A DNA stretch of 64,000 bases from Trachythela sp. YZ-2020 (lineage: Eukaryota; Cnidaria; Anthozoa; Malacalcyonacea; Clavulariidae): the NCBI GenBank assembly GCA_016169945.1, contig JADLSH010000395.1:7592001-7656000 (forward strand), written 5' to 3'. Below, one piece after another: positions 1 to 64,000 of the stretch. Numbering within the stretch: the stretch's first letter is position 1; each line of letters opens with the position of its first letter. The notes below the pieces were generated by a model. It was not told the origin of the DNA. It saw nothing but the letters and a program-made list of their open reading frames with translations, and did no database searches. A program made the position numbers and the translations under genes.

Positions 1-674
1 TTAGCTTCAAATCGGTCACTTCTTGCGTAAACTTGTCATACACGGACGGCTCGTCTTCCTTAATCCCTAATGTCTCCAGATCCCAGAATGTAGCAAGTTC
101 CTTGTTTAACTTCGGTGCATTCTCTGGCTGTACGGTGGAGGTTTCAACTTGCAAGACATGGGTAGAATTCAGATTAACAGATGTATGGTCTGGGTTGTTA
201 GCATTGCTAGTAATCACTGGACCGGATAGTACCCACCCAAGTTTAGTCCATATGGCTACTGGTCCAGGTATCACTCCCCTTCTCGTGATGTTTGTGACAA
301 AGTTCCAATAATAATCGGCACCCAGTAGAATATCGACTTTGACTTCATTGGAGGAACAGAATTTCTCAGCCAGGCACAACCCTCGAAGGTGAGGATACTT
401 TTCAACTGCTGTCTCAACGGTTTGACTACATATTGGATAAGGGCTGAATGTCGTTGAGTTACAATAGACACAGGTAGGGGTATAGGATTGTTCTTTACCA
501 GCAAGCAATGTGGAGGAAGTATACGGCCATTTACTCTTATTCCGAGTAGCTCCGTCCCTTTTCATAGTAGGATGTGAGTTATTAATCATGCTACATCTCT
601 CTCTGGCTTCTAACTCTGTTTTGAACTCTTTCATAAACTGTTATACATCCCACTTGCCATTCTCTAACTTCCTG
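1..674 (-). pseudogene. BEL/Pao retrotransposon Gag C-terminus joined to Pol (partial, runs off left edge)
   Basis: Read on the minus strand, this stretch first gives the C-terminal part of a BEL/Pao Gag (ending in KTELEARER, about 590-640). It then gives a knuckle-like CVYC (about 440-450). It joins directly to the end of the aspartic protease/RT linker, with VDILLGADYYWNF (about 310-350) and LGWVLSGP (about 225-250). The frame stays open to base 1, so Pol continues outside the window. One in-frame TAA lies near 643. Most of the protease domain is missing, so zinc knuckle and linker are fused by deletion. The motifs are typical of Pao Pol, which makes virus-like particles and reverse transcribes in the cytoplasm. 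This copy cannot be functional. The family call is from recalled motifs. Confidence 0.8.
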
Positions 675-675
675 C

Positions 676-905
676 AAGATAGATTTTCCAACACTCAAAT
701 CATTGTGTCAAGCCATATGGATGCCTTATTGAAGTTAAATGCCGTAGTAGATATTAGCGACTTGCATAGAATTCGCGGTTTATATGATAAAATTGAAACC
801 CATGTAAGAAGTCTACAAAATTTGGGCATCTCATCAGAATCCTATGGTAGCCTGTTGATCCCGGTTATTGTCAACAAATTACCTGAAGAATTGCAACTAG
901 TTATA
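676..905 (+). pseudogene. BEL/Pao Gag middle segment (DUF1759-like), inverted
   Basis: The plus strand encodes the central Gag motif of BEL/Pao elements: HMDALLKL, LHRIRGLYD, then ESYGSLL and VNKLPEELQL. The Gag parts on both sides lie on the opposite strand. Joined in the right order, this piece fits between the minus-strand segment ending near 906 and the one starting near 674. It is therefore a local inversion of about 230 bp inside one retrotransposon copy and not a separate insertion. The longer open frame around it (510-920) begins in antisense Gag sequence, so its N-terminal part is not real. Confidence 0.7.
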
Positions 906-1260
906 ATTGCAGCATCATAGTTCTCTTTTGTCAATGAAAATCCTTCTATTGCAGATGCTGCTATAATTAAATTTTAACAAGTGCTCTAGAAATGTCGCTG
1001 TTAATTACTTCGTCTTTCTCTAACTGGTCCATTATTGCATCGTCTTGTTGTTGTAAAGCACTCTTCTTGTCAGTTAAGGCTTTCTTGAAGCTTTGTAGTT
1101 TCTCCGTTTCGACTGGCAAACTTCATTTACATTTTGAATTGTTTTTGTCATGAAGGATGGCCTCTTCGCAATCTCTTTAGCTTGTCTAAAGACACTTTGT
1201 TTTCACGAAATTCAGACCAACTATCCGGCTCGTCGGAGGACCATGTTGTATTTTGATTCT
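906..1260 (-). pseudogene. BEL/Pao Gag N-terminal fragment
   Basis: On the minus strand, about 975-1125 encodes a charged helical stretch with FKKALTDKKSAL, DDAIMDQLEKDE and ISRALV, as in the N-terminus of BEL/Pao Gag. Bases 906-960 then give SAIEGFSLTKENYDAA, a DUF1759-like motif. Between the two there is a stop and a loss of roughly 80-100 codons compared with the usual Gag. Upstream (about 1225-1260) TGGTCCTCCGACGAGCCGG resembles the spacer that follows the 5' LTR in many BEL elements. Fragmentary and dead. Confidence 0.6.
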
Positions 1261-1269
1261 ACACTCAGA

Positions 1270-1691
1270 TTTGATTGTTAAATATCTCTATTTTCAACCT
1301 TAATATTTACACGAACACAAACAAAAGAAAATACTAAAGTACAAGAAATTGTTCTCAAAAAGCACATGTTTTCCCACGCGTGGGGTGCACGAAACGCCCA
1401 CGATTACGTCATTTATAACACTCACCGAACTCGGCTCTTCAAGTACGGAAAGAACTCGTATAATGAGACTGCGAAATACCGTCTGTGAAATATCGGCTCT
1501 GACGTTAAGACACGCTTTAGGGTAGCAAGCCAATCACAGCGCAAGATTTTGTGACGTGGCCAAGGTACGTAGCCATGTCTTCGTTTCGCAATAATTTCGG
1601 TAAATTCTCGGGACAATCTCGGCGGCTACTCTTTTATAGATTAATTCGGGTGACTTTCCATTCCATATTACCTTCTCCAAATTACGTCACA
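1270..1691 (-). repeat. Putative 5' LTR of the BEL/Pao element
   Basis: This noncoding block lies just upstream (minus strand) of the Gag start. It contains a TATA-like CTATAAAAG at about 1630-1640 (minus strand) and begins near TGTGACGTAATTTGG, with the TG expected of an LTR. No second LTR copy is in the window to fix its limits, so the boundaries are estimates. Confidence 0.35.
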
Positions 1692-1768
1692 AGGATTAAG
1701 GTTAGGATTAAGGGTGAGGATTAGGGTAAGGATTAGGGATAGGATCAGGGTTGAGGTTAAGATTAGGG
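1688..1768. repeat. Degenerate TTAGGG-like tandem repeat
   Basis: About 80 bp of irregular GGATTAGGGT / GGTTAAG motifs. It resembles decayed animal telomere-type sequence (TTAGGG) but is short and imperfect, so it is an interstitial relic or a simple repeat. Confidence 0.5.
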
Positions 1769-1791
1769 TCTGCCTGGTGCTCAGCCGCCGG

Positions 1792-1943
1792 TAATAAAAA
1801 AGGTTTACGTACGAGCCGCTATATAAAAGGTTTACATGAAGTAGTGCATCGCGACGTTTATAGGCGCGCAAAATCATGCGACGCGATGCACTACTTAATG
1901 TATACCTTTTATATAGCGACTCGTACGTAAACCTTTTTTATTA
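1792..1943. mobile_element. Palindromic MITE, ~150 bp
   Basis: The two halves are inverted copies for about 65 bp. Both outer ends read TAATAAAAAAGG inward, followed by TTTACGTACGAG and CTATATAAAAGG, with a short loop around 1855-1878. The outermost TA on each side could be a TA target duplication, as in Tc1/mariner MITEs. Its right edge abuts the left terminal repeat of the Harbinger-like element at 1943. Confidence 0.7.
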
Positions 1944-2328
1944 GGGAGTTTTAGCAAAGACGACGAGTACGACTACGAGTACGAGTTTCAACCGCGCGGG
2001 GCCTGTTGCTAGGAAGTCGTACTCGTAGTCGTTTCCGGTTAAAATGTTGCTTTAGTTGTAAACAACGACTACGAGATTATTATTATTCATTATTATTATT
2101 ATTCTTTTTAATCAATTGATAAATTACATGTCAAGTGTTACAATAATTTGCTTATAAAATTATAAGTTATAACATTATTATTAAGTTAAAATGGCAAAAC
2201 TAAGTTATATCTAAAAATGCATCTATTAATAAAACTATTTTTAAATCGCTCAGTAGAAATTTTTGGCCACTGTGTCTCTTGTGTTCTAAGCCTAACTGTA
2301 TATTCTTTAATTTTCGGACAGATTTCTC

Positions 2329-4719
2329 TCAACGGATGGTTATTCTGTTTACACAACTTTTCAAACAGCTTTTTATCTGTCTGTTTAACAATATATTAAT
2401 ATCTAGTTGTTCTGATGTGTATCTTCTTTTATAACGAGTTAAAAAGTTTTGAATGGTTGTTAATTCCGGTGATGATCCAGCAATAACTGACAAGTCATAA
2501 GTAAGTTGTGACAGGACTAATGACCTAAAAAGGTCTAATTCGTCTTGACTGTATCCTTCATTCTTCAACTTTCGAATTACAAACAAGCATTTATTTGCTC
2601 TCACCAGCTTTTCTTAACATGTTTTTCAAATCTGCTTGTCATCTCAATAGTTAATCCCAGCAATAACTGACAAGCCATAAGTAAGTTGTGACAGGACTAA
2701 TGACGTAAAAAGGTCTAATTCAATTCGTCTTGACTATATCCTTCATTCTTCAACTTTCGAATTACAAACAAGCATTTATTTGCTTTCACCAGCTTTTTAT
2801 TAACATGTTTTTCAAATTTGCTTGTCATCTCAATAGTTAATCCCAGTATTTCTAGACTAGAGTACCGTTCAAAACCATGAATTGGTGCAACACAATCCTC
2901 TGATTTGCCTTTCCTCAATATAATCATTTCTTTGCATTTATCTTGATTTAAAGGCAAAGAGTTTGATTCGGACCAGTCATTAAACTCATTTATAGCTCTA
3001 GAACTACAATCTAGAGTATTCTTCAAAATCGGCACCAAAAGTGTTAATCTCCAAATCATTAATGAATAAATTAAAGAAATGTGGTCCATAGATTTAACGT
3101 GTTTTACATTGTCAAAAGCTTTTGAAAAATCCATTACAACTAATCTCACAGCATCACAATTTGGTTCTTCAAGTGCTTTCAAGTACATATACTGTAGTTT
3201 AATTAAGGCATCCGTGCTACACCCTCCTGTACGATAAGCAAACTGGGAAGATGATAGCTCAGCCTCGAAAGATATTTTACTATGATAATGATAAACCATT
3301 CTTTCGAAGCATCTACCGATCGCTGGTGTGACGTTTATACCTAGTCTAAATTGACAATATTCATTTGAATTCTCAACTTTTGGTAATGGATCTATATTAG
3401 CAGTTTTCCAAGAGATAGGCCATGTAGATGTAAAGAGAGATGCATTACATATCTTGGTCATAACAGGTGCAAGTACACCATCGTTTTCTTTCCACACCCA
3501 AAATGGAAATTTCATCAGGGCCTGTAGCAGTTTTTCTTATGTTAAACAAGGCATTCTTGACCTGGGTTATGCAAAACTTAGGAGCTTTTTCTATACTTGG
3601 ATCTATACATCAACGTTGGCTATTCACATTCTCTGTCCCAACATAACTCTCCAAAGTAATCATTCAAGTTATTTATGAGCTCTTTATCAAGAATAATGTG
3701 CGGTCGATTTCTTCTCTGTGACAAAATGTCAACGTTTTCCCACCATTGGCCTGTACCTATACACTCTGACTTTGCCATTTTTGTTCGATTATGTGAGATT
3801 ATTCCAGATATTCGTTCTGATAATTCTGCCGCGGTAAATATCTTTCCCCTTAACTTGGCGTTTGATCTTTTCCTCATTAAATACTTTAAAAGTGGCGACA
3901 TCCATGGAGGGTCACGTGAGGAAAGAGTGACTGTTTTCTTTGGAAAACATTGATCTATCATATTACGGATAGTGTTCTCCAATACTTTGGTTGCTTCTTC
4001 AACTGTCTCTATTGACATAACTTCAGACCAACTTTTTTCTGCAAGCTTCTTTTGAAATTTGACTTTATTATGTGCTCTGTAGTCTCTAAAGCTGATTTTA
4101 GTACGGAGGGGCTTCAATTTTATTCCTGCGGGGATTATAACTCCCAAATGGTCTGTTTTCATTTGTATTTGTAAAACGTTCCGGTCTACTTGTTAGCAAT
4201 TATCAAGGATTGCTTGCCCTCTAGTGGGGAATTCTACCAGTTTCGAACTCCGCTCCGTCCGCGACACTTGCAAGGGCAACATACCAGACATTGTGGAGAG
4301 CTGGCTAATATTTAGATGATTAATGTCTCCACCGAAGAGAGCCAAGCCACTTGGGTTAATGTCCAAAAAATCATCAACGACTTCGACAATTCGATTCAAG
4401 AATTCTGTTTCATCATAACTTAATCTTGGAGGGTGATAGGCTCCAATAACTAACATTTTATGTCCTGATGGAAGGATAAGTATAATACTAATCATTTCAA
4501 ATTCCGTTTCCCGAATAACCTGAATTACTTTCAAGTTCTGTCAAAGATATACTGCAATTCCTCCATTTTTCGTGTGTCTGCGTTAAAGTCTCTATCTCTA
4601 CGGTATAGGTCATATGATGAAATTCTAACAATGGAGTCTGGAACTTTGTTATTTACATGGGTTTCAGACACGACACAAATTTCAATATCTGAAACGCATA
4701 AATCCGCTTCTAACGCCAC
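2329..4719 (-). pseudogene. LINE ORF2: AP endonuclease plus truncated reverse transcriptase
   Basis: Read on the minus strand, endonuclease motifs appear in order but in different frames: CVVSETHV (about 4640-4690), GAYHPP (about 4430), GGDINH (about 4330) and TDHLGV (about 4150). A linker with PPWMSPLLK follows. The reverse transcriptase part (3515-2715) shows the fingers with LRT-like SSSQFAYRTGGCSTDAL and the first catalytic box VVMDFSKAFDNVKH. The segment that should hold PQGT and the YxDD catalytic box is absent: the sequence jumps to the thumb motif SLPLNQDKCKEM. At least four frameshifts and this deletion of roughly 100 codons make it nonfunctional. The C-terminal part is present twice because of a tandem duplication. 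Confidence 0.75.
2478..2846. repeat. Tandem duplication of a 180-bp LINE segment
   Basis: The segment beginning CAGCAATAACTGACAAG occurs at 2478 and again at 2658. It includes the codons for KANKCLFVIRKLKNEGY, and the two copies differ by a few substitutions and small indels. It is a local duplication within the 3' part of the LINE reverse transcriptase. Confidence 0.85.
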
Positions 4720-4965
4720 TGAAGCTTACTCGATTTTTCAGTTTCTTGAGATTACATATATTAATAAGCAATGATTTAGGCACTGGAAACGATTGATTTT
4801 CCATTTGTATGCGTTCAGAATTATACTGTAGTATTTTAATATGAGTTAGATTGTTATAATTGGCTCCTCGCATCTTCCTTTGCCTTCTTTGCCCCGTTCG
4901 GCAACCAAATTTGGTTTCGCGTTTAGTTACTCTAACAGGGATATGTGGGAAAAAAGACTCATAAT

Positions 4966-6074
4966 TCAATGGATTGTCGGTAGGGACATAAGTGGTGGTG
5001 GATACGGGAACGGCCGGAACGGGGGGTAAAACATTGGGTATTGAATCGGAGGAAAATAATTTGGGTTGAAAGGAAAAGGGAATTGGTTACTATTAGGTTG
5101 TGATACATTAGGAAAGGGAGATCTTTCAATGATATTTTGTTGGAATTTTGGCACACGTACTTTAGTTGGGACAGTCTTCAGGCAGTGGCCTCTCCTTGTC
5201 AGAAATGGGCACGGCACTAATGCTTTTTTCTTTCTTCCAAGTTGATATAAATTTAAATTTCTAGTTGGTATAGACTGAGATTGATATTGAGCTTGGGCCT
5301 GATAATACTCTGTTTTATTATCTTTTAAAGACCCCGAAGGGTAATCAGGAAAACTATTCAGCGGTGCAACTTTGAATTCAATATTATGCAATGGGACCGA
5401 TGGAGGACCTTCTTTAAGATTGATTTCTTCATTAGGGACAGCAAATTGGAGTTTGTTTACTAAGGCATTGTTCGTAACGTCGCTATTTTTACTGGAGTTG
5501 ATTAAAACAGTAGATTTTTCCTTAGGGAATACTTTCTCCTCCAATTCACTCAAGCGTGATTTTAAATGCAAATTATCACTAGTCAATTTACCTAACTCTT
5601 GTTTATTTTCATCAATTATTTGGGTCTGCTCCGAAATTTTAGCCATCAAGACTGCCATTGTGGATTCAATATTTTCCTTGAACGTACACAACTGTTCCTC
5701 TATAGAGGCCGAGCAATCGACGGCTCGCGACCTAAAAGGGGTAGAGCTGTCGATAGTTTGGGCAAGGGATATATTGACATTGTCATTTCGAGGCAGCACA
5801 TTTTGATATGATCTGTCAATAAATTCTTGCAGCTCTTCAAGGGTTGAACCTCCAATATCAGGTGTTACCACCTCACATTTAGAATCAACACTCTCACAAT
5901 CTATAACTGTTCCACTAGCTTCAGGCACGGTTTGGCTATAACATGGGACAGATTGTCTTTAATGAAAGAGACGGGTTCGAGATTTGTACAATCCACCGAC
6001 ATGCCTTCCTTCTCTGTCCACATATTAATAAACAGTTCTCTTAAACTATCTCCCACTTTACCTTTAAACGACAT
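4966..6074 (-). pseudogene. LINE ORF1 with coiled coil, CCCH-like finger and Pro-rich tail
   Basis: The start ATG at 6074 fits the related copy at 21470. A frameshift near 5930 separates the first ~48 codons from the rest. Residues with heptad spacing (EQLCTFKENIESTMA through LSELEEKVF, about 5700-5500) predict a coiled coil. A finger begins with PCPFLTRRGHC (about 5170-5210), the same C-x8-C start as in the second copy, but the following Cys and His are lost. The C-terminus is rich in Pro, Phe and Tyr. ORF1 proteins of LINEs bind RNA and assemble the particle used for target-primed reverse transcription; this copy is broken. Confidence 0.6.
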
Positions 6075-6340
6075 CGTGCCCAGTTAATGATTCCACGTGA
6101 GGATTAGGTCAGAATTGGAGTTCGTAAATTTCTTATATTTGCCACCAGGTGACAGCCATTTGCCAGACTGACCAATAACACATTTTGTAAATATCTTTAA
6201 CATTTCAAAAGTATCAATCCATTCAATTCGCCTACCATCATAGGTAAAGCATTTTTATTCTTTATAACGAATTATTTCATGCATGTCCCAGTTATAAAAG
6301 TTGTTTTGAAAGCAACTAACAGAGCTAATCAGGATACGGC

Positions 6341-6400
6341 CGTCCGCCATTTTGTCCTACAGATTCACATCGTCCGCCATTTTGTGACTGCAAATTCACA
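6341..6400. repeat. 30-bp tandem repeat (two copies)
   Basis: CGTCCGCCATTTTGT starts at 6341 and at 6371, each followed by a similar ATTCACAT end. It lies just before the transposase start at 6416, in what may be the transposase leader. Confidence 0.75.
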
Positions 6401-6744
6401 TCGCGAGTTATAGCCATGGCTGCCAAAAATATTATTATTGATGCAGCAACAGCGCTTTTTACCAACGACCTTATTGACGAATGTGATTTCTTGGCTTTGT
6501 ACAATAGCACTATCAGAAAATGCCCGGAATTTCAGTATTGGGAATACGAAAAAGTAAAAACGCAGCTGCAAAACATGACCAATGACGAATGCAAAGCAGA
6601 GTTTAGATTTGAATTGGCTGATCTTCCTCTGTTAGCTGAAGCTCTCAAGATTCCCGACAAGTTTGTTTGTCCAAACCGAACTGTTGCTACTGGAATGGAG
6701 GCTTTGTGTGTTGTTTTAAAGCGTTTTGCCTAGCCGTGCCTAAT

Positions 6745-7329
6745 ATCAGTGCTAATTACTCATATTTCCATGTGCCTTTATCCAACAGGAGCCGAAATAT
6801 TTCAACGATCTGTGACGAAAAGTAGCAAAAACTCGCAAAAGTTCAAGTTTTATTTCAATACCCATGTGCTTTCAACCGCCCTGCGCCTGGTCGTTTCTCA
6901 TAAAAACCTGTTTATTAAAAGCATAAGCGATTGATCAAGATATTAAAGACCTATGATTAAAGCATTGAGATTCACAAAATGTTGGTAAGAATATTTAAAG
7001 TCAGCGCATTCTTTGAAACAACTACCGATCTTTAATTGTGCCCGCTTTGTTTCATAAATACAATGCCTTTAAACTAATGACTTCCTAACTACGTCAACGC
7101 TACAGTAATATGTAAATTTCTATTTCAGTGAAAGAAAAGGGCTGCTATATATATTTTTCATAATTACCATCGAAATGAGTCATTACTTGCAGTCGCAAAA
7201 GTTGTTACAAATTTCTTAATACTGTAGGTCTTTTTAACCGTAAAACTAGAAAGATAATACTATACATTTTTCTTACTTTTTTGCATCAGACTTCCTACTC
7301 AGGACCCAGAAATATATCTGATTTTATAG
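6745..7329. other. Noncoding stretch between transposase blocks
   Basis: No recognisable coding sequence. There is no good GT donor directly after the first block, so this may be intron plus inserted sequence and not a simple intron. Confidence 0.4.
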
Positions 7330-7411
7330 GGGTCCATTTTCGCGGAAGGGGGTACATATCTGCTAGCGGATTTGGACCGTGGGGGTCCAAATCCGCTAGC
7401 GGATATGGACC

Positions 7412-7442
<31 letters not shown>

Positions 7443-7460
7443 TGCTGTGACACTGGTACA
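7330..7460. repeat. GGTCC-rich palindromic insert in the transposase gene
   Basis: Repeated GGGGGTCCAAATCCGC and its reverse complement (AGCGGATTTGGACC) form nested hairpins, ending at TGTGACACTGG directly before the second transposase block. It looks like a small dispersed element or array inserted in, or serving as, the intron between the first two blocks. Confidence 0.6.
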
Positions 7461-8049
7461 ACGATATGATCCCTCGATTTGGTCGATCTGTAACCGAGTT
7501 ATGTCTTATCGCTTCAGAAGTTACTGATTTTATTTACAACACCCACGGTTATCTTCTTAGAGATTTAAATCAACCCTGGCTGCAACCTCATCGACTACAA
7601 GAATACGCCAATGCAATCCACAACCGTGGTGCGGCCCTGGAAAACTGTTGGGGTTTTGTTGATGGCACAGTAAGACCGATTTGCCGTCCAGAACAACACC
7701 AACGATCGATGTATAATGGCCACAAACGCGTTCACGCACTAAAATTTCAATCTGTGGTTGCACCAAACGGCCTAGTCGCTAACCTTTATGGACCTGCAGG
7801 TAAAATTGCTTTCCCAGCTAATGCTATATTTATGTATAGTATACTAAAAATTTTAAGTATTGTTTTACTGTACGTACACTATTTATAAATAATATAACAT
7901 TGTAAAGTAATTATTATTTTACTTATGGTTTGGTATATCTTGAAAACAATTGTTGTTGAAACTTTATATAGGGAGTCCAAGTTTAAATAAGCTTTATAAT
8001 TTGGACTTGCTGCTATATTGTCTAAAATGTATACACATGCATCAATTGT

Positions 8050-8235
8050 ATATAAGGATTTCAGTATTAATTGGCAAATTTTAAAACATTCTATTTCGTA
8101 CACGGGAGGATCAAAACGATGCAATTTATGTTTAGAAGAAAAATTTTGTATTTTGAAAGAAGAAAACAAGAATTGTTTACTCAACAAAAGAGCTGAAATA
8201 ATTTCACGGTGTCGTCATCGTAATAAATTTCGCGT
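8050..8235 (+). pseudogene. Penelope-like element C-terminal fragment
   Basis: The plus strand encodes FSINWQILKHSISY, then GSKRCNLCLEEK and LNKRAEIISRCRHRNKF. This is the Cys-rich C-terminal end I recall from one group of Penelope-like or related retroelement polyproteins. No RT precedes it here. It lies between two exons of the Harbinger transposase, in a position that would be intronic. A short orphan fragment. Confidence 0.5.
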
Positions 8236-8652
8236 AAACAACGCAAACAAAGCCATGCATGCACACATTGTCTCCCACATACACCCCCACGCTCCGGCAG
8301 GAAGCATATAAGCGGTCATTTCTTTCGATACTTGTAAACTGCCTGATGATTCTTTTACAGATGAAACAGCCTGTTGCAGACAAGTTTTGAGGTAAGCGAA
8401 AATCTATAATTATCTCTAACTATATGTTGTCGAGCACTCTTTGCGTTTCGTAGACCTAAACCTGGTGACATCCTAACATACCATAAATTTTTAGATTTTA
8501 AGAAGAATTTGAAGATTGGATTGAGTCCCATTGGCAAAATCTATTCTGTGTGCACACTATTACGAAATGTTCGGACATGCCTTTATGGCTCAAGCACTGG
8601 TTCATATTTTGCAATTGAACCGCCTACATTACAGGAATATTTTCAGCTTTAA

Positions 8653-9262
8653 ACTAAAATATTTGGGATGCACGATGCACACTAGCCTTTTGCTATCCTG
8701 CTTAATATGATATCCAGTGGACCTTAAATATTAGAATAGAATATCAACTCATTAAAGCCCAACATGTTTCCTTTCAAGGTGAAAATTGTTTAAACAGTAA
8801 AATGAGAAGTAGGACACACCAACTTGCACTGTGACTTAAAAGTTAACACAACTTTCCACTTAGATGTATGTACTTTTATCTATTAAGCTACAATACACCC
8901 TGGTATACGCTACTTTATTGCTTTACACAGTCTAATGCCAGACAAGTTAGCATGTCAAATATTCATTTGCATTTCAATTGAACAACAGTTTATTTAATAT
9001 GTCAAACAAACTTAGAATATGTTACAAGTGCACATACTGAAATTGAATTGTATTGAAATTGAATAATGTAATTATGCAATTTTTATCTCAAGGGATATGT
9101 CTTGAAAATTTAATTAATGTATTAAAATATTCAAACTTTAACTGAATAGATGGAAAGTGAAAATTATATTTGGTCTTTATAATTGTTTATAAACTGTTTA
9201 GCCCATTGAATGGTTAAAAATCTCCACCTAGTCAGTTTTTCACAGTTTTCAATAAAAAATGT
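8653..9262. other. Noncoding, between convergent Harbinger genes
   Basis: AT-rich sequence between the transposase stop at 8652 and the Myb-like stop at 9263, where 3' ends and poly(A) signals of both genes would lie. AATAAA-like motifs are present (about 9250). Nothing else seen. Confidence 0.5.
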
Positions 9263-9996
9263 TTACTTTTTTATGTTTTTAACAAGTTCAGTGAGTGCAT
9301 TGACCACTGCAAAAGTAACTGTTTGTTGTTGTTGTTGAAACTGTTGCTGCTGCTCAAGCAAATTTCTTTGAAACTGCTGTTGACTCAGTATTTGGTTTTT
9401 CATCAAGGCAATCTCTCGTTCTCTCAACTTGGTCGCCTCCTCCTGCTCGTTTCTTTTCACCTCCAACGACTGCTTTAAAATCTCCATAACATCTGCACTG
9501 CTTCTTCTTCGTTTCTTTTCTGGTGTGATAATGACATCATCATCAGTTTCTAACTCTTCCAAACTCTGTCGCCTTCTTGTTTCCTCCAGACGTTCCGTTG
9601 CTCTTTTCCTCATTTCTTCTGCTGATGCCCGATCTTTTTTTTCTTTATCCTTCAGTTTCTCTGCAGCCGCCTCAAATTCTCTGATCCTTTCTACTATATC
9701 TGTCATCACCATGTCCTGCTCAGTGTACTCCACATCCACTCCACTTGCTCGTTCTTCCATTGCTTCTTTCTGCTTAAATTCTTTCAACATTGTTTCAAAC
9801 CTTTCCCTGACAGATCGCTGTGTCACTATCTGATATGGTTGTCCATGCAGAACCTCTTTCCTTCGAACCAGCCCGAAATTGGTATGGCTACAACCAAAAC
9901 TTCTCGAAGAAGGAACTCTTCATGAATTTGCTTCCACATCAACAATCCTCGTTTTTTTTTCTCTCCATCATTTGTAGATTTGTTTTCACTTGCCAT
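9263..9996 (-). pseudogene. Myb/SANT-like Harbinger partner protein (frameshifted)
   Basis: The ATG at 9996 follows directly on a TTTAG splice acceptor. The first ~30 residues include WKQIHEEFLLREV, the start of a Myb/SANT-like helix. A frameshift then moves the rest of the DNA-binding fold (FRAGSKERGSAWTTI) to another frame. A second shift near 9826 restores VTQRSVRERF, which is followed by 180 residues of charged coiled coil. A basic EKKRRR nuclear-type signal and a Gln-rich tail come before the stop at 9263. In PIF/Harbinger elements the Myb-like protein binds the transposon ends and helps the transposase reach the nucleus. The convergent position with the transposase and the shared terminal repeats support this role. 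Two frameshifts make it dead. Confidence 0.65.
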
Positions 9997-10480
9997 CTAA
10001 ATACATTACAAGAAACAAAAACAACCATATAAAAACACTGAAGAAAAGCAAGACTTCAATAAAACTGATAAATATATCTATAAACATTGAATGACATTGT
10101 ATAAATTTGTAAATATTTTTCACTGCTGTCATTTTAAATTCCAGAAATATATTATATCAATATAACAATCCTGAACTCCCTTTAAACCTTGAATTGTTTG
10201 CCATAATGCCAGTTTTTCCGCACCACAATTTGAAGAAACACATCGCATATAGCAGCCATGTTTGAAATACATAAAATTATACATACCAACTATACGCACA
10301 TCTGACTCTATTGTGTGTACATGCTTTTGCATAAATTGCACGAGCGCAATTCAATAAAGCGCAGAAAAACGAGAAAAAAATTAACTTACCTTAGTTTTTG
10401 TGAAGTTGTTGTGAGGACTACGAGATATATAAAAACGTTCGTACTCAACAGCGCGACGGCTACGACGTTTACGTGATGGC
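9997..10480 (-). promoter_or_regulatory. 5' leader exon, intron and promoter of the Myb-like gene
   Basis: On the minus strand a TATATA-type motif lies near 10421-10437. A leader ends at 10390 with CTAAG followed by GTAAGT, a strong donor. The intron runs to the TTTAG acceptor at 9997, immediately before the ATG. The promoter therefore sits inside or beside the right terminal repeat, as is common in compact DNA transposons. Confidence 0.55.
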
Positions 10481-10711
10481 GTATGCAAACAACGAGCTTT
10501 TGGCGCGAAAATGACGAATCTCGTACTCGTAGTCACTGCTAAAGCTCCCTATTAGCAGCGCCTGGGGACGGCATATATGCGTTAAAAATTAAAGAAGCCG
10601 AAACCTGCGGTTTTGTTCCTAGCTGAATCACATTTGAAAATATGTACAAGTTTAGATCGTGTTTATGTCTGTTGCCTGCGAATTTGTGAGATTTCGACAT
10701 CAACCTAGCAA

Positions 10712-10809
10712 GTAGATAGATAGATAGGTAGGTAGGTAGGTAGGTAGGTAGGCAGGTGGGTAGGTAGGTAGGTAGGTAGGTAGTAGTAGTAGTAGTATAG
10801 TAGTAGTAA
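10712..10809. repeat. TAGA/TAGG and TAG microsatellite
   Basis: (TAGA)n passes into (TAGG)n and then (TAG)n. It forms the 3' border of the LINE copy at 10783-12765 and matches the (TAGG)n run at its 5' border. Confidence 0.9.
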
Positions 10810-12765
10810 AACTTTATTTCAAGAGGGAAACGTATTAACCATAATAGTTATCTAACATACGGCCCTCACAATATTACAATATTTACAAACATAACAGAAT
10901 GATATTACTATTATTTACATGTGAGAAAAAATGTTAATTAGAGTTAGCTAATTAGTAATTAATACATCTACAATTTAGTAAATATTTACAATCGTTACAA
11001 AATAGGTCTTCTAGATGGTTAGTAAAGTTAAGCTTATTAAGAAAGATTGCACGAAGTTTGTGTTATTAAATTCATTAGTTATTAAAGTAAAAGCGTCTGA
11101 GAAACATGAGGGTGAGATAGCGAGTTGTTTACATTCGACATCCAAGGCGTTAAAAAGAATTGAAGCACTGTGAAGAAATGTCCTCTTACCAGAGTCAGTA
11201 CGGGAGAAAGGCAGTTTAAGGTCGTATGCACAAGCTCTAGTAAGAGCCCGTTGTCGAGTGGAAGATAAGAATTTAAACATTTGTTTAAATGAAGATGGAG
11301 AACTAGGGTTTATAAGGATGTTAAACAGTAAAAGAAGCTTCCTAAATTTAACTAAATCGAAGATTGGAATTATTCTAATCTCGGAAAAAAGACGAACAGA
11401 AGGAGTAGAATAATCCGCATCTAGAATAATGCGTGCTGCACGTTTTTGCAATCGAAGAATTCTAAGTAAAAGTGTTTTGGAGCAGTTTCCCCATGTTACA
11501 GAACAGTAGATAGTATTTGCCTGAATACAAGAATTGTAAAAACGAAGAACACAATCTTTAGTTAGAAAAGGTTTAATCCTTCGCAACAAAGCAAGTCGAC
11601 TATTAATACTTGAACACAAGTTGTCGATGTGTTTAGACCAAGTCAAATTGTTGTCAAGAGTTACACCGAGTACTTTAGCTTGCTTCACTTGTGTGAGTTC
11701 ATTACCATTTAGACTTACCGACAGACATCGGTCAGGAGTATTTCTTAGTTGTTGGATAGAATGGATGAGCATGGTTTTGGTTTTGGATGTATTAGCCACC
11801 ATCCGGTTTTGTTGAGTCCATGTTAAAAGATCCTGAGCAACAAGGTTAAGTTTTACATTTAAATCATGAACGGAAGAGCCTGTTGTGAGTATTGTGGTAT
11901 CATCTGCGAACATTGTAGAATCTGAGTGTGAAAGTTGAGAAGGAAGATCATTGATAAATAAGATAAAAAGAAGGGGTCCAAGAATACTTCCTTGCGGAAC
12001 ACCAATCTTAACAGGGCACAAATCAGACAATGTGTTTTTGAAATAGGTACGTTGATACCGATCACTAAGATATGAAGTAAACCATTTCAACACTAATGAA
12101 GAACATCCGTACGTGATCAATAAGATCAAAAGCCTTTCTGAAGTCAATAAGAAGAAGTCCATTCAATTGTTTGTTATCAATATCAGTTAGAATTTTATCA
12201 GTAAGATTAGTGATTGCTAGTTCGCATGAGCGAGATGTCCTAAACCCAAATTGATTTTCAACAAGAAGACTGTGTTGAGTTAAAAAATTATAGAATGAAA
12301 TGTGAACATGACGTTCAAGAATCTTAGAGATAATGGCCAAAACAGAAATAGGACGAAAGTTGGAGCGGTCAAATAGAGAACCCGATTTAAAAAGAGGAGA
12401 TACCTTTGCAATTTTCCATAGGTCAGGAAAACTAGCCGAATTAATACTGAGATTATATATCTTCGTCAGGATAGGTGCAATAGCTGGAGCCGCTATTTTG
12501 AGAAAGTAACCACTAATTCCATCCAAACCAGCGACTTTAGATATAGACAAATGACTAGTAAGACAATCTAATACGAAATCCTCAGAAATCGGTGGGATAG
12601 TAAAGATGGTATTTGGAGAAATTTTAGATGAAACAAAATTTGCGAGGTAATCCCAGTTAGAGTGATTAGTGAAGTCATTAAACGAAACGGAGTTTATTAT
12701 GTTAGTAAAATGATCATTAAACGAGTCAGCGATGTCTTTAGGATTAGTAATTGTCTTTCCATTAA
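10783..12765 (-). mobile_element. 5'-truncated LINE copy bounded by TAGG repeats
   Basis: A minus-strand non-LTR reverse transcriptase truncated at its 5' end inside the linker before the RT domain. It is bordered by (TAGG)n at 12766-12796 and by (TAG)n/(TAGG)n at 10712-10809. The same simple repeat on both sides suggests insertion into a TAGG microsatellite, or a tail made of that repeat. Confidence 0.7.
11011..12765 (-). pseudogene. LINE reverse transcriptase (endonuclease missing, one frame break)
   Basis: The minus strand enters at INGKTITNPKDIADSFNDHF and continues through KVSPLFKSG, NFRPISVL and the first catalytic box LLIDFRKAFDLIDH. The frame breaks near 12110, where several codons are lost. 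The second frame carries GVPQGSILGPLLF and the catalytic FADDTTIL, followed by thumb motifs (KTKTMLIH, LGVTLDN) and the C-terminal domain to the stop at 11011. All RT core motifs except those at the break are present. It differs from the LINEs at 2-6 kb and 17-21 kb and looks like a separate CR1/jockey-type lineage. Because it is 5' truncated and frameshifted it cannot move by itself. Confidence 0.8.
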
Positions 12766-12796
12766 TAGGTAGGTAGGTAGGTAGGTAGGTAGGTAA
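12766..12796. repeat. (TAGG)n microsatellite at the LINE 5' border
   Basis: About seven TAGG units. They are read through by the minus-strand frame as a false PTYLPTYLP peptide. Confidence 0.9.
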
Positions 12797-13639
12797 GAAT
12801 ATTACCATATGTAATAACCATGTGTATATGCATGTGTTACAAAAGATGCAAAATTAGAAAATAAATTATTACAAAATGACTAAGATCGGTATGATTAGGA
12901 TCGGTATGACTAAGATTGAAAACACTAAGAATATCGCAACTATGCTGGAGGAATTTTTACAAAGTAATGTTTACAAATTAAGCTAAGGTAAATTTGTGTT
13001 TTCTAGGATTATACTCCTGTTACATCAAAATGGCGCACATGAAAGTCATGCCTAAGTACTTCCCTTTCGAACCATGTAACCTGACAATAAAGCTAGCACT
13101 TGTCTTTTACAGCACATATCTACCATTGCTAATGCAATTAAGACAGTTCCAATTTCTGTGATAGGCTAATCTTGTACAAAACAATGTTTCTTCACGCCTT
13201 TATACTTGTGCGAGTAGTAATGCGTCACAATCACATAATAAATATTACCCAGCATAACGGGAATGGATAGTGAATTCCAATATAGTGTCATTTAATTATT
13301 AATAATATGATTGTCAACAAAGTGAAACACGGTTCCAAAAAAGTTACTTTCTATTGGTTTCCTTAATTCCTGGTTCACCTATTCCCTAGTTGCCCCCATT
13401 CCTTGTTAATTCATACCCCCGTTCACCAATCTCTTGTCTGTTCTCTATAGCTTTGGTTATATTTTTTATAAAGTATTTCAACTCATGCCTTTTTAAATAC
13501 AACAAAAACTCTAAAGTCGCATGACTTATATATGTCCTGTTATCCAGTGGACAAAGCTCGGTGGATAAAGTCCGGTTAGATATCATTAAACATGGTTCCC
13601 CCAATTGCTGGTCTCACCATTCCACAATTCTATTGTTCT
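12797..13639. other. Noncoding AT-rich stretch
   Basis: No coding sequence recognised. Near 12884-12915 a short direct repeat (GATCGGTATGA) occurs twice. Confidence 0.4.
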
Positions 13640-13714
13640 ATAGATCTCTTACTGTTTTCCCCACTTCCCATTTGCCCCACTCCCCAGTTTCCCCACTTCC
13701 CGCTTTTCCCACTC
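13640..13714. repeat. C-rich degenerate minisatellite, interrupted by a transposon
   Basis: Irregular TTCCCCACTTCCC-type units up to the insertion site. Similar TTCCCGGATTCCCC units resume after the insertion (15024-15090), so one pyrimidine-rich array was split by the 1.3-kb element. Confidence 0.65.
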
Positions 13715-13723
13715 CCTTATTTC

Positions 13724-15023
13724 TAGCCTGAGTATCAGGCCCTCAGGTGGGGGAGAAAGTAGCCCGCAAGGCAGGCCTTGCGGGGGAGAACAGGGCCTGA
13801 CACAAATCGATGATTTTCTCATGTTCAACATCCAGAATCTGGATGTTACGTTGATTGAATATTCATGATTTATATTCCCAGTGAAAACCCAGTGGTAGAA
13901 TTCTAGACGTTTTCAGTGTGCTATTTTACCAATTTTATCAATAAGAACTATAAATTAGAGGAAGTTTAAAGACGCTTTTGCGACATCAATTAATATTTTA
14001 ATCGGGAATTGGCGACATAATCAAATGGACAGTAGCGCGTAATATTAAATTTCATCGGCTTTCTCGACATAAAATTTAATACGTATGTAGCCCACAAACA
14101 ATTAAACAATTTTTTAACTGTTGTGGTTTGTAGTATAGGAGAAAACTGTAGGAAGGACATGATTTTGATTATACAAATGCATTTATAATAAAAGCCTTAT
14201 GGTTTCTAGAAGGTTGCTAGCCCTATTCTTGTAAATATTCTATTCAATAATTGTAAATTTTAATTTGGGCGAATTAGTAAATAAAAAAAAATACATAGTG
14301 TTTAGCATGAACCGATTTCAGAGCAGGTTATTCATGGCATTATTACTGTATTCATGCGTTAAGATTGTGATATACAACATTTACTAAAGGACTTAAGTGA
14401 AATATACACTTCATTCGCAGCAATTAAGGTGATATTAATGGCTAGCTAAGGCAGCCACAGAGTTAAAAATACCCCTCCCAAAATAATATTAATATACTTG
14501 TGAAAAACATACCCCTGAACCTTAGGAAATTAACGTAATCGTAGAATATCATTTGCAGTTGGCTTTAACAAGTTTAATATATTAAAAGGAAAACAGTGCA
14601 AATAATTGTAAAGTTTAATACGAAAGCATATTGTATAAAGAGAAATTTACTATTATAAAAAGGTACAAACACTGTCAGACACTGCGAATCAGTTCTGTTG
14701 CCGGTATATAATTTTTATACAGGGCCAGGAAATATACTTTATAATAAACAATACAAATTATATTACGAATCTACGAGTGAAGTAATGCCATTTTTTTGAA
14801 ATAGGCAAATAAGCACAAAATTCGTGTAAGATTATTTGTTTGACTGTCAGTAATACTTATTTTAGAAAGCGAAAATAAACAGTGCTTCTTCCGGAACTAT
14901 ACTACAACGGGAAATAATGCTATTCCAAGAGAATCATATGTCATTTCAAGGGGGCGGAAGCTCAAAAGCGACCTTTTGTGTCAGGCTTTCCTTTCCCCTT
15001 CAGAAAGCCTGATATTCAGGCTA
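13724..15023. mobile_element. Non-autonomous DNA transposon with 9-bp target duplication (Mutator-like size)
   Basis: The exact 9-bp repeat CCTTATTTC flanks the unit (13715-13723 and 15024-15032). The ends are inverted: TAGCCTGAGTATCAGGC on the left, TAGCCTGAATATCAGGC on the right. Matching GCCTGACACAAA motifs lie about 75 and 45 bp inside. No transposase frame is present in the 1.3-kb body. Nine-base duplications are typical of Mutator-like elements. The TAGCCTG end recurs in the small elements at 48035 and, in variant form (TAGCCTCC), at 52295. Confidence 0.8.
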
Positions 15024-15105
15024 CCTTATTTCCTGATTCCCGGATTCCCCAATTCCCGGACTCCCTATTTTAAATTCCCCCAAACACCCCTCGTTGTTTT
15101 ATCTT

Positions 15106-15132
15106 AAAGGACATTGGCAACGAAAATTTTTA
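15106..15132. repeat. Dispersed 27-bp repeat, second copy inverted at 23218-23246
   Basis: AAAGGACATTGGCAACGAAA followed by ATTTTTATT is found here and as its reverse complement at 23218-23246. It is probably the edge of an unidentified dispersed element. Confidence 0.6.
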
Positions 15133-15228
15133 TTGGCTTATTTAATCTTAGTGGATCACCTAACTAGGAAAATGTTACCCGTTTCTTCTGAAACATTTTT
15201 GTTTGCGAGTAAAATGCAAGTAAAGTTT

Positions 15229-15510
15229 GATAGGGCGAAGTGGTTAGCGCACTTGCCTTTCACCTCTAAGGCCGCGGGTTCAAGTCTCAGTGAGAACTTT
15301 CTCAATGCGACTCGAACCCAGTCCTCAAGTGAAAAGAGTAAAGTCAACGCTCTGCCGAAAGTCGTGGGTTTTCTCCGGGTACTCCGGTTTCCTCCCACAG
15401 GGAAGTTGACAGGGTGGGTTAGGTAAAAGGGCTCACAGTAATTGGCATATGCTGTTGTGGTGACCCTGCCCTAGTTGGCGAAGCTAAATAAATAAATAAA
15501 TAAAATTTGC
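15229..15510 (+). mobile_element. tRNA-derived SINE
   Basis: The 5' head has a Pol III A box (TAGGGCGAAGTGG, about 15231) and a B box (GGTTCAAGTCT, about 15278), as in a tRNA. A conserved-looking body follows (TGGGTTTTCTCCGGGTACTC, then CCGGTTTCCTCCCACAG), ending in a (TAAA)n tail. A 5'-truncated minus-strand copy is at 25383-25500. SINEs use LINE enzymes to move. The head has no tRNA acceptor pairing and is not a tRNA gene. The reading frames over it are chance. Confidence 0.85.
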
Positions 15511-16835
15511 TCATCGGCCGCCATCTTGAAAAAATTATCTTTGGGGTCAATGACCTTTTTGACGTCATTAGCTATTGCGCGAAGGTTTATATGTGTTAAC
15601 TAAAATATGTTATTTTGAGCGTTATAATGAACAGAAATTCTCATAACCAGGCAAGGGAACTAGGGAAGTGCTATACTATCAGATGAGACCATATTAAGCG
15701 AGTGGGAAGGAAAGGAGTGGCGGATTTTGCAACGATTCTGCACTATAGCGTGATTTGTCTGACGCGTTTGAGGATGATTGGGTATTATTGAAGCTATACT
15801 ATTTTGTGTAAATTGAAATTTAACGAGAAAGATAAATGGTCATATACTCTGCGAAAAGTTTAAAGAACCACGTGTTGTAGTTAGAATACACTCTTTAAAC
15901 GAACACATTCGAAAAGATGGATGAAATGTTATATTAACTTGAGACACTGAGTGACTGAGACAGGTTCAAGCCTTAAAATGTACTGAAAAGGAAATCTAGT
16001 GCAGAATTGTTGGATAAGAGTACTATTATATTGAAATAGATTTATATTTAAGTTCAAGAGTTTATTGAAGAATATTTTTTCAAACAATTGTGAGCATAGC
16101 CTATAGGCAGACTGTGCTTGTATTGTTTTGACGGCAAATATGAGTGCTTTCGCCTGTCGTACATGTCAATTGGTCGTATATACATTATTTAGTACATATA
16201 ATTAGTTTACAGAAACAAGCCAGATATAACGTTAACTGTTCTCTGGCAGCAAGTAAAAGAAGAAAATATTTTCTGAAAATGTAGCGAGTTTCTTTACAGT
16301 ATAGAATATCATTAATCAAGGCGTGCCGTTTATCATACATGTACATATCAGTTATGATTATATATAAGACAATCAAATTAATCATGCATGTTATTTGTAG
16401 TTTGTTGTGTAATAGCGCTTCTTTATACTAGACTGTCCAACTGTATTGAAAGTATAAAAGGAGTGCTGTAGCTCAAACTATTTAGATTTTTGGGGTTTTA
16501 TGCATGCTTGTGTATTTTGAATCTATATTGCGCCAGCCAGATATGATATATTTGACCATGCATATTGTGATTATTTTCGTTACTGTTGTATTTTCAATAA
16601 CAATTGGAACTGTTATGTGAACGCACTGTAGAGAAATTTAAGCACATGGAAGCCGATTTGATTGTTTTGGAATTTGAGCAATTTTTACGCATTTATCTAG
16701 CGAGCCATTCAAGAGATAAAAGACAATTATTGATGTAATATTTGTATAAGAATTTTCTTTGTGGTTTTCCATTTTATGCGTTTATTTCACACGGAGTTGG
16801 AAGAGATAATATTAATGCCAGTGATAGAAACATGT
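15511..16835. other. Noncoding AT-rich stretch
   Basis: No coding sequence, inverted repeat or tandem repeat that I can support. Confidence 0.4.
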
Positions 16836-17044
16836 TATTATTATTAAAGGTTTATTATTATTATTAAAGGTTTATTAAAAAACACATTTTGGCACCCGAA
16901 GGTGAATTGCGATATGTTTACAAAAACATAATAAGGATAAATATCGATAAAATAAATATAGATATATCATATATGTACAGTTGTTAAAATACTACAAATT
17001 ATTTATTATTAAAATTAGCAGTCATTGCTGGAATAAAACTAGTT

Positions 17045-19781
17045 TTATAAGTCCAGTTCATGTGATTCTTCACGGAGTGGGGGTAAGAGGTGGTTGAGGT
17101 GAGCATCGGGTTTTAAGATCTTTTTGAAAGTTTTAGCACATAACTCTTGACGTCTGTCGTCAAGACGCTTGCATTGAGCGGTTTTGACAGCATCTTCGTA
17201 ATCTGTCGTCGGATAAATAATACGAAAAGCTCTTTTTTGGACTTTTTCAATTTTATCCCCCAAACACTTAGGTAACATGGTGTGCCAGACAGGACAGGCA
17301 TATTCTAAGATAGAGCGTACCATAGAAAAATAGACTAATAGGAGGTCGTTGGGTGGAAGACCACAGCGCTGTAGAACACGGATAATGTATAAGCGTTTTG
17401 AGGCTTTTTTAACTAACGCTTCAGTGTTATCTTGCCATTTCAATTTATTGTTCATAGTTAAGCCCAAAATTTTGAATAAAGGAACTAAGTCTAGAGGCAA
17501 ACCATCAATGAGGAGCCGGGGGATGTCGTTCTCGGTACGGGCGAAACTCACTATCATTTCTTTGCATTTCTTGCCGTTTAATTTCATGTTGTTATTAACA
17601 GTCCATCTTTCAATTGTGTTAAGATCAGACTGTAGGGCTGAGACTTCATTTTTCTTTAAGGACTCCGATATTGTTACATCGTCCACATATTTCCAATGGC
17701 CAGTGCTGAGGATGCCAGTTCCAGATCGTTGATCATGATTATGAATAAAATAGGGCCCAACTTAGTCCCTTGAGGGACACCAGCGTTAATGATGCCCCAA
17801 TCAGATTGGAAATTGTCGATCTTTACCGATTGACGGCGATTTGAGAGGAAGCTGCATATCCATGGAATAAGCGACAATCTGACACCAAGGGCCAGCAACT
17901 TTGGGACCAGGATATTATGGTCGATGCGATCGAAGGCTTTACTAAAGTCAAGGAAAACGATCCGCAGATAGCTCGATTTATCATCCAATGTTCTTAGCCA
18001 ATTGTTGATCATGTCGATCAAGCAAAACGTTGTAGAGGTTCCTTTGAGGCAACCAAATTGTTGTGGGTTGATTTTATGTTTCACGTCATCCACCATCCAA
18101 TTGACCACAAAGTCCTCAAGAATTTTGGACAAACAGGCTGTAAGGGAGATTGGGCGCAACTCTTCCTCACAGGATACGGATGGCGCTTTGGGAATTGGTG
18201 TAATTAACGCATCTTTCCATATGTTAGGGAATTCACCGGTGTACAGAGATGTATTAAAGATGTGACATACAGGTTCGGCCAATTCATACGCGAAATCCTT
18301 AATAATCCGGTTAGGAATATTGTCAGGGCCGCTGGACTTGAAAACTTTTGTATTAAGCATCTTAGTACAAACTTCGTCGGGGAAAATTTTTGGTACAGGC
18401 CTAGGTGCAGGGAGATAGGCAGGTAACAGGAGAGGATTCAGTGGTGGTAGGTCATTACTCACGCTTAAGAAATAGGTGTTAAGTGATTGGGCGAGGTCTT
18501 TACCAGATAGGGTGGTACCATTCTTAACGATCTTGATGTTATTGGTTGCAGATCTTTTTTTCCCGGACATCTGGTTAACACAGTCCCACCATTTTCTGGA
18601 GTCACTGAATTTTAGGTGTTGCACCTTGTTCGTATAATATGCACGCTTTTTCACTCCTATGTCGTTTCGGACTTTGAGTCTGTAGTGACGCCAGAGGTCA
18701 AGGTTGCCAGAATGAAAGGCTTTTTGCCTTTGGTAAATCAGTTTTTAAAGCAGGCGTCATCCATGGTTTGTCAGAGTTATGAATTCTAATAACCTTAGAC
18801 GGGAATAACCTATCAACAGCAGAATTTAACTCGTTGGTAAAGGAGGACGCTAGAGCGGTCGCAGAGTTTTTGCTTTCGGCATCAGAGAACCACTCACGTG
18901 AGCAGCACCATCTTCCAAAAGCTGCACGTGCCGACATGGGAAGGAACGTATGGTTTTCTTAATTGTTTTATTAACTGTTCTTAAAACGTTAGTTTTCATG
19001 GACCATTTAACAATGTTGTGGTCTGATGAGCCGAGTGGTGCTATAATCACAGGCTTAGAATACAAGGCTTCTAGGTTAGTAACAATTAGATCCAGGATGT
19101 TACCTTCACGCGTTGGGGTGTCAACTATTTGCGTAAGATTGTGATGGCACAGGAGATCACTGATATCTAAATTGTTGAAATCACCGAGTAAGACAACGCC
19201 GCAGTCGGGGTGGGTACATCTAACTCGGTCAATTTGATCAATGAGATAGGCCGTTAATTCCTTTTGCTCATTGACTGGTGTATCAGGCGGGTTATAAAGG
19301 ACACAGCAGATTAATCCAGTTAGGTGTCTTGGGAGGCGGTGGGGTCGTAGCCATAACCATAAGCATTCATAAGAGGGGTTTTCAAGGTCCATTCTTCTTT
19401 TAGCTGGGATATTTGTCGAGATGAAAGCGCAGACACCCCACGGCTGTAAGATCTATCATTGCGAAAAATGTTGTAATTATTTATGTAAATTAGTTGCTCA
19501 GGAACAGTATCGTTGAGCCACGTTTCAGTGACAGCAATAAACTCTATAGAATGTATTGATAGTAAGAGGGATAGCTCGTCTATTTTGGGTAACAGTGAGC
19601 GAGCATTTATAAGAAGAAAACTCGGTAATCTTGATATGTTGTTTCGGATCGTAGCCTGGTCATGTATTGAAGTACTGATTAATTTCAGTTGTCTATGATT
19701 ATTAAGTAAAGTGCAATGAAACCAGTGCCCATGGAAAAGTGCCCATTCAGTACCAAACATAGAATGGATGGTCATAAACAT
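17045..19781 (-). pseudogene. LINE ORF2: AP endonuclease and reverse transcriptase (frameshifted)
   Basis: Reading the minus strand, the endonuclease part has LLINARSLLPKIDEL, the catalytic Glu motif AVTETWLND, then VLYNPPDTP, LLGDFNNLDI and GSSDHNIVKW. The RT part (18654-17674) has SGPDNIPNRI, RPISLTACLSKILE, the first catalytic box VFLDFSKAFDRIDHN and GVPQGTKLGPILF. A frameshift falls just before the catalytic YVDDVTI (about 17680), after which 17686-17045 gives the thumb and C-terminal domain, with KKCKEMIVSF and LGLTMNN. Other breaks are near 19390 (in a Gly/Ser-rich turn), 18940 and 18670. The start follows the ORF1 stop by two bases, suggesting reinitiation. The protein would nick target DNA and reverse transcribe its RNA. 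Confidence 0.85.
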
Positions 19782-19783
19782 AT

Positions 19784-21470
19784 TTATTTGTTAATGTGTT
19801 TAACGACGGTTTTTGCACGGTTGTTGGTAATTCTCACAGGGATCTTGTGGGTATTAGCGCTGACGACAGGGATTACACCAGAGTTTCTGCACACCGTGTC
19901 CTGCAATAGGGGGGAACTTGGAAGGTGTAGGGAGGGCATAAAGGGGTTACCATTAGCGGTTTCGGAAATTGAAAAACCCGGTCCATTGGGGTGCCATTGA
20001 ACGCTTTGATTGTAACCGGGCCTGTGTTTCCTTTGTTGAGGGACCATAGGCGGTCGATTGTCGTAAAAAAACGGGGGAGTAGGATAGTTTTTGATAGGCC
20101 TTATTGGTTGTATGCTACTAGGAAAAGAGGCGCTATGAGAGAAATCGCACCTAGTGCCCTTAAGGCAGAAGCGTCGCTTTTGTAGGAAAGGACAGGGCAC
20201 CAAATGTTTCTGATCTTCATACGGATGTTTGAAATCACATCGGTTTCTTTTGCGCACCACCCTCGGCGCCTAAGGAATGGGCAGGGGTGTTGTGTTTTGC
20301 ATTAGGGTGTCGATTATTGTCCAAGTTATTCTCGTTGTCAAGTTGTGGATTGTATATTATGTTAATCCCTTCTTTCGGTTCGGTTGTTGGGTCTATTATC
20401 ACGCGCTGATTGTCATGAGAATCCGGAAGTTGTGTACTATTGAGCAATGAGCGGTTTTCATTAGTTGAAATTTCATTAAAACTTGGATTGATAGTACTCA
20501 GATTAGTGGGTTGGTCTTTAACCTGGGATTCGCATTGGTCATTAACTACATTAGACATTATGTTAATCCGTTCTTTCGGTTTGGTTGTTAGGTCTATTGA
20601 CACACGCTGATTGACAAGAGAATCCGGAAATCGTGTACTATTAAGCAATGAGGGGTTTTCCTTGGTTGAAGTTTCAATGAACCTCGAATTGTTGGCATTC
20701 AAATTAGTCAGTTGGTCTTTGACGTGGGACCCACATTGGTCATTAACCTGGGTTGTACTGGCAGACTCATTAGCACGTTCATTGTTCACATGGTCATGGC
20801 AGATTACTTTATAAGTTAAGTTTTCAAAAGAGGATAATTTAGATTTTAAAATTAAATTATCTTCTGAGAGCTTCAGAATTGCGTCATCCTGATGTCGGAT
20901 GATACCTTCTAGATCTTTGACTTTAAATTTAAGCGAGCAAATGTCTGACTTATTCTCCTTTATGGTATTGAGTAGCCGGGTTTCCAAAATTACCATTTCG
21001 AGTTTTATACCCTCTATAACTACAGAGCAAGTACTGTTATGACTAGATACCTCGTTTTCAATGACCCCAGTGGTATCAGAATTTGTAGGCGAGGCAACAA
21101 CAGGATGCGTAGGCGAAGCAACATGACTCTCATGTCCGTCGCTGTAGTCGTCATGGTCAGAGGCTTCGGGGGTTTTTGCCAGCTGCTCTGAAATTGAAGC
21201 TAGGGAGATTAACTTTAGCTTTAGCTCGTCTTTCAGCTTCCCAGCCAATGTTATTGACTGTGTGTCAGGATACCATCTGATATCAATCTCCTTAGATTTA
21301 TATTGCTTCGCATCTCCGCCGGGAGAGCTCCATACTCCATCGGATAAATTCAATACTTCTTTGACGAATTGTTGTAGAGTTTGAAAAGATTTCGTCCATA
21401 TCACCTTGTCTTTATCATTAAGAGATACACCGTGTAAGAGACTAAGATTTTTATCTTGATTGAGACTCAT
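19784..21470 (-). pseudogene. LINE ORF1 with coiled coil and tandem CCCH zinc fingers
   Basis: The ATG at 21470 begins MSLNQDKNLSLLHG. Residues 20-75 form a conserved N-terminal block (KSFQTLQQFVKEVLNL, GVWSSPGGD, IRWYPD). Residues about 150-215 are a predicted coiled coil. A long Ser/Asn/Thr-rich linker follows and contains a ~60-residue internal repeat (VNDQCGSHVKDQLTNL and VNDQCESQVKDQPTNL). A frameshift near 20245 precedes the C-terminal part, which holds the end of one finger (NRCDFKH) and a complete C-x8-C-x5-C-x3-H finger (CPFLQKRRFCLKGTRCDFSH). CCCH fingers bind RNA, which fits an ORF1 particle protein, but they differ from the CCHC knuckles or RRM common in LINE ORF1. Confidence 0.75.
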
Positions 21471-21545
21471 ATTTAACAGCTTTAACGGAGCAACGGAGTA
21501 ACCACCATAGCAACGACATCCACCTACCCCCCCCCTAGCTATATA

Positions 21546-24500
21546 GTGATTTTAAACGATTTTATTTCAAATTACACCAAGTACAAGTAGGTTATATTTA
21601 GGCGGGAGAGGCGTTATAATGGCGTGAAAGTAAATTGTGTTCACGCTATGTATTTTGTATAATTACGGTTCCACTTCAAGGCTTTGACTGATTGAGGACA
21701 TCCTGTAAAGTCCGACGAAAGTCGATCTGCCATAACCTTTCAAAGAACCGAAGGGTTAAACATTGGTGTCTTTTTAAAGACGGCAACGGCGGAGGTCACA
21801 GCTGGGAACCAAACTTAGATGTTGAAATAGTACGTGTTAAACATTTTTGAAAAAATCTAGCTGGGCATTTTCATGATATATATGCCTACCTCTCCTCAGT
21901 CTCCTGTTTAGGATGTGTTTGGCTATGTGATTTCGACCCCGAATTAGTCAACGTATAATTTCTAAACATATGAAAATATAGGGGAGCTCCATGCCCAATT
22001 TTTCATTTGCATATTAAATATAGGGGAGCTCCATGTCGAATTTTTCATTTGTGCGTATGATGTAAGTAAATAAAAGGTTTTCCAATATAAGGCGCATACA
22101 CTTGCAAATATGTTGTTTATTTAAACTGGCATAATTATACAAATACAACTTTTACATAATTTCCAAATATCTATATGGGCACATTCATATACCGAATATA
22201 TAAACTATAATCAACTATCTATCTATCACTAAACATTGTAACACTAATCCACAAATTGTACTAACAGTGAGTGATTTTGTGTCAGCCACTCATGTTCTAT
22301 AATATTAGAGTAAAAATGAGGAAAAAGTATTAAATTAGGAAAAATAGTTTTCAATGTATAAGACCACCTTAATGTGACCATCATGTTCATAAACCGAACA
22401 TTGAACTTTAAATGCATTTTTCTCGAATAAGCAAAAATTAGCGATTCCATTATTGCGCGCAGGATATCTGAAGAGGTATTGTAGCTATCTTGATGAAATT
22501 TTCAGCATAGACTCATCACATCAAGCTCCAGGTTGTAAACTAAAATAATTGAGTTATGTTGAATAGTTTTCAAGTGGCGACAGTTTCCAATTGAGTCGAC
22601 AAATGCCTTTCCAGTTTTTGACCTGTAAAACTGGTGATAATGCTTCAATGTTGATTGTTTTAGTTCAACCCCTAGACAATGTTATTTGCTAGTAAATAAA
22701 AGTTATTCCAGAATTTTATTATTAATGCTTATTTAGTTATTGTGTTTATAAAATTGCACGAATTTCACCACAGGGGGTGCTTTATCTCGGTAACCATGGC
22801 AACAATGTTTTGCAGCAACATATTTTTTTTGTCACAGTGTCGAGCCTAACAACATATTAGCAGTAGAGATTCAATAGTAATTAAAAAGATGGAAAATTAT
22901 TTTTTTTGTATTGGACCACCTTAATGAAAAGCGCCAGTGTAAACTGTAGTCTATAGTATAGAAACTTTTCAATGCAAAGTCTAATGTTACAAAATGTTCT
23001 TAGAACGCGTTAAATGCGATATATCTTATATTGTTATATTTGTGGAACCCTACAAATGACGTCACAAAATGTTTCATGCATAAATTAGCATATCAGGATT
23101 TTTTCAAAATGGCGGACAACTGTCAAACATTTTCATAATTTTCTCAAAAACTAAATGCAGTAGACAAGCGAAAATACGAAATTAAGTATTCCGTAGGTAA
23201 GCCTGAAAGATATAGGAAATAAAAATTTTCGTTGCCAATGTCCTTTATCGGAAATTGTTCGGATTATCTTCGGAAGAAATCTAATTATAAATGCATTAAT
23301 ATGCATAACTGATAAATTATTCCTTAAAATCATTAATATGCGCATAAATGAGGTGTATTAAGACCCTGATAATACTACTCATGCCGTTCATCTCCCGCAA
23401 TCTAGCAAGAAAATTTCTGTAGTGTTCATACATCAAAGCATTGGGAAGAGGTTTTTAAAACGATCTATTAAAATTTAAAATTTAGAAGTACATGTAGTAT
23501 GATAGAGGATACTTTAGTTAGACTAGTAATGTACAGGTATACCAGCTTTAGTATATACTTGTGGCGCTGTATGGACAGTTGCTTCACTGCCTTGTGTTTC
23601 GTCTTGGGCTGTTTAGTTTAATGAGCTTAGTCTATTAAATTTCTCCAAAAAGGAAAATTTATTAACTTACATACGACAGTGTCAATAATTATGAGATGAT
23701 ACAAAATATAGAACAGAAGATATAGGATATAACGCAAGAGCGCAAAACACCCCCTTTTGATATTTTATAACGTTGTTCATTGCAGCATTGCTCAACTGTT
23801 TTAAAATGCGTTCAACAGTTTTAAGAATTGGGACTATAGCGGTACTGCATTGTTTTGTACATTGCAGTTCAATGCCTCTGAGAGATGAATAAAAATGTTT
23901 GGAAAGTCAATACGCATATGCATGTGCTTTATTTTTGAATACGAGCTAGAGCGGATCTCCTCGCATCAAGTATGTGGGTCCTATTTAAGATATTTAGCGA
24001 TTAATAACAGGTACAGTATATAGGGCCAATAAAGAAACTACAGTCTATCGGGCTGCTGGGAAAGTTTGAATCTTTGTACAGAATATAATAATAACTGGAT
24101 CAGATAGAAAGACGAACAAGGAAGTTAAATATAAGTAATATAAATATATGCATACCAAATGCCATACTGAGGCATAAGTTAAAATTGAAAATCGAGAAAG
24201 TAACTCTTACGAAGTATTCTTCATTTTAACAATGTTAATTGCGTTCATAATAAAACAGTTAACCATGAAATCCCTCTGTATATGTCTAAATGTTTTAATC
24301 CCTGACGAGTAAATATATCAATTTGGCCACATATTGGTGTGTAACTGTAAGCGATCATACACTACCTTCAGCCTTCATAGGCATCCACCACACTGAAATG
24401 ACCAACATTAGTAGCCAAATTACGCTCCTTTCAAACGCCATTTTAGGCGTGTTTTATTTCCCTATGCTTCAAGCAAAAATTGCTTCAAATACAGTCAGTA

Positions 24501-25382
24501 AACATTGGCGCAATCGTCAGGATGTTAATCCCATAGGTATGGTCTGGCTAAAAGCATTGTAATTTGATACCAGCGCACATCACAGGACATCACGCCTACA
24601 TAGACAACACATTCCAGAAATATGATACGAAATTTACGAATATGCAAGAGGCGTGAGATAATGAAACAAAAATATAGCACAAAAAATTGTTGGTACTATA
24701 GTACTGTTAGAATGTAATACTGATTGATGGGTTTGGATTTGGAAATTTCATGTTTCCAAGATTTTTTGTGAACGAATAGTTTACTATGTATTCAATGTGG
24801 TATAATCGGATTATTTATCAATTAATTATGAAAGTTATCGCTTTGTGCCCGAGACTACAATTTCAATGGTTTTGACAGAACGGTCTCCTTTATCAATTGA
24901 TTAAACGGCGTAAATTCTATGGGGAGGGAGAGTACCAATACTTGTAGCAACTACTAGGAAGTCAAAAAGAGTATGTAAAAGGCTGGCGAACTAAAACTGT
25001 TTTTCGTAGAAACTACATACATCCGTTAGAAGATAAAACAACCAGATGACGATCGATGTTGTTTTGAAAATAGATGCCATCTGCAATCAATACACTCCCA
25101 ATGCGCAACGGTTCCACAATTCGAACATGTCATGATTTTTCATTGTTGATATAGCTGCATGAAGCTTATACGTCAACCTCCTCCGCAGCTGCTCTCTCCT
25201 CCCGCCTCCGCAATGGTTTCGTTTGCTTTCCAAAGATGAGGGATCTTACGCATGTAGGAGGGCAACGCGAAAACGACGCCCTAAACAAACGGCCCCTTCA
25301 AAATGATTGTAAATGAATTTTGTTTCGTATTATCAATCATATGAATTTAATCCCCAAGCCTGCGAGGGTACAAATTCCGCTC
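21546..25382. other. Long noncoding region
   Basis: No recognisable genes over 3.8 kb; scattered short frames show no domain. A ~41-bp direct repeat (TATAGGGGAGCTCCATG...TTTTTCATTTG) occurs twice at about 21978 and 22019. The dispersed 27-bp repeat lies inverted at 23218-23246. Confidence 0.45.
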
Positions 25383-25500
25383 GGATATTTATTTATTTAT
25401 TTTAATATTTAGCTTCGCCAACTAGGGCAGGTTCGCCACAACAGCATATGCCAATTACTGTGGGCCCTTTTACCTAACCCACCCTGTCAACCATCCGGGT
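25383..25500 (-). mobile_element. 5'-truncated SINE copy
   Basis: The reverse complement matches the 3' half of the SINE at 15229-15510: TTGACAGGGTGGGTTAGGTA, then TGGCATATGCTGTTGTGG, then CTAGTTGGCGAAGCTAAAT and an (AAAT)n tail. The tRNA-like head is missing. Confidence 0.8.
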
Positions 25501-26126
25501 ATGTGAGAACATAGCGGACAGTGAACTCTAAGTAAACTGGAATGATAACTCAATTGACGAAGTCCTATGATTGGTTGAAGCCGTCGCGCGGGAAAATTAG
25601 CTTTCAAAAAGACTAAGGATAGTTTCGAGGAGTGAGAAAAATTCAGTCGAAAGTTTGTTTTTGAGCAAAAATTTGCAAGAAAAACACTTTTTCCATGGAA
25701 AGACTGCAATGATTGGGATTCAAACCTGGTTTTCCAATTAGTTCTGACTGTTTTACATCTATCTGCAGCAAAAATTGAGGAGTTTTACTTTTGTATTTTG
25801 AAAAAATGATGAAAGTTTGGACGTGCGGAAGGAAACTTCGCTCTTCTACTAAATAAAAATATACTATAAAACAGTTTGACTGTCCCAAAACTTTTTACTA
25901 AACCCCGGGTATTGTTATTAAATTACGTTTCTGCATGCTTGAATGTACATTATAAGAAGCGCTAATGCTTTTTCTATATAAAGGATATGATGGTATAATA
26001 TCCCCGAACTCTTTCTAGGAAGCCCAAAACAAGGGTGCATTTCTTGCCTGCAATAATCTGTGAATTATTATTTCATCTTTGTCTTCTCTAGTTGCAAAAT
26101 ACTGTGGAAAAAACTTCGAATATTTA
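25501..26126. other. Noncoding stretch
   Basis: No supportable coding sequence. It leads into the left arm of the inverted duplication at 26127. Confidence 0.4.
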
Positions 26127-26296
26127 CTGCGGATTCGGGAAGACTGTTTAATGTGAATAATTATCACGTTTGTTGCAACAGTTGCGTGATGACGTTTCTA
26201 GGCAATTTGATTGACGTTGCCAGGGAGTTGTTTATATATTTTAAATTATTTTTATATTTCTAAAATTCAACCGTTTTAAATATTTTACCGCGTAAA

Positions 26297-26730
26297 ATGT
26301 GGAAAGTAAGTCGCAAAGGGCGAACTTACGAACAAAAAAAAGCATTATCGAGCGAAACCAGAAGAAATATTATTGACAAAATCATTTCCAGAGGAGGACA
26401 GAAGGAGACTGGCATATTTCCAGGTAAATATACAGACGTTGCAAGAGATTTAGATTTGTCTTCTGCTGTCGTGTCCAAAATATGGAAGCAATATTGCAAG
26501 ACATCCTCATTTCAACCGTTGAAAAAAACTACAGGGAATCCCAGTAGTTGGTCGGACGGTGATCTAGAACTCATTGAAGTCATAAAAAGGCAAAGACCTT
26601 CAACGAACTACTCAGAAATTTTGGATATTTTATCTGATATTGGAGATTTACCCACTGGCTCTACTTCGAAGACATCTGTCTGCAACGCTGTTCGAAATCG
26701 CTTGCCATGGCCATATTGTCTCACGCCATT
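26297..26730 (+). pseudogene. Tc1/mariner-like transposase N-terminal HTH domain, plus-strand copy
   Basis: Starts at ATG 26297 (MWKVSRKGRTYEQ). It encodes a paired-like helix-turn-helix region with LSSETRRNIIDKI, YTDVARDLDLSSAVVSKIWK and a second helical block SDGDLELIEVIKRQRP. After CNAVRNRLP it leaves the repeated arm and turns into unrelated sequence, so the catalytic domain is absent. HTH domains of this type bind the transposon ends. Confidence 0.6.
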
Positions 26731-26864
26731 AGTCGATTTCATCAAAATGCTCAGTTTACAAACTGTTTGTGAATTCATTATATGAACTTTTGAACTTCGC
26801 AACGAATTTGCGAAGTTCGGAACGAACTTCGGAATATTTTGGCAAAAGTTTGATGAAATCGACT

Positions 26865-27452
26865 GTAATTATTAGTTGGTAATTTTACTCCGCATTCATC
26901 AAAATATTGCAACGTGTATGGGTCCTTTCCATGCAAATAATCTATAAACAGTTGAGTGTAGGCCATATTGCGTAAAGTAAACCGCTCTTGCGCTTACATG
27001 GGTTATTTTTTTTGTATGTGAATTGTCCAGACGGCAAGCGATTTCGAACAGCGTTGCAGACAGATGTCTTCGAAGTAGAGTCGTAGAGAGCCAGTGGGTA
27101 AATCTCCAATATCAGATAAAATATCCAAAATTTCTGAGTAGTTCGTTGAAGGTCTTTGCCTTTTTATGACTTCAATGAGTTCTAGATCACCGTCCGACAA
27201 ACTACTGGGATTCCCTGTAGTTTTTTTCAACGGTGAAAATGAGGATGTCTTGCAATATTGCTTCCATATTTTGGACACGACAGCAGAAGACAAATCTAAA
27301 TCTCTTGCAACGTCTGTATATTTACCTGGAAATATGCCAGTCTCCTTCTGTCCTCCTCTGGAAATGATTTTGTCAATAATATTTCTTCTGGTTTCGCTCG
27401 ATAATGCTTTTCTTTGTTCGTAAGTTCGCCCTTTGCGACTTACTTTCCACAT
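26865..27452 (-). pseudogene. Tc1/mariner-like transposase, HTH plus start of DDE domain
   Basis: The minus strand repeats the HTH exon from ATG 27452, with a small insertion after GDLPTGS that shifts the frame. It continues past the arm into AQERFTLRNMAYTQLFIDYL and LQYFDECGVKLP (about 26900-26990), the beginning of a DDE_3-type catalytic core. It then breaks off at about 26865 where unrelated sequence begins. This strand therefore carries the parent orientation, and the plus-strand copy is the inverted partial one. It is truncated before the last catalytic residue. Confidence 0.6.
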
Positions 27453-27630
27453 TTTACGCGGTAAAATATTTAAAACGGTTGAATTTTAGAAATATAAAAA
27501 TAATTTAAAATATATAAACAACTCCCTGGCAACGTCAATCAAATTGCCTAGAAACGTCATCACGCAACTGTTGCAACAAACGTGATAATTATTCACATTA
27601 AACAGTCTTCCCGAATCCGCAGTAGATTAG

Positions 27631-27734
27631 GGTTATAAGGCCATGTTACAAGTCACGGAATATATTATAATAATTAAATAAATAGTTATATATTATAATA
27701 ATTAAGTAAGTAATTAATATCATTATAGGTAAAT
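27631..27734 (+). repeat. Distal terminal inverted repeat, left
   Basis: Unique AT-rich sequence of 104 bp running GGTTATAAGG to CATTATAGGTAAATG. The reverse complement of 52111-52215 matches it nearly throughout. Confidence 0.9.
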
Positions 27735-30700
27735 GTTCTGTAGTTCTGTTCTGTAGTTCTAGGGTTCTAGGGTTCTGTAGTTCTAGGGTTCTGTAGTTCT
27801 AGGGTTCTGTAGTTCTAGGGTTCTGTAGTTCTACGGTTCTGTAGTTCTAGGGTTCTGTAGTTCTAGGGTTCTGTAGTTCTAGGGTTCTGTAGTTCTAGGG
27901 TTCTGTAGTTCTAGGGTTCTGTGGTTCTAGGGTTCTGTGGTTCTGTAGTTCTAGGGTTCTGTAGTTCTACGGTTCTGTGGTTCTAGAGTTCTGTAGTTCT
28001 AGGGTTCTGTAGTTCTAGGGTTCTGTAGTTCTAGGGTTCTGTAGTTCTACGGTTCTGTAGTTCTAGGGTTCTGTAGTTCTAGGGTTCTGTAGTTCTTTTG
28101 TTCTGTGGTTCTGTAGTTCTAGGGTTCTGTAGTTCTACGGTTCTGTAGTTCTAGGGTTCTGTAGTTCTAGGGTTCTGTAGTTCTAGGGTTCTGTAGTTCT
28201 ACGGTTCTGTAGTTCTAGGGTTCTGTAGTTCTAGGGTTCTGTAGTTCTAGGGTTCTGCAGTTCTGCAGTTCTGCAGTTCTAGGGTTCTGTAGTTCTAGGG
28301 TTCTGTAGTTCTACGGTTCTGTAGTTCTACGGTTCTGTAGTTCTAGGGTTCTGTAGTTCTAGGGTTCTGTAGTTCTAGGGTTCTGTAGTTCTAGGGTTCT
28401 GTAGTTCTAGGGTTCTGTAGTTCTGTAGTTCTAGGGTTCTGTAGTTCTACGGTTCTGTGGTTCTAGAGTTCTGTAGTTCTAGGGTTCTGTAGTTCTAGGG
28501 TTCTGTAGTTCTAGGGTTCTGTAGTTCTAGGGTTCTGTAGTTCTAGGGTTCTGTAGTTCTAGGGTTCTGTAGTTCTAGGGTTCTGTATTTCTAGGGTTCT
28601 GTAGTTCTAGAGTTCTGTAGTTCTAGGGTTCTGTGGTTCTGTAGTTCTAGGGTTCTGTAGTTCTACGGTTCTGTGGTTCTAGAGTTCTGTAGTTCTAGGG
28701 TTCTGTAGTTCTAGGGTTCTGTAGTTCTAGGGTTCTGTAGTTCTGCACGGTTCTGTAGTTCTAGGGTTCTGTAGTTCTAGGGTTCTGTAGTTCTAGGGTT
28801 CTGTAGTTCTAGGTTCTGTAGTTCTAGGGTTCTGTAGTTCTAGGGTTCTGTAGTTCTAGGGTTCTGTGGTTCTGCAGTTCTGTAGTTCTGGGGTTCTGTA
28901 GTTCTACGGTTCTGTAGTTCTATGGTTCTGTGGTTCTAGGGTTCTGTAGTTCTAGGGTTCTGTAGTTCTAGGGTTCTGTGGTTCTGTGGTTCTGTAGTTC
29001 TAGGGTTCTGTAGTTCTACAGTTTCTGTAGTTCTAGGGTTCTGTAGTTCTAGGGTTCTGTAGTTCTAGGGTTCTGTAGTTCTACGGTTCTGTAGTTCTAG
29101 GGTTCTGTAGTTCTAGGGTTCTGTAGTTCTAGGGTTCTGTAGTTCTAGGGTTCTGTAGTTCTAGGGTTCTGTAGTTCTACGGTTCTGTAGTTCTAGGGTT
29201 CTGTAGTTCTAGGGTTCTGTAGTTCTAGGGTTCTGTAGTTCTACGGTTCTGCAGTTCTAGTGTTCTGTAGTTCTAGGGTTCTGTAGTTCTGTAGTTCTAC
29301 GGTTCTGTAGTTCTAGGGTTCTGTAGTTCTAGGGTTCTGTAGTTCTAGGGTTCTGTAGTTCTAGGGTTCTGTAGTTCTAGGGTTCTGTAGTTCTGTAGTT
29401 CTAGGGTTCTGTAGTTCTACGGTTCTGTTGTTCTAGAGTTCTGTAGTTCTAGGGTTCTGTAGTTCTAGGGTTCTGTAGTTCTAGGGTTCTGTAGTTCTAG
29501 GGTTCTGTAGTTCTAGGGTTCTGTAGTTCTAGGGTTCTGTAGTTCTAGGGTTCTGTATTTCTAGGGTTCTGTAGTTCTAGAGTTCTGTAGTTCTAGGGTT
29601 CTGTGGTTCTGTAGTTCTAGGGTTCTGTAGTTCTACGGTTCTGTGGTTCTAGAGTTCTGTAGTTCTAGGGTTCTGTAGTTCTAGGGTTCTGTAGTTCTAG
29701 GGTTCTGTAGTTCTACGGTTCTGTAGTTCTAGGGTTCTGTAGTTCTAGGGTTCTGTAGTTCTAGGGTTCTGTAGTTCTGGGGTTCTGTGGTTCTGGGGTT
29801 CTGAGGTTCTAGGGTTCTGTAGTTCTAGGGTTCTGTGGTTCTACAGTTCTGTAGTTCTGGGGTTCTGTAGTTCTACGGTTCTGTAGTTCTGTAGTTCTAT
29901 CGTTCTTTGGTTCTAGGGTTCTGTAGTTCTAGGGTTCTGTAGTTCTGTAGTTCTAGGGTTCTGTGGTTCTGTGGTTCTGTAGTTCTAGGGTTCTGTAGTT
30001 CTACGGTTCTGTAGTTCTAGGGTTCTGTAGTTCTAGGGTTCTGTAGTTCTAGGGTTCTGTAGTTCTACGGTTCTGTAGTTCTAGGGTTCTGTAGTTCTAG
30101 GGTTCTGTAGTTCTAGGGTTCTGTAGTTCTACGGTTCTGTAGTTCTAGGGTTCTGTAGTTCTAGGGTTCTGTAGTTCTACGGTTCTGTAGTTCTACGGTT
30201 CTGTAGTTCTAGGGTTCTGTAGTTCTAGGGTTCTGTAGTTCTAGGGTTCTGTAGTTCTAGGGTTCTGTAGTTCTAGGGTTCTGTAGTTCTAGGGTTCTGT
30301 AGTTCTAGGGTTCTGTAGTTCTAGGGTTCTGTAGTTCTAGGGTTCTGTAGTTCTAGGGTTCTGTGGTTCTGTAGGGTTCACAGGCCCTGTCGTTCTCGGG
30401 TTCTGTAGTTCTAGGGTTCTGTAGTTCTAGGGTTCTGTAGTTCTAGGGTTCTGTAGTTCTAGGGTTCTGTAGTTCTAGGGTTCTGTAGTTCTAGGGTTCT
30501 GTAGTTCTAGGGTTCTGTAGTTCTAGGGTTCTGTAGTTCTAGGGTTCTGTAGTTCTAGGGTTCTGTGGTTCTGTAGTTCTAGGGTTCTGTAGTTCTACGG
30601 TTCTGTGGTTCTAGAGTTCTGTAGTTCTAGGGTTCTGTAGTTCTACGGTTCTGTAGTTCTAGGGTTCTGTGGTTCTGGTTCTGTAGTTCTAGGGTTCTGT

Positions 30701-31670
30701 AGTTCTGTGGTTCTGTAGTTCTAGGTTCTGTAGTTCTACAGTTTCTGTAGTTCTAGGGTTCTGTAGTTCTAGGGTTCTGTAGTTCTAGGGTTCTGTAGTT
30801 CTAGGGTTCTGTAGTTCTAGGGTTCTGTAGTTCTAGGGTTCTGTGGAGTTCTAGGGTTCTGTAGTTCTAGGGTTCTGTAGTTCTAGGTTCTGTGGTTCTA
30901 GGGTTCTGTAGTTCTAGGGTTCTGTAGTTCTAGGGTTCTGTAGTTCTAGGGTTCTGTAGTTCTAGGGTTCTGTGGTTCTGTAGTTCTAGGGTTCTGTAGT
31001 TCTACGGTTCTGTGGTTCTAGAGTTCTGTAGTTCTAGGGTTCTGTAGTTCTAGGGTTCTGTAGTTCTAGGGTTCTGTAGTTCTAGGGTTCTGTAGTTCTC
31101 TGGTTCTAGGTTCTGTAGTTCTAGGGTTCTGTAGTTCTAGGGTTCTGTAGTTCTAGGGTTCTGTAGTTCTAGGGTTCTGTGGTTCTGTAGTTCTGTGGTT
31201 CTGTAGTTCTACAGTTCTGTGGTTCTAGAGTTCTGTAGTTCTAGGGTTCTGTAGTTCTGGGGTTCTGTAGTTCTAGGGTTCTGTAGTTCTAGGGTTCTGT
31301 AGTTCTAGGGTTCTGTAGTTCTAGGGTTCTGTAGTTCTAGGGTTCTGTAGTTCTAGGGTTCTGTAGTTCTAGGGTTCTGTAGTTCTAGGGTTCTGTAGTT
31401 CTAGGGTTCTGTAGTTCTAGGGTTCTGTAGTTCTAGGGTTCTGTAGTTCTAGGGTTCTGTAGTTCTAGGGTTCTGTGGTTCTAGGGTTCTGTAGTTCTGT
31501 AGTTCTAGGGTTCTGTAGTTCTAGGGTTCTGTAGTTCTAGGGTTCTGTAGTTCTGTAGTTCTAGGGTTCTGTAGTTCTGTAGTTCTAGGGTTCTGTGTAA
31601 AGCAATCTAGGGTTCTGTAGTTCTAGTTTCTATAGTTCTCTAGGGTTATAGGTAGTTATAGTTCTACTTC
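27735..31670 (+). repeat. 16-bp minisatellite array, left arm
   Basis: About 3.9 kb of TAGGGTTCTGTAGTTC units with variants (TACGG, TGG, TAGAG) and some 8-bp half units, since the unit is itself two related octamers (TAGGGTTC and TGTAGTTC). A foreign-looking break lies at about 30371-30400. A longer pattern recurs after 970 bp (see findings). The last ~70 bp are degenerate. It is not a CRISPR array: there are no unique spacers. Confidence 0.95.
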
Positions 31671-32186
31671 TATGATTTAACTATGACTTTAACAGACTCA
31701 GCTTTTTAGTGCTTTCCCAATATACACTTAAGCTTATTTAACTCAATAAGACCTAAAAAGAGTTTTTAATCTCGGCAGAGACCTTTGCTTTGCCCACTAA
31801 TACTATTTAAGACATTTCATATATTTTTTATTTTTCAATACTTTTAATGTTTCAATTGGGAATCCGTGGACAACAAAAATATTAAAGTAAAAACAAGATA
31901 CAAATGAAGAATCCTAAAACATTCATATATTTTCCTTCACCTAAACCTCAAATGTTTTCATTGTCACGCCAAAGAATGTCCACGCTTTCGATCTGATCTC
32001 TGTTTGGTCCATATATAATCATATGTAATAAGTGTCTATATTAACAATATGAAGTGTAATTTAAATGTAACCAAATTGAATGTAAACATTAGTAATTATA
32101 TATTGTGCTATGTTCGATAGTCTTTTGGTAATATTGGAGGAAAAGATAAGAAGCCGTGTTGTAAAACAGTTTTTAACGTATTGAAA
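31671..32186. other. Noncoding, 3' side of the transposase gene
   Basis: AT-rich sequence between the array and the stop codon at 32187; holds the presumed 3' end of the minus-strand gene. Nothing else seen. Confidence 0.45.
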
Positions 32187-35100
32187 TTACTTCAATTTCC
32201 CTATGCTTTTCATTACTTTTTCTAAAGTTTTTTTAAATATTGGAAGAACAGATAAAAAGTCATGTTCTAAGATTAGTTCGATTAAGTTATTATACGTTTT
32301 CCAAATTTCTTTTTCGTCATCATCGGTATTCTTCTGCCCCTTTTCTTTAAGTGCCGCACAAATTACAACGAGTAGTATAAATTCCAGACGATTGAAAGAT
32401 TCGTCAATTGTTAATTTTGTTCGTTGCTCATAAAAAATGCGAGACGTCTTTAATGGTGACGATTCCAATGTTTGTCTCTTTCGTTTTGTCGACATACGCT
32501 TTCCCCTCGGTTGTTCGCCTATTTTTCTGCAACTACGACTGTTTCCACATTGACCTTTGCACTTACATTTATCCGAGCAACGTCCGTACAATGGTATGCA
32601 TTTGCACCGGCTTTTGTAAGCGTTTTTACCATTTCCCCCCGATTTTTTATTTATTCCGCAACGGCACCCTCTATTTTTTTGGCCGATTGCGACGTTTGCT
32701 TCATTAAGCTGGCTCTCTTTGACGTCAGCGTTATCGTTTTGGTGTGGTTCGGTTCTCTGAACTAGTGCGTCATAATGACCTGGTCCTGCATGGTTGTACG
32801 CAAGCAATATTGCCTCGCCATTTCCAACAGACGAGCGCGGATATATCTCCATGAAAGGAACTAGATTTCGAGTGGACAGAATAAGCAAAGGAAGTTGCAG
32901 GACGTTGGCCAAGCCAAGTGGCATCAGATCTCCAACATTAGACGCAAATACGCCAGAAATTAGAAAGTTGTTTGCTTGTTCTAAAAAGGTCACATCATCG
33001 TCGACGCAGGGGTGGTATTCGTCCATAAACGGACCAGTCCACTCTGCAACTATATGTTGTCGTAAAATTTGACTAATTTCCGACAGTGAACGTTCAGGTT
33101 GATTCTAAATATGTCAAATGTTCTCTCACTTGGGGCTGCAAGTCAAACGTGGTAATCAACTGCAAAAGTTGAAAAGCAACGGAGGAAAAGAAACAGTCGC
33201 CATCACCCATAATTCTAACAATATCTAAACCCCACTGGGTTGCAACTGTATTTATTTCGTCTTGAACAGTTTCTTCAGAACTATCTTGTAAAGACTTGGT
33301 TGTAAACATGAATTGACTTTTCGTTTCTGTCACTATAGTTTTTCGATAAGTGCTTTTTCGCCTCCCGACTATTTTCCGATGGACTCCGATGACCTCCACA
33401 ATGACAACCCTTGCTTTAAGTAATTTAATAAATCCCAAAGTTCCTTGTCCAATCTTTCCATGTAGTCATGTTCCGACATGGGCCAATTTTCTTCAATACT
33501 ATTCTGTATTGCAGTTATGCCGTTCAACATTTTGTCAATTTCTTCCCTTGAAAAATCATCAAGGCCTTTTACTTTTCGCGTTTTCAAATTCATCGTCAGC
33601 GTCAAAGTATTCCAGGCGTTGCTCAACTCCGAAGTGTTCCAATTCGTTCTCCAATACAGTGTTCGTTGATTCCTCTCTCAATGTCTGCGTCTTTATTTCA
33701 TGCAATGATGGTAAATCTTTCTCGCTATTTTCAGCTAATTGGTATAGTATTCTAAACATCTTTGTATACAGCAAGGGTAGTCCTATGCGATTGGTGGTTA
33801 TGATTTTGTTCAGTTCTCTATGAAGTCTCTCATTTCTGTTAGTCCCACATCCCGTTGGTATATCAGATAAACACCCTCTACGAATGTGATACTTGATGTT
33901 TTCTATTTCCTTTAGTATTTCTTTTGTTAAAACATTAGTTCCCATTTGGTTTTTTATGTGTTGCCATTTCAGACAAAACTTTTCAAGATTCTTTAAAATA
34001 ACCTCTGGAGGGCGATGGTAAAGTTCTTTTTGTCCAATGTCTCCAGGTTGACGGAAAACTAACCCGTATTCTTTGGCCATGACGGATGAATATTTCGAAC
34101 GTTTTGGTATTTTACGAACTGCTCTTTGAACAGCATGAAAAGGTCTAATTTGATGGGAACATTGGGAAAGTATTTGCTTAAAAACTGTGTCCACTTACAG
34201 CAGTTATCGAGAAAGATCCTTCTAACACAGTGTTTTGCCTTTTGAATCGTTCAGAAAGTTGCCGAAATACATTTTCTAGTTCAGAAACACTTTCTGTTTT
34301 AGTAAACCTCCACTGAATTACCGTGCCTTTTCATTTAGAACGCAAAATAAGCTATGGAATAATTTTACCCATTTATTATCACTTTTCGCAAATAGCCAAT
34401 ATTCGAAGTAGCTTTAAACGTGTGATCGCAACTTATCCACTTTGCAGAAAGTTTTGAAAAATACTGTCGATAGAAGATTTCATCGTGTTTAAACCTTGAA
34501 ATTATAGCACCTGTGATCAGTTTATTTCCAGGGCACGGTATATCCATTTGCTCAAATGTTGGAAAATTGAGCATCCTCATCGTTCAAGTCCAACCCGATT
34601 TGTTTCGCAACATTGAGATCATGATAATAACGTCGAGGCCGTTCATAATACGTTTTCTTGTAACAGCGTTGCACGATGGTACAAATCTGATTCGCACTTA
34701 GACCTGTGTCGATTAACTCTTCCAAATAGTCAATTAGTCTATTTGTGAATCCCGACTTGTGGCTAAGTGTAAATGGGACAGCAGAAGTCTTGATTTGCTG
34801 TAGAATGTCTACATCTACTCCATTTATGTCATGGTGACCAAGATTACAGGAGTATTGTTTATTTACGAGCATCACTGGCGATGAAATATCAAATATGATA
34901 CGAGGATGAAGTCGTTGCAATCGTCCATTTTTCCAATTTTTTGTATTAACTAGATAACCAAGCATATCCTCAATTTTACATTTAGGGCAAATTATCTTCC
35001 CTCTCATCAAGGCATTAAACTGACATAAAGGATCAAAAATAATGTATGGAAGAACGCAATATGAATTCGGATCATTTTTCCACGATTCGTCAACACTAGG

Positions 35101-35291
35101 AACAGATTGTACAAAATTTCAGGCGGGTCTATGTGATGCTCAGCGTCGTACTTCAAATCCGCAGCTTCTGTCGAAGATTTGATACATTTTACGGCGTATT
35201 CATTGATTTCATAACTAAAAGTTGACATACATCCAAATATTGATAGGATAATCAAATTGAACAAAAGATTAAATCTACAATATGTCGTCAT
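32187..35291 (-). pseudogene. DDE transposase with OTU protease and CXC domain (frameshifted)
   Basis: Read on the minus strand in successive frames. An N-terminal block (about 35200-34560) has DPPEILYNLFLV, IICPKCK with a second cysteine pair, and NQICTIVQRC. The core has WISCDHTFKATSNIGY (about 34410-34440), DNCCKWTQFLS with KLDLF/HAVQR (about 34130-34200) and GCGTNRNERLHRELNK (about 33835-33850). I take these as the D, D and E regions of an RNase H-fold transposase. An OTU-like domain follows, with GDGDCFFSS (Asp and Cys) near 33205 and GPGHYDALV (His) near 32770. Then comes a CXC/tesmin-like cluster (GCRCG, SRCKC, DKCKCKGQC; about 32530-32680), a basic KRKR signal and a helical tail. Frameshifts fall near 35060, 34300, 34150, 33580, 33430 and 33105. 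Start uncertain; 35291 is one option. OTU enzymes cleave ubiquitin chains; CXC motifs bind zinc and DNA. Confidence 0.7.
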
Positions 35292-35399
35292 TTTGGTGAA
35301 GCTTCGAATAACAGTTACATAAGAATGATTTTTCGTGAAAGTTTTTTGTATTTTATGCGAGGAACCGCCGACGAGTGTGTTTGTGGCGCAACGCAAACC

Positions 35400-35806
35400 A
35401 TATTCAGTTACCGCGACAACTGTTCATTTGATGGCAATATGGCATGAGGGAACAGACGGAGTACGAACCCAATCAAAAAGTCTTCCTTTACTATCGGCAA
35501 TCGATTTTTATCAGACTCTGCGTTTTCCACTTTATGGGAATATGAAGGTGGAAAAGACGCAGTCTGGTAGAAAACGAATGTTAAGCTTTCAGGAACACTT
35601 TTCATGACAGACTCCGTCGCCTATAAAGTTGAAAAGACGGAGTCTGATAAGAAATGATTGCCTATCATAAAGAACTACTTGATAATAGATCCGGTACTCC
35701 TCACTCCGTCTTTTTTAACTATGGTCTTTTCCACTGTGTTGCCGCCTAGCTGCTACCCCGAGAACGAGGTTATACACACCCTACCGGAAGCTCATTATAA
35801 ATTCTG
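35400..35806. promoter_or_regulatory. Divergent intergenic region with repeated AGACTCCGTC motifs
   Basis: Between the two divergent genes the motif AGACGGAGTC/GACTCCGTC and close variants occur at least six times in both orientations (near 35454, 35515, 35556, 35612, 35632, 35705). Some pair as hairpins, e.g. ACAGACTCCGTC with GACGGAGTCTG. Clustered inverted motifs between divergent promoters could be binding sites for an element-encoded protein; this is inference. Confidence 0.45.
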
Positions 35807-35917
35807 CTATATATAGTACATCCTCGGTCCCAGGGGTTATTGGGTGCCTGTAGTTTTCCTTGCGTTGTCTGAATGTTTATACAGTAAGTTGGTCGATCCT
35901 ATAAATTAATATAAAAG
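35807..35917 (+). promoter_or_regulatory. TATA box and 5' leader exon of the ATPase-Ulp1 gene
   Basis: CTATATATAG lies at 35807-35816. About 100 bp downstream the sequence TAAAAGGTAAGTG (35914-35922) is a strong splice donor. The matching acceptor, TTTCTTTTGACCGCTAG at 38253-38269, sits four bases before the ATG at 38274. A second possible donor is ACAGTAAGT at 35881. Confidence 0.5.
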
Positions 35918-35922
35918 GTAAG

Positions 35923-37474
35923 TGTTCAATTACTATTGTTTTATTTTGATACTTTTATCACTGTGTAACTTTATAGTGAAATGATACGATAATGTATTGA
36001 GTGGCCATAAAACGCCGCGGAAGAATTTTTAAAGGCCACGCTACTATATTTTGTTTGCTTTAATTTTGGTAAGATTTGCTAAGATTTGCTGAACGCATGG
36101 ATAATGTGGACGATAAAGTACTTAATATTTTCGGATAACACCTTTTGTTTTTTCCATGTTGGAAAAAATCGGCGAAGTATCAACTTCTCGTAAACCTGGC
36201 TATTCACGTGGGAATTTTTCATTATTCATTGTATTCATTATTAATATTTTCTTCAGTGAGTTATATAAACAGTCAAACGTCGACATAATTTTAATATCAT
36301 CATTCTCAGCTATTTGCCTTTGATGCTGGTACACTAGCCTGTGAAGCTCGTTTCTAGCTTGATCAACGTACTGTAGTAACTGTACATACGAAATTGAATT
36401 TTTTCAATGTGTTTGGCGAAGTTGTTACTCTGGCACATTGCACTTATTTTGTCAATGAAACTGGTAGAATCAATCATCTCTGACGAGATAAAGCAAAAAA
36501 GTGAAATGAGAAAATAAAATATTTTTTCAATGAAAAAACACGCGGGTTCTTTTGGCAAAGGCTACTTAAAAGCAGCTTGTTGTATTAATTGGGAAACTGG
36601 CTGTTTATGAAACTTTGATACTCGCATTTGCTCTGTAACGTTCGTACGAATGCGATAGAAATTGATGAATTTGTCTGTGATTTATATACCGTGATTTATA
36701 TACGCCTATACTATACTGAGTTTTATCGTAATATTTAGACGTTTGAACATAGTTTTGACGTCTGCGACGTATGTTATCAGGCGTTGCCGGTCACTATGTT
36801 GTCAAAGCGTTTTATTCAAACTTTCAAAAAAACAAAACAATTATTCCATATAAGGTTATGAAAATGCCCGACTATTCTTAGGATTTCGCTTACGTAAAAA
36901 ATGATATCAGTGCTATTTAATAATGTTCTGACAAAATCTATAAAACTAAAAGGCTTTGGCAAGATAGTGACAACGCCCCTGACAACATGGCTCGCGTTTA
37001 CGTCAGAACTAATAGCATTTGCGAGCTACTGTGAAGCATTCATTTATAACAAGTTTCAAAACGTTTCTTTCGGCAGAGTTTGCCGTTCACTCAAAACTTT
37101 TTGTTTGGCACTCAAAACGTTTTGTTTAAAACGCGTTTGTTTCAGTGGTTTGTTTACGTTTGAAACGTCAAGTTGGGCGAATCAAACATTCTAATTATAA
37201 TGCGCAATGTTTTATAGGTTTTGACCGTGACATTGACATGTTTGACAGTAGAAACTTGCATGTTTTACAAACTTGAGTGATTGTTTTAAAACAAATTTCG
37301 TACGTTTTATGCGAGCGGCGATGTCTGCCTAAGTGCGAAAATTTTATACGGACATGAGTACGAGAGATGCAAAATTACTAGAATTACTGTTAACGAGTTC
37401 AATCTATTAAATTTGAAAAAGCTGGATAGCCTATACGACTGGCACGAGATTTTCCAACAGGAGTTAGGACATCA
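35923..37474. other. Noncoding region of the giant element
   Basis: Probably first-intron sequence of the plus-strand gene. Several CAAAACGTTT-type motifs occur in both orientations around 37060-37180. No coding sequence is supported. Confidence 0.4.
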
Positions 37475-37801
37475 TCAACTCGCAGGCATAATCTGGTTGA
37501 AGTCCCCCGCATTTTGTACCGGTGTGGCGGCAAGAACAGCGTCTTTTACATCACTTTCATTTGACATTGTGACAAACGTCCCTTCGTCGTCCCTGTAATG
37601 CATCCGTAGTTCTACGTATTTAAGGGACCGGTCATAAAGTATGTGTACTGGTGGGGGTGGAGGGTAATCAAAAATTCTACCATAAAATTTGGCACCCCCC
37701 AAAAAGCGTCGGAAATATTTAAGTTCAGTTTCTGTCCATGCACGAGATCTTTTAGCATGCTTTTTCACAGTGTTTGAAGTGTTTCTTTCACCTTCCGCCA
37801 T
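37475..37801 (-). CDS. Small PB1-like domain protein
   Basis: The ATG at 37801 has a strong context (AAAATGGCGGA) and opens a frame of about 108 codons. It starts MAEGERNTSNTVKKHAKRSR. After a basic stretch and a run of five prolines, the C-terminal half reads YVELRMHYRDDEGTFVTMSNESD followed by VKDAVLAA. Acidic DDEG followed by VTMSNESDVKDA resembles the OPCA motif of PB1 domains, which mediate protein-protein dimerisation. It lies in the presumed first intron of the plus-strand gene, on the other strand, between the two main genes. It may be a single-exon gene, one exon of a longer gene, or a host-derived fragment. The domain call rests on one motif. Confidence 0.4.
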   Translation of the reverse strand: MAEGERNTSNTVKKHAKRSRAWTETELKYFRRFLGGAKFYGRIFDYPPPPPVHILYDRSLKYVELRMHYRDDEGTFVTMSNESDVKDAVLAATPVQNAGDFNQIMPAS

Positions 37802-37885
37802 TTTGAGTATCACAATTTGTATTCTTTCGTGAAACCGCTGTCTATCTGTAGCACGGTCCCGTATTTCTTGACTAGTGCGTCCTTG

Positions 37886-38085
37886 CCCGTCTTTATGCTG
37901 CAGACGAATTATCCATCAAGACGAATTAACTCAGTAAGTTCGTCTCATGTGACGAACTTACTGACGAAGTTCGTGCAGACGTATAATACGTCTTGTGCCC
38001 GTCTTTATACTACAGACGCACTTAACGACGAACTAAAAATCTTCGCCTAAGTTCGTCCAGACGGATAATTCGTCTTAAGCATAAA
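37886..38085. repeat. Hairpin-rich CGTCT/GTTCGTC repeat element
   Basis: TGCCCGTCTTTATRCTRCAGACG occurs at about 37886 and 37993. A perfect 13-bp stem (CAGTAAGTTCGTC ... GACGAACTTACTG, about 37931-37962) and many GACGAA/TTCGTC motifs surround it. It looks like a small palindromic MITE just upstream of the main plus-strand coding exon. Confidence 0.6.
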
Positions 38086-39078
38086 AACGGCCAATGTCTA
38101 ATAAGCATTACAATCTAAATCTCAAAGTCATTCACGAGTCACGAGATAGATTTCTGATGCGATGCTTTGATATTTCTCTTAATTTGTATATGCAGTTCTA
38201 TCTCTGTTCAATACGTAGTGAATCCATTATCCATGGCATAAAGTATTTGAATTTTCTTTTGACCGCTAGAACGATGAATTCAAAAAACACATCCTTATTT
38301 TTTAACTCGATACCTGATGAACAGTTAACTGAAATTATGAAACAAGCGCGTAGCAAGGATTTTCCTTTGTCGGCGTTTCCCAAACATGTGGTGGAATGGG
38401 TGGAGGCGATGGCTTATTCGGTAAACACCAAACCCGAGTTTGTACTGATCGCAGCGATGTCGGTTGTATCAACGTTGATGGGACCAAAAACCAAATTGAG
38501 TATCCGGCCAACTTACGCCGAACCATGTAATTTGTTCACAGTATGCCTAAGTGAACCGGGGGCGGGAAAGTCTCAAGCATTCGAACTGGCCGTAGAAAAA
38601 CCCGTACGAAATCTTACAGATCCGCTAGCACAGTCAGTGGTTGTGAACGATTTCACACGGAAAGGACTATTCCAACATCTTGTGGCGCACAAGGGAAGGG
38701 CTTTGCTGGCCCACTCGAAATGAGCTCATTCTATGAGCTCATTTTAAAAACAACACGAAGGTTCAGGAGAAAGACAACTGTTCTGTCGGTTATACGATGG
38801 TATTGCAGAGTGGACTTTGACAACCGCGGGGAACGCAACTGTAAGCAAAGACAACACCACCAAGAGGAATGCAGGAAGTTCTTTCAGAGAACGCGTTGGC
38901 ACTCGGTGGGTTCACACAGCCAGAACCATTTTACAACTCTTTAAGCCATTGGCGAAAACTAAAGATGGTTTCCTTGATCGCATTTTGATGTGCTCCATCA
39001 AACCGCACTTAAAACATGAAGAAGAAGTGGAAAATTACTGTGACATTCTTGGTCTATATCAGACTCGAGACTTCACCG

Positions 39079-39528
39079 GTAACTGTATAATTTGTTTACA
39101 ACTGCAGAATTTTCCCCACTTCCGCTTTGTATTTGTCAGTTCTTATTTTATACTCGGTCTACTAGGTCATAGGGCCTGTTTATATTATCCCACTTTATAT
39201 ACTGAGACGTTTCGCTTGCGTGCATGTGTTTATAATATATTTACGTGTGTTCATATTGTCTTGCTTATATAGAAATTTTCACCGCTTGCCAATATGAAAT
39301 TGCACTAATAGCGCTTCAAAACTGTACATTTCATGCACGCAATTTACAAAATATTAATTTGACGAATATTTAATTAACGATTTTGTACTTGAATTTTTTG
39401 CAATAATTTGACTTTTCTAGCGACATATTTTATGCTTGTTTGTAAATAAAATAAACGTAAAACTACTTAAAATCGTCAACTGACGGAACACTCAATTATG
39501 TACATTTATTCATTTGATTATTTAAACT
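39079..39528. other. Intron 1 of the ATPase coding region, left part
   Basis: Begins at the GTAACT donor. AT-rich, no coding sequence. Ends at the target duplication of the hAT-like insertion. Confidence 0.5.
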
Positions 39529-42361
39529 CAGAGGAGGTATCGTCAGTATACCACAATGCATTGCGGTTTTGGACACATTGATACATATTATCAATTCGCC
39601 GGCGCGTCTCGCTCATTGTTCGGTTGCCTTTCGCTGTAAACACATCTCTCTGAATCTCTCTTCCGTAACATTGTTATAGAAAAATGGCGCATTTTCGCTC
39701 TATTCGTGGCAATAAAGCTTCAGTTTTGGAAGCACGAGATGTTTGCCGAATGCAAAAGCCCAGCATTGATAGAGATGCATTCTAGTTGTGTTTTTAAGGT
39801 GAGTTTTTTACTCCAAATTACTAGGTTATATTGAAATTATAGATATTCGAGAGGACTTTGTAGAAACCTGAACTGTAATCTATTATATAAAGCCGGTCTA
39901 TATTGTTTAAAAGATAACAAATTTCCTATGATAGTGAGTCATTGACTTCTGACAATGCATCTGTAAAAGATGTATTAATATTTACGACTTCAAATCCTGA
40001 TTAAGCTGGAGAATCATGACTCTATAGAAATTAATTTTGTATGCACTATAACTCACTCTGTAGAAGCTTTGTTATATTTAAAACTGATTTATTATTATTA
40101 CATCTTGTAGTTCTTTGACTTTGATGATAACCGGCAAGTATCAGTCCAAAACCTGATATTGTGGGAATTTGATATTTTGCCATCGACTTGAACACTCAAG
40201 ATCCTGACACAGTGATTGAAGAGCTGGATGCTGTACTCCCACCACTGAATTCCATGTAATTGCTACTATCAACATATGAATCCTGTCTGCTTGGTAGATT
40301 TTCGAACTCACCAGAGAGTCGACAGAAGATGGTGATAAGGTTGTTGGTGGTAACTGTTATTGGTTATTGTGGGGTACACAAAATCCCCAACTTAATAGAG
40401 CTCTGATCAGAAATGAAATACAATCAATTTCTCCTGATAGTTTAAAGAGAATATATGCTTATATGGAAAAAGCATTACTTTACCATGGGACAGAGATGAT
40501 CCAAGCAATAATTATAACAGTGACAATAAATTGCTAATAAAAGCTTGGTCAATGAAAATTATTTAATGTGTGGCTCCAGTGTATGCAGTGATAAACAATA
40601 TACTTGAGGGATTATAGGATCAAACTACTGTAACTAACAAATACAACCAGAACTTTGAAGGACACCTTCATCTGGAAGTTATAAATGCAAGCCAAAGAAA
40701 CTTACAACTAAAACACTGCCTAAAGTACTAAAATATAATACTACTATACTAAAGAATAATTAAAAACACTATCATTGGTTGATAGGGACTTCAGAGTTAT
40801 AGGACTAGATATTAGATGATTTTACTGTCTGAGCTTAGGTAATTCTACCCATGTGCTATTTTTGTCACTTCACAAATACTGTAGAATGATAATATATATA
40901 GTGATCTAATGGTATATGATGAGGGTGCATTGGAATTCAGTTCTGGCTGGTACCCTCATTTTTTTATCTGACCCTGTGATTTAAAGTATATGCCTGCCTG
41001 ATACGACATCAGGCAAATTAACTGAGACATAACCATAAATGGTTAAATATATAACTCAGTCCAACCAGATACAGTTCTGGTGCACTTCTGGCATAACATA
41101 AGTTATTGGTTATAAGCAGAATACAGACACAGTCAAATTCATATTGAAAATCATTTATTCTTTTTCAAAAAAATCACCTGAAATTAAAGAAAAAGCATAT
41201 TATTTTTTTAAATGTTGCTATATGGTTAGAAAAGCAGGAAATAGTGCTTTTAATGGGCTTACCCCAACCTAATCATACTGTATAAAATATTGAACAAATT
41301 GGGAGTTGCTTCGTGTGTGCCCAAAAGATATAAACAAAATCTCTGACGTTCTCCTGACGAAGGGCTTTAGCTCGAAACGTCGAGATTTTGTTTATATCTT
41401 TGCACACATGGCTAACCTCAATTTGTTCTATATATCTGTGGCCGACGCTGAATTAAAGTCTGTATAAAATATTGTCTAGAGTCATAAAATTATTTATACT
41501 TCTAGAATTTCAATATTTACATGTTAATTAATTAACTTATGAGTATTTACAATAAACTTAAACCCTAAATTTTCCTGTTAATATGTCAATCGGATAAACT
41601 AAGATGATAGTTCATAATCTACACTTATGGTACAATTTGAAACAGTTAATATGAAACTGATGAAATATTGATAAAGTTTAAAACATGCATTATAATTACA
41701 TGACAACATCGTCATTATTAGATTCCGTTTACTCCAAATTCCAAAATACTTGAACTCTATAATAAAATGGAAAAATACAGTCATATATAACCATACCTAA
41801 CTTAAAGGTAACATTGAACTCAAAACAAGCAGCAATATTTAGCATAATAGTTTATATTCATACAGTAATTTTCGTCGCGCCATAATTATTCCCACGCTGT
41901 CTATTCCGCCATCGGGGTTAGAATATCGCAAAAATACCCCATCTTCAAACCGCGATTACTCATCGGTTTTGAGGAGCAAATTCATGTTTTAAAGTATCAA
42001 TAGAAAGAGTAAACATTCCTGAATTGGCTGATGTGATTTTTCAGTTTCCTCATTAAAAGTACAATTTGCTCCTGGCATATTTCAAAGCCACTTTTGTGGC
42101 GTGTCCACTGACCGGAACATGCATAAATACAATGCGTGATTAGTATAACTAAAATCCTATAAATATACGAAACAAGTCAGAAATACTTTAATTAGATAAC
42201 TAAACAAAACAATCGTAAAACATACCTTCGAAAAAACGAGATCTTCAGAGCCAAAAATGGCAATATATTTCAACAATTTTTGCCAAACGTTCCTCGAAAA
42301 TCGCAATTGTGAATACTAATGAGGCGCAATGCATTGCGGGAAGACCACGATTCCTCCTCTG
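39529..42361. mobile_element. Non-autonomous hAT-like transposon, 2.8 kb, in an intron
   Basis: The ends are inverted: CAGAGGAGGTATCGT on the left and CAGAGGAGGAATCGT on the right, both followed about 20-30 bp inward by CAATGCATTGCG. ATTTAAACT flanks both sides (39520-39528 and 42362-42370); hAT elements duplicate 8 bp and start CAGNGG, so TTTAAACT fits with one chance base. The 2.8-kb body has no transposase frame. It contains a Penelope-type hammerhead segment at 41330-41450. Confidence 0.85.
41330..41455 (+). ncRNA. Hammerhead-type ribozyme motif from a Penelope-like element end
   Basis: CTGACGA (41354-41360), a short GGGCTTTAGCTC stem-loop and GAAAC (41374-41378) form the conserved hammerhead core. 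AGATATAAACAAAATCT and its inverted copy flank it. The same sequence ends the Penelope-like element at 53.5 kb, and hammerhead motifs are established features of such elements. This is a solo remnant. Confidence 0.55.
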
Positions 42362-44108
42362 ATTTAAACTTTTCCGTGCATGCACGTGCGTACGAAAAAC
42401 GAATGAATGTATTAAGGAGTTATGCGAAAATCCGAAATTTGATTTCTTGCCTTCTTCCGGATATTCATTTACTTTTCTTTTCTTCAAAGACTACATTTAA
42501 TGCACTCACATATATTTATGGAACATGCATGATTAGTTTCAATTGCTAGCATGAAGCGTGTCATCATTTGTATGTTAAACGTTGACAAACATTCAATTTA
42601 TTTTTTACAGCTATATACGATACAATTTTCGAAATGCATAGAGAAGGCCGAGTATATTTACTCATCCGAAGCAAAAGGAGCCTACATAAAATACTCAAAT
42701 GAAATCACAGACCAAATGAATAAACAATGGGAGCAGGAAACGATCTCAAGTTCAAATCTTTCAAAAGATAGAAGAAATCTGAATAGGTAAACGATGATTT
42801 TTTGGCCTATGCATAAAAATATATAATATCATGTAGTATTCTAAAAATTCGACACTTCCTAATATAAATAACCCGCGAAAAGAAGGGAGGTCTCGAGGTA
42901 AATAAGGAATTGGACAATAAAAAGCGCACAAAATGCATGACTTTAATATCATTAAAATCTCTTGTCTCTTGGGAGCAAAAGCGAAATAGCAATATGCAAA
43001 TTAGGTAAAGGCGTAAATTAAGCATGCAAAAGCTGATTTTTTTTAAAAATGAAAGTTTGCGCGACGTTTTGAAGGGCTTACACTTTATAAGCAAATTTTC
43101 TGAAATTTTGAACAGCAATGCAACACCCAACAAATTTTCCACCACTAACTCAAAATAACTTTTAAGCATTCAAATTTCGTGCAAGCCATTTTTGATCTGT
43201 TTGACAAGACACCCTGGGTTTTGAAAATTTAACTTTCGGAATTTTTTCGTTTATTCTACATTATAAATACCCAAACAATCTATATTAATCAAAAACGTCG
43301 TACATGGAGCCATGTTTAGCGATTTTAACGAGTAACTTTGTCCGTTTTAGACTGTCTGGTGTTTTGCACGTGCTTCTCAACGTTGTAGAACACTTTGTTG
43401 GTCACGAAGTCGAATTGGATGGTGAATTAATAAACTCAAATAGTGACATAGTACCACTGGAAATATCAGTAGAAACGATGGAAATTGCCCAAAAATTGGT
43501 TAATTATTTCTCTGAACAAAGAGAAATATTTTTAATGGTAACGTGCGTGAATACCACTATACCAGTTAGAATTACAATAGAGGCGGGCATGAAGAGTCAA
43601 TCTGCATTTTTTGGTTTAGCAGTTGATATTTTTAGCATACAAAAGTCTATTTGAACTCGTTGACCAAACACAAACACCATGGTTAAAACATATTGGTGTT
43701 GTCCTTCAGTTGGGATTTTAAAAAACGATGAAACTATACTTTAGCGTTAAGACTACAGGCGTTAGACCAAGTAGTATTCATAAGTGTCAGCATTTTAATT
43801 GACAGGTCCTCAATCCACGACCGACGAAAAAACAACTTATAACAAAAATAAAGACGAACGAGTCTCAAGCAGAAGAATTATCGATCGACCAGGCAACGAA
43901 GATCTTAAATACATTTGGTCAGTGGCTGATAGGGAAAGCGCAGTGCCTCACGGCTGATGAAGTAAGAACATGTTTTCTAGACTTTTGTCGCATAAAATTT
44001 GTGTGAACTCCTCAAAAAAACCTCTTAGCTTGCCGAATTTTATAATTTTCATCCATGGTGACTGAGCATTATCAATAAATTCTTAGTAAATAAATCTTAT
44101 TATTCAAT

Positions 44109-44446
44109 TACTGTCGTTCCAATTGAAGTGTTCCTCAAATATTGATTCGATACATTACCTCGCGCTGACCAATTCATTTGTTCAAGTTCCTCGAGATATT
44201 CATACACTTCCTGTGAAAGTTGACCAATCACAATCCGTATGTGATTTGAGTACGAATCAACTGACCAATGAGGAACTGATCCTGCATAGCAGGAAGTAAA
44301 CAATATTCAAAACTCAAATTCGTAATTCGGATTCGGTTGTTTTCATCATTCATGAATATCTCGAGAAACTTGAACAAATTAATTGGTCTGCATCAGGTAA
44401 TGTATCGAGTGAATATTTGAGGAACACTTCAATTGGAACGACAGTA
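44109..44446. mobile_element. Palindromic MITE in an intron, ~340 bp
   Basis: Left arm TTACTGTCGTTCCAATTGAA and right arm TTCAATTGGAACGACAGTAA are exact at the ends. They continue as inverted copies for about 100 bp around a ~130-bp centre. It lies in the intron between the exons ending at 43961 and starting at 44619. No clear target duplication. Confidence 0.75.
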
Positions 44447-45247
44447 AAGGACTAATTAAATTGCTATATATATTGCAAAAGTGACAGTTTTATAGTTTAA
44501 CTTTGTATTATCTCCTAATTTGTTCTATCCCTTGTCTTTGCCTTGCCTTGCTATTATTACATAGGCTACGCCTTATAAAACGGATATTGTCTGCAAGTGT
44601 TCTTCGTTGCTCTTTCAGATTAGAAAGATCGCAACAGAGAAGAAGCCAAGGGATAGCGCTGAAACATTATTATCGTACCGTGGAGAGGAAGAGGGCGACG
44701 AAGCAGTGTATTCCACATTCCGCAAAAGTATATTATCAAAAGCTGCAGTAAAAGTGGGGGGAGAAGGAAACGGCACCGCCTATTTTGTGCAGGATGATGA
44801 CCAGAAAGTCAAAAAGAAATGTATAAGCATACCCTTTAATGTGTTTAACCCAACGATAAAGGAAAAACTTGTCCAAGGTATAAATCTGTATATCAAATTT
44901 CTTCTACAGCCTTTTATATCGGGACTATTTGAGCAAAAAATGTTGGGTTACTGATTTTCACCCAGAATAAAGTAACATTGCAAAAGTGAGTTTATATGCT
45001 CACAATGGCCTAAACAATTCTGATAAAGTACACCGATCAAAAATATGTTCTCTATATAAGACAACAATCTAATACATGTCCACGCATTATCACGTATTGT
45101 CACGGTTGAAAAACCCATATCCAAAATGATAATCACATCACGAGGCAATTATACCGCAGCACGCTGGAAATAACGTCCCGCTTCAGCTGAAAGAACGACA
45201 TTATTACCGTTATAACCATCGTCATTTTGGGGGTCAAAATATACTAA

Positions 45248-45316
45248 TGGAACAGTATAAGGAACAAGCATTGGAACAGTATAAGGAACAAGCATTGGGG
45301 GGGGGGGGGGGAGGGG
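45248..45316. repeat. Short tandem repeat with G-tract
   Basis: GGAACAGTATAAGGAACAAG followed by CATT occurs twice in tandem, then a run of about 15 G. It is intronic. Confidence 0.8.
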
Positions 45317-46388
45317 GTGTCCTGGTATTATACATATATATATTTATATTGGTTTTGCAAGTTGCATGTAAACCGGAATTGTCAGCATTCGTATTTGGTT
45401 GAAAGTTTCTGATCATAAATTACTTAATTCACGTCAGTTTTCATGGCTACTGTATGTTAATAAAAAATACATGTATGTATGCTTTGGTGTTAATATTAAG
45501 GACTTATGATTGTATTATTTTTCATTTAGCTGTCAGTCGAAATTCACGGAAACGGAATAATCCCGAAATTGCAACTTCTGATGAACATCAACCAAAGGTT
45601 CCACGGCAATTAGGTAGAACGCTATGTATTAAGTAATAAACGTTTTCATTCATACTATACAGTGTTGTAGTTGTTTGTGGGGTTTTCCGTTGTTCTTATC
45701 TATTTTCAAACAGCATTAGGCCATAAAAAATTATGTTTCTGGTCAGTGGGTTTGTGCAGAATTGATGTGGCGACGCGGCTTTTTATTTCCTTTTTTCTTA
45801 AGAGTTAATAAGGACATGCTTTTTTTGGAGAAATGGGTTATTTTTTATGCTTTTAATACTAAACTGTCACCAAATTTGCAGGTTTAATAGAATAAACTGG
45901 TCAGCGATTTTATTTAAGAGTACTTCATTTTGCAAGGATATTGATGGACCGTATTTGCAAAAAAAAACGTTGACGCGCACAGTTAAAAATGACGCGCGCG
46001 CTGACCAGAAACATAACTTTTTTTTTCTTGGCCTTAATACAAATGTACATTACCATTGGAATTTTTTAATTAATCTATTGTATAGAAACTACAGTGTTAT
46101 CGGAGGAAACGGATGATATTGGTAACGTCAATCAAATTATTACGGTCCCAGATGAACCTGCTGATGACTTAAAGGACACAACATTGCCGCCAGTCGACGA
46201 TGGAAAAATCGACGATCCAGGTAATATGTAGATCATGCATTCAATTTAGATATTTGTAGGCCAATTTAACTTTTGTGATAGTAACTGTTTTGGATATAAC
46301 TTTTGGATAACTGTTGTAAAATATACGTAGCAATTAACATACCAACATATAACTAAAATCTTCGCATGTGTCTTTTTCATGATTATAG

Positions 46389-46939
46389 AGTCGTGGATGC
46401 GTCTCTTAAACTTGAATGACCATGATAAGCATATTCTTTCATCAGAAGAAATGCTTAATGATAAACATATAAATGCTGCCCAAAAACTTCTTGTTGAAGA
46501 GTTTCCTTCGATCTGTGGATTTCAAAATCCGTTACTATCACAAACGAACGCGTTTAGTCCAATTCAACCCAAAGCAAAATCCATCCACATACATCATGTC
46601 CGCACCAACCACTGGATACTATCCACGACAATAAAAAGTGTTGTTGAAGTGTTCGACAGTATTTATAGCAATCTAAGCCCTGATACGAAATCCCAGCTTT
46701 CCACGATATATCAGACCTTTGCAAACAATGGTGATCTAGACGTCAAGATTGTCCCTACCCAACATCAGACTAGCTCCGTGGATTGTGGACTATTTGCAAT
46801 TGCATGGGCATACGAGTTAGCCAATGGACACAGACCTGAACATGTTACGTTTGAACAGTCTAAGATGCGATCGCATCTCTTGGCGTGCTTTAAAAAACAG
46901 AAGATTAGTCGCTTTCCAGCAACAGACTATGAAAGCTAA
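46389..46939 (+). CDS. Ulp1/SENP-like C48 cysteine protease exon (3' exon of the ATPase gene)
   Basis: This intact terminal exon encodes about 183 residues. After WMRLLNLNDHDKHIL and EMLNDKHINAAQKLL it shows the catalytic His in RTNHWILS, an Asp in VEVFDSIYS, and a Gln-x-x-x-Cys region in QTSSVDCGLFAIAWA. These are the His-Asp-Cys elements of the Ulp1 fold, in order and spaced as in C48 peptidases. Members remove SUMO-like modifiers; transposon-borne copies may act on modified host or element proteins. It joins the upstream exon at phase 1 (DDP-G/ES) after the TTATAG acceptor. It is the best preserved part of the gene, with no stop or shift before 46939. The upstream exons show it is a C-terminal domain, not a separate gene. 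Confidence 0.8.
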
Positions 46940-48314
46940 TTTATTCTTAATGAAGTTTAAACTGAACAATCTTGGAAGGACGCTTTCTATTTTGCATAAA
47001 TTTGATTAATATAGTTGATTCAAACTAATTGTTGTGTTCTAACTACAAATAATGAGTGACTATATCTTATTAAGATATTATTTTCCAGAAAACCCTAAAC
47101 AGAAAAGAGAGCTGAAAAATCTTACCGATGCTTTGTCATGCATGGATAAACCAACTGGGAACCAAAGGGCACGTCGACGTTAAAATATCCACAAGTACTA
47201 TGGCCGACAAATTTATATTGGGTTACTTCTATTTCTTAATGACATTTCGTTGTGTTATATATTGTTACTATGTACGAGACTTATTATACGAGAGTTTTAT
47301 TAAGAACTCGGTATTATTCATATTCGACTATTATATATATTACTACTGATATAATGTAGTTTATATACAACATCGTCAATGTTTAAGCTAAAGAATACTT
47401 GTAATACTTTTATGATTAAATTGTTTGATTTGTATGACGTTTCGTTTTTCTGCACGTGTGTGTTCTTGTGCACTTGGCACGCCTTGCGCGGTCACTTGCT
47501 ATAGCAATCAATTCTATGACTCAGCGTATACGGCCGCTTCTCGTGTACCGCATTCTGGTATAATATATATCCGAAACAGGTGCAGTATACGATGCAGTGC
47601 ATATACATAATCTTTAAGAGGAGCCAATTTCACTACACACGGTACATGCCCCCCCCCCCTCCCCACTATATTTTGTAGTATTGCTATGTTAGGTTGAAGG
47701 AGGTTTCAGGCTTTTATATTGGGTGGAATAGCTAGTATGTATCGTATCATGCCATGACACCAATTTTGCAACCCGTCCAAGTTTATATGGAAATTGGGTT
47801 AAATGTACTTCAATACTTTCACAAGAATTGAAAGAGAAAACTACTTATCATTCTCTAAAATCGAATAATTTTAGTCCTCTATAATCAAGATTTCGTTTCA
47901 TATAAAAATTAGTGAACAGGAGGCACAAGCCTTGGTATAGTCGGGGAAATGACAAGAATGTTCTTTTTCATTAATTTTGTTCATTTTCCTCATTGTTAAT
48001 AATTTTTACAGTAAACGAAATGTCTATCCATATATAGCCTGCGTGGCCGGCCCTCCCTGTTCTTCTTTTCCCCTCCAACGAGGGCCGGCCACGCAGGCTA
48101 ATCCATATAGTGACATCAAATCATGACTCACGAGTTTTAGAGCAAATAGTTAGCCATATATGCATTTGCTTTGCAAATTCTTTCTAAAAGTCTCAAGACA
48201 TGTTGAGCCTAATCAGCATAACTTGACCAAGTCACAATATTGCATGGTGTCGCCATCTTAAGTGGTTCATTTTCATAGAAGGCAAATGATTAGTTATTAA
48301 CTATTAGTTATTAA
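46940..48314. other. Noncoding, 3' side of the plus-strand gene
   Basis: Holds the presumed 3' end of the ATPase-Ulp1 gene, a C-tract at about 47648-47664 and the small MITE at 48035. Short frames here show no domain. Confidence 0.45.
48035..48100. mobile_element. 66-bp MITE with 21-bp terminal repeats and 9-bp target duplication
   Basis: A perfect inverted repeat of 21 bp, TAGCCTGCGTGGCCGGCCCT then C, surrounds a 24-bp loop. ATCCATATA is repeated at 48026-48034 and 48101-48109. The TAGCCTG end and 9-bp duplication match the element at 13724-15023. Confidence 0.9.
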
Positions 48315-51300
48315 GAACTACAGAACCCAAGAACTACAGAACCCTAGAACCACAGAACCCTAGAACTACAGAACCCTAGAACTACAGAACCCTAGAACAA
48401 CAGAACCCTAGAACTACAGAACCCTAGAACTACAGAACCCTAGAACTACAGAACACTAGAACTACAGAACTACAGAACCCTAGAACTACAGAACCCTAGA
48501 ACTACAGAACCCTAGAACTACAGAACCCTAGAACTACAGAACCACAGAACTACAGAACCCTAGAACCACAGAACCCTAGAACTACAGAACCCTAGAACTA
48601 CAGAACCCTAGAACTACAGAACCCTAGAACTACAGAACCCTAGAACTACAGAACCCTAGAACTACAGAACCCTAGAACTGCAGAACCCTAGAACTACAGA
48701 ACCCTAGAACTACAGAACCTAGAACTACAGAACCCTGAACTACAGAACCCTAGAACTACAGAACCTAGAACTACAGAACCCTAGAACTACAGAACCCTAG
48801 AACTACAGAACCCTAGAACTACAGAACCCTAGAACTACAGAACCCTAGAACTACAGAACCCTAGAACTACAGAACCCTAGAACTACAGAACCCTAGAACT
48901 ACAGAACCCTAGAACTACAGAACCCTAGAACTACAGAACCCTAGAACTACAGAACCCTAGAACTACAGAACCCTAGAACTACAGAACCCTAGAACTACAG
49001 AACCACAGAACCTAGAACCACAGAACCCTAGAACTACAGAACCCTAGAACTACAGAACCCTAGAACTACAGAACCCTAGAACTACAGAACCCTAGAACTA
49101 CAGAACCCTAGAACTACAGAACCCTAGAACTACAGAACCGTAGAACTACAGAACCCTAGAACTACAGAACCCTAGAACTTCAGAACCCCAGAACTACAGA
49201 ACCACAGAACCCTAGAACTACAGAACCCAAGAACTACAGAACCCGAGAACTACAGAACCAGAACTACAGAACCGTAGAACTACAGAACCCTAGAACTACA
49301 GAACCCTAGAACTACAGAACCGTAGAACTACAGAACCCTAGAACTACAGAACCCTAGAACTACAGAACCCTAGAACTACAGAACCCTAGAACTACAGAAC
49401 CCTAGAACTAGAACTACAGAACACTAGAACTACAGAACCCTAGAACTACAGAACCCTAGAACTACAGAACCCTAGAACTACAGAACCCTAGAACTACAGA
49501 ACCCTAGAACTACAGAACCCTAGAACTACAGAACCCTAGAACTACAGAACCCTAGAACTACAGAACCCTAGAACTACAGAACCCTAGAACTACAGAACTA
49601 CAGAACCCTAGAACCACAGAACCCTAGAACTACAGAACCCTAGAACTACAGAACCCTAGAACTACAGAACCCTAGAACTACAGAACTCTAGAACCACAGA
49701 ACCGTAGAACTACAGAACCCTAGAACTACAGAACCCTAGAACTACAGAACTCTAGAACTACAGAACTCTAGAACCACAGAACCGTAGAACTACAGAACCC
49801 TAGAACTACAGAACCACAGAACCGTAGAACTACAGAACCCTAGAACTACAGAACCCTAGAACTACAGAACCGTAGAACTACAGAACCCTAGAACTACAGA
49901 ACCCTAGAACTACAGAACCCTAGAACTACAGAACCCTAGAACTACAGAACCCTAGAACTACAGAACCCTAGAACTACAGAACCCTAGAACTACAGAACCC
50001 TAGAACTACAGAACCCTAGAACTACAGAACCCTAGAACTACAGAACCCTAGAACTACAGAACCCTAGAACTACAGAACCCTAGAACTACAGAACCCCAGA
50101 ACTACAGAACCACAGAACCCTAGAACTACAGAACCCTAGAACTACAGAACCCTAGAACTACAGAACCACAGAACCGTAGAACTACAGAACCACAGAACCC
50201 TAGAACTACAGAACCCTAGAACTACAGAACCCTAGAACTACAGAACCCTAGAACTACAGAACTCTAGAACTACAGAACCCTAGAACTACAGAACCCTAGA
50301 ACTACAGAACCACAGAACCCTAGAACTACAGAACCCTAGAACTACAGAACCCTAGAACTACAGAACCCTAGAACTACAGAACCCTAGAACTACAGAACCC
50401 TAGAACTACAGAACCCTAGAACTACAGAACCGTAGAACTACAGAACCCTAGAACTACAGAACCCTAGAACTACAGAACCCTAGAACTACAGAACCCTAGA
50501 ACTACAGAACCCTAGAACTACAGAACCCTAGAACTACAGAACTACAGAACCCTAGAACTACAGAACCCTAGAACTACAGAACCCTAGAACTACAGAACCG
50601 TAGAACTACAGAACCCTAGAACTACAGAACCCTAGAACTACAGAACCCTAGAACTACAGAACCTAGAACTACAGAACCCTAGAACTACAGAACCCTAGAA
50701 CTACAGAACCCTAGAACTAGAACTACAGAACCCTAGAACTACAGAACCCTAGAACTACAGAACCCTAGAACTACAGAACAGAACCCTAGAACTACAGAAC
50801 CCTAGAACTACAGAACCCTAGAACTACAGAACTCTAGAACTACAGAACCCTAGAACTACAGAACCCTAGAACTACAGAACCCTAGAACTACAGAACCCTA
50901 GAACTACAGAACTCTAGAACTACAGAACCCTAGAACTACAGAACCCTAGAACTACAGAACCGTAGAACTACAGAACCCTAGAACTACAGAACCCTAGAAC
51001 TACAGAACCGTAGAACTACAGAACCCTAGAACTACAGAACCCTAGAACTACAGAACCCTAGAACTACAGAACCCTAGAACTACAGAACCCTAGAACTACA
51101 GAACCCTAGAACTACAGAACCCTAGAACTACAGAACCCTAGAACTACAGAACCCTAGAACTACAGAACTACAGAACCCTAGAACTACAGAACCCTAGAAC
51201 TACAGAACCCTAGAACTACAGAACTCTAGAACTACAGAACTCTAGAACCACAGAACCGTAGAACTACAGAACCCTAGAACTACAGAACCACAGAACTACA

Positions 51301-52110
51301 GAACTACAGAACCCTAGAACTACAGAACCCTAGAACTACAGAACCCTAGAACTACAGAACCCTAGAACTACAGAACCCTAGAACTACAGAACCCTAGAAC
51401 TACAGAACCCTAGAACTACAGAACCCTAGAACCCTAGAACTACAGAACCCTAGAACTACAGAACCCTAGAACTACAGAACCCTAGAACTACAGAACCCTA
51501 GAACTACAGAACCCTAGAACTACAGAACCCTAGAACTACAGAACCCTAGAACTACAGAACCCTAGAACTACAGAACCCTAGAACTACAGAACCCTAGAAC
51601 TACAGAACCCTAGAACTACAGAACCCTAGAACTGCAGAACCCTAGAACTACAGAACCCTAGAACTACAGAACCCTAGAACTACAGAACCCTAGAACTACA
51701 GAACCTAGAACTACAGAACCCTAGAACTACAGAACCCTAGAACTACAGAACCCTAGAACTACAGAACCACAGAACCGTAGAACTACAGAACCCTAGAACT
51801 ACAGAACCCTAGAACTACAGAACCGTAGAACCACAGAACCGTAGAACTACAGAACCCTAGAACTACAGAACCCTAGAACTACAGAACCGTAGAACTACAG
51901 AACCCTAGAACTACAGAACCCTAGAACTACAGAACCCTAGAACTACAGAACCCTAGAACTACAGAACCCTAGAACTACAGAACCCTAGAACTACAGAACC
52001 ACAGAACCCTAGAACCACAGAACCCTAGAACTACAGAACCCTAGAACTACAGAACCCTAGAACTACAGAACCCTAGAACTACAGAACTACAGAACCCTAG
52101 AACTACAGAA
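48315..52110 (-). repeat. 16-bp minisatellite array, right arm
   Basis: About 3.8 kb of GAACTACAGAACCCTA units, the reverse complement of the left array, with the same kinds of variants (AACCGTAG, AACCACAG, AACTCTAG). It ends where the unique distal repeat begins. Confidence 0.95.
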
Positions 52111-52215
52111 CATTTACGTATAATGATATTAATTACTTACTTAATTATTATAATATATAGCTATTTATTTAATTATTATAATATATTCGGTGACTTGTAA
52201 CATGGCCTTATAACC
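52111..52215 (-). repeat. Distal terminal inverted repeat, right
   Basis: Reverse complement of 27631-27734 with a few substitutions. It ends at CCTTATAACC (52215), after which sequence unrelated to the left flank begins. Confidence 0.9.
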
Positions 52216-52239
52216 GTGACGAATTCTTCTTGTTTCCAT

Positions 52240-52680
52240 GACAACCATATCTATGATCATATTGGATCACAGAATAGGAAGGTATAGGTGTAATTAGCCT
52301 CCTCCGCAGGCAACTGTGTAGTTCTGCAACGTTATTAACTATAAAAGATTTATCAGGAACGTAGAAAATACAGGGAAATAGTTCTGAAATTTTCTGAAAT
52401 ACGATATGATATTTTAAAATAAACAAGAAGCGTAAATTAAAAAGGCCTGGAGCGGAAAAATAGGGAGGTTTGTGGATAATGTAGGAAGTAATGGGATATG
52501 ATGGGACGCTTCTTCTTTTAAAATATCATATCGTATTTCAGAACTATTTCCTTGTATTTTCTACGTTCCTGATAAATCTTTTATACTTAATAACGTTGCA
52601 GAACTACACAGTTACCTGCGGAGGAGGCTAAGGTGTAATTATCTATTCTGTGATCAACTGATCATATGACAACAGCCAGT
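52240..52680. mobile_element. MITE (52295-52630) inserted in a smaller palindrome
   Basis: The inner element has TAGCCTCCTCCGCAGG at both ends in inverted orientation, with arms of about 140 bp around a ~60-bp centre. AGGTGTAAT is duplicated at 52286-52294 and 52631-52639. Outside this, GATCACAGAATAG on the left and CTATTCTGTGATC on the right also pair. So the target was itself a short palindromic element. Confidence 0.85.
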
Positions 52681-52867
52681 ACATTTAAAAAAATAGGTAC
52701 GCTAAACGTACATGTATCTGCCCCTCTGCGTCAAGTGGTCGTGTATTGCTGCTGATATACAGATGTTGTGGTTGTTGAAGTTGTTATTGGAGTGGTTGAC
52801 GCATAATTGGTAACTTCAATTAGTATATTTAATGCGGAGTAAGTTGAAAATGAGCAAAATTGAACCC

Positions 52868-53540
52868 TGACATGCATAAACCCAGCTAGATTTAATAAAT
52901 AAACCTGAAATTGTTAGAATTACATGCATTTCGGTGATCTAAAACAGTGTGTAAAATGTCTTCCCGCAACTCGATTTATATCACAGGGTCAACATTACGC
53001 TTGTCGTGTTGGGGTATCAGGTTTACACACTATTACAGCGAAATTAACCTCCAACATGCATAAACACAATTAGATTTAAAAAATAAACCTGTAATTTTGG
53101 AATTACATGTATTTTAGTGATCTAAAACAGTGTGTAAAATGTCTTCCCGAAATTCGATTTCTATCATAGGGTAAACTTCACGTTTGTCATTTTGGGGTCT
53201 TAGGTATACACCCTATTACAGCGAAATTAAACCCTGACATGGTTTGGTGCAAATCGATTTCTATCATAAGGTCAACATTACGCTTGTCATGTTGGGGTAT
53301 TAGGTATACACCCTACAACAGCGAAATTAAACCCCGACATGCATAAACACAGCTAGATTTAATAAATAAACCTGAAATTTTGGAATTACATGTATTTTAG
53401 TGATCTAAAACAGTGTGTAAAATGTCTTCCCGCAATTCGATTTCTATGATAGGGTCAACATTACGCTTGTCGTGTTGGGGTATTAGGTATACACCCGATA
53501 ACAGCGAAATTAATCCCTGACATGCATAAACACAGCTACA
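52868..53540. repeat. ~184-bp satellite, left block
   Basis: Units starting GACATGCATAAACACAGCTA recur at about 52868, 53053, 53336 and 53519, spaced 183-185 bp where complete (one unit is partial). Each contains TCTAAAACAGTGTGTAAAAT and TTACAGCGAAATTAA. A Penelope-like element interrupts the array. Confidence 0.85.
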
Positions 53541-53583
53541 TTTAATTTAATTTAGAACAAATGAGGGTTGTTTCGCGTGTGCC

Positions 53584-53640
53584 TATTGAGATATAAACAA
53601 AATCTCGACGTTTCGAGCTAAAGCCCTTCGTCAGGAGAAA
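53584..53640 (-). ncRNA. Hammerhead ribozyme motif at Penelope-like element end
   Basis: The minus strand reads CTGACGA (53628-53634), stem GGGCTTTAGCTC and GAAAC (53610-53614), followed by GTCGAGATTTTGTTTATATC. Same core as at 41354-41378. Confidence 0.55.
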
Positions 53641-53929
53641 TTAGTAGACAGATAAACACATTACATCAGCTTTTATAGCAACGCTACAAAAGCTGTCACG
53701 TGAACAAAATATTAACCAATGAAAATAAAGTAGTCATAACAATCATAACAAAATAGAATTAATATGTAAAGATATAGACTGCGTGCAGGCTTCGGCCCGA
53801 TTATAGGGTCGAAGGCCTGCGCACAGGCGTTACACTTATCAAAGCGCTATAAATGTCGTACAAGGGAAGGGAAGAGGGGATATAGAGGAAAGTATATGAG
53901 AAGTATTTAAGAGAAAAGAAAAGAATGAG

Positions 53930-55177
53930 CTAGATGAAGGAGAGGCGCTCATTGATACCATCAGGCTGAATGGTGCCAAGTTTAAAAATGAGACGCTTTT
54001 CTTGCTTCCGACGGGTATCATTAGCACCAATAATGGGATGAATGGCGCATATTTTCATATCAGAAAAGGAGTGGTGGGCACTGTTGAAGTGCCTAGCAAC
54101 AGGTTTGTTGTGCACATTGTTCTTAACATCACGCAAGTGCTCAACAAACCTATCGCCTAAACGTCTTCCAGTTTCTCCGATGTAGAGCAAGCCACATTTG
54201 CTGCAAGAGATGCAGTAAACGAGGTTGGAGGAGATGCACGTGAAACTGTGCTTGATGACAAACTGAGATTTAGGAGCCGAAATACAGGTGGTGGGGTTTA
54301 AATGCTTACAAGTGTAGCACTTAGCACGACCACAGGAAACAGTGCCAGCTGGTGACACAGAATCCTGTCGCAGTGAGCTGTGCACTAGGGTTTCCGGATG
54401 TTTTACTGTGTCGAAAACAGATTAGTGGGGTCTCGGAGAAAATGGAAGACGTTGCAGGGTCATTTTTAAGTAGATTAAAATTCCGGCAAATGATGTCCCT
54501 TACTTTAAAATTGAAGGGATGAAAGGTTAAAACTAAAGGTACTTTTTTATTAGAAATTGCAACCGAAGGTTCTCTTAAGGTGTCTGAACGGGGTATAAGG
54601 AGGCCTTGTTAAGGGCAGTATCTAAAAGGTGGGAAGGATAACCACGATTCACAAAAAGCTTCTCATTTCTGAACATTTGGCATCAAAGTCGTCGTCTTCA
54701 CTACAGAGGCGACGAAGACGTAAATTGAGAGTAAGGGATAGCAGTTTTAGTGTGCTTAGGATGACAGGATGAGAAGAGAAGATAGCTGTGGGAGTCAGTA
54801 GGCTTGTAAAAGACAGATGTGCTCAGCCTATTACCATTGATAGAAATGAGAATGTCTAGGAATGATACACTGGTCTCACTGATCTCCCATGTGAACTGAA
54901 GTGCTGGATGGAAATCATTAACAAAGTTAATGAAGCAATTCAGATCAGCGCGCGAACATGATGCAGTGCCTAAGCAATCATCAATGAACCGGCGATAGAA
55001 GTCAGGTGAGGGACCAGTGTACTGTTCGAAGATTTGTTTTTCCACATAACCAACAAACAAATTGGCATAGTTGGGTCCCATTTTGGTACCCATGGCCACA
55101 CCACTTATTTGTTGGTAATGCTCACCATCAAACGAGAAATTGTTCAAGGTGAGCACTAACTCTGCCAAGCGTACCAA
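53930..55177 (-). pseudogene. Penelope-like RT (partial) and GIY-YIG endonuclease
   Basis: The RT part (55177-54701) shows QISGVAMGTKMGPNYANLF, the catalytic RFIDDCLG and the following VSFLDILIS, as in Penelope-type reverse transcriptases. The frame breaks between about 54700 and 54390. The C-terminal part (54385-53930) has a Cys-rich CGRAKCYTCKHL, then LVYCISCSKCGLLYIGETGR and a conserved LGDRFVEHLRDV with VARHFN. This is a GIY-YIG nuclease (here VYC...LYIG) with its Arg and His residues. The stop is at 53930. The enzyme pair nicks DNA and primes reverse transcription. N-terminus missing and at least one frameshift, so inactive. Confidence 0.85.
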
Positions 55178-55185
55178 GGTAATAC

Positions 55186-55870
55186 AGCGAAATTAACCCC
55201 CGATATGTATAAGCACAGTTCGATTTAACAAATAAACCTGAAATTTTGAAATTAAATGTATTTCGGTGATTTAAAACAGTGTGTAAAAATGACTTCCGGC
55301 AATTCGATTTCTATCATAAGGTCAACATTACGCATGTCTTTTTGGGGTCTTGGATATACACCTCATTACATCGAAATTGATCCCTGAGATGCATAAACAC
55401 AATTAGATTTAATAAATAAACCTGAAAATTTGGAATTACATGTATTTCAGTGATCTAAAACAGTGTAAAATGTCTTCCCGAAATTCGATTTCTATCATAG
55501 GGTCAACTTCACGCTTGTCATGTTGGGGTCTTAGATATACACCCTATTACAGCGAAATTAACCCCCAACATGCATAAACACAGCTAGATTTAATAAATAA
55601 ACCTGAAATTTGGAATTACATGTGTTTCGGTGCTCTAAAACGGTGTCTAAAATTTCTTGGTGCAATTCGATTTCTATCATAGGGTCAACTTTACGCATGT
55701 CGTATTGGGGTCTTGGATAGTTGAATATACACCTTATTACAGCGAAATTAACCCCTGACATGAATAAACACAGCTAGATTTAATAAATAAACCTGACATT
55801 TTGGATTTACATGTATTTCTGTGATGCAAGAAACTGTGTAAACTTTTTTGCAGCAATTCAATTTCTATCA
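55186..55870. repeat. ~184-bp satellite, right block
   Basis: Units continue at about 55202, 55387, 55566 and 55757 (spacing 179-191 bp), with the same TTACAGCGAAATTAACCCC and AACAGTGT motifs as the left block. They decay after about 55870. Confidence 0.85.
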
Positions 55871-57735
55871 AACTAAATTGTAATATTAATAATGTATGTA
55901 CAAGACATTATTTCAATTAATGCCTTAACCTTTGCCTGAACAGTTTCCCACTCAGTTTCTTTCCACTCAGGCAATATATTTTGATAGAAACCATTGAGTT
56001 GTCTTCTAAGGGCCACATATTTGCAAGCAAGGTCTTGTTTTTTTATAGTCTTCTAAGGGCCACATATTTGCAAGCAAGGTCTTGTTTTTTTATAGACAGG
56101 GATAAATTTTCCCCTCATGTGATACCACTTGTGATACCCCTTCCCCCTCTTGTGACACTGTGACTCCTGATCAAACACCCCCTACCCCCACAAGCATTAT
56201 GTATTTTGGGAATGGCCCCATATCACATATGGAACAAATTTGTCACTACGTCATCTACAAATATAGAAACCTATATTTATAATATTTTTGTAATATGCCA
56301 AGCTATAAACATGCGGAGAGCCGGAGATTGATGTCCACTCTAAAATCTGTTGAAGCATTTTACAGTTTAGAAGGTAGTAAGATACAAAAATTCTCAGGGA
56401 AATGTGGTAAATTATGATTTATGTTATTCGAGAACTTCCTTCTTGTTGCCGATTCTATAAACATGTACAAGTCTGAAGCCTGAGTGAAGGCAAAGCCTCG
56501 TCCGCAGCTAGGGGAAAATACAAATTACAATATAGTATTGTATTGTAAATATATGCTATATGCAAAGAAATGATAGCGCATCAGGTTTACAAAATATTTT
56601 TCATACATAATTCGAGACATAAAAACTGATGCGTAGCCTTTCCACAGATATATATATATGTAAAATTTAGTCCTTCAGAGTTACAGTTCCCATTGAATCA
56701 GCTGTAGAGTGTATAGTACAGCAAAATAAAAACATAGTTGTACACTAAATTTTATCTATACTATAGGACAAAGACTTTAAAATAAGTCGGCTTATTGGAC
56801 ACTGATGTCTCACAGTCACAGACCATATGCACAGACACAATAGCATAGTGATATGGATACTTTCAGCAAATACTAAATAACTGTATTCTAAATCCCTTTT
56901 GTATATTATAGTAGATTAAGCTAGAAAGACGATGAAAACTATTTAGGATTTAAAGTGTGGTGTATACTAACACATCTGAAGTATAATTACATATGTTTTA
57001 TCGTAAATATTCAAGTTGTACCGCACACATGGAAGAGTCCGTTGAATTTGCCTTTATCTGATAATTTTAACGTAAGTTTGGTAACATAAAGTTATACTTC
57101 GACATACTTCTTGATCGTCGCGTTTAGCGATGCCAAGGCTGGATATTTTACAATATTGAACGAGATTTAACCTCTGGATAGCATTGTTTTCACACAGTAG
57201 GATCTCGATATTTTATAGCAATTCCATATGTCAGCATTCAAAAAATCCACTTTGTTTGCAGTTTGAATACCAGACAGGATAAGGTTCAACACTGTTAACA
57301 ATCATATCAGTCAGTCTATAGAAGATATGTTTTTTTGATTGTGTTTTATATTAAAATACCGTGCGACGCGTGCTTAGCGTTGTGTATTGAAATCTGATCC
57401 AACTTATTGCTACTTATCGCTTGAAATGTAACTCCAGGATACAGTAGGTAGTGATATGATGATGAATGCGACTATTTTATAACATCAGTTTTGTCACAAT
57501 TTCTTGTTGCAAATTTTCAATTCATCGCCCCATTTCCAAACGCAGCAATATCACAGAAGACAACAACACGCTCCTGTTGGTCCCCTCCCTAAGTGTATTC
57601 TCAATTTATCACGCGAAATCCGGGTGACACGTGACCAGCTCCATACAGGGTATTATCTCCCCAAGAGATAAGAGCCTGTGAAAGAGGTTGGGCGGTCGCC
57701 CCCCCCCCCCCCCCTTGGCTACGCCACTGGCTATG
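55871..57735. other. Noncoding stretch with a 47-bp duplication
   Basis: No genes supported. An exact 47-bp tandem repeat (56001-56047 and 56048-56094, starting GTCTTCTAAGGGCCACATAT) is present, and a C-tract at about 57699-57715. Confidence 0.55.
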
Positions 57736-57925
57736 GTCAGAGGAAGCAGAGCATCCTTCGTCAACACATGCATAATTTTTTTTGGATTTTGACCAATAAA
57801 TGTGGAAATAAGCTTAAACCCCCTCATCCTCGTTTTCGTGTTTAAGCTTATTACCACATTTATTGGTCAAAATCAAAAAAAAATTTTATGCATGTGTTGA
57901 CGAAGGATGTTTTGCTTCCTCTGAC
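57736..57925. repeat. Long hairpin, ~85-bp arms
   Basis: GTCAGAGGAAGCAGAGCATC at the left pairs with GATGTTTTGCTTCCTCTGAC at the right. The arms continue through the CATGCATAA and TTGACCAATAAATGTGG motifs to a loop near 57820-57840. A likely foldback MITE; no target duplication identified. Confidence 0.8.
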
Positions 57926-58471
57926 GATAGACGGTGGGAAACAAACTTAAAATCCATTCCATTTAAGGTGGTCCTAAGTTGAAAAACAGTGTTAGTCGTG
58001 ACGTAATTACCGGAAAGGTCCGAGTCATTGAAGCCACGCGTGGAATTAGGAACGGCAAACCCATGTTGCTTTGCGGCCTGCTTGTCCAACCTCCAGCTGT
58101 AAGTTTAGCGGCCTCTTGAAAATCAGTTTTCCATTTACTGCTGAAGGGCTACCGTTTCCAAATAATTTTTAAATAATACGGCTAGTGGGAATGCGGAGGT
58201 ATAGATCTTCGAAAGCATGAGGGGGTATGTGGGCATGCTCCCCCGGAAAAGTCTCTGCATGCAACGTCATTTGACGTACCTGGAACAGGAAGCTTTGTGG
58301 AAATCAATGCTCTCAATTAATGAGAACGAGTTCAGTCCAGGCACTGTGGTACAGGGCAGAGAGTCCAGGGCTAAGAAGCTAAGGGAATCGTGACGTAATT
58401 ACCGAAAGGGTGTATTGAAAAACAGATCAGCAAATTATAAATAACGGCTTGGTGTAAACAGTATTCTTGAG
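57926..58471. other. Unassigned stretch
   Basis: A 67-codon minus-strand frame at 57886-58089 shows no family I recognise. A ~24-bp direct repeat (CGTGACGTAATTACCG) occurs at about 58000 and 58390. Confidence 0.4.
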
Positions 58472-58571
58472 CTACCTCCTCCACAGGCGCTTAGGGAGCA
58501 TTACGGGTCGGTTCGTTTCTAAATATCACCGCCCGCAAATTTGCCCAGAAAAGGGCCTGCGGAGGAGGTAG
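58472..58571. mobile_element. 100-bp MITE with 9-bp target duplication
   Basis: Ends CTACCTCCTCCACAGGC and inverted CTACCTCCTCCGCAGGC. ATTCTTGAG is duplicated at 58463-58471 and 58572-58580. The CCTCCTCCGCAGG core is shared with the element at 52295-52630. Confidence 0.88.
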
Positions 58572-58758
58572 ATTCTTGAGACTATTGTCAGCCGTTCGTC
58601 GACGTGTATAAGAAGATGTCTAAGGACCTGTTTATCACAATGTGTGGGGACAAGTTACTCGCCATTGCGGGAAAGAGAAGTGACATGTTTATATGGAATG
58701 GAGTTACTATCTATTGACTGCTGAATACATTCTAGACATGATTGTGTTTTATGTACTA

Positions 58759-58855
58759 GATAAAACATGAGCAGCCGATCTTTATCTGATATAAAAACTT
58801 GAGTCGAAGACGAGAGTTTGTATATCAGATAAAGATCGGATGCGAATGTTTTATC
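58759..58855. repeat. Palindrome, ~40-bp arms
   Basis: GATAAAACATGAGCAGCCGA then TCTTTATCTGATAT on the left is repeated inverted on the right (ATATCAGATAAAGATCGGAT then GCGAATGTTTTATC). Loop of about 15 bp. Confidence 0.75.
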
Positions 58856-59925
58856 GTGCTTATAAAACATTGATTAAACATTCATTTATTTTGTATTTTC
58901 CTTATGAATTATTAATTAGTTTTATAATGTGTAGTAAATAAAATAAAAATGATAAAATAATTAATAGATGCCTTATTTATAAACTTGTAAGGGCTAGATT
59001 GGGTATGTTATTAAGGCGATTTGTGCGCGAGATGTGTTTTACTTATCTCGCCTAAGCTAGATCTAAGATTCGGCCAACTACCGAATCTTGGATCTATTCT
59101 ACCCACTGGCATCACAGCCACAACCAACAACATTTATGGCTAGATCTGTTAGGCTAGATCACAGAGTAGATACATATGTATCTACTCTGTGGCTAGATCC
59201 AACAAGTGACACGGACACAGTTTAATGATATATCCAGGGCGCTTATATATAGGGCGGCGCAATGCCAGTGATTTCGCTGATCGACGTGTGATGCGGTAAG
59301 CAATGTCCTGCACTACACGGTCAGCGGTAGTTAATCTTAACTTAACATTGCTCCATGTCTTAGCAACAACAATCCTGGAGTGTGCAATAAAAACAAATTT
59401 TTAAAAAAATGTTAAATTAACTTCATTTCACACCGTTTTTAACGTTGTTTCAACTGAATAAGTTGTCTCTAGGTTTTGTATTATCATTATCAAACATGAA
59501 CTAAACAACAATAAATAAAACGAACGAAATTTCACTTTAATATCATATTAGTTTACATACAGTTTGTAGTCGATCATATTGCATAAATCTTGGACGTCTT
59601 AATTAGAAAGTATTATATTGCCAGTATAGCCTAGAAACCTACTAGAGAACTTAGCAGACTTCTTATTTAAGACCTGACTCCTAGACTTTTACATTAAATA
59701 ATTAAACATTTTTTTTCCAACACAGTTTAATCTTGCATAATAGCCTTGTTCATCAGTTCATCTTATTGTCTATTAAAAAACACACAAGTAAAATATACAA
59801 TATCCAAATCTATTTTATACTCAGTGTTTTTATAATCACAGTATACAATATAACACTCTCTAAGATTTAATTTGTTTATTTATATGTATATACTGTATGT
59901 ATACAAAGGCTATGTTTGGTTGCTA
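58856..59925. other. Noncoding AT-rich stretch
   Basis: Apart from the TAGATC palindromes at 59050-59200, nothing supportable. Confidence 0.4.
59160..59191. repeat. Perfect 32-bp palindrome
   Basis: CACAGAGTAGATACAT followed by its exact reverse complement, in a region with repeated GCTAGATC motifs (59050-59200), some of which also pair (AAGATTCGG with CCGAATCTTGG). Confidence 0.9.
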
Positions 59926-60129
59926 CCACAGCGTAATCACATACAGAGGTGCATCTTCGCGGAAAAACAGTAAGGTGTTTTTAACTGGCCGTCATGTTCT
60001 TAGCCAGTACCTGCACATGCGCAGTTTACGTATGCTGACGGCCTCTCTTTACTGGACTGGCTAAGAACATGGCGGATTTCGCCGACATGAAGAGATGCCT
60101 CTGTATGTGATTACTCTGTGTTGCCACCC
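59926..60129. mobile_element. Palindromic MITE, ~204 bp
   Basis: GTAATCACATACAGAGG near the left edge and its complement CCTCTGTATGTGATTAC near the right define arms of about 80 bp, which also share GTTCTTAGCCAGT. TGGTTGCTA on each side (59917-59925, 60130-60138) is a possible 9-bp target duplication. The outermost bases of the two ends do not pair perfectly. Confidence 0.65.
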
Positions 60130-60189
60130 TGGTTGCTATGGGTAGTTGTAACTTTCTTCCTATTAAAAACAATCAAAATCACTTCAGCC

Positions 60190-61582
60190 ATGGCTTCTAC
60201 AATGGATGAAGAGGAAATTTGAAGATTTCTTGATGACGAGAATGAAGAAAATGATTAAAGTACTGCTTCATGTAGTACCAATAGATCCAAAATAGATAAA
60301 AAAAAAATTATAATATCTGTCTCAGTTCAAGGCATATCATCATTCTTTAGTAAAATGGTAGAAAAAGATGAAGGGAAACTGGTGAGACAACTTTTAGCTA
60401 CAACAAAGAACAGTGGAGGTGAAACCAAAATACTTCATAATTTTATTAATTGCTTGTCAGCCTTTTTTAAAGAAATTACTTCAGCAGGTGAAACCAAAAA
60501 ATATCTACAAAAAAGAGAAATAAAATTGGAAAAAAAAATTACTGAGATGAGATGTTCTGGTATACATTATGTGAATGTAAATAGAATCTGGCACCAAGTA
60601 TGTTCTGCACATGCAGCCTACAGCATATCTGTCCGAAACAGTGTCCTTCAATTGATTTTACAACATTTCTGGGCTTCTGGTTTTAAGTTGAATAAAATTC
60701 ACAACAACATGTCACACCTATGTGACAAACCCAGATGAAACTGAAACAGAAACCATTCTTGATCATGCCGGTTGGGCAATAAAAAGGGCAAGAGATGTTA
60801 TAAGAAAGGGGGTTGAAAACTTACAGCTAAGGCAAAATAATGATCCAGACTCACCACTTGTTAATGCTGAGAAAACCACTGCCTTAACAATAATAAGAGA
60901 ATTAGGGGACGATGTTGCCCAACATGATGGAACACATAGATTTAAAGTGTGTGAAAAGGCAAGTTCTTTTTCACTTTTCTCCATACTCGAGTAGAAGGTC
61001 ACCTGCATGAAAACATGGTCTCTGAGAGAGGTGATGTGCTTCAGGAATGCTTAGATGCCTTGTCACTTGATAAAGATTTAAGGACAAAATGGATGAACTT
61101 GATAGGACCTAATTGGGACCTCAAGGCTTCAATTATTGTTCTTCAAAGAATAGTAACATTCTTTTTCAAGTCAAAGCAACAGATCATCCGAGAAAAAGAA
61201 GGGCTGGAAGGCAGTGTCTCACACAGGGCTGAAGGGCTGAAAAGAAGGACTCAAGAAGGGCTGAAAGGCAGTGAAGAAGGGCAGTGTTTCACTTAGGAGG
61301 GAAATTATGAAACCAAAAGAAAGCAAAATAAAAAATAAATCTGTGGTAGATGATGAAATATCAAAGATGAGAGCAGCTGGTGAAACATCTGAAAGTTTTG
61401 CAGCATTTATTCATCACCTATGTACATTACAACTGCCTGCTCAACACATGTTATTAAATCAACTGACAGGTAAAGAGCTAGCAAAACTCCTTAAAAGTCT
61501 AGGAAAGCCATCTTTTCAAGGAAAGAAGAAAGAAAAACAAGTTTTGCCTGTAATCGAAACACTTAAGAATAAGGATGTTTAA
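60190..61582 (+). pseudogene. Unidentified intronless pseudogene
   Basis: The frame begins at ATG 60190 with MASTMDEEE, hits TGA (60220) and TAA (60256), and continues in the same frame to KMVEKDEGKLVRQLL and HYVNVNRIWHQVC. Frameshifts near 60735 and 60965 lead to ILDHAGWAIKRARDVIRKG, then VEGHLHENMVSERGD and IIVLQRIVTFFFKSKQQIIRE. Near 61200-61295 a local duplication of GAAGGGCTGRAAGGCAGTG spoils the frame again. The last part (to TAA 61582) has ELAKLLKSLGKPSF and a Lys-rich end. About 450 codons, mostly helical. I do not recognise the family with certainty. The absence of introns and many lesions suggest a retrocopy or an old repeat-borne gene. Confidence 0.6.
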
Positions 61583-63060
61583 GTAGTCATACAATACTAT
61601 GCTCATGCTCTGTCTATAAACAGCAAATCAGAAAATCACAGTACACCCACAGTTGGTATACTGGTATAAATAATTATAGTATTACAGTAAAGTTGCTATA
61701 TTTTTATAATAATTGCAAACTGAAATGTCAAACGCATGAAACAATTGTAAAGCGTACTTACAACACTTGTTTATCGATGCAATCTGTTGTACGTACAAGT
61801 CCACGCCATCTTTAACAGGCAAATTTCACACTCTAGTATTTTTTAAATGATTACTTCATTTTCAACTTTAAAACGTGGCAAGTACAGTATGTTCATATGT
61901 TCGATGGGGTTTTCACGTAACGTCAGTTTGGTAGATGGAAACAAGTGGCGACCGTTCGATGGTGGCTCGATCAACTTCGATCACTTATCCACTACTTCAT
62001 TTAGTAGCATGTGTAAAGAGTCAATGGTAAAATTGGGACACAGTTCCCTGAGCCTCAAACATTTATAATGCATATAAATTATATAATAATGAGGAGAAAA
62101 AACAACACAAAGTTGTCTTCAATAAATGAAAGAATCTTTATTTTATTGCTGAATTTTCTTGGAGATACATTAGATAAAAACAACAATTATGCTGTCAAAC
62201 TACATATTTAGTACATTTTACTCTTAAAAACAATGTATTAGGGTATTATTAGGTTTTAGCCTATCCAGCATTGATGTTAAACCCCGTTCGTTCAACCAGC
62301 TAACTGGTGCAGTTGTGCACCTATAATTTGTCCCCCCCCCCCCCAGGGGCCAGGCAACCCCATGGACATTTGACAATTTTTGAATTTTGCTGTCAAATTC
62401 CCCACTCCCAGATCCAAATTTATTGTCAAATATGTTTGTTTTTTGCCACTCTATAGATAAAAGTTGTATAGTGAAATTTCAAATAGATGCAAGTTCTTGT
62501 CAAAACCCCAACCCAGGTAGCCTGGCCCCTGCAGGCTGGTGGAAACAAATTATAGGTGCATTAATAATAATTACAATATTTAGTCAGGGGGTCCACTCAC
62601 AAAAGTGATTTTGGCCACTTGGGCTTGGGGGGCCCCCGGGTTCACCCGGTCTGAACCCTTAGTAGTTACACCACGTCCAACAGTATCATATTACTGGTGG
62701 AAATCATACACAAAGCTTTATAGGATCTTATATTATACTATATTCTATAGAATCTAGTGGTTAAGATCCTGAAATTTACAAGATCTTATTCAAGATCCTG
62801 CTAATATCTTAATGGTAGCAGAATCAATCCTAACCAAGGCCTAAAAAGGATCCTATAGTATCTTAATTATAAAATCCTATCTACATTTTCTACATTTTGT
62901 TCATGATCCGGATCCTGCACATCCCCATACACTTTTATTGCATACAATATCAGCACTGATATGTATGCTAATTACATACTGCTAATTACATACTGCTAAT
63001 GCTAAATTTAGTGAAGTATATATCATGGCTGAGCTTTTATATGGCTGGGGGTTGTAGGTT
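61583..63060. other. Noncoding stretch
   Basis: No domain-bearing frame. There is a C-tract at 62331-62345, a G/C-rich block near 62610-62660, and a small TACTGCTAATTACA repeat near 62970-63005. Confidence 0.45.
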
Positions 63061-63958
63061 TTATGCCAATTTCTTTACCTGTAAGTCATAGAATGTTTGC
63101 CAAGAGATAAACCGAGATGATTGCTCAGTTTTTAACGAAAATTGTTCAGAAAGTTCATTTTTCCACATCTTGAAGAAATCTAGTACATCCTCTATTTTCC
63201 TAAGTCTCACATCTGTCTCTGATGAAAGGGGTGTAGTATCATTAAAGACATCCCATAATGTCTCACAGTTAAGTATACATTTCTGAGTGGATAATGTTAT
63301 ATCTGCCTCATATTTCTCCATGTCTTCCCGCACTTTTGAGTTAAAAACTTGAACTGCAAGTTTAACTCGCATTTTACTCAGACTGTCTAGGTGTACATGA
63401 GAGCCTTAAGTCTGTACTAAACAAGTGTTGTTGTTTATCTCTTAAATAGACTAAGTAAACATGATCCCAGAGTATGTCCTTCGAATCTAGTGACAAGCAC
63501 CTGGTATATCTTGGACACATATCTTTATGACCACTGTTATACAAAGTGGATTATGTGTCTTGCTAACTGTCTCAGTACAACCATTGAAGGTTGCACCATC
63601 GCAGATGCTACCGATCACTTCAAAATCATGAGCATGTAGTAATCCCACTCCTTCCCAAAATATTCGGTTTAATTGGGTTGCAGTAATTCCTCTGGTTAAA
63701 AAATAACCACATGGATAGTTAAATGATGCAAAGACACTTTTGAAGTAAAATTGGAGGACATGCGAGGCAAGTTTCTCTGTTATAGTTGGTTTACCAGCTG
63801 GAGAGGCATTGTCACATTCTAAGTCAACAAACCCAATAAGTTGCCAAGAAGATGGATCAAACAATAGGCCTTCTTTGATTTTTACCTCATAAAAAATGAG
63901 GGCCCCCAGCTTTCCGACATTTGGTACCTTTTTGTTGCTCACTGCTTGATTGCATTCC
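63061..63958 (-). pseudogene. P-element-like transposase remnant (partial, upstream part off window)
   Basis: The minus-strand exon starts after a TTTTCCAG acceptor at about 63959 and reads GKLGALIFYEVKI, QLIGFVDLE, FNYPCGYFLTRGIT and EVIGSICDGATFN, the order seen in P/THAP9-type transposases. The second block (about 63480-63061) reads ILWDHVYLVYLRDKQ, then after a frameshift LSKMRVKLAVQVF and VRLRKIEDVLDFFKMWKNEL, fitting the C-terminal helical region. In relatives I recall IFDE where this copy has IFYE, so a catalytic Asp may be replaced by Tyr. Frameshifts lie near 63480 and 63390. The N-terminal THAP-type DNA-binding part would lie beyond 64000. Confidence 0.65.
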
Positions 63959-64000
63959 CTGGAAAACAGATGTTTGCCACCCAGATTTTTATGAGCAGAA

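What the first reader, a model, noticed from the sequence alone, without database searches (positions are those of the whole stretch)
27631..52215. A 24.6-kb giant transposon with two protease-bearing genes
Matching inverted ends enclose a DDE transposase fused to OTU and CXC domains, and a divergent P-loop ATPase fused to a Ulp1 protease. An element carrying its own deubiquitinase-like and deSUMOylase-like domains plus a replication-type ATPase is unusual. It suggests a large element that manages host modification systems and perhaps replicates its DNA. I cannot exclude that the family is already catalogued.
Basis: partly seen in the sequence, partly recalled or inferred. Interest (0 to 1): 0.92.

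Follow-up and report, generated by a model that had tools for sequence, protein, structure and literature searches.

The report
Giant transposon with helicase and proteases
A 24.6-kb stretch with matching inverted ends holds genes, two of them frameshifted, for a predicted DNA-joining enzyme with a deubiquitinase-like part, a phage-helicase-like ATPase and a predicted SUMO-protease-like protein; it is likely one giant jumping gene that would help copy its own DNA, although no second copy could be checked.

The parts
27631..27735 (+). left terminal inverted repeat, 105 bp, begins GGTTATAAGG
   Evidence: 102/105 identical to the right end
27736..31639 (+). left satellite array, ~480 units of 8 bp (GTTCTGTA / GTTCTAGG)
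32187..35291 (-). transposase gene region, frameshifted; closest relative Dendronephthya gigantea LOC114544301 (P0001)
   Evidence: 627/994 aligned codons identical, 9 frameshifts, no in-frame stop
35220..35291 (-). hydrophobic, signal-peptide-like N-terminus of the transposase (extent approximate)
34740..35100 (-). cysteine-containing N-terminal domain, weakly DUF6729-like (extent approximate)
   Evidence: E 0.022, below Pfam's cut-off
33720..34568 (-). DDE catalytic domain, D..D..E with DxxH (extent approximate)
32745..33285 (-). OTU cysteine-protease domain (extent approximate)
32520..32670 (-). CXC domain, MSL2/tesmin type (extent approximate)
   Evidence: relatives and profile; cysteine pattern seen in the window
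37475..37801 (-). small ORF with a partial PB1-like domain, possible extra gene
   Evidence: E 5e-4, below Pfam's cut-off
37883..38094 (.). nested palindrome between the two divergent genes
   Evidence: z -10.2
38274..39078 (+). ATPase gene, exon 1 (P-loop, DUF3987), frameshifted
42611..42786 (+). ATPase gene, internal exon
43351..43537 (+). ATPase gene, internal exon
43806..43961 (+). ATPase gene, internal exon
44619..44877 (+). ATPase gene, internal exon (start by inspection; one search proposed 44624)
45530..45613 (+). possible ATPase internal exon (splice sites only, no homology evidence)
46086..46220 (+). possible ATPase acidic exon (splice sites only); its donor fits either 3' end in phase
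46389..46939 (+). Ulp1/SENP-like protease: alternative terminal exon or separate gene
47089..47183 (+). ATPase terminal exon conserved with P0017
   Evidence: score 68, maximum of 50 control windows 37
48314..52110 (-). right satellite array, ~476 units of 8 bp, inverted
52111..52215 (-). right terminal inverted repeat, 105 bp

Best explanation
The 24,585 bp between matching 105-bp inverted ends are likely one giant DNA transposon, in which a predicted IS256/Mutator-type transposase with OTU and CXC domains would cut and join the ends while a phage-helicase-like DUF3987 ATPase would help to copy the element. Shown: the ends, the satellite arrays, the gene order and the sequence matches. Predicted from structure models of relatives or of the window's own ORF: the IS256-like DDE fold, the OTU fold and, with low confidence, the SENP-like fold. 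Inferred: the hundreds of 8-bp units in each end act as binding sites that load many transposase molecules, as repeats in Galileo's ends do; transposition is copy-out/paste-in, as in IS256, with the ATPase unwinding the copied strand; OTU and Ulp1 remove ubiquitin and SUMO from the transposase or from repair proteins at the broken ends. The Ulp1 domain is probably an alternative last exon of the ATPase gene, or a separate gene.
Confidence: 0.55

Rival explanations
1. A cut-and-paste Foldback-type Mutator-like element in which the ATPase and Ulp1 genes are captured passengers with no part in transposition.
For: Foldback-type ends house Mutator-type transposases elsewhere (Tm1, PMC3169594, passages); Ulp1 is known in Mutator elements (PMC2836005, passages). 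Three of nine Ulp1 relatives bear a PHD finger instead of an ATPase, so the domain occurs in other settings; that search could list only proteins of about 100-320 aa, so longer fusions would be missed. ATPase exon 1 has the higher density of frameshifts (4 in 250 codons against 9 in 994).
Against: The ATPase keeps its P-loop (seen in the sequence), no stop codon in exon 1, and a 51% relative in the octocoral that also holds the transposase relative.
Confidence: 0.3
2. A mosaic: two inverted copies of a satellite-bearing repeat flank unrelated genes, so there is no 24.6-kb mobile unit.
For: No target-site duplication; the arrays could recombine between elements; the two gene relatives are not on one contig in Dendronephthya.
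Against: The only two matches of the 105-bp end in the window (BLASTN, E up to 1e-4) are exactly these, inverted; one gene inside is itself a transposase.
Confidence: 0.12
3. The remains of a virus-like element (Polinton, adintovirus or similar).
For: Size in the Polinton range (15-25 kb; PMC6431247, passage) and a cysteine protease.
Confidence: 0.03

Closest known systems
Mutator-like elements (MULE/MuDR) and bacterial IS256
   Same: DDE domain with the predicted ISCth4 fold and a DxxH motif; Ulp1 domains occur in Mutator elements of hydra, lancelet and plants (PMC2836005, passage)
   Different: Weak to the MULE Pfam model; no target-site duplication here; OTU and CXC domains, a DUF3987 ATPase, 24.6 kb
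Foldback-type elements: Tm1 (Mutator/Phantom-like), Galileo (P superfamily)
   Same: Long composite inverted ends with tandem repeats (PMC3169594, passages; PMC3688188, abstract)
   Different: Arrays of ~480 units and ~3.8-3.9 kb per end; multigene interior
Ginger1
   Same: Transposase with a C-terminal OTU or Ulp1 domain, many in Hydra (PMC2836005, passages)
   Different: Ginger1's DDE is the Gypsy-integrase type; 2.6-7.1 kb in its table; OTU in some families and Ulp1 in others; no ATPase listed
Uncharacterised octocoral proteins LOC114544301 and LOC114544164 (Dendronephthya gigantea)
   Same: 57% and 51% identity to the two genes
   Different: Named only as uncharacterised; on different contigs; no element described in what I saw
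DUF3987 helicase/primase proteins of phages
   Same: Profile matches of P0017 to PHROG DNA helicase and primase families
   Different: Apparently intron-containing gene inside a DDE transposon
Polinton/Maverick
   Same: Giant DDE element with replication-type and protease genes
   Different: No polymerase or capsid match in the ORFs scanned; DDE and protease models of other types

Membership tests
IS256/Mutator superfamily | RNase-H-like DDE domain of the IS256 type | tested here: met
IS256/Mutator superfamily | C/DxxH motif between second D and E | tested here: met
   D388xxH391 in 16 of 16; the motif is shared with hAT, P, Kolobok and Dada (PMC9587614, passage), so not exclusive
IS256/Mutator superfamily | Pfam MULE model above cut-off | tested here: not met
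   2 of 16 members match at E up to 0.1, best E 0.039; P0001 scores 14.8 bits against a cut-off of 27.6; hence 'like', not 'member'
IS256/Mutator superfamily | 8-11 bp target-site duplication | tested here: not met
   none at this single copy
Foldback-type transposon (structural class) | long inverted ends made of tandem repeats | tested here: met
Ginger1 | Gypsy-integrase-type DDE with GPY/F motif | tested here: inconclusive
   no integrase model among the 13 Pfam families matched by the 16 members; not tested structurally one by one
Ginger1 | C-terminal OTU or Ulp1 domain | tested here: met
   OTU
Polinton/Maverick | DNA polymerase B and capsid genes | tested here: inconclusive
   no such match in the ORFs scanned, which are only part of the 104 ORFs; split exons could escape
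DUF3987 (PF13148) | Pfam score above cut-off | tested here: met
   47.3 bits for the ORF of exon 1, 86.7 for the read-through; cut-off 27
Ulp1/SENP (C48) protease | His-Asp-Gln-Cys site in the SENP fold | tested here: inconclusive
   motif order seen in the sequence (motif recalled); best fold matches SENP5/SENP2 but model pLDDT 50, and Pfam gave only a sub-cut-off YopJ match (E 0.0036)

The most novel reading that the evidence does not exclude
An animal DDE transposon of the IS256/Mutator type that brings its own phage-type replicative helicase, loads its transposase through kilobase satellite ends, and moves by copy-out/paste-in through a replicated circle, with built-in deubiquitinase and deSUMOylase steering host repair: a self-assisted replicative DDE transposon, a strategy that I do not know for eukaryotic TIR elements outside Polintons.
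Probability: 0.25. Interest if true: 0.88.

Novelty: new variant of a known kind. Interest (0 to 1): 0.62.

Why it matters
If the unit is real, it joins in one eukaryotic element parts so far known to me only separately: an IS256-like transposase, a deubiquitinase domain, a predicted deSUMOylase, a phage-type helicase and giant satellite ends. It would make testable whether eukaryotic DDE transposons can replicate through element-encoded helicases, and whether OTU/Ulp1 domains act on transposition itself, a suggestion made for Ginger (PMC2836005, passage). It also offers a route by which transposons seed satellite DNA.

Tried and rejected
Other copies in the own genome: the genome search was called 20 times with the same query, some after pauses; did not complete. 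Scans of viral contigs with the transposase alignment, P0017 and a 26-base end pattern, and of genome contigs with P0017, gave nothing; these collections are viral and prokaryotic, so this says nothing about animals.

Array collinearity: a first shuffle control (20 shuffles, maximum 298 against 389) suggested that the two arrays carry unit variants in the same order, but rotated arrays score alike (1 of 46 rotations reaches the real score, mean 356 against 389). I do not claim collinearity.

Target-site duplication, also shifted or inexact: best 8-mer 6 of 8 matches, reached by 769 of 1000 random pairs.

Fold families absent from the VIA list (hAT, P, RAG, integrases) are not excluded; one domain fills the list. 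The viral library gave OTU-type names among its better matches, no transposase. KDZ/Zisupton was considered from memory only. A coral MITE paper (PMC2872659, abstract and passages) and KolobokP (PMC9587614, abstract and passages) describe different elements. Rfam: no match in 27000-53000. Ten further ORFs: no Pfam match at E 0.05. NCBIfam: no match for four proteins. Solved structures by sequence: nothing for P0017 or convincing for Ulp1. The protein searches are capped by length: relatives of 0.55-1.75 times the query only, and for the ATPase only the 7993 candidates sharing most words were scored. Not in print: ten paper searches over open-licence PMC only, judged by their listings; Repbase and Dfam were not available.

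Full report
What is there. GGTTATAAGGCC... starts at 27631 on the plus strand and at 52215 on the minus strand, with 102 of 105 bases identical. After 105 bp both ends run into a satellite of 8-bp units, mostly GTTCTGTA and GTTCTAGG (377 of 480 units at the left and 408 of 476 at the right), over ~3.9 and ~3.8 kb, in inverted orientation. These account for nearly a third of the element. The two main units occur once in the remaining 56,002 bases examined. No duplication flanks the ends, and no shifted or inexact one exceeds chance.

A strange N-terminus. In 8 of the 16 relatives (P0001-P0005, P0007-P0009) the first ~47 residues carry a hydrophobic stretch, signal-peptide-like to the eye, stronger than any stretch after residue 48; in the window one later stretch is stronger. 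Of 242 internal stretches starting with Met, 10 are as hydrophobic as the weakest of the eight. The other 8 relatives start later or are truncated and lack it; the eight were picked because they reach that far. No signal-peptide predictor was available. A secretory signal on a DNA transposase would be unexplained.

ATPase gene. On the plus strand the DUF3987 match is E 2e-12 for the ORF of exon 1 and 2e-24 for the read-through. P0017 (D. gigantea LOC114544164), the only hit of that search, is 51% identical and matches PHROG families of phage DNA helicase (E 3.9e-17) and DNA primase (E 7.4e-12). All 15 proposed splice sites have GT or AG within 6 bases, which is a weak test; two exons (45530-45613, 46086-46220) rest on splice sites alone.

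Between the genes. The divergent intergenic stretch 37883-38094 is a nested palindrome (z -10.2 against 200 shuffles for 37880-38095; arms). It may be an inserted short foldback repeat or a regulatory or origin-like site.

How it likely works (inferred). The ends' repeats would bind many transposase molecules; for Galileo, multiple binding sites of the transposase's THAP domain were found in its repetitive ends (PMC3688188, abstract). An IS256-type reaction would join one end to the other on one strand, and replication would release a circle that is pasted in (ISCth4, PMC7780238, abstract and passages). The helicase-like ATPase would serve that replication. OTU and Ulp1 would strip ubiquitin and SUMO from the complex or from repair proteins, an idea already raised for Ginger (PMC2836005, passage). 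The chief rival is cut-and-paste with passenger genes; the higher frameshift density of ATPase exon 1 is a point for it.

Compared with the known. OTU or Ulp1 domains in transposases, and Foldback-type ends on Mutator-like elements, are in print (PMC2836005, passages; PMC3169594, passages). None of the listings of ten paper searches, limited to open-licence PMC, showed an element joining these with a DUF3987 ATPase. Repbase and Dfam were not available, so the family may already be catalogued there.

Limits. No second copy could be examined (20 unanswered attempts). The two Dendronephthya proteins lie on different contigs, which proves neither linkage nor separation, since satellite ends may break assemblies.

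Noticed in passing
35220-35291 (minus) and relatives P0001-P0005, P0007-P0009: Signal-peptide-like hydrophobic N-terminus on a DNA transposase, recurring among relatives that are 28-36% identical to P0001 (P0002: 68%).
   Followed up: partly
37883-38094: 212-bp nested palindrome (z -10.2) exactly between the two divergent genes; inserted foldback repeat or cruciform regulatory or origin site.
   Followed up: partly
37475-37801 (minus): Small ORF with a partial PB1-like domain (E 5e-4, below Pfam cut-off), upstream of the transposase on the same strand; possible extra gene.
   Followed up: partly
36203-36476 (minus): Two overlapping short ORFs that together could encode a ~95-aa protein; no Pfam match.
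   Followed up: partly
39079-42610: A 3.5-kb presumed ATPase intron, longer than the others; it holds a palindromic short repeat near 41320-41410 (by eye) and may contain nested insertions.
   Followed up: no
52870-53496: Tandem repeats of 100-283 bp just outside the right end of the element.
   Followed up: no
2715-3536, 17674-18744; also 11011-12853, 18850-19452: Reverse-transcriptase ORFs left of the element (RVT_1 above cut-off in the first two); the others look like RT and endonuclease ORFs by eye or by sub-cut-off matches.
   Followed up: no
P0021, P0023, P0026: Relatives of the Ulp1 domain carry a PHD finger, a pairing also shown for Ginger1 and Mutator transposases (PMC2836005, figure legend).
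   Followed up: no
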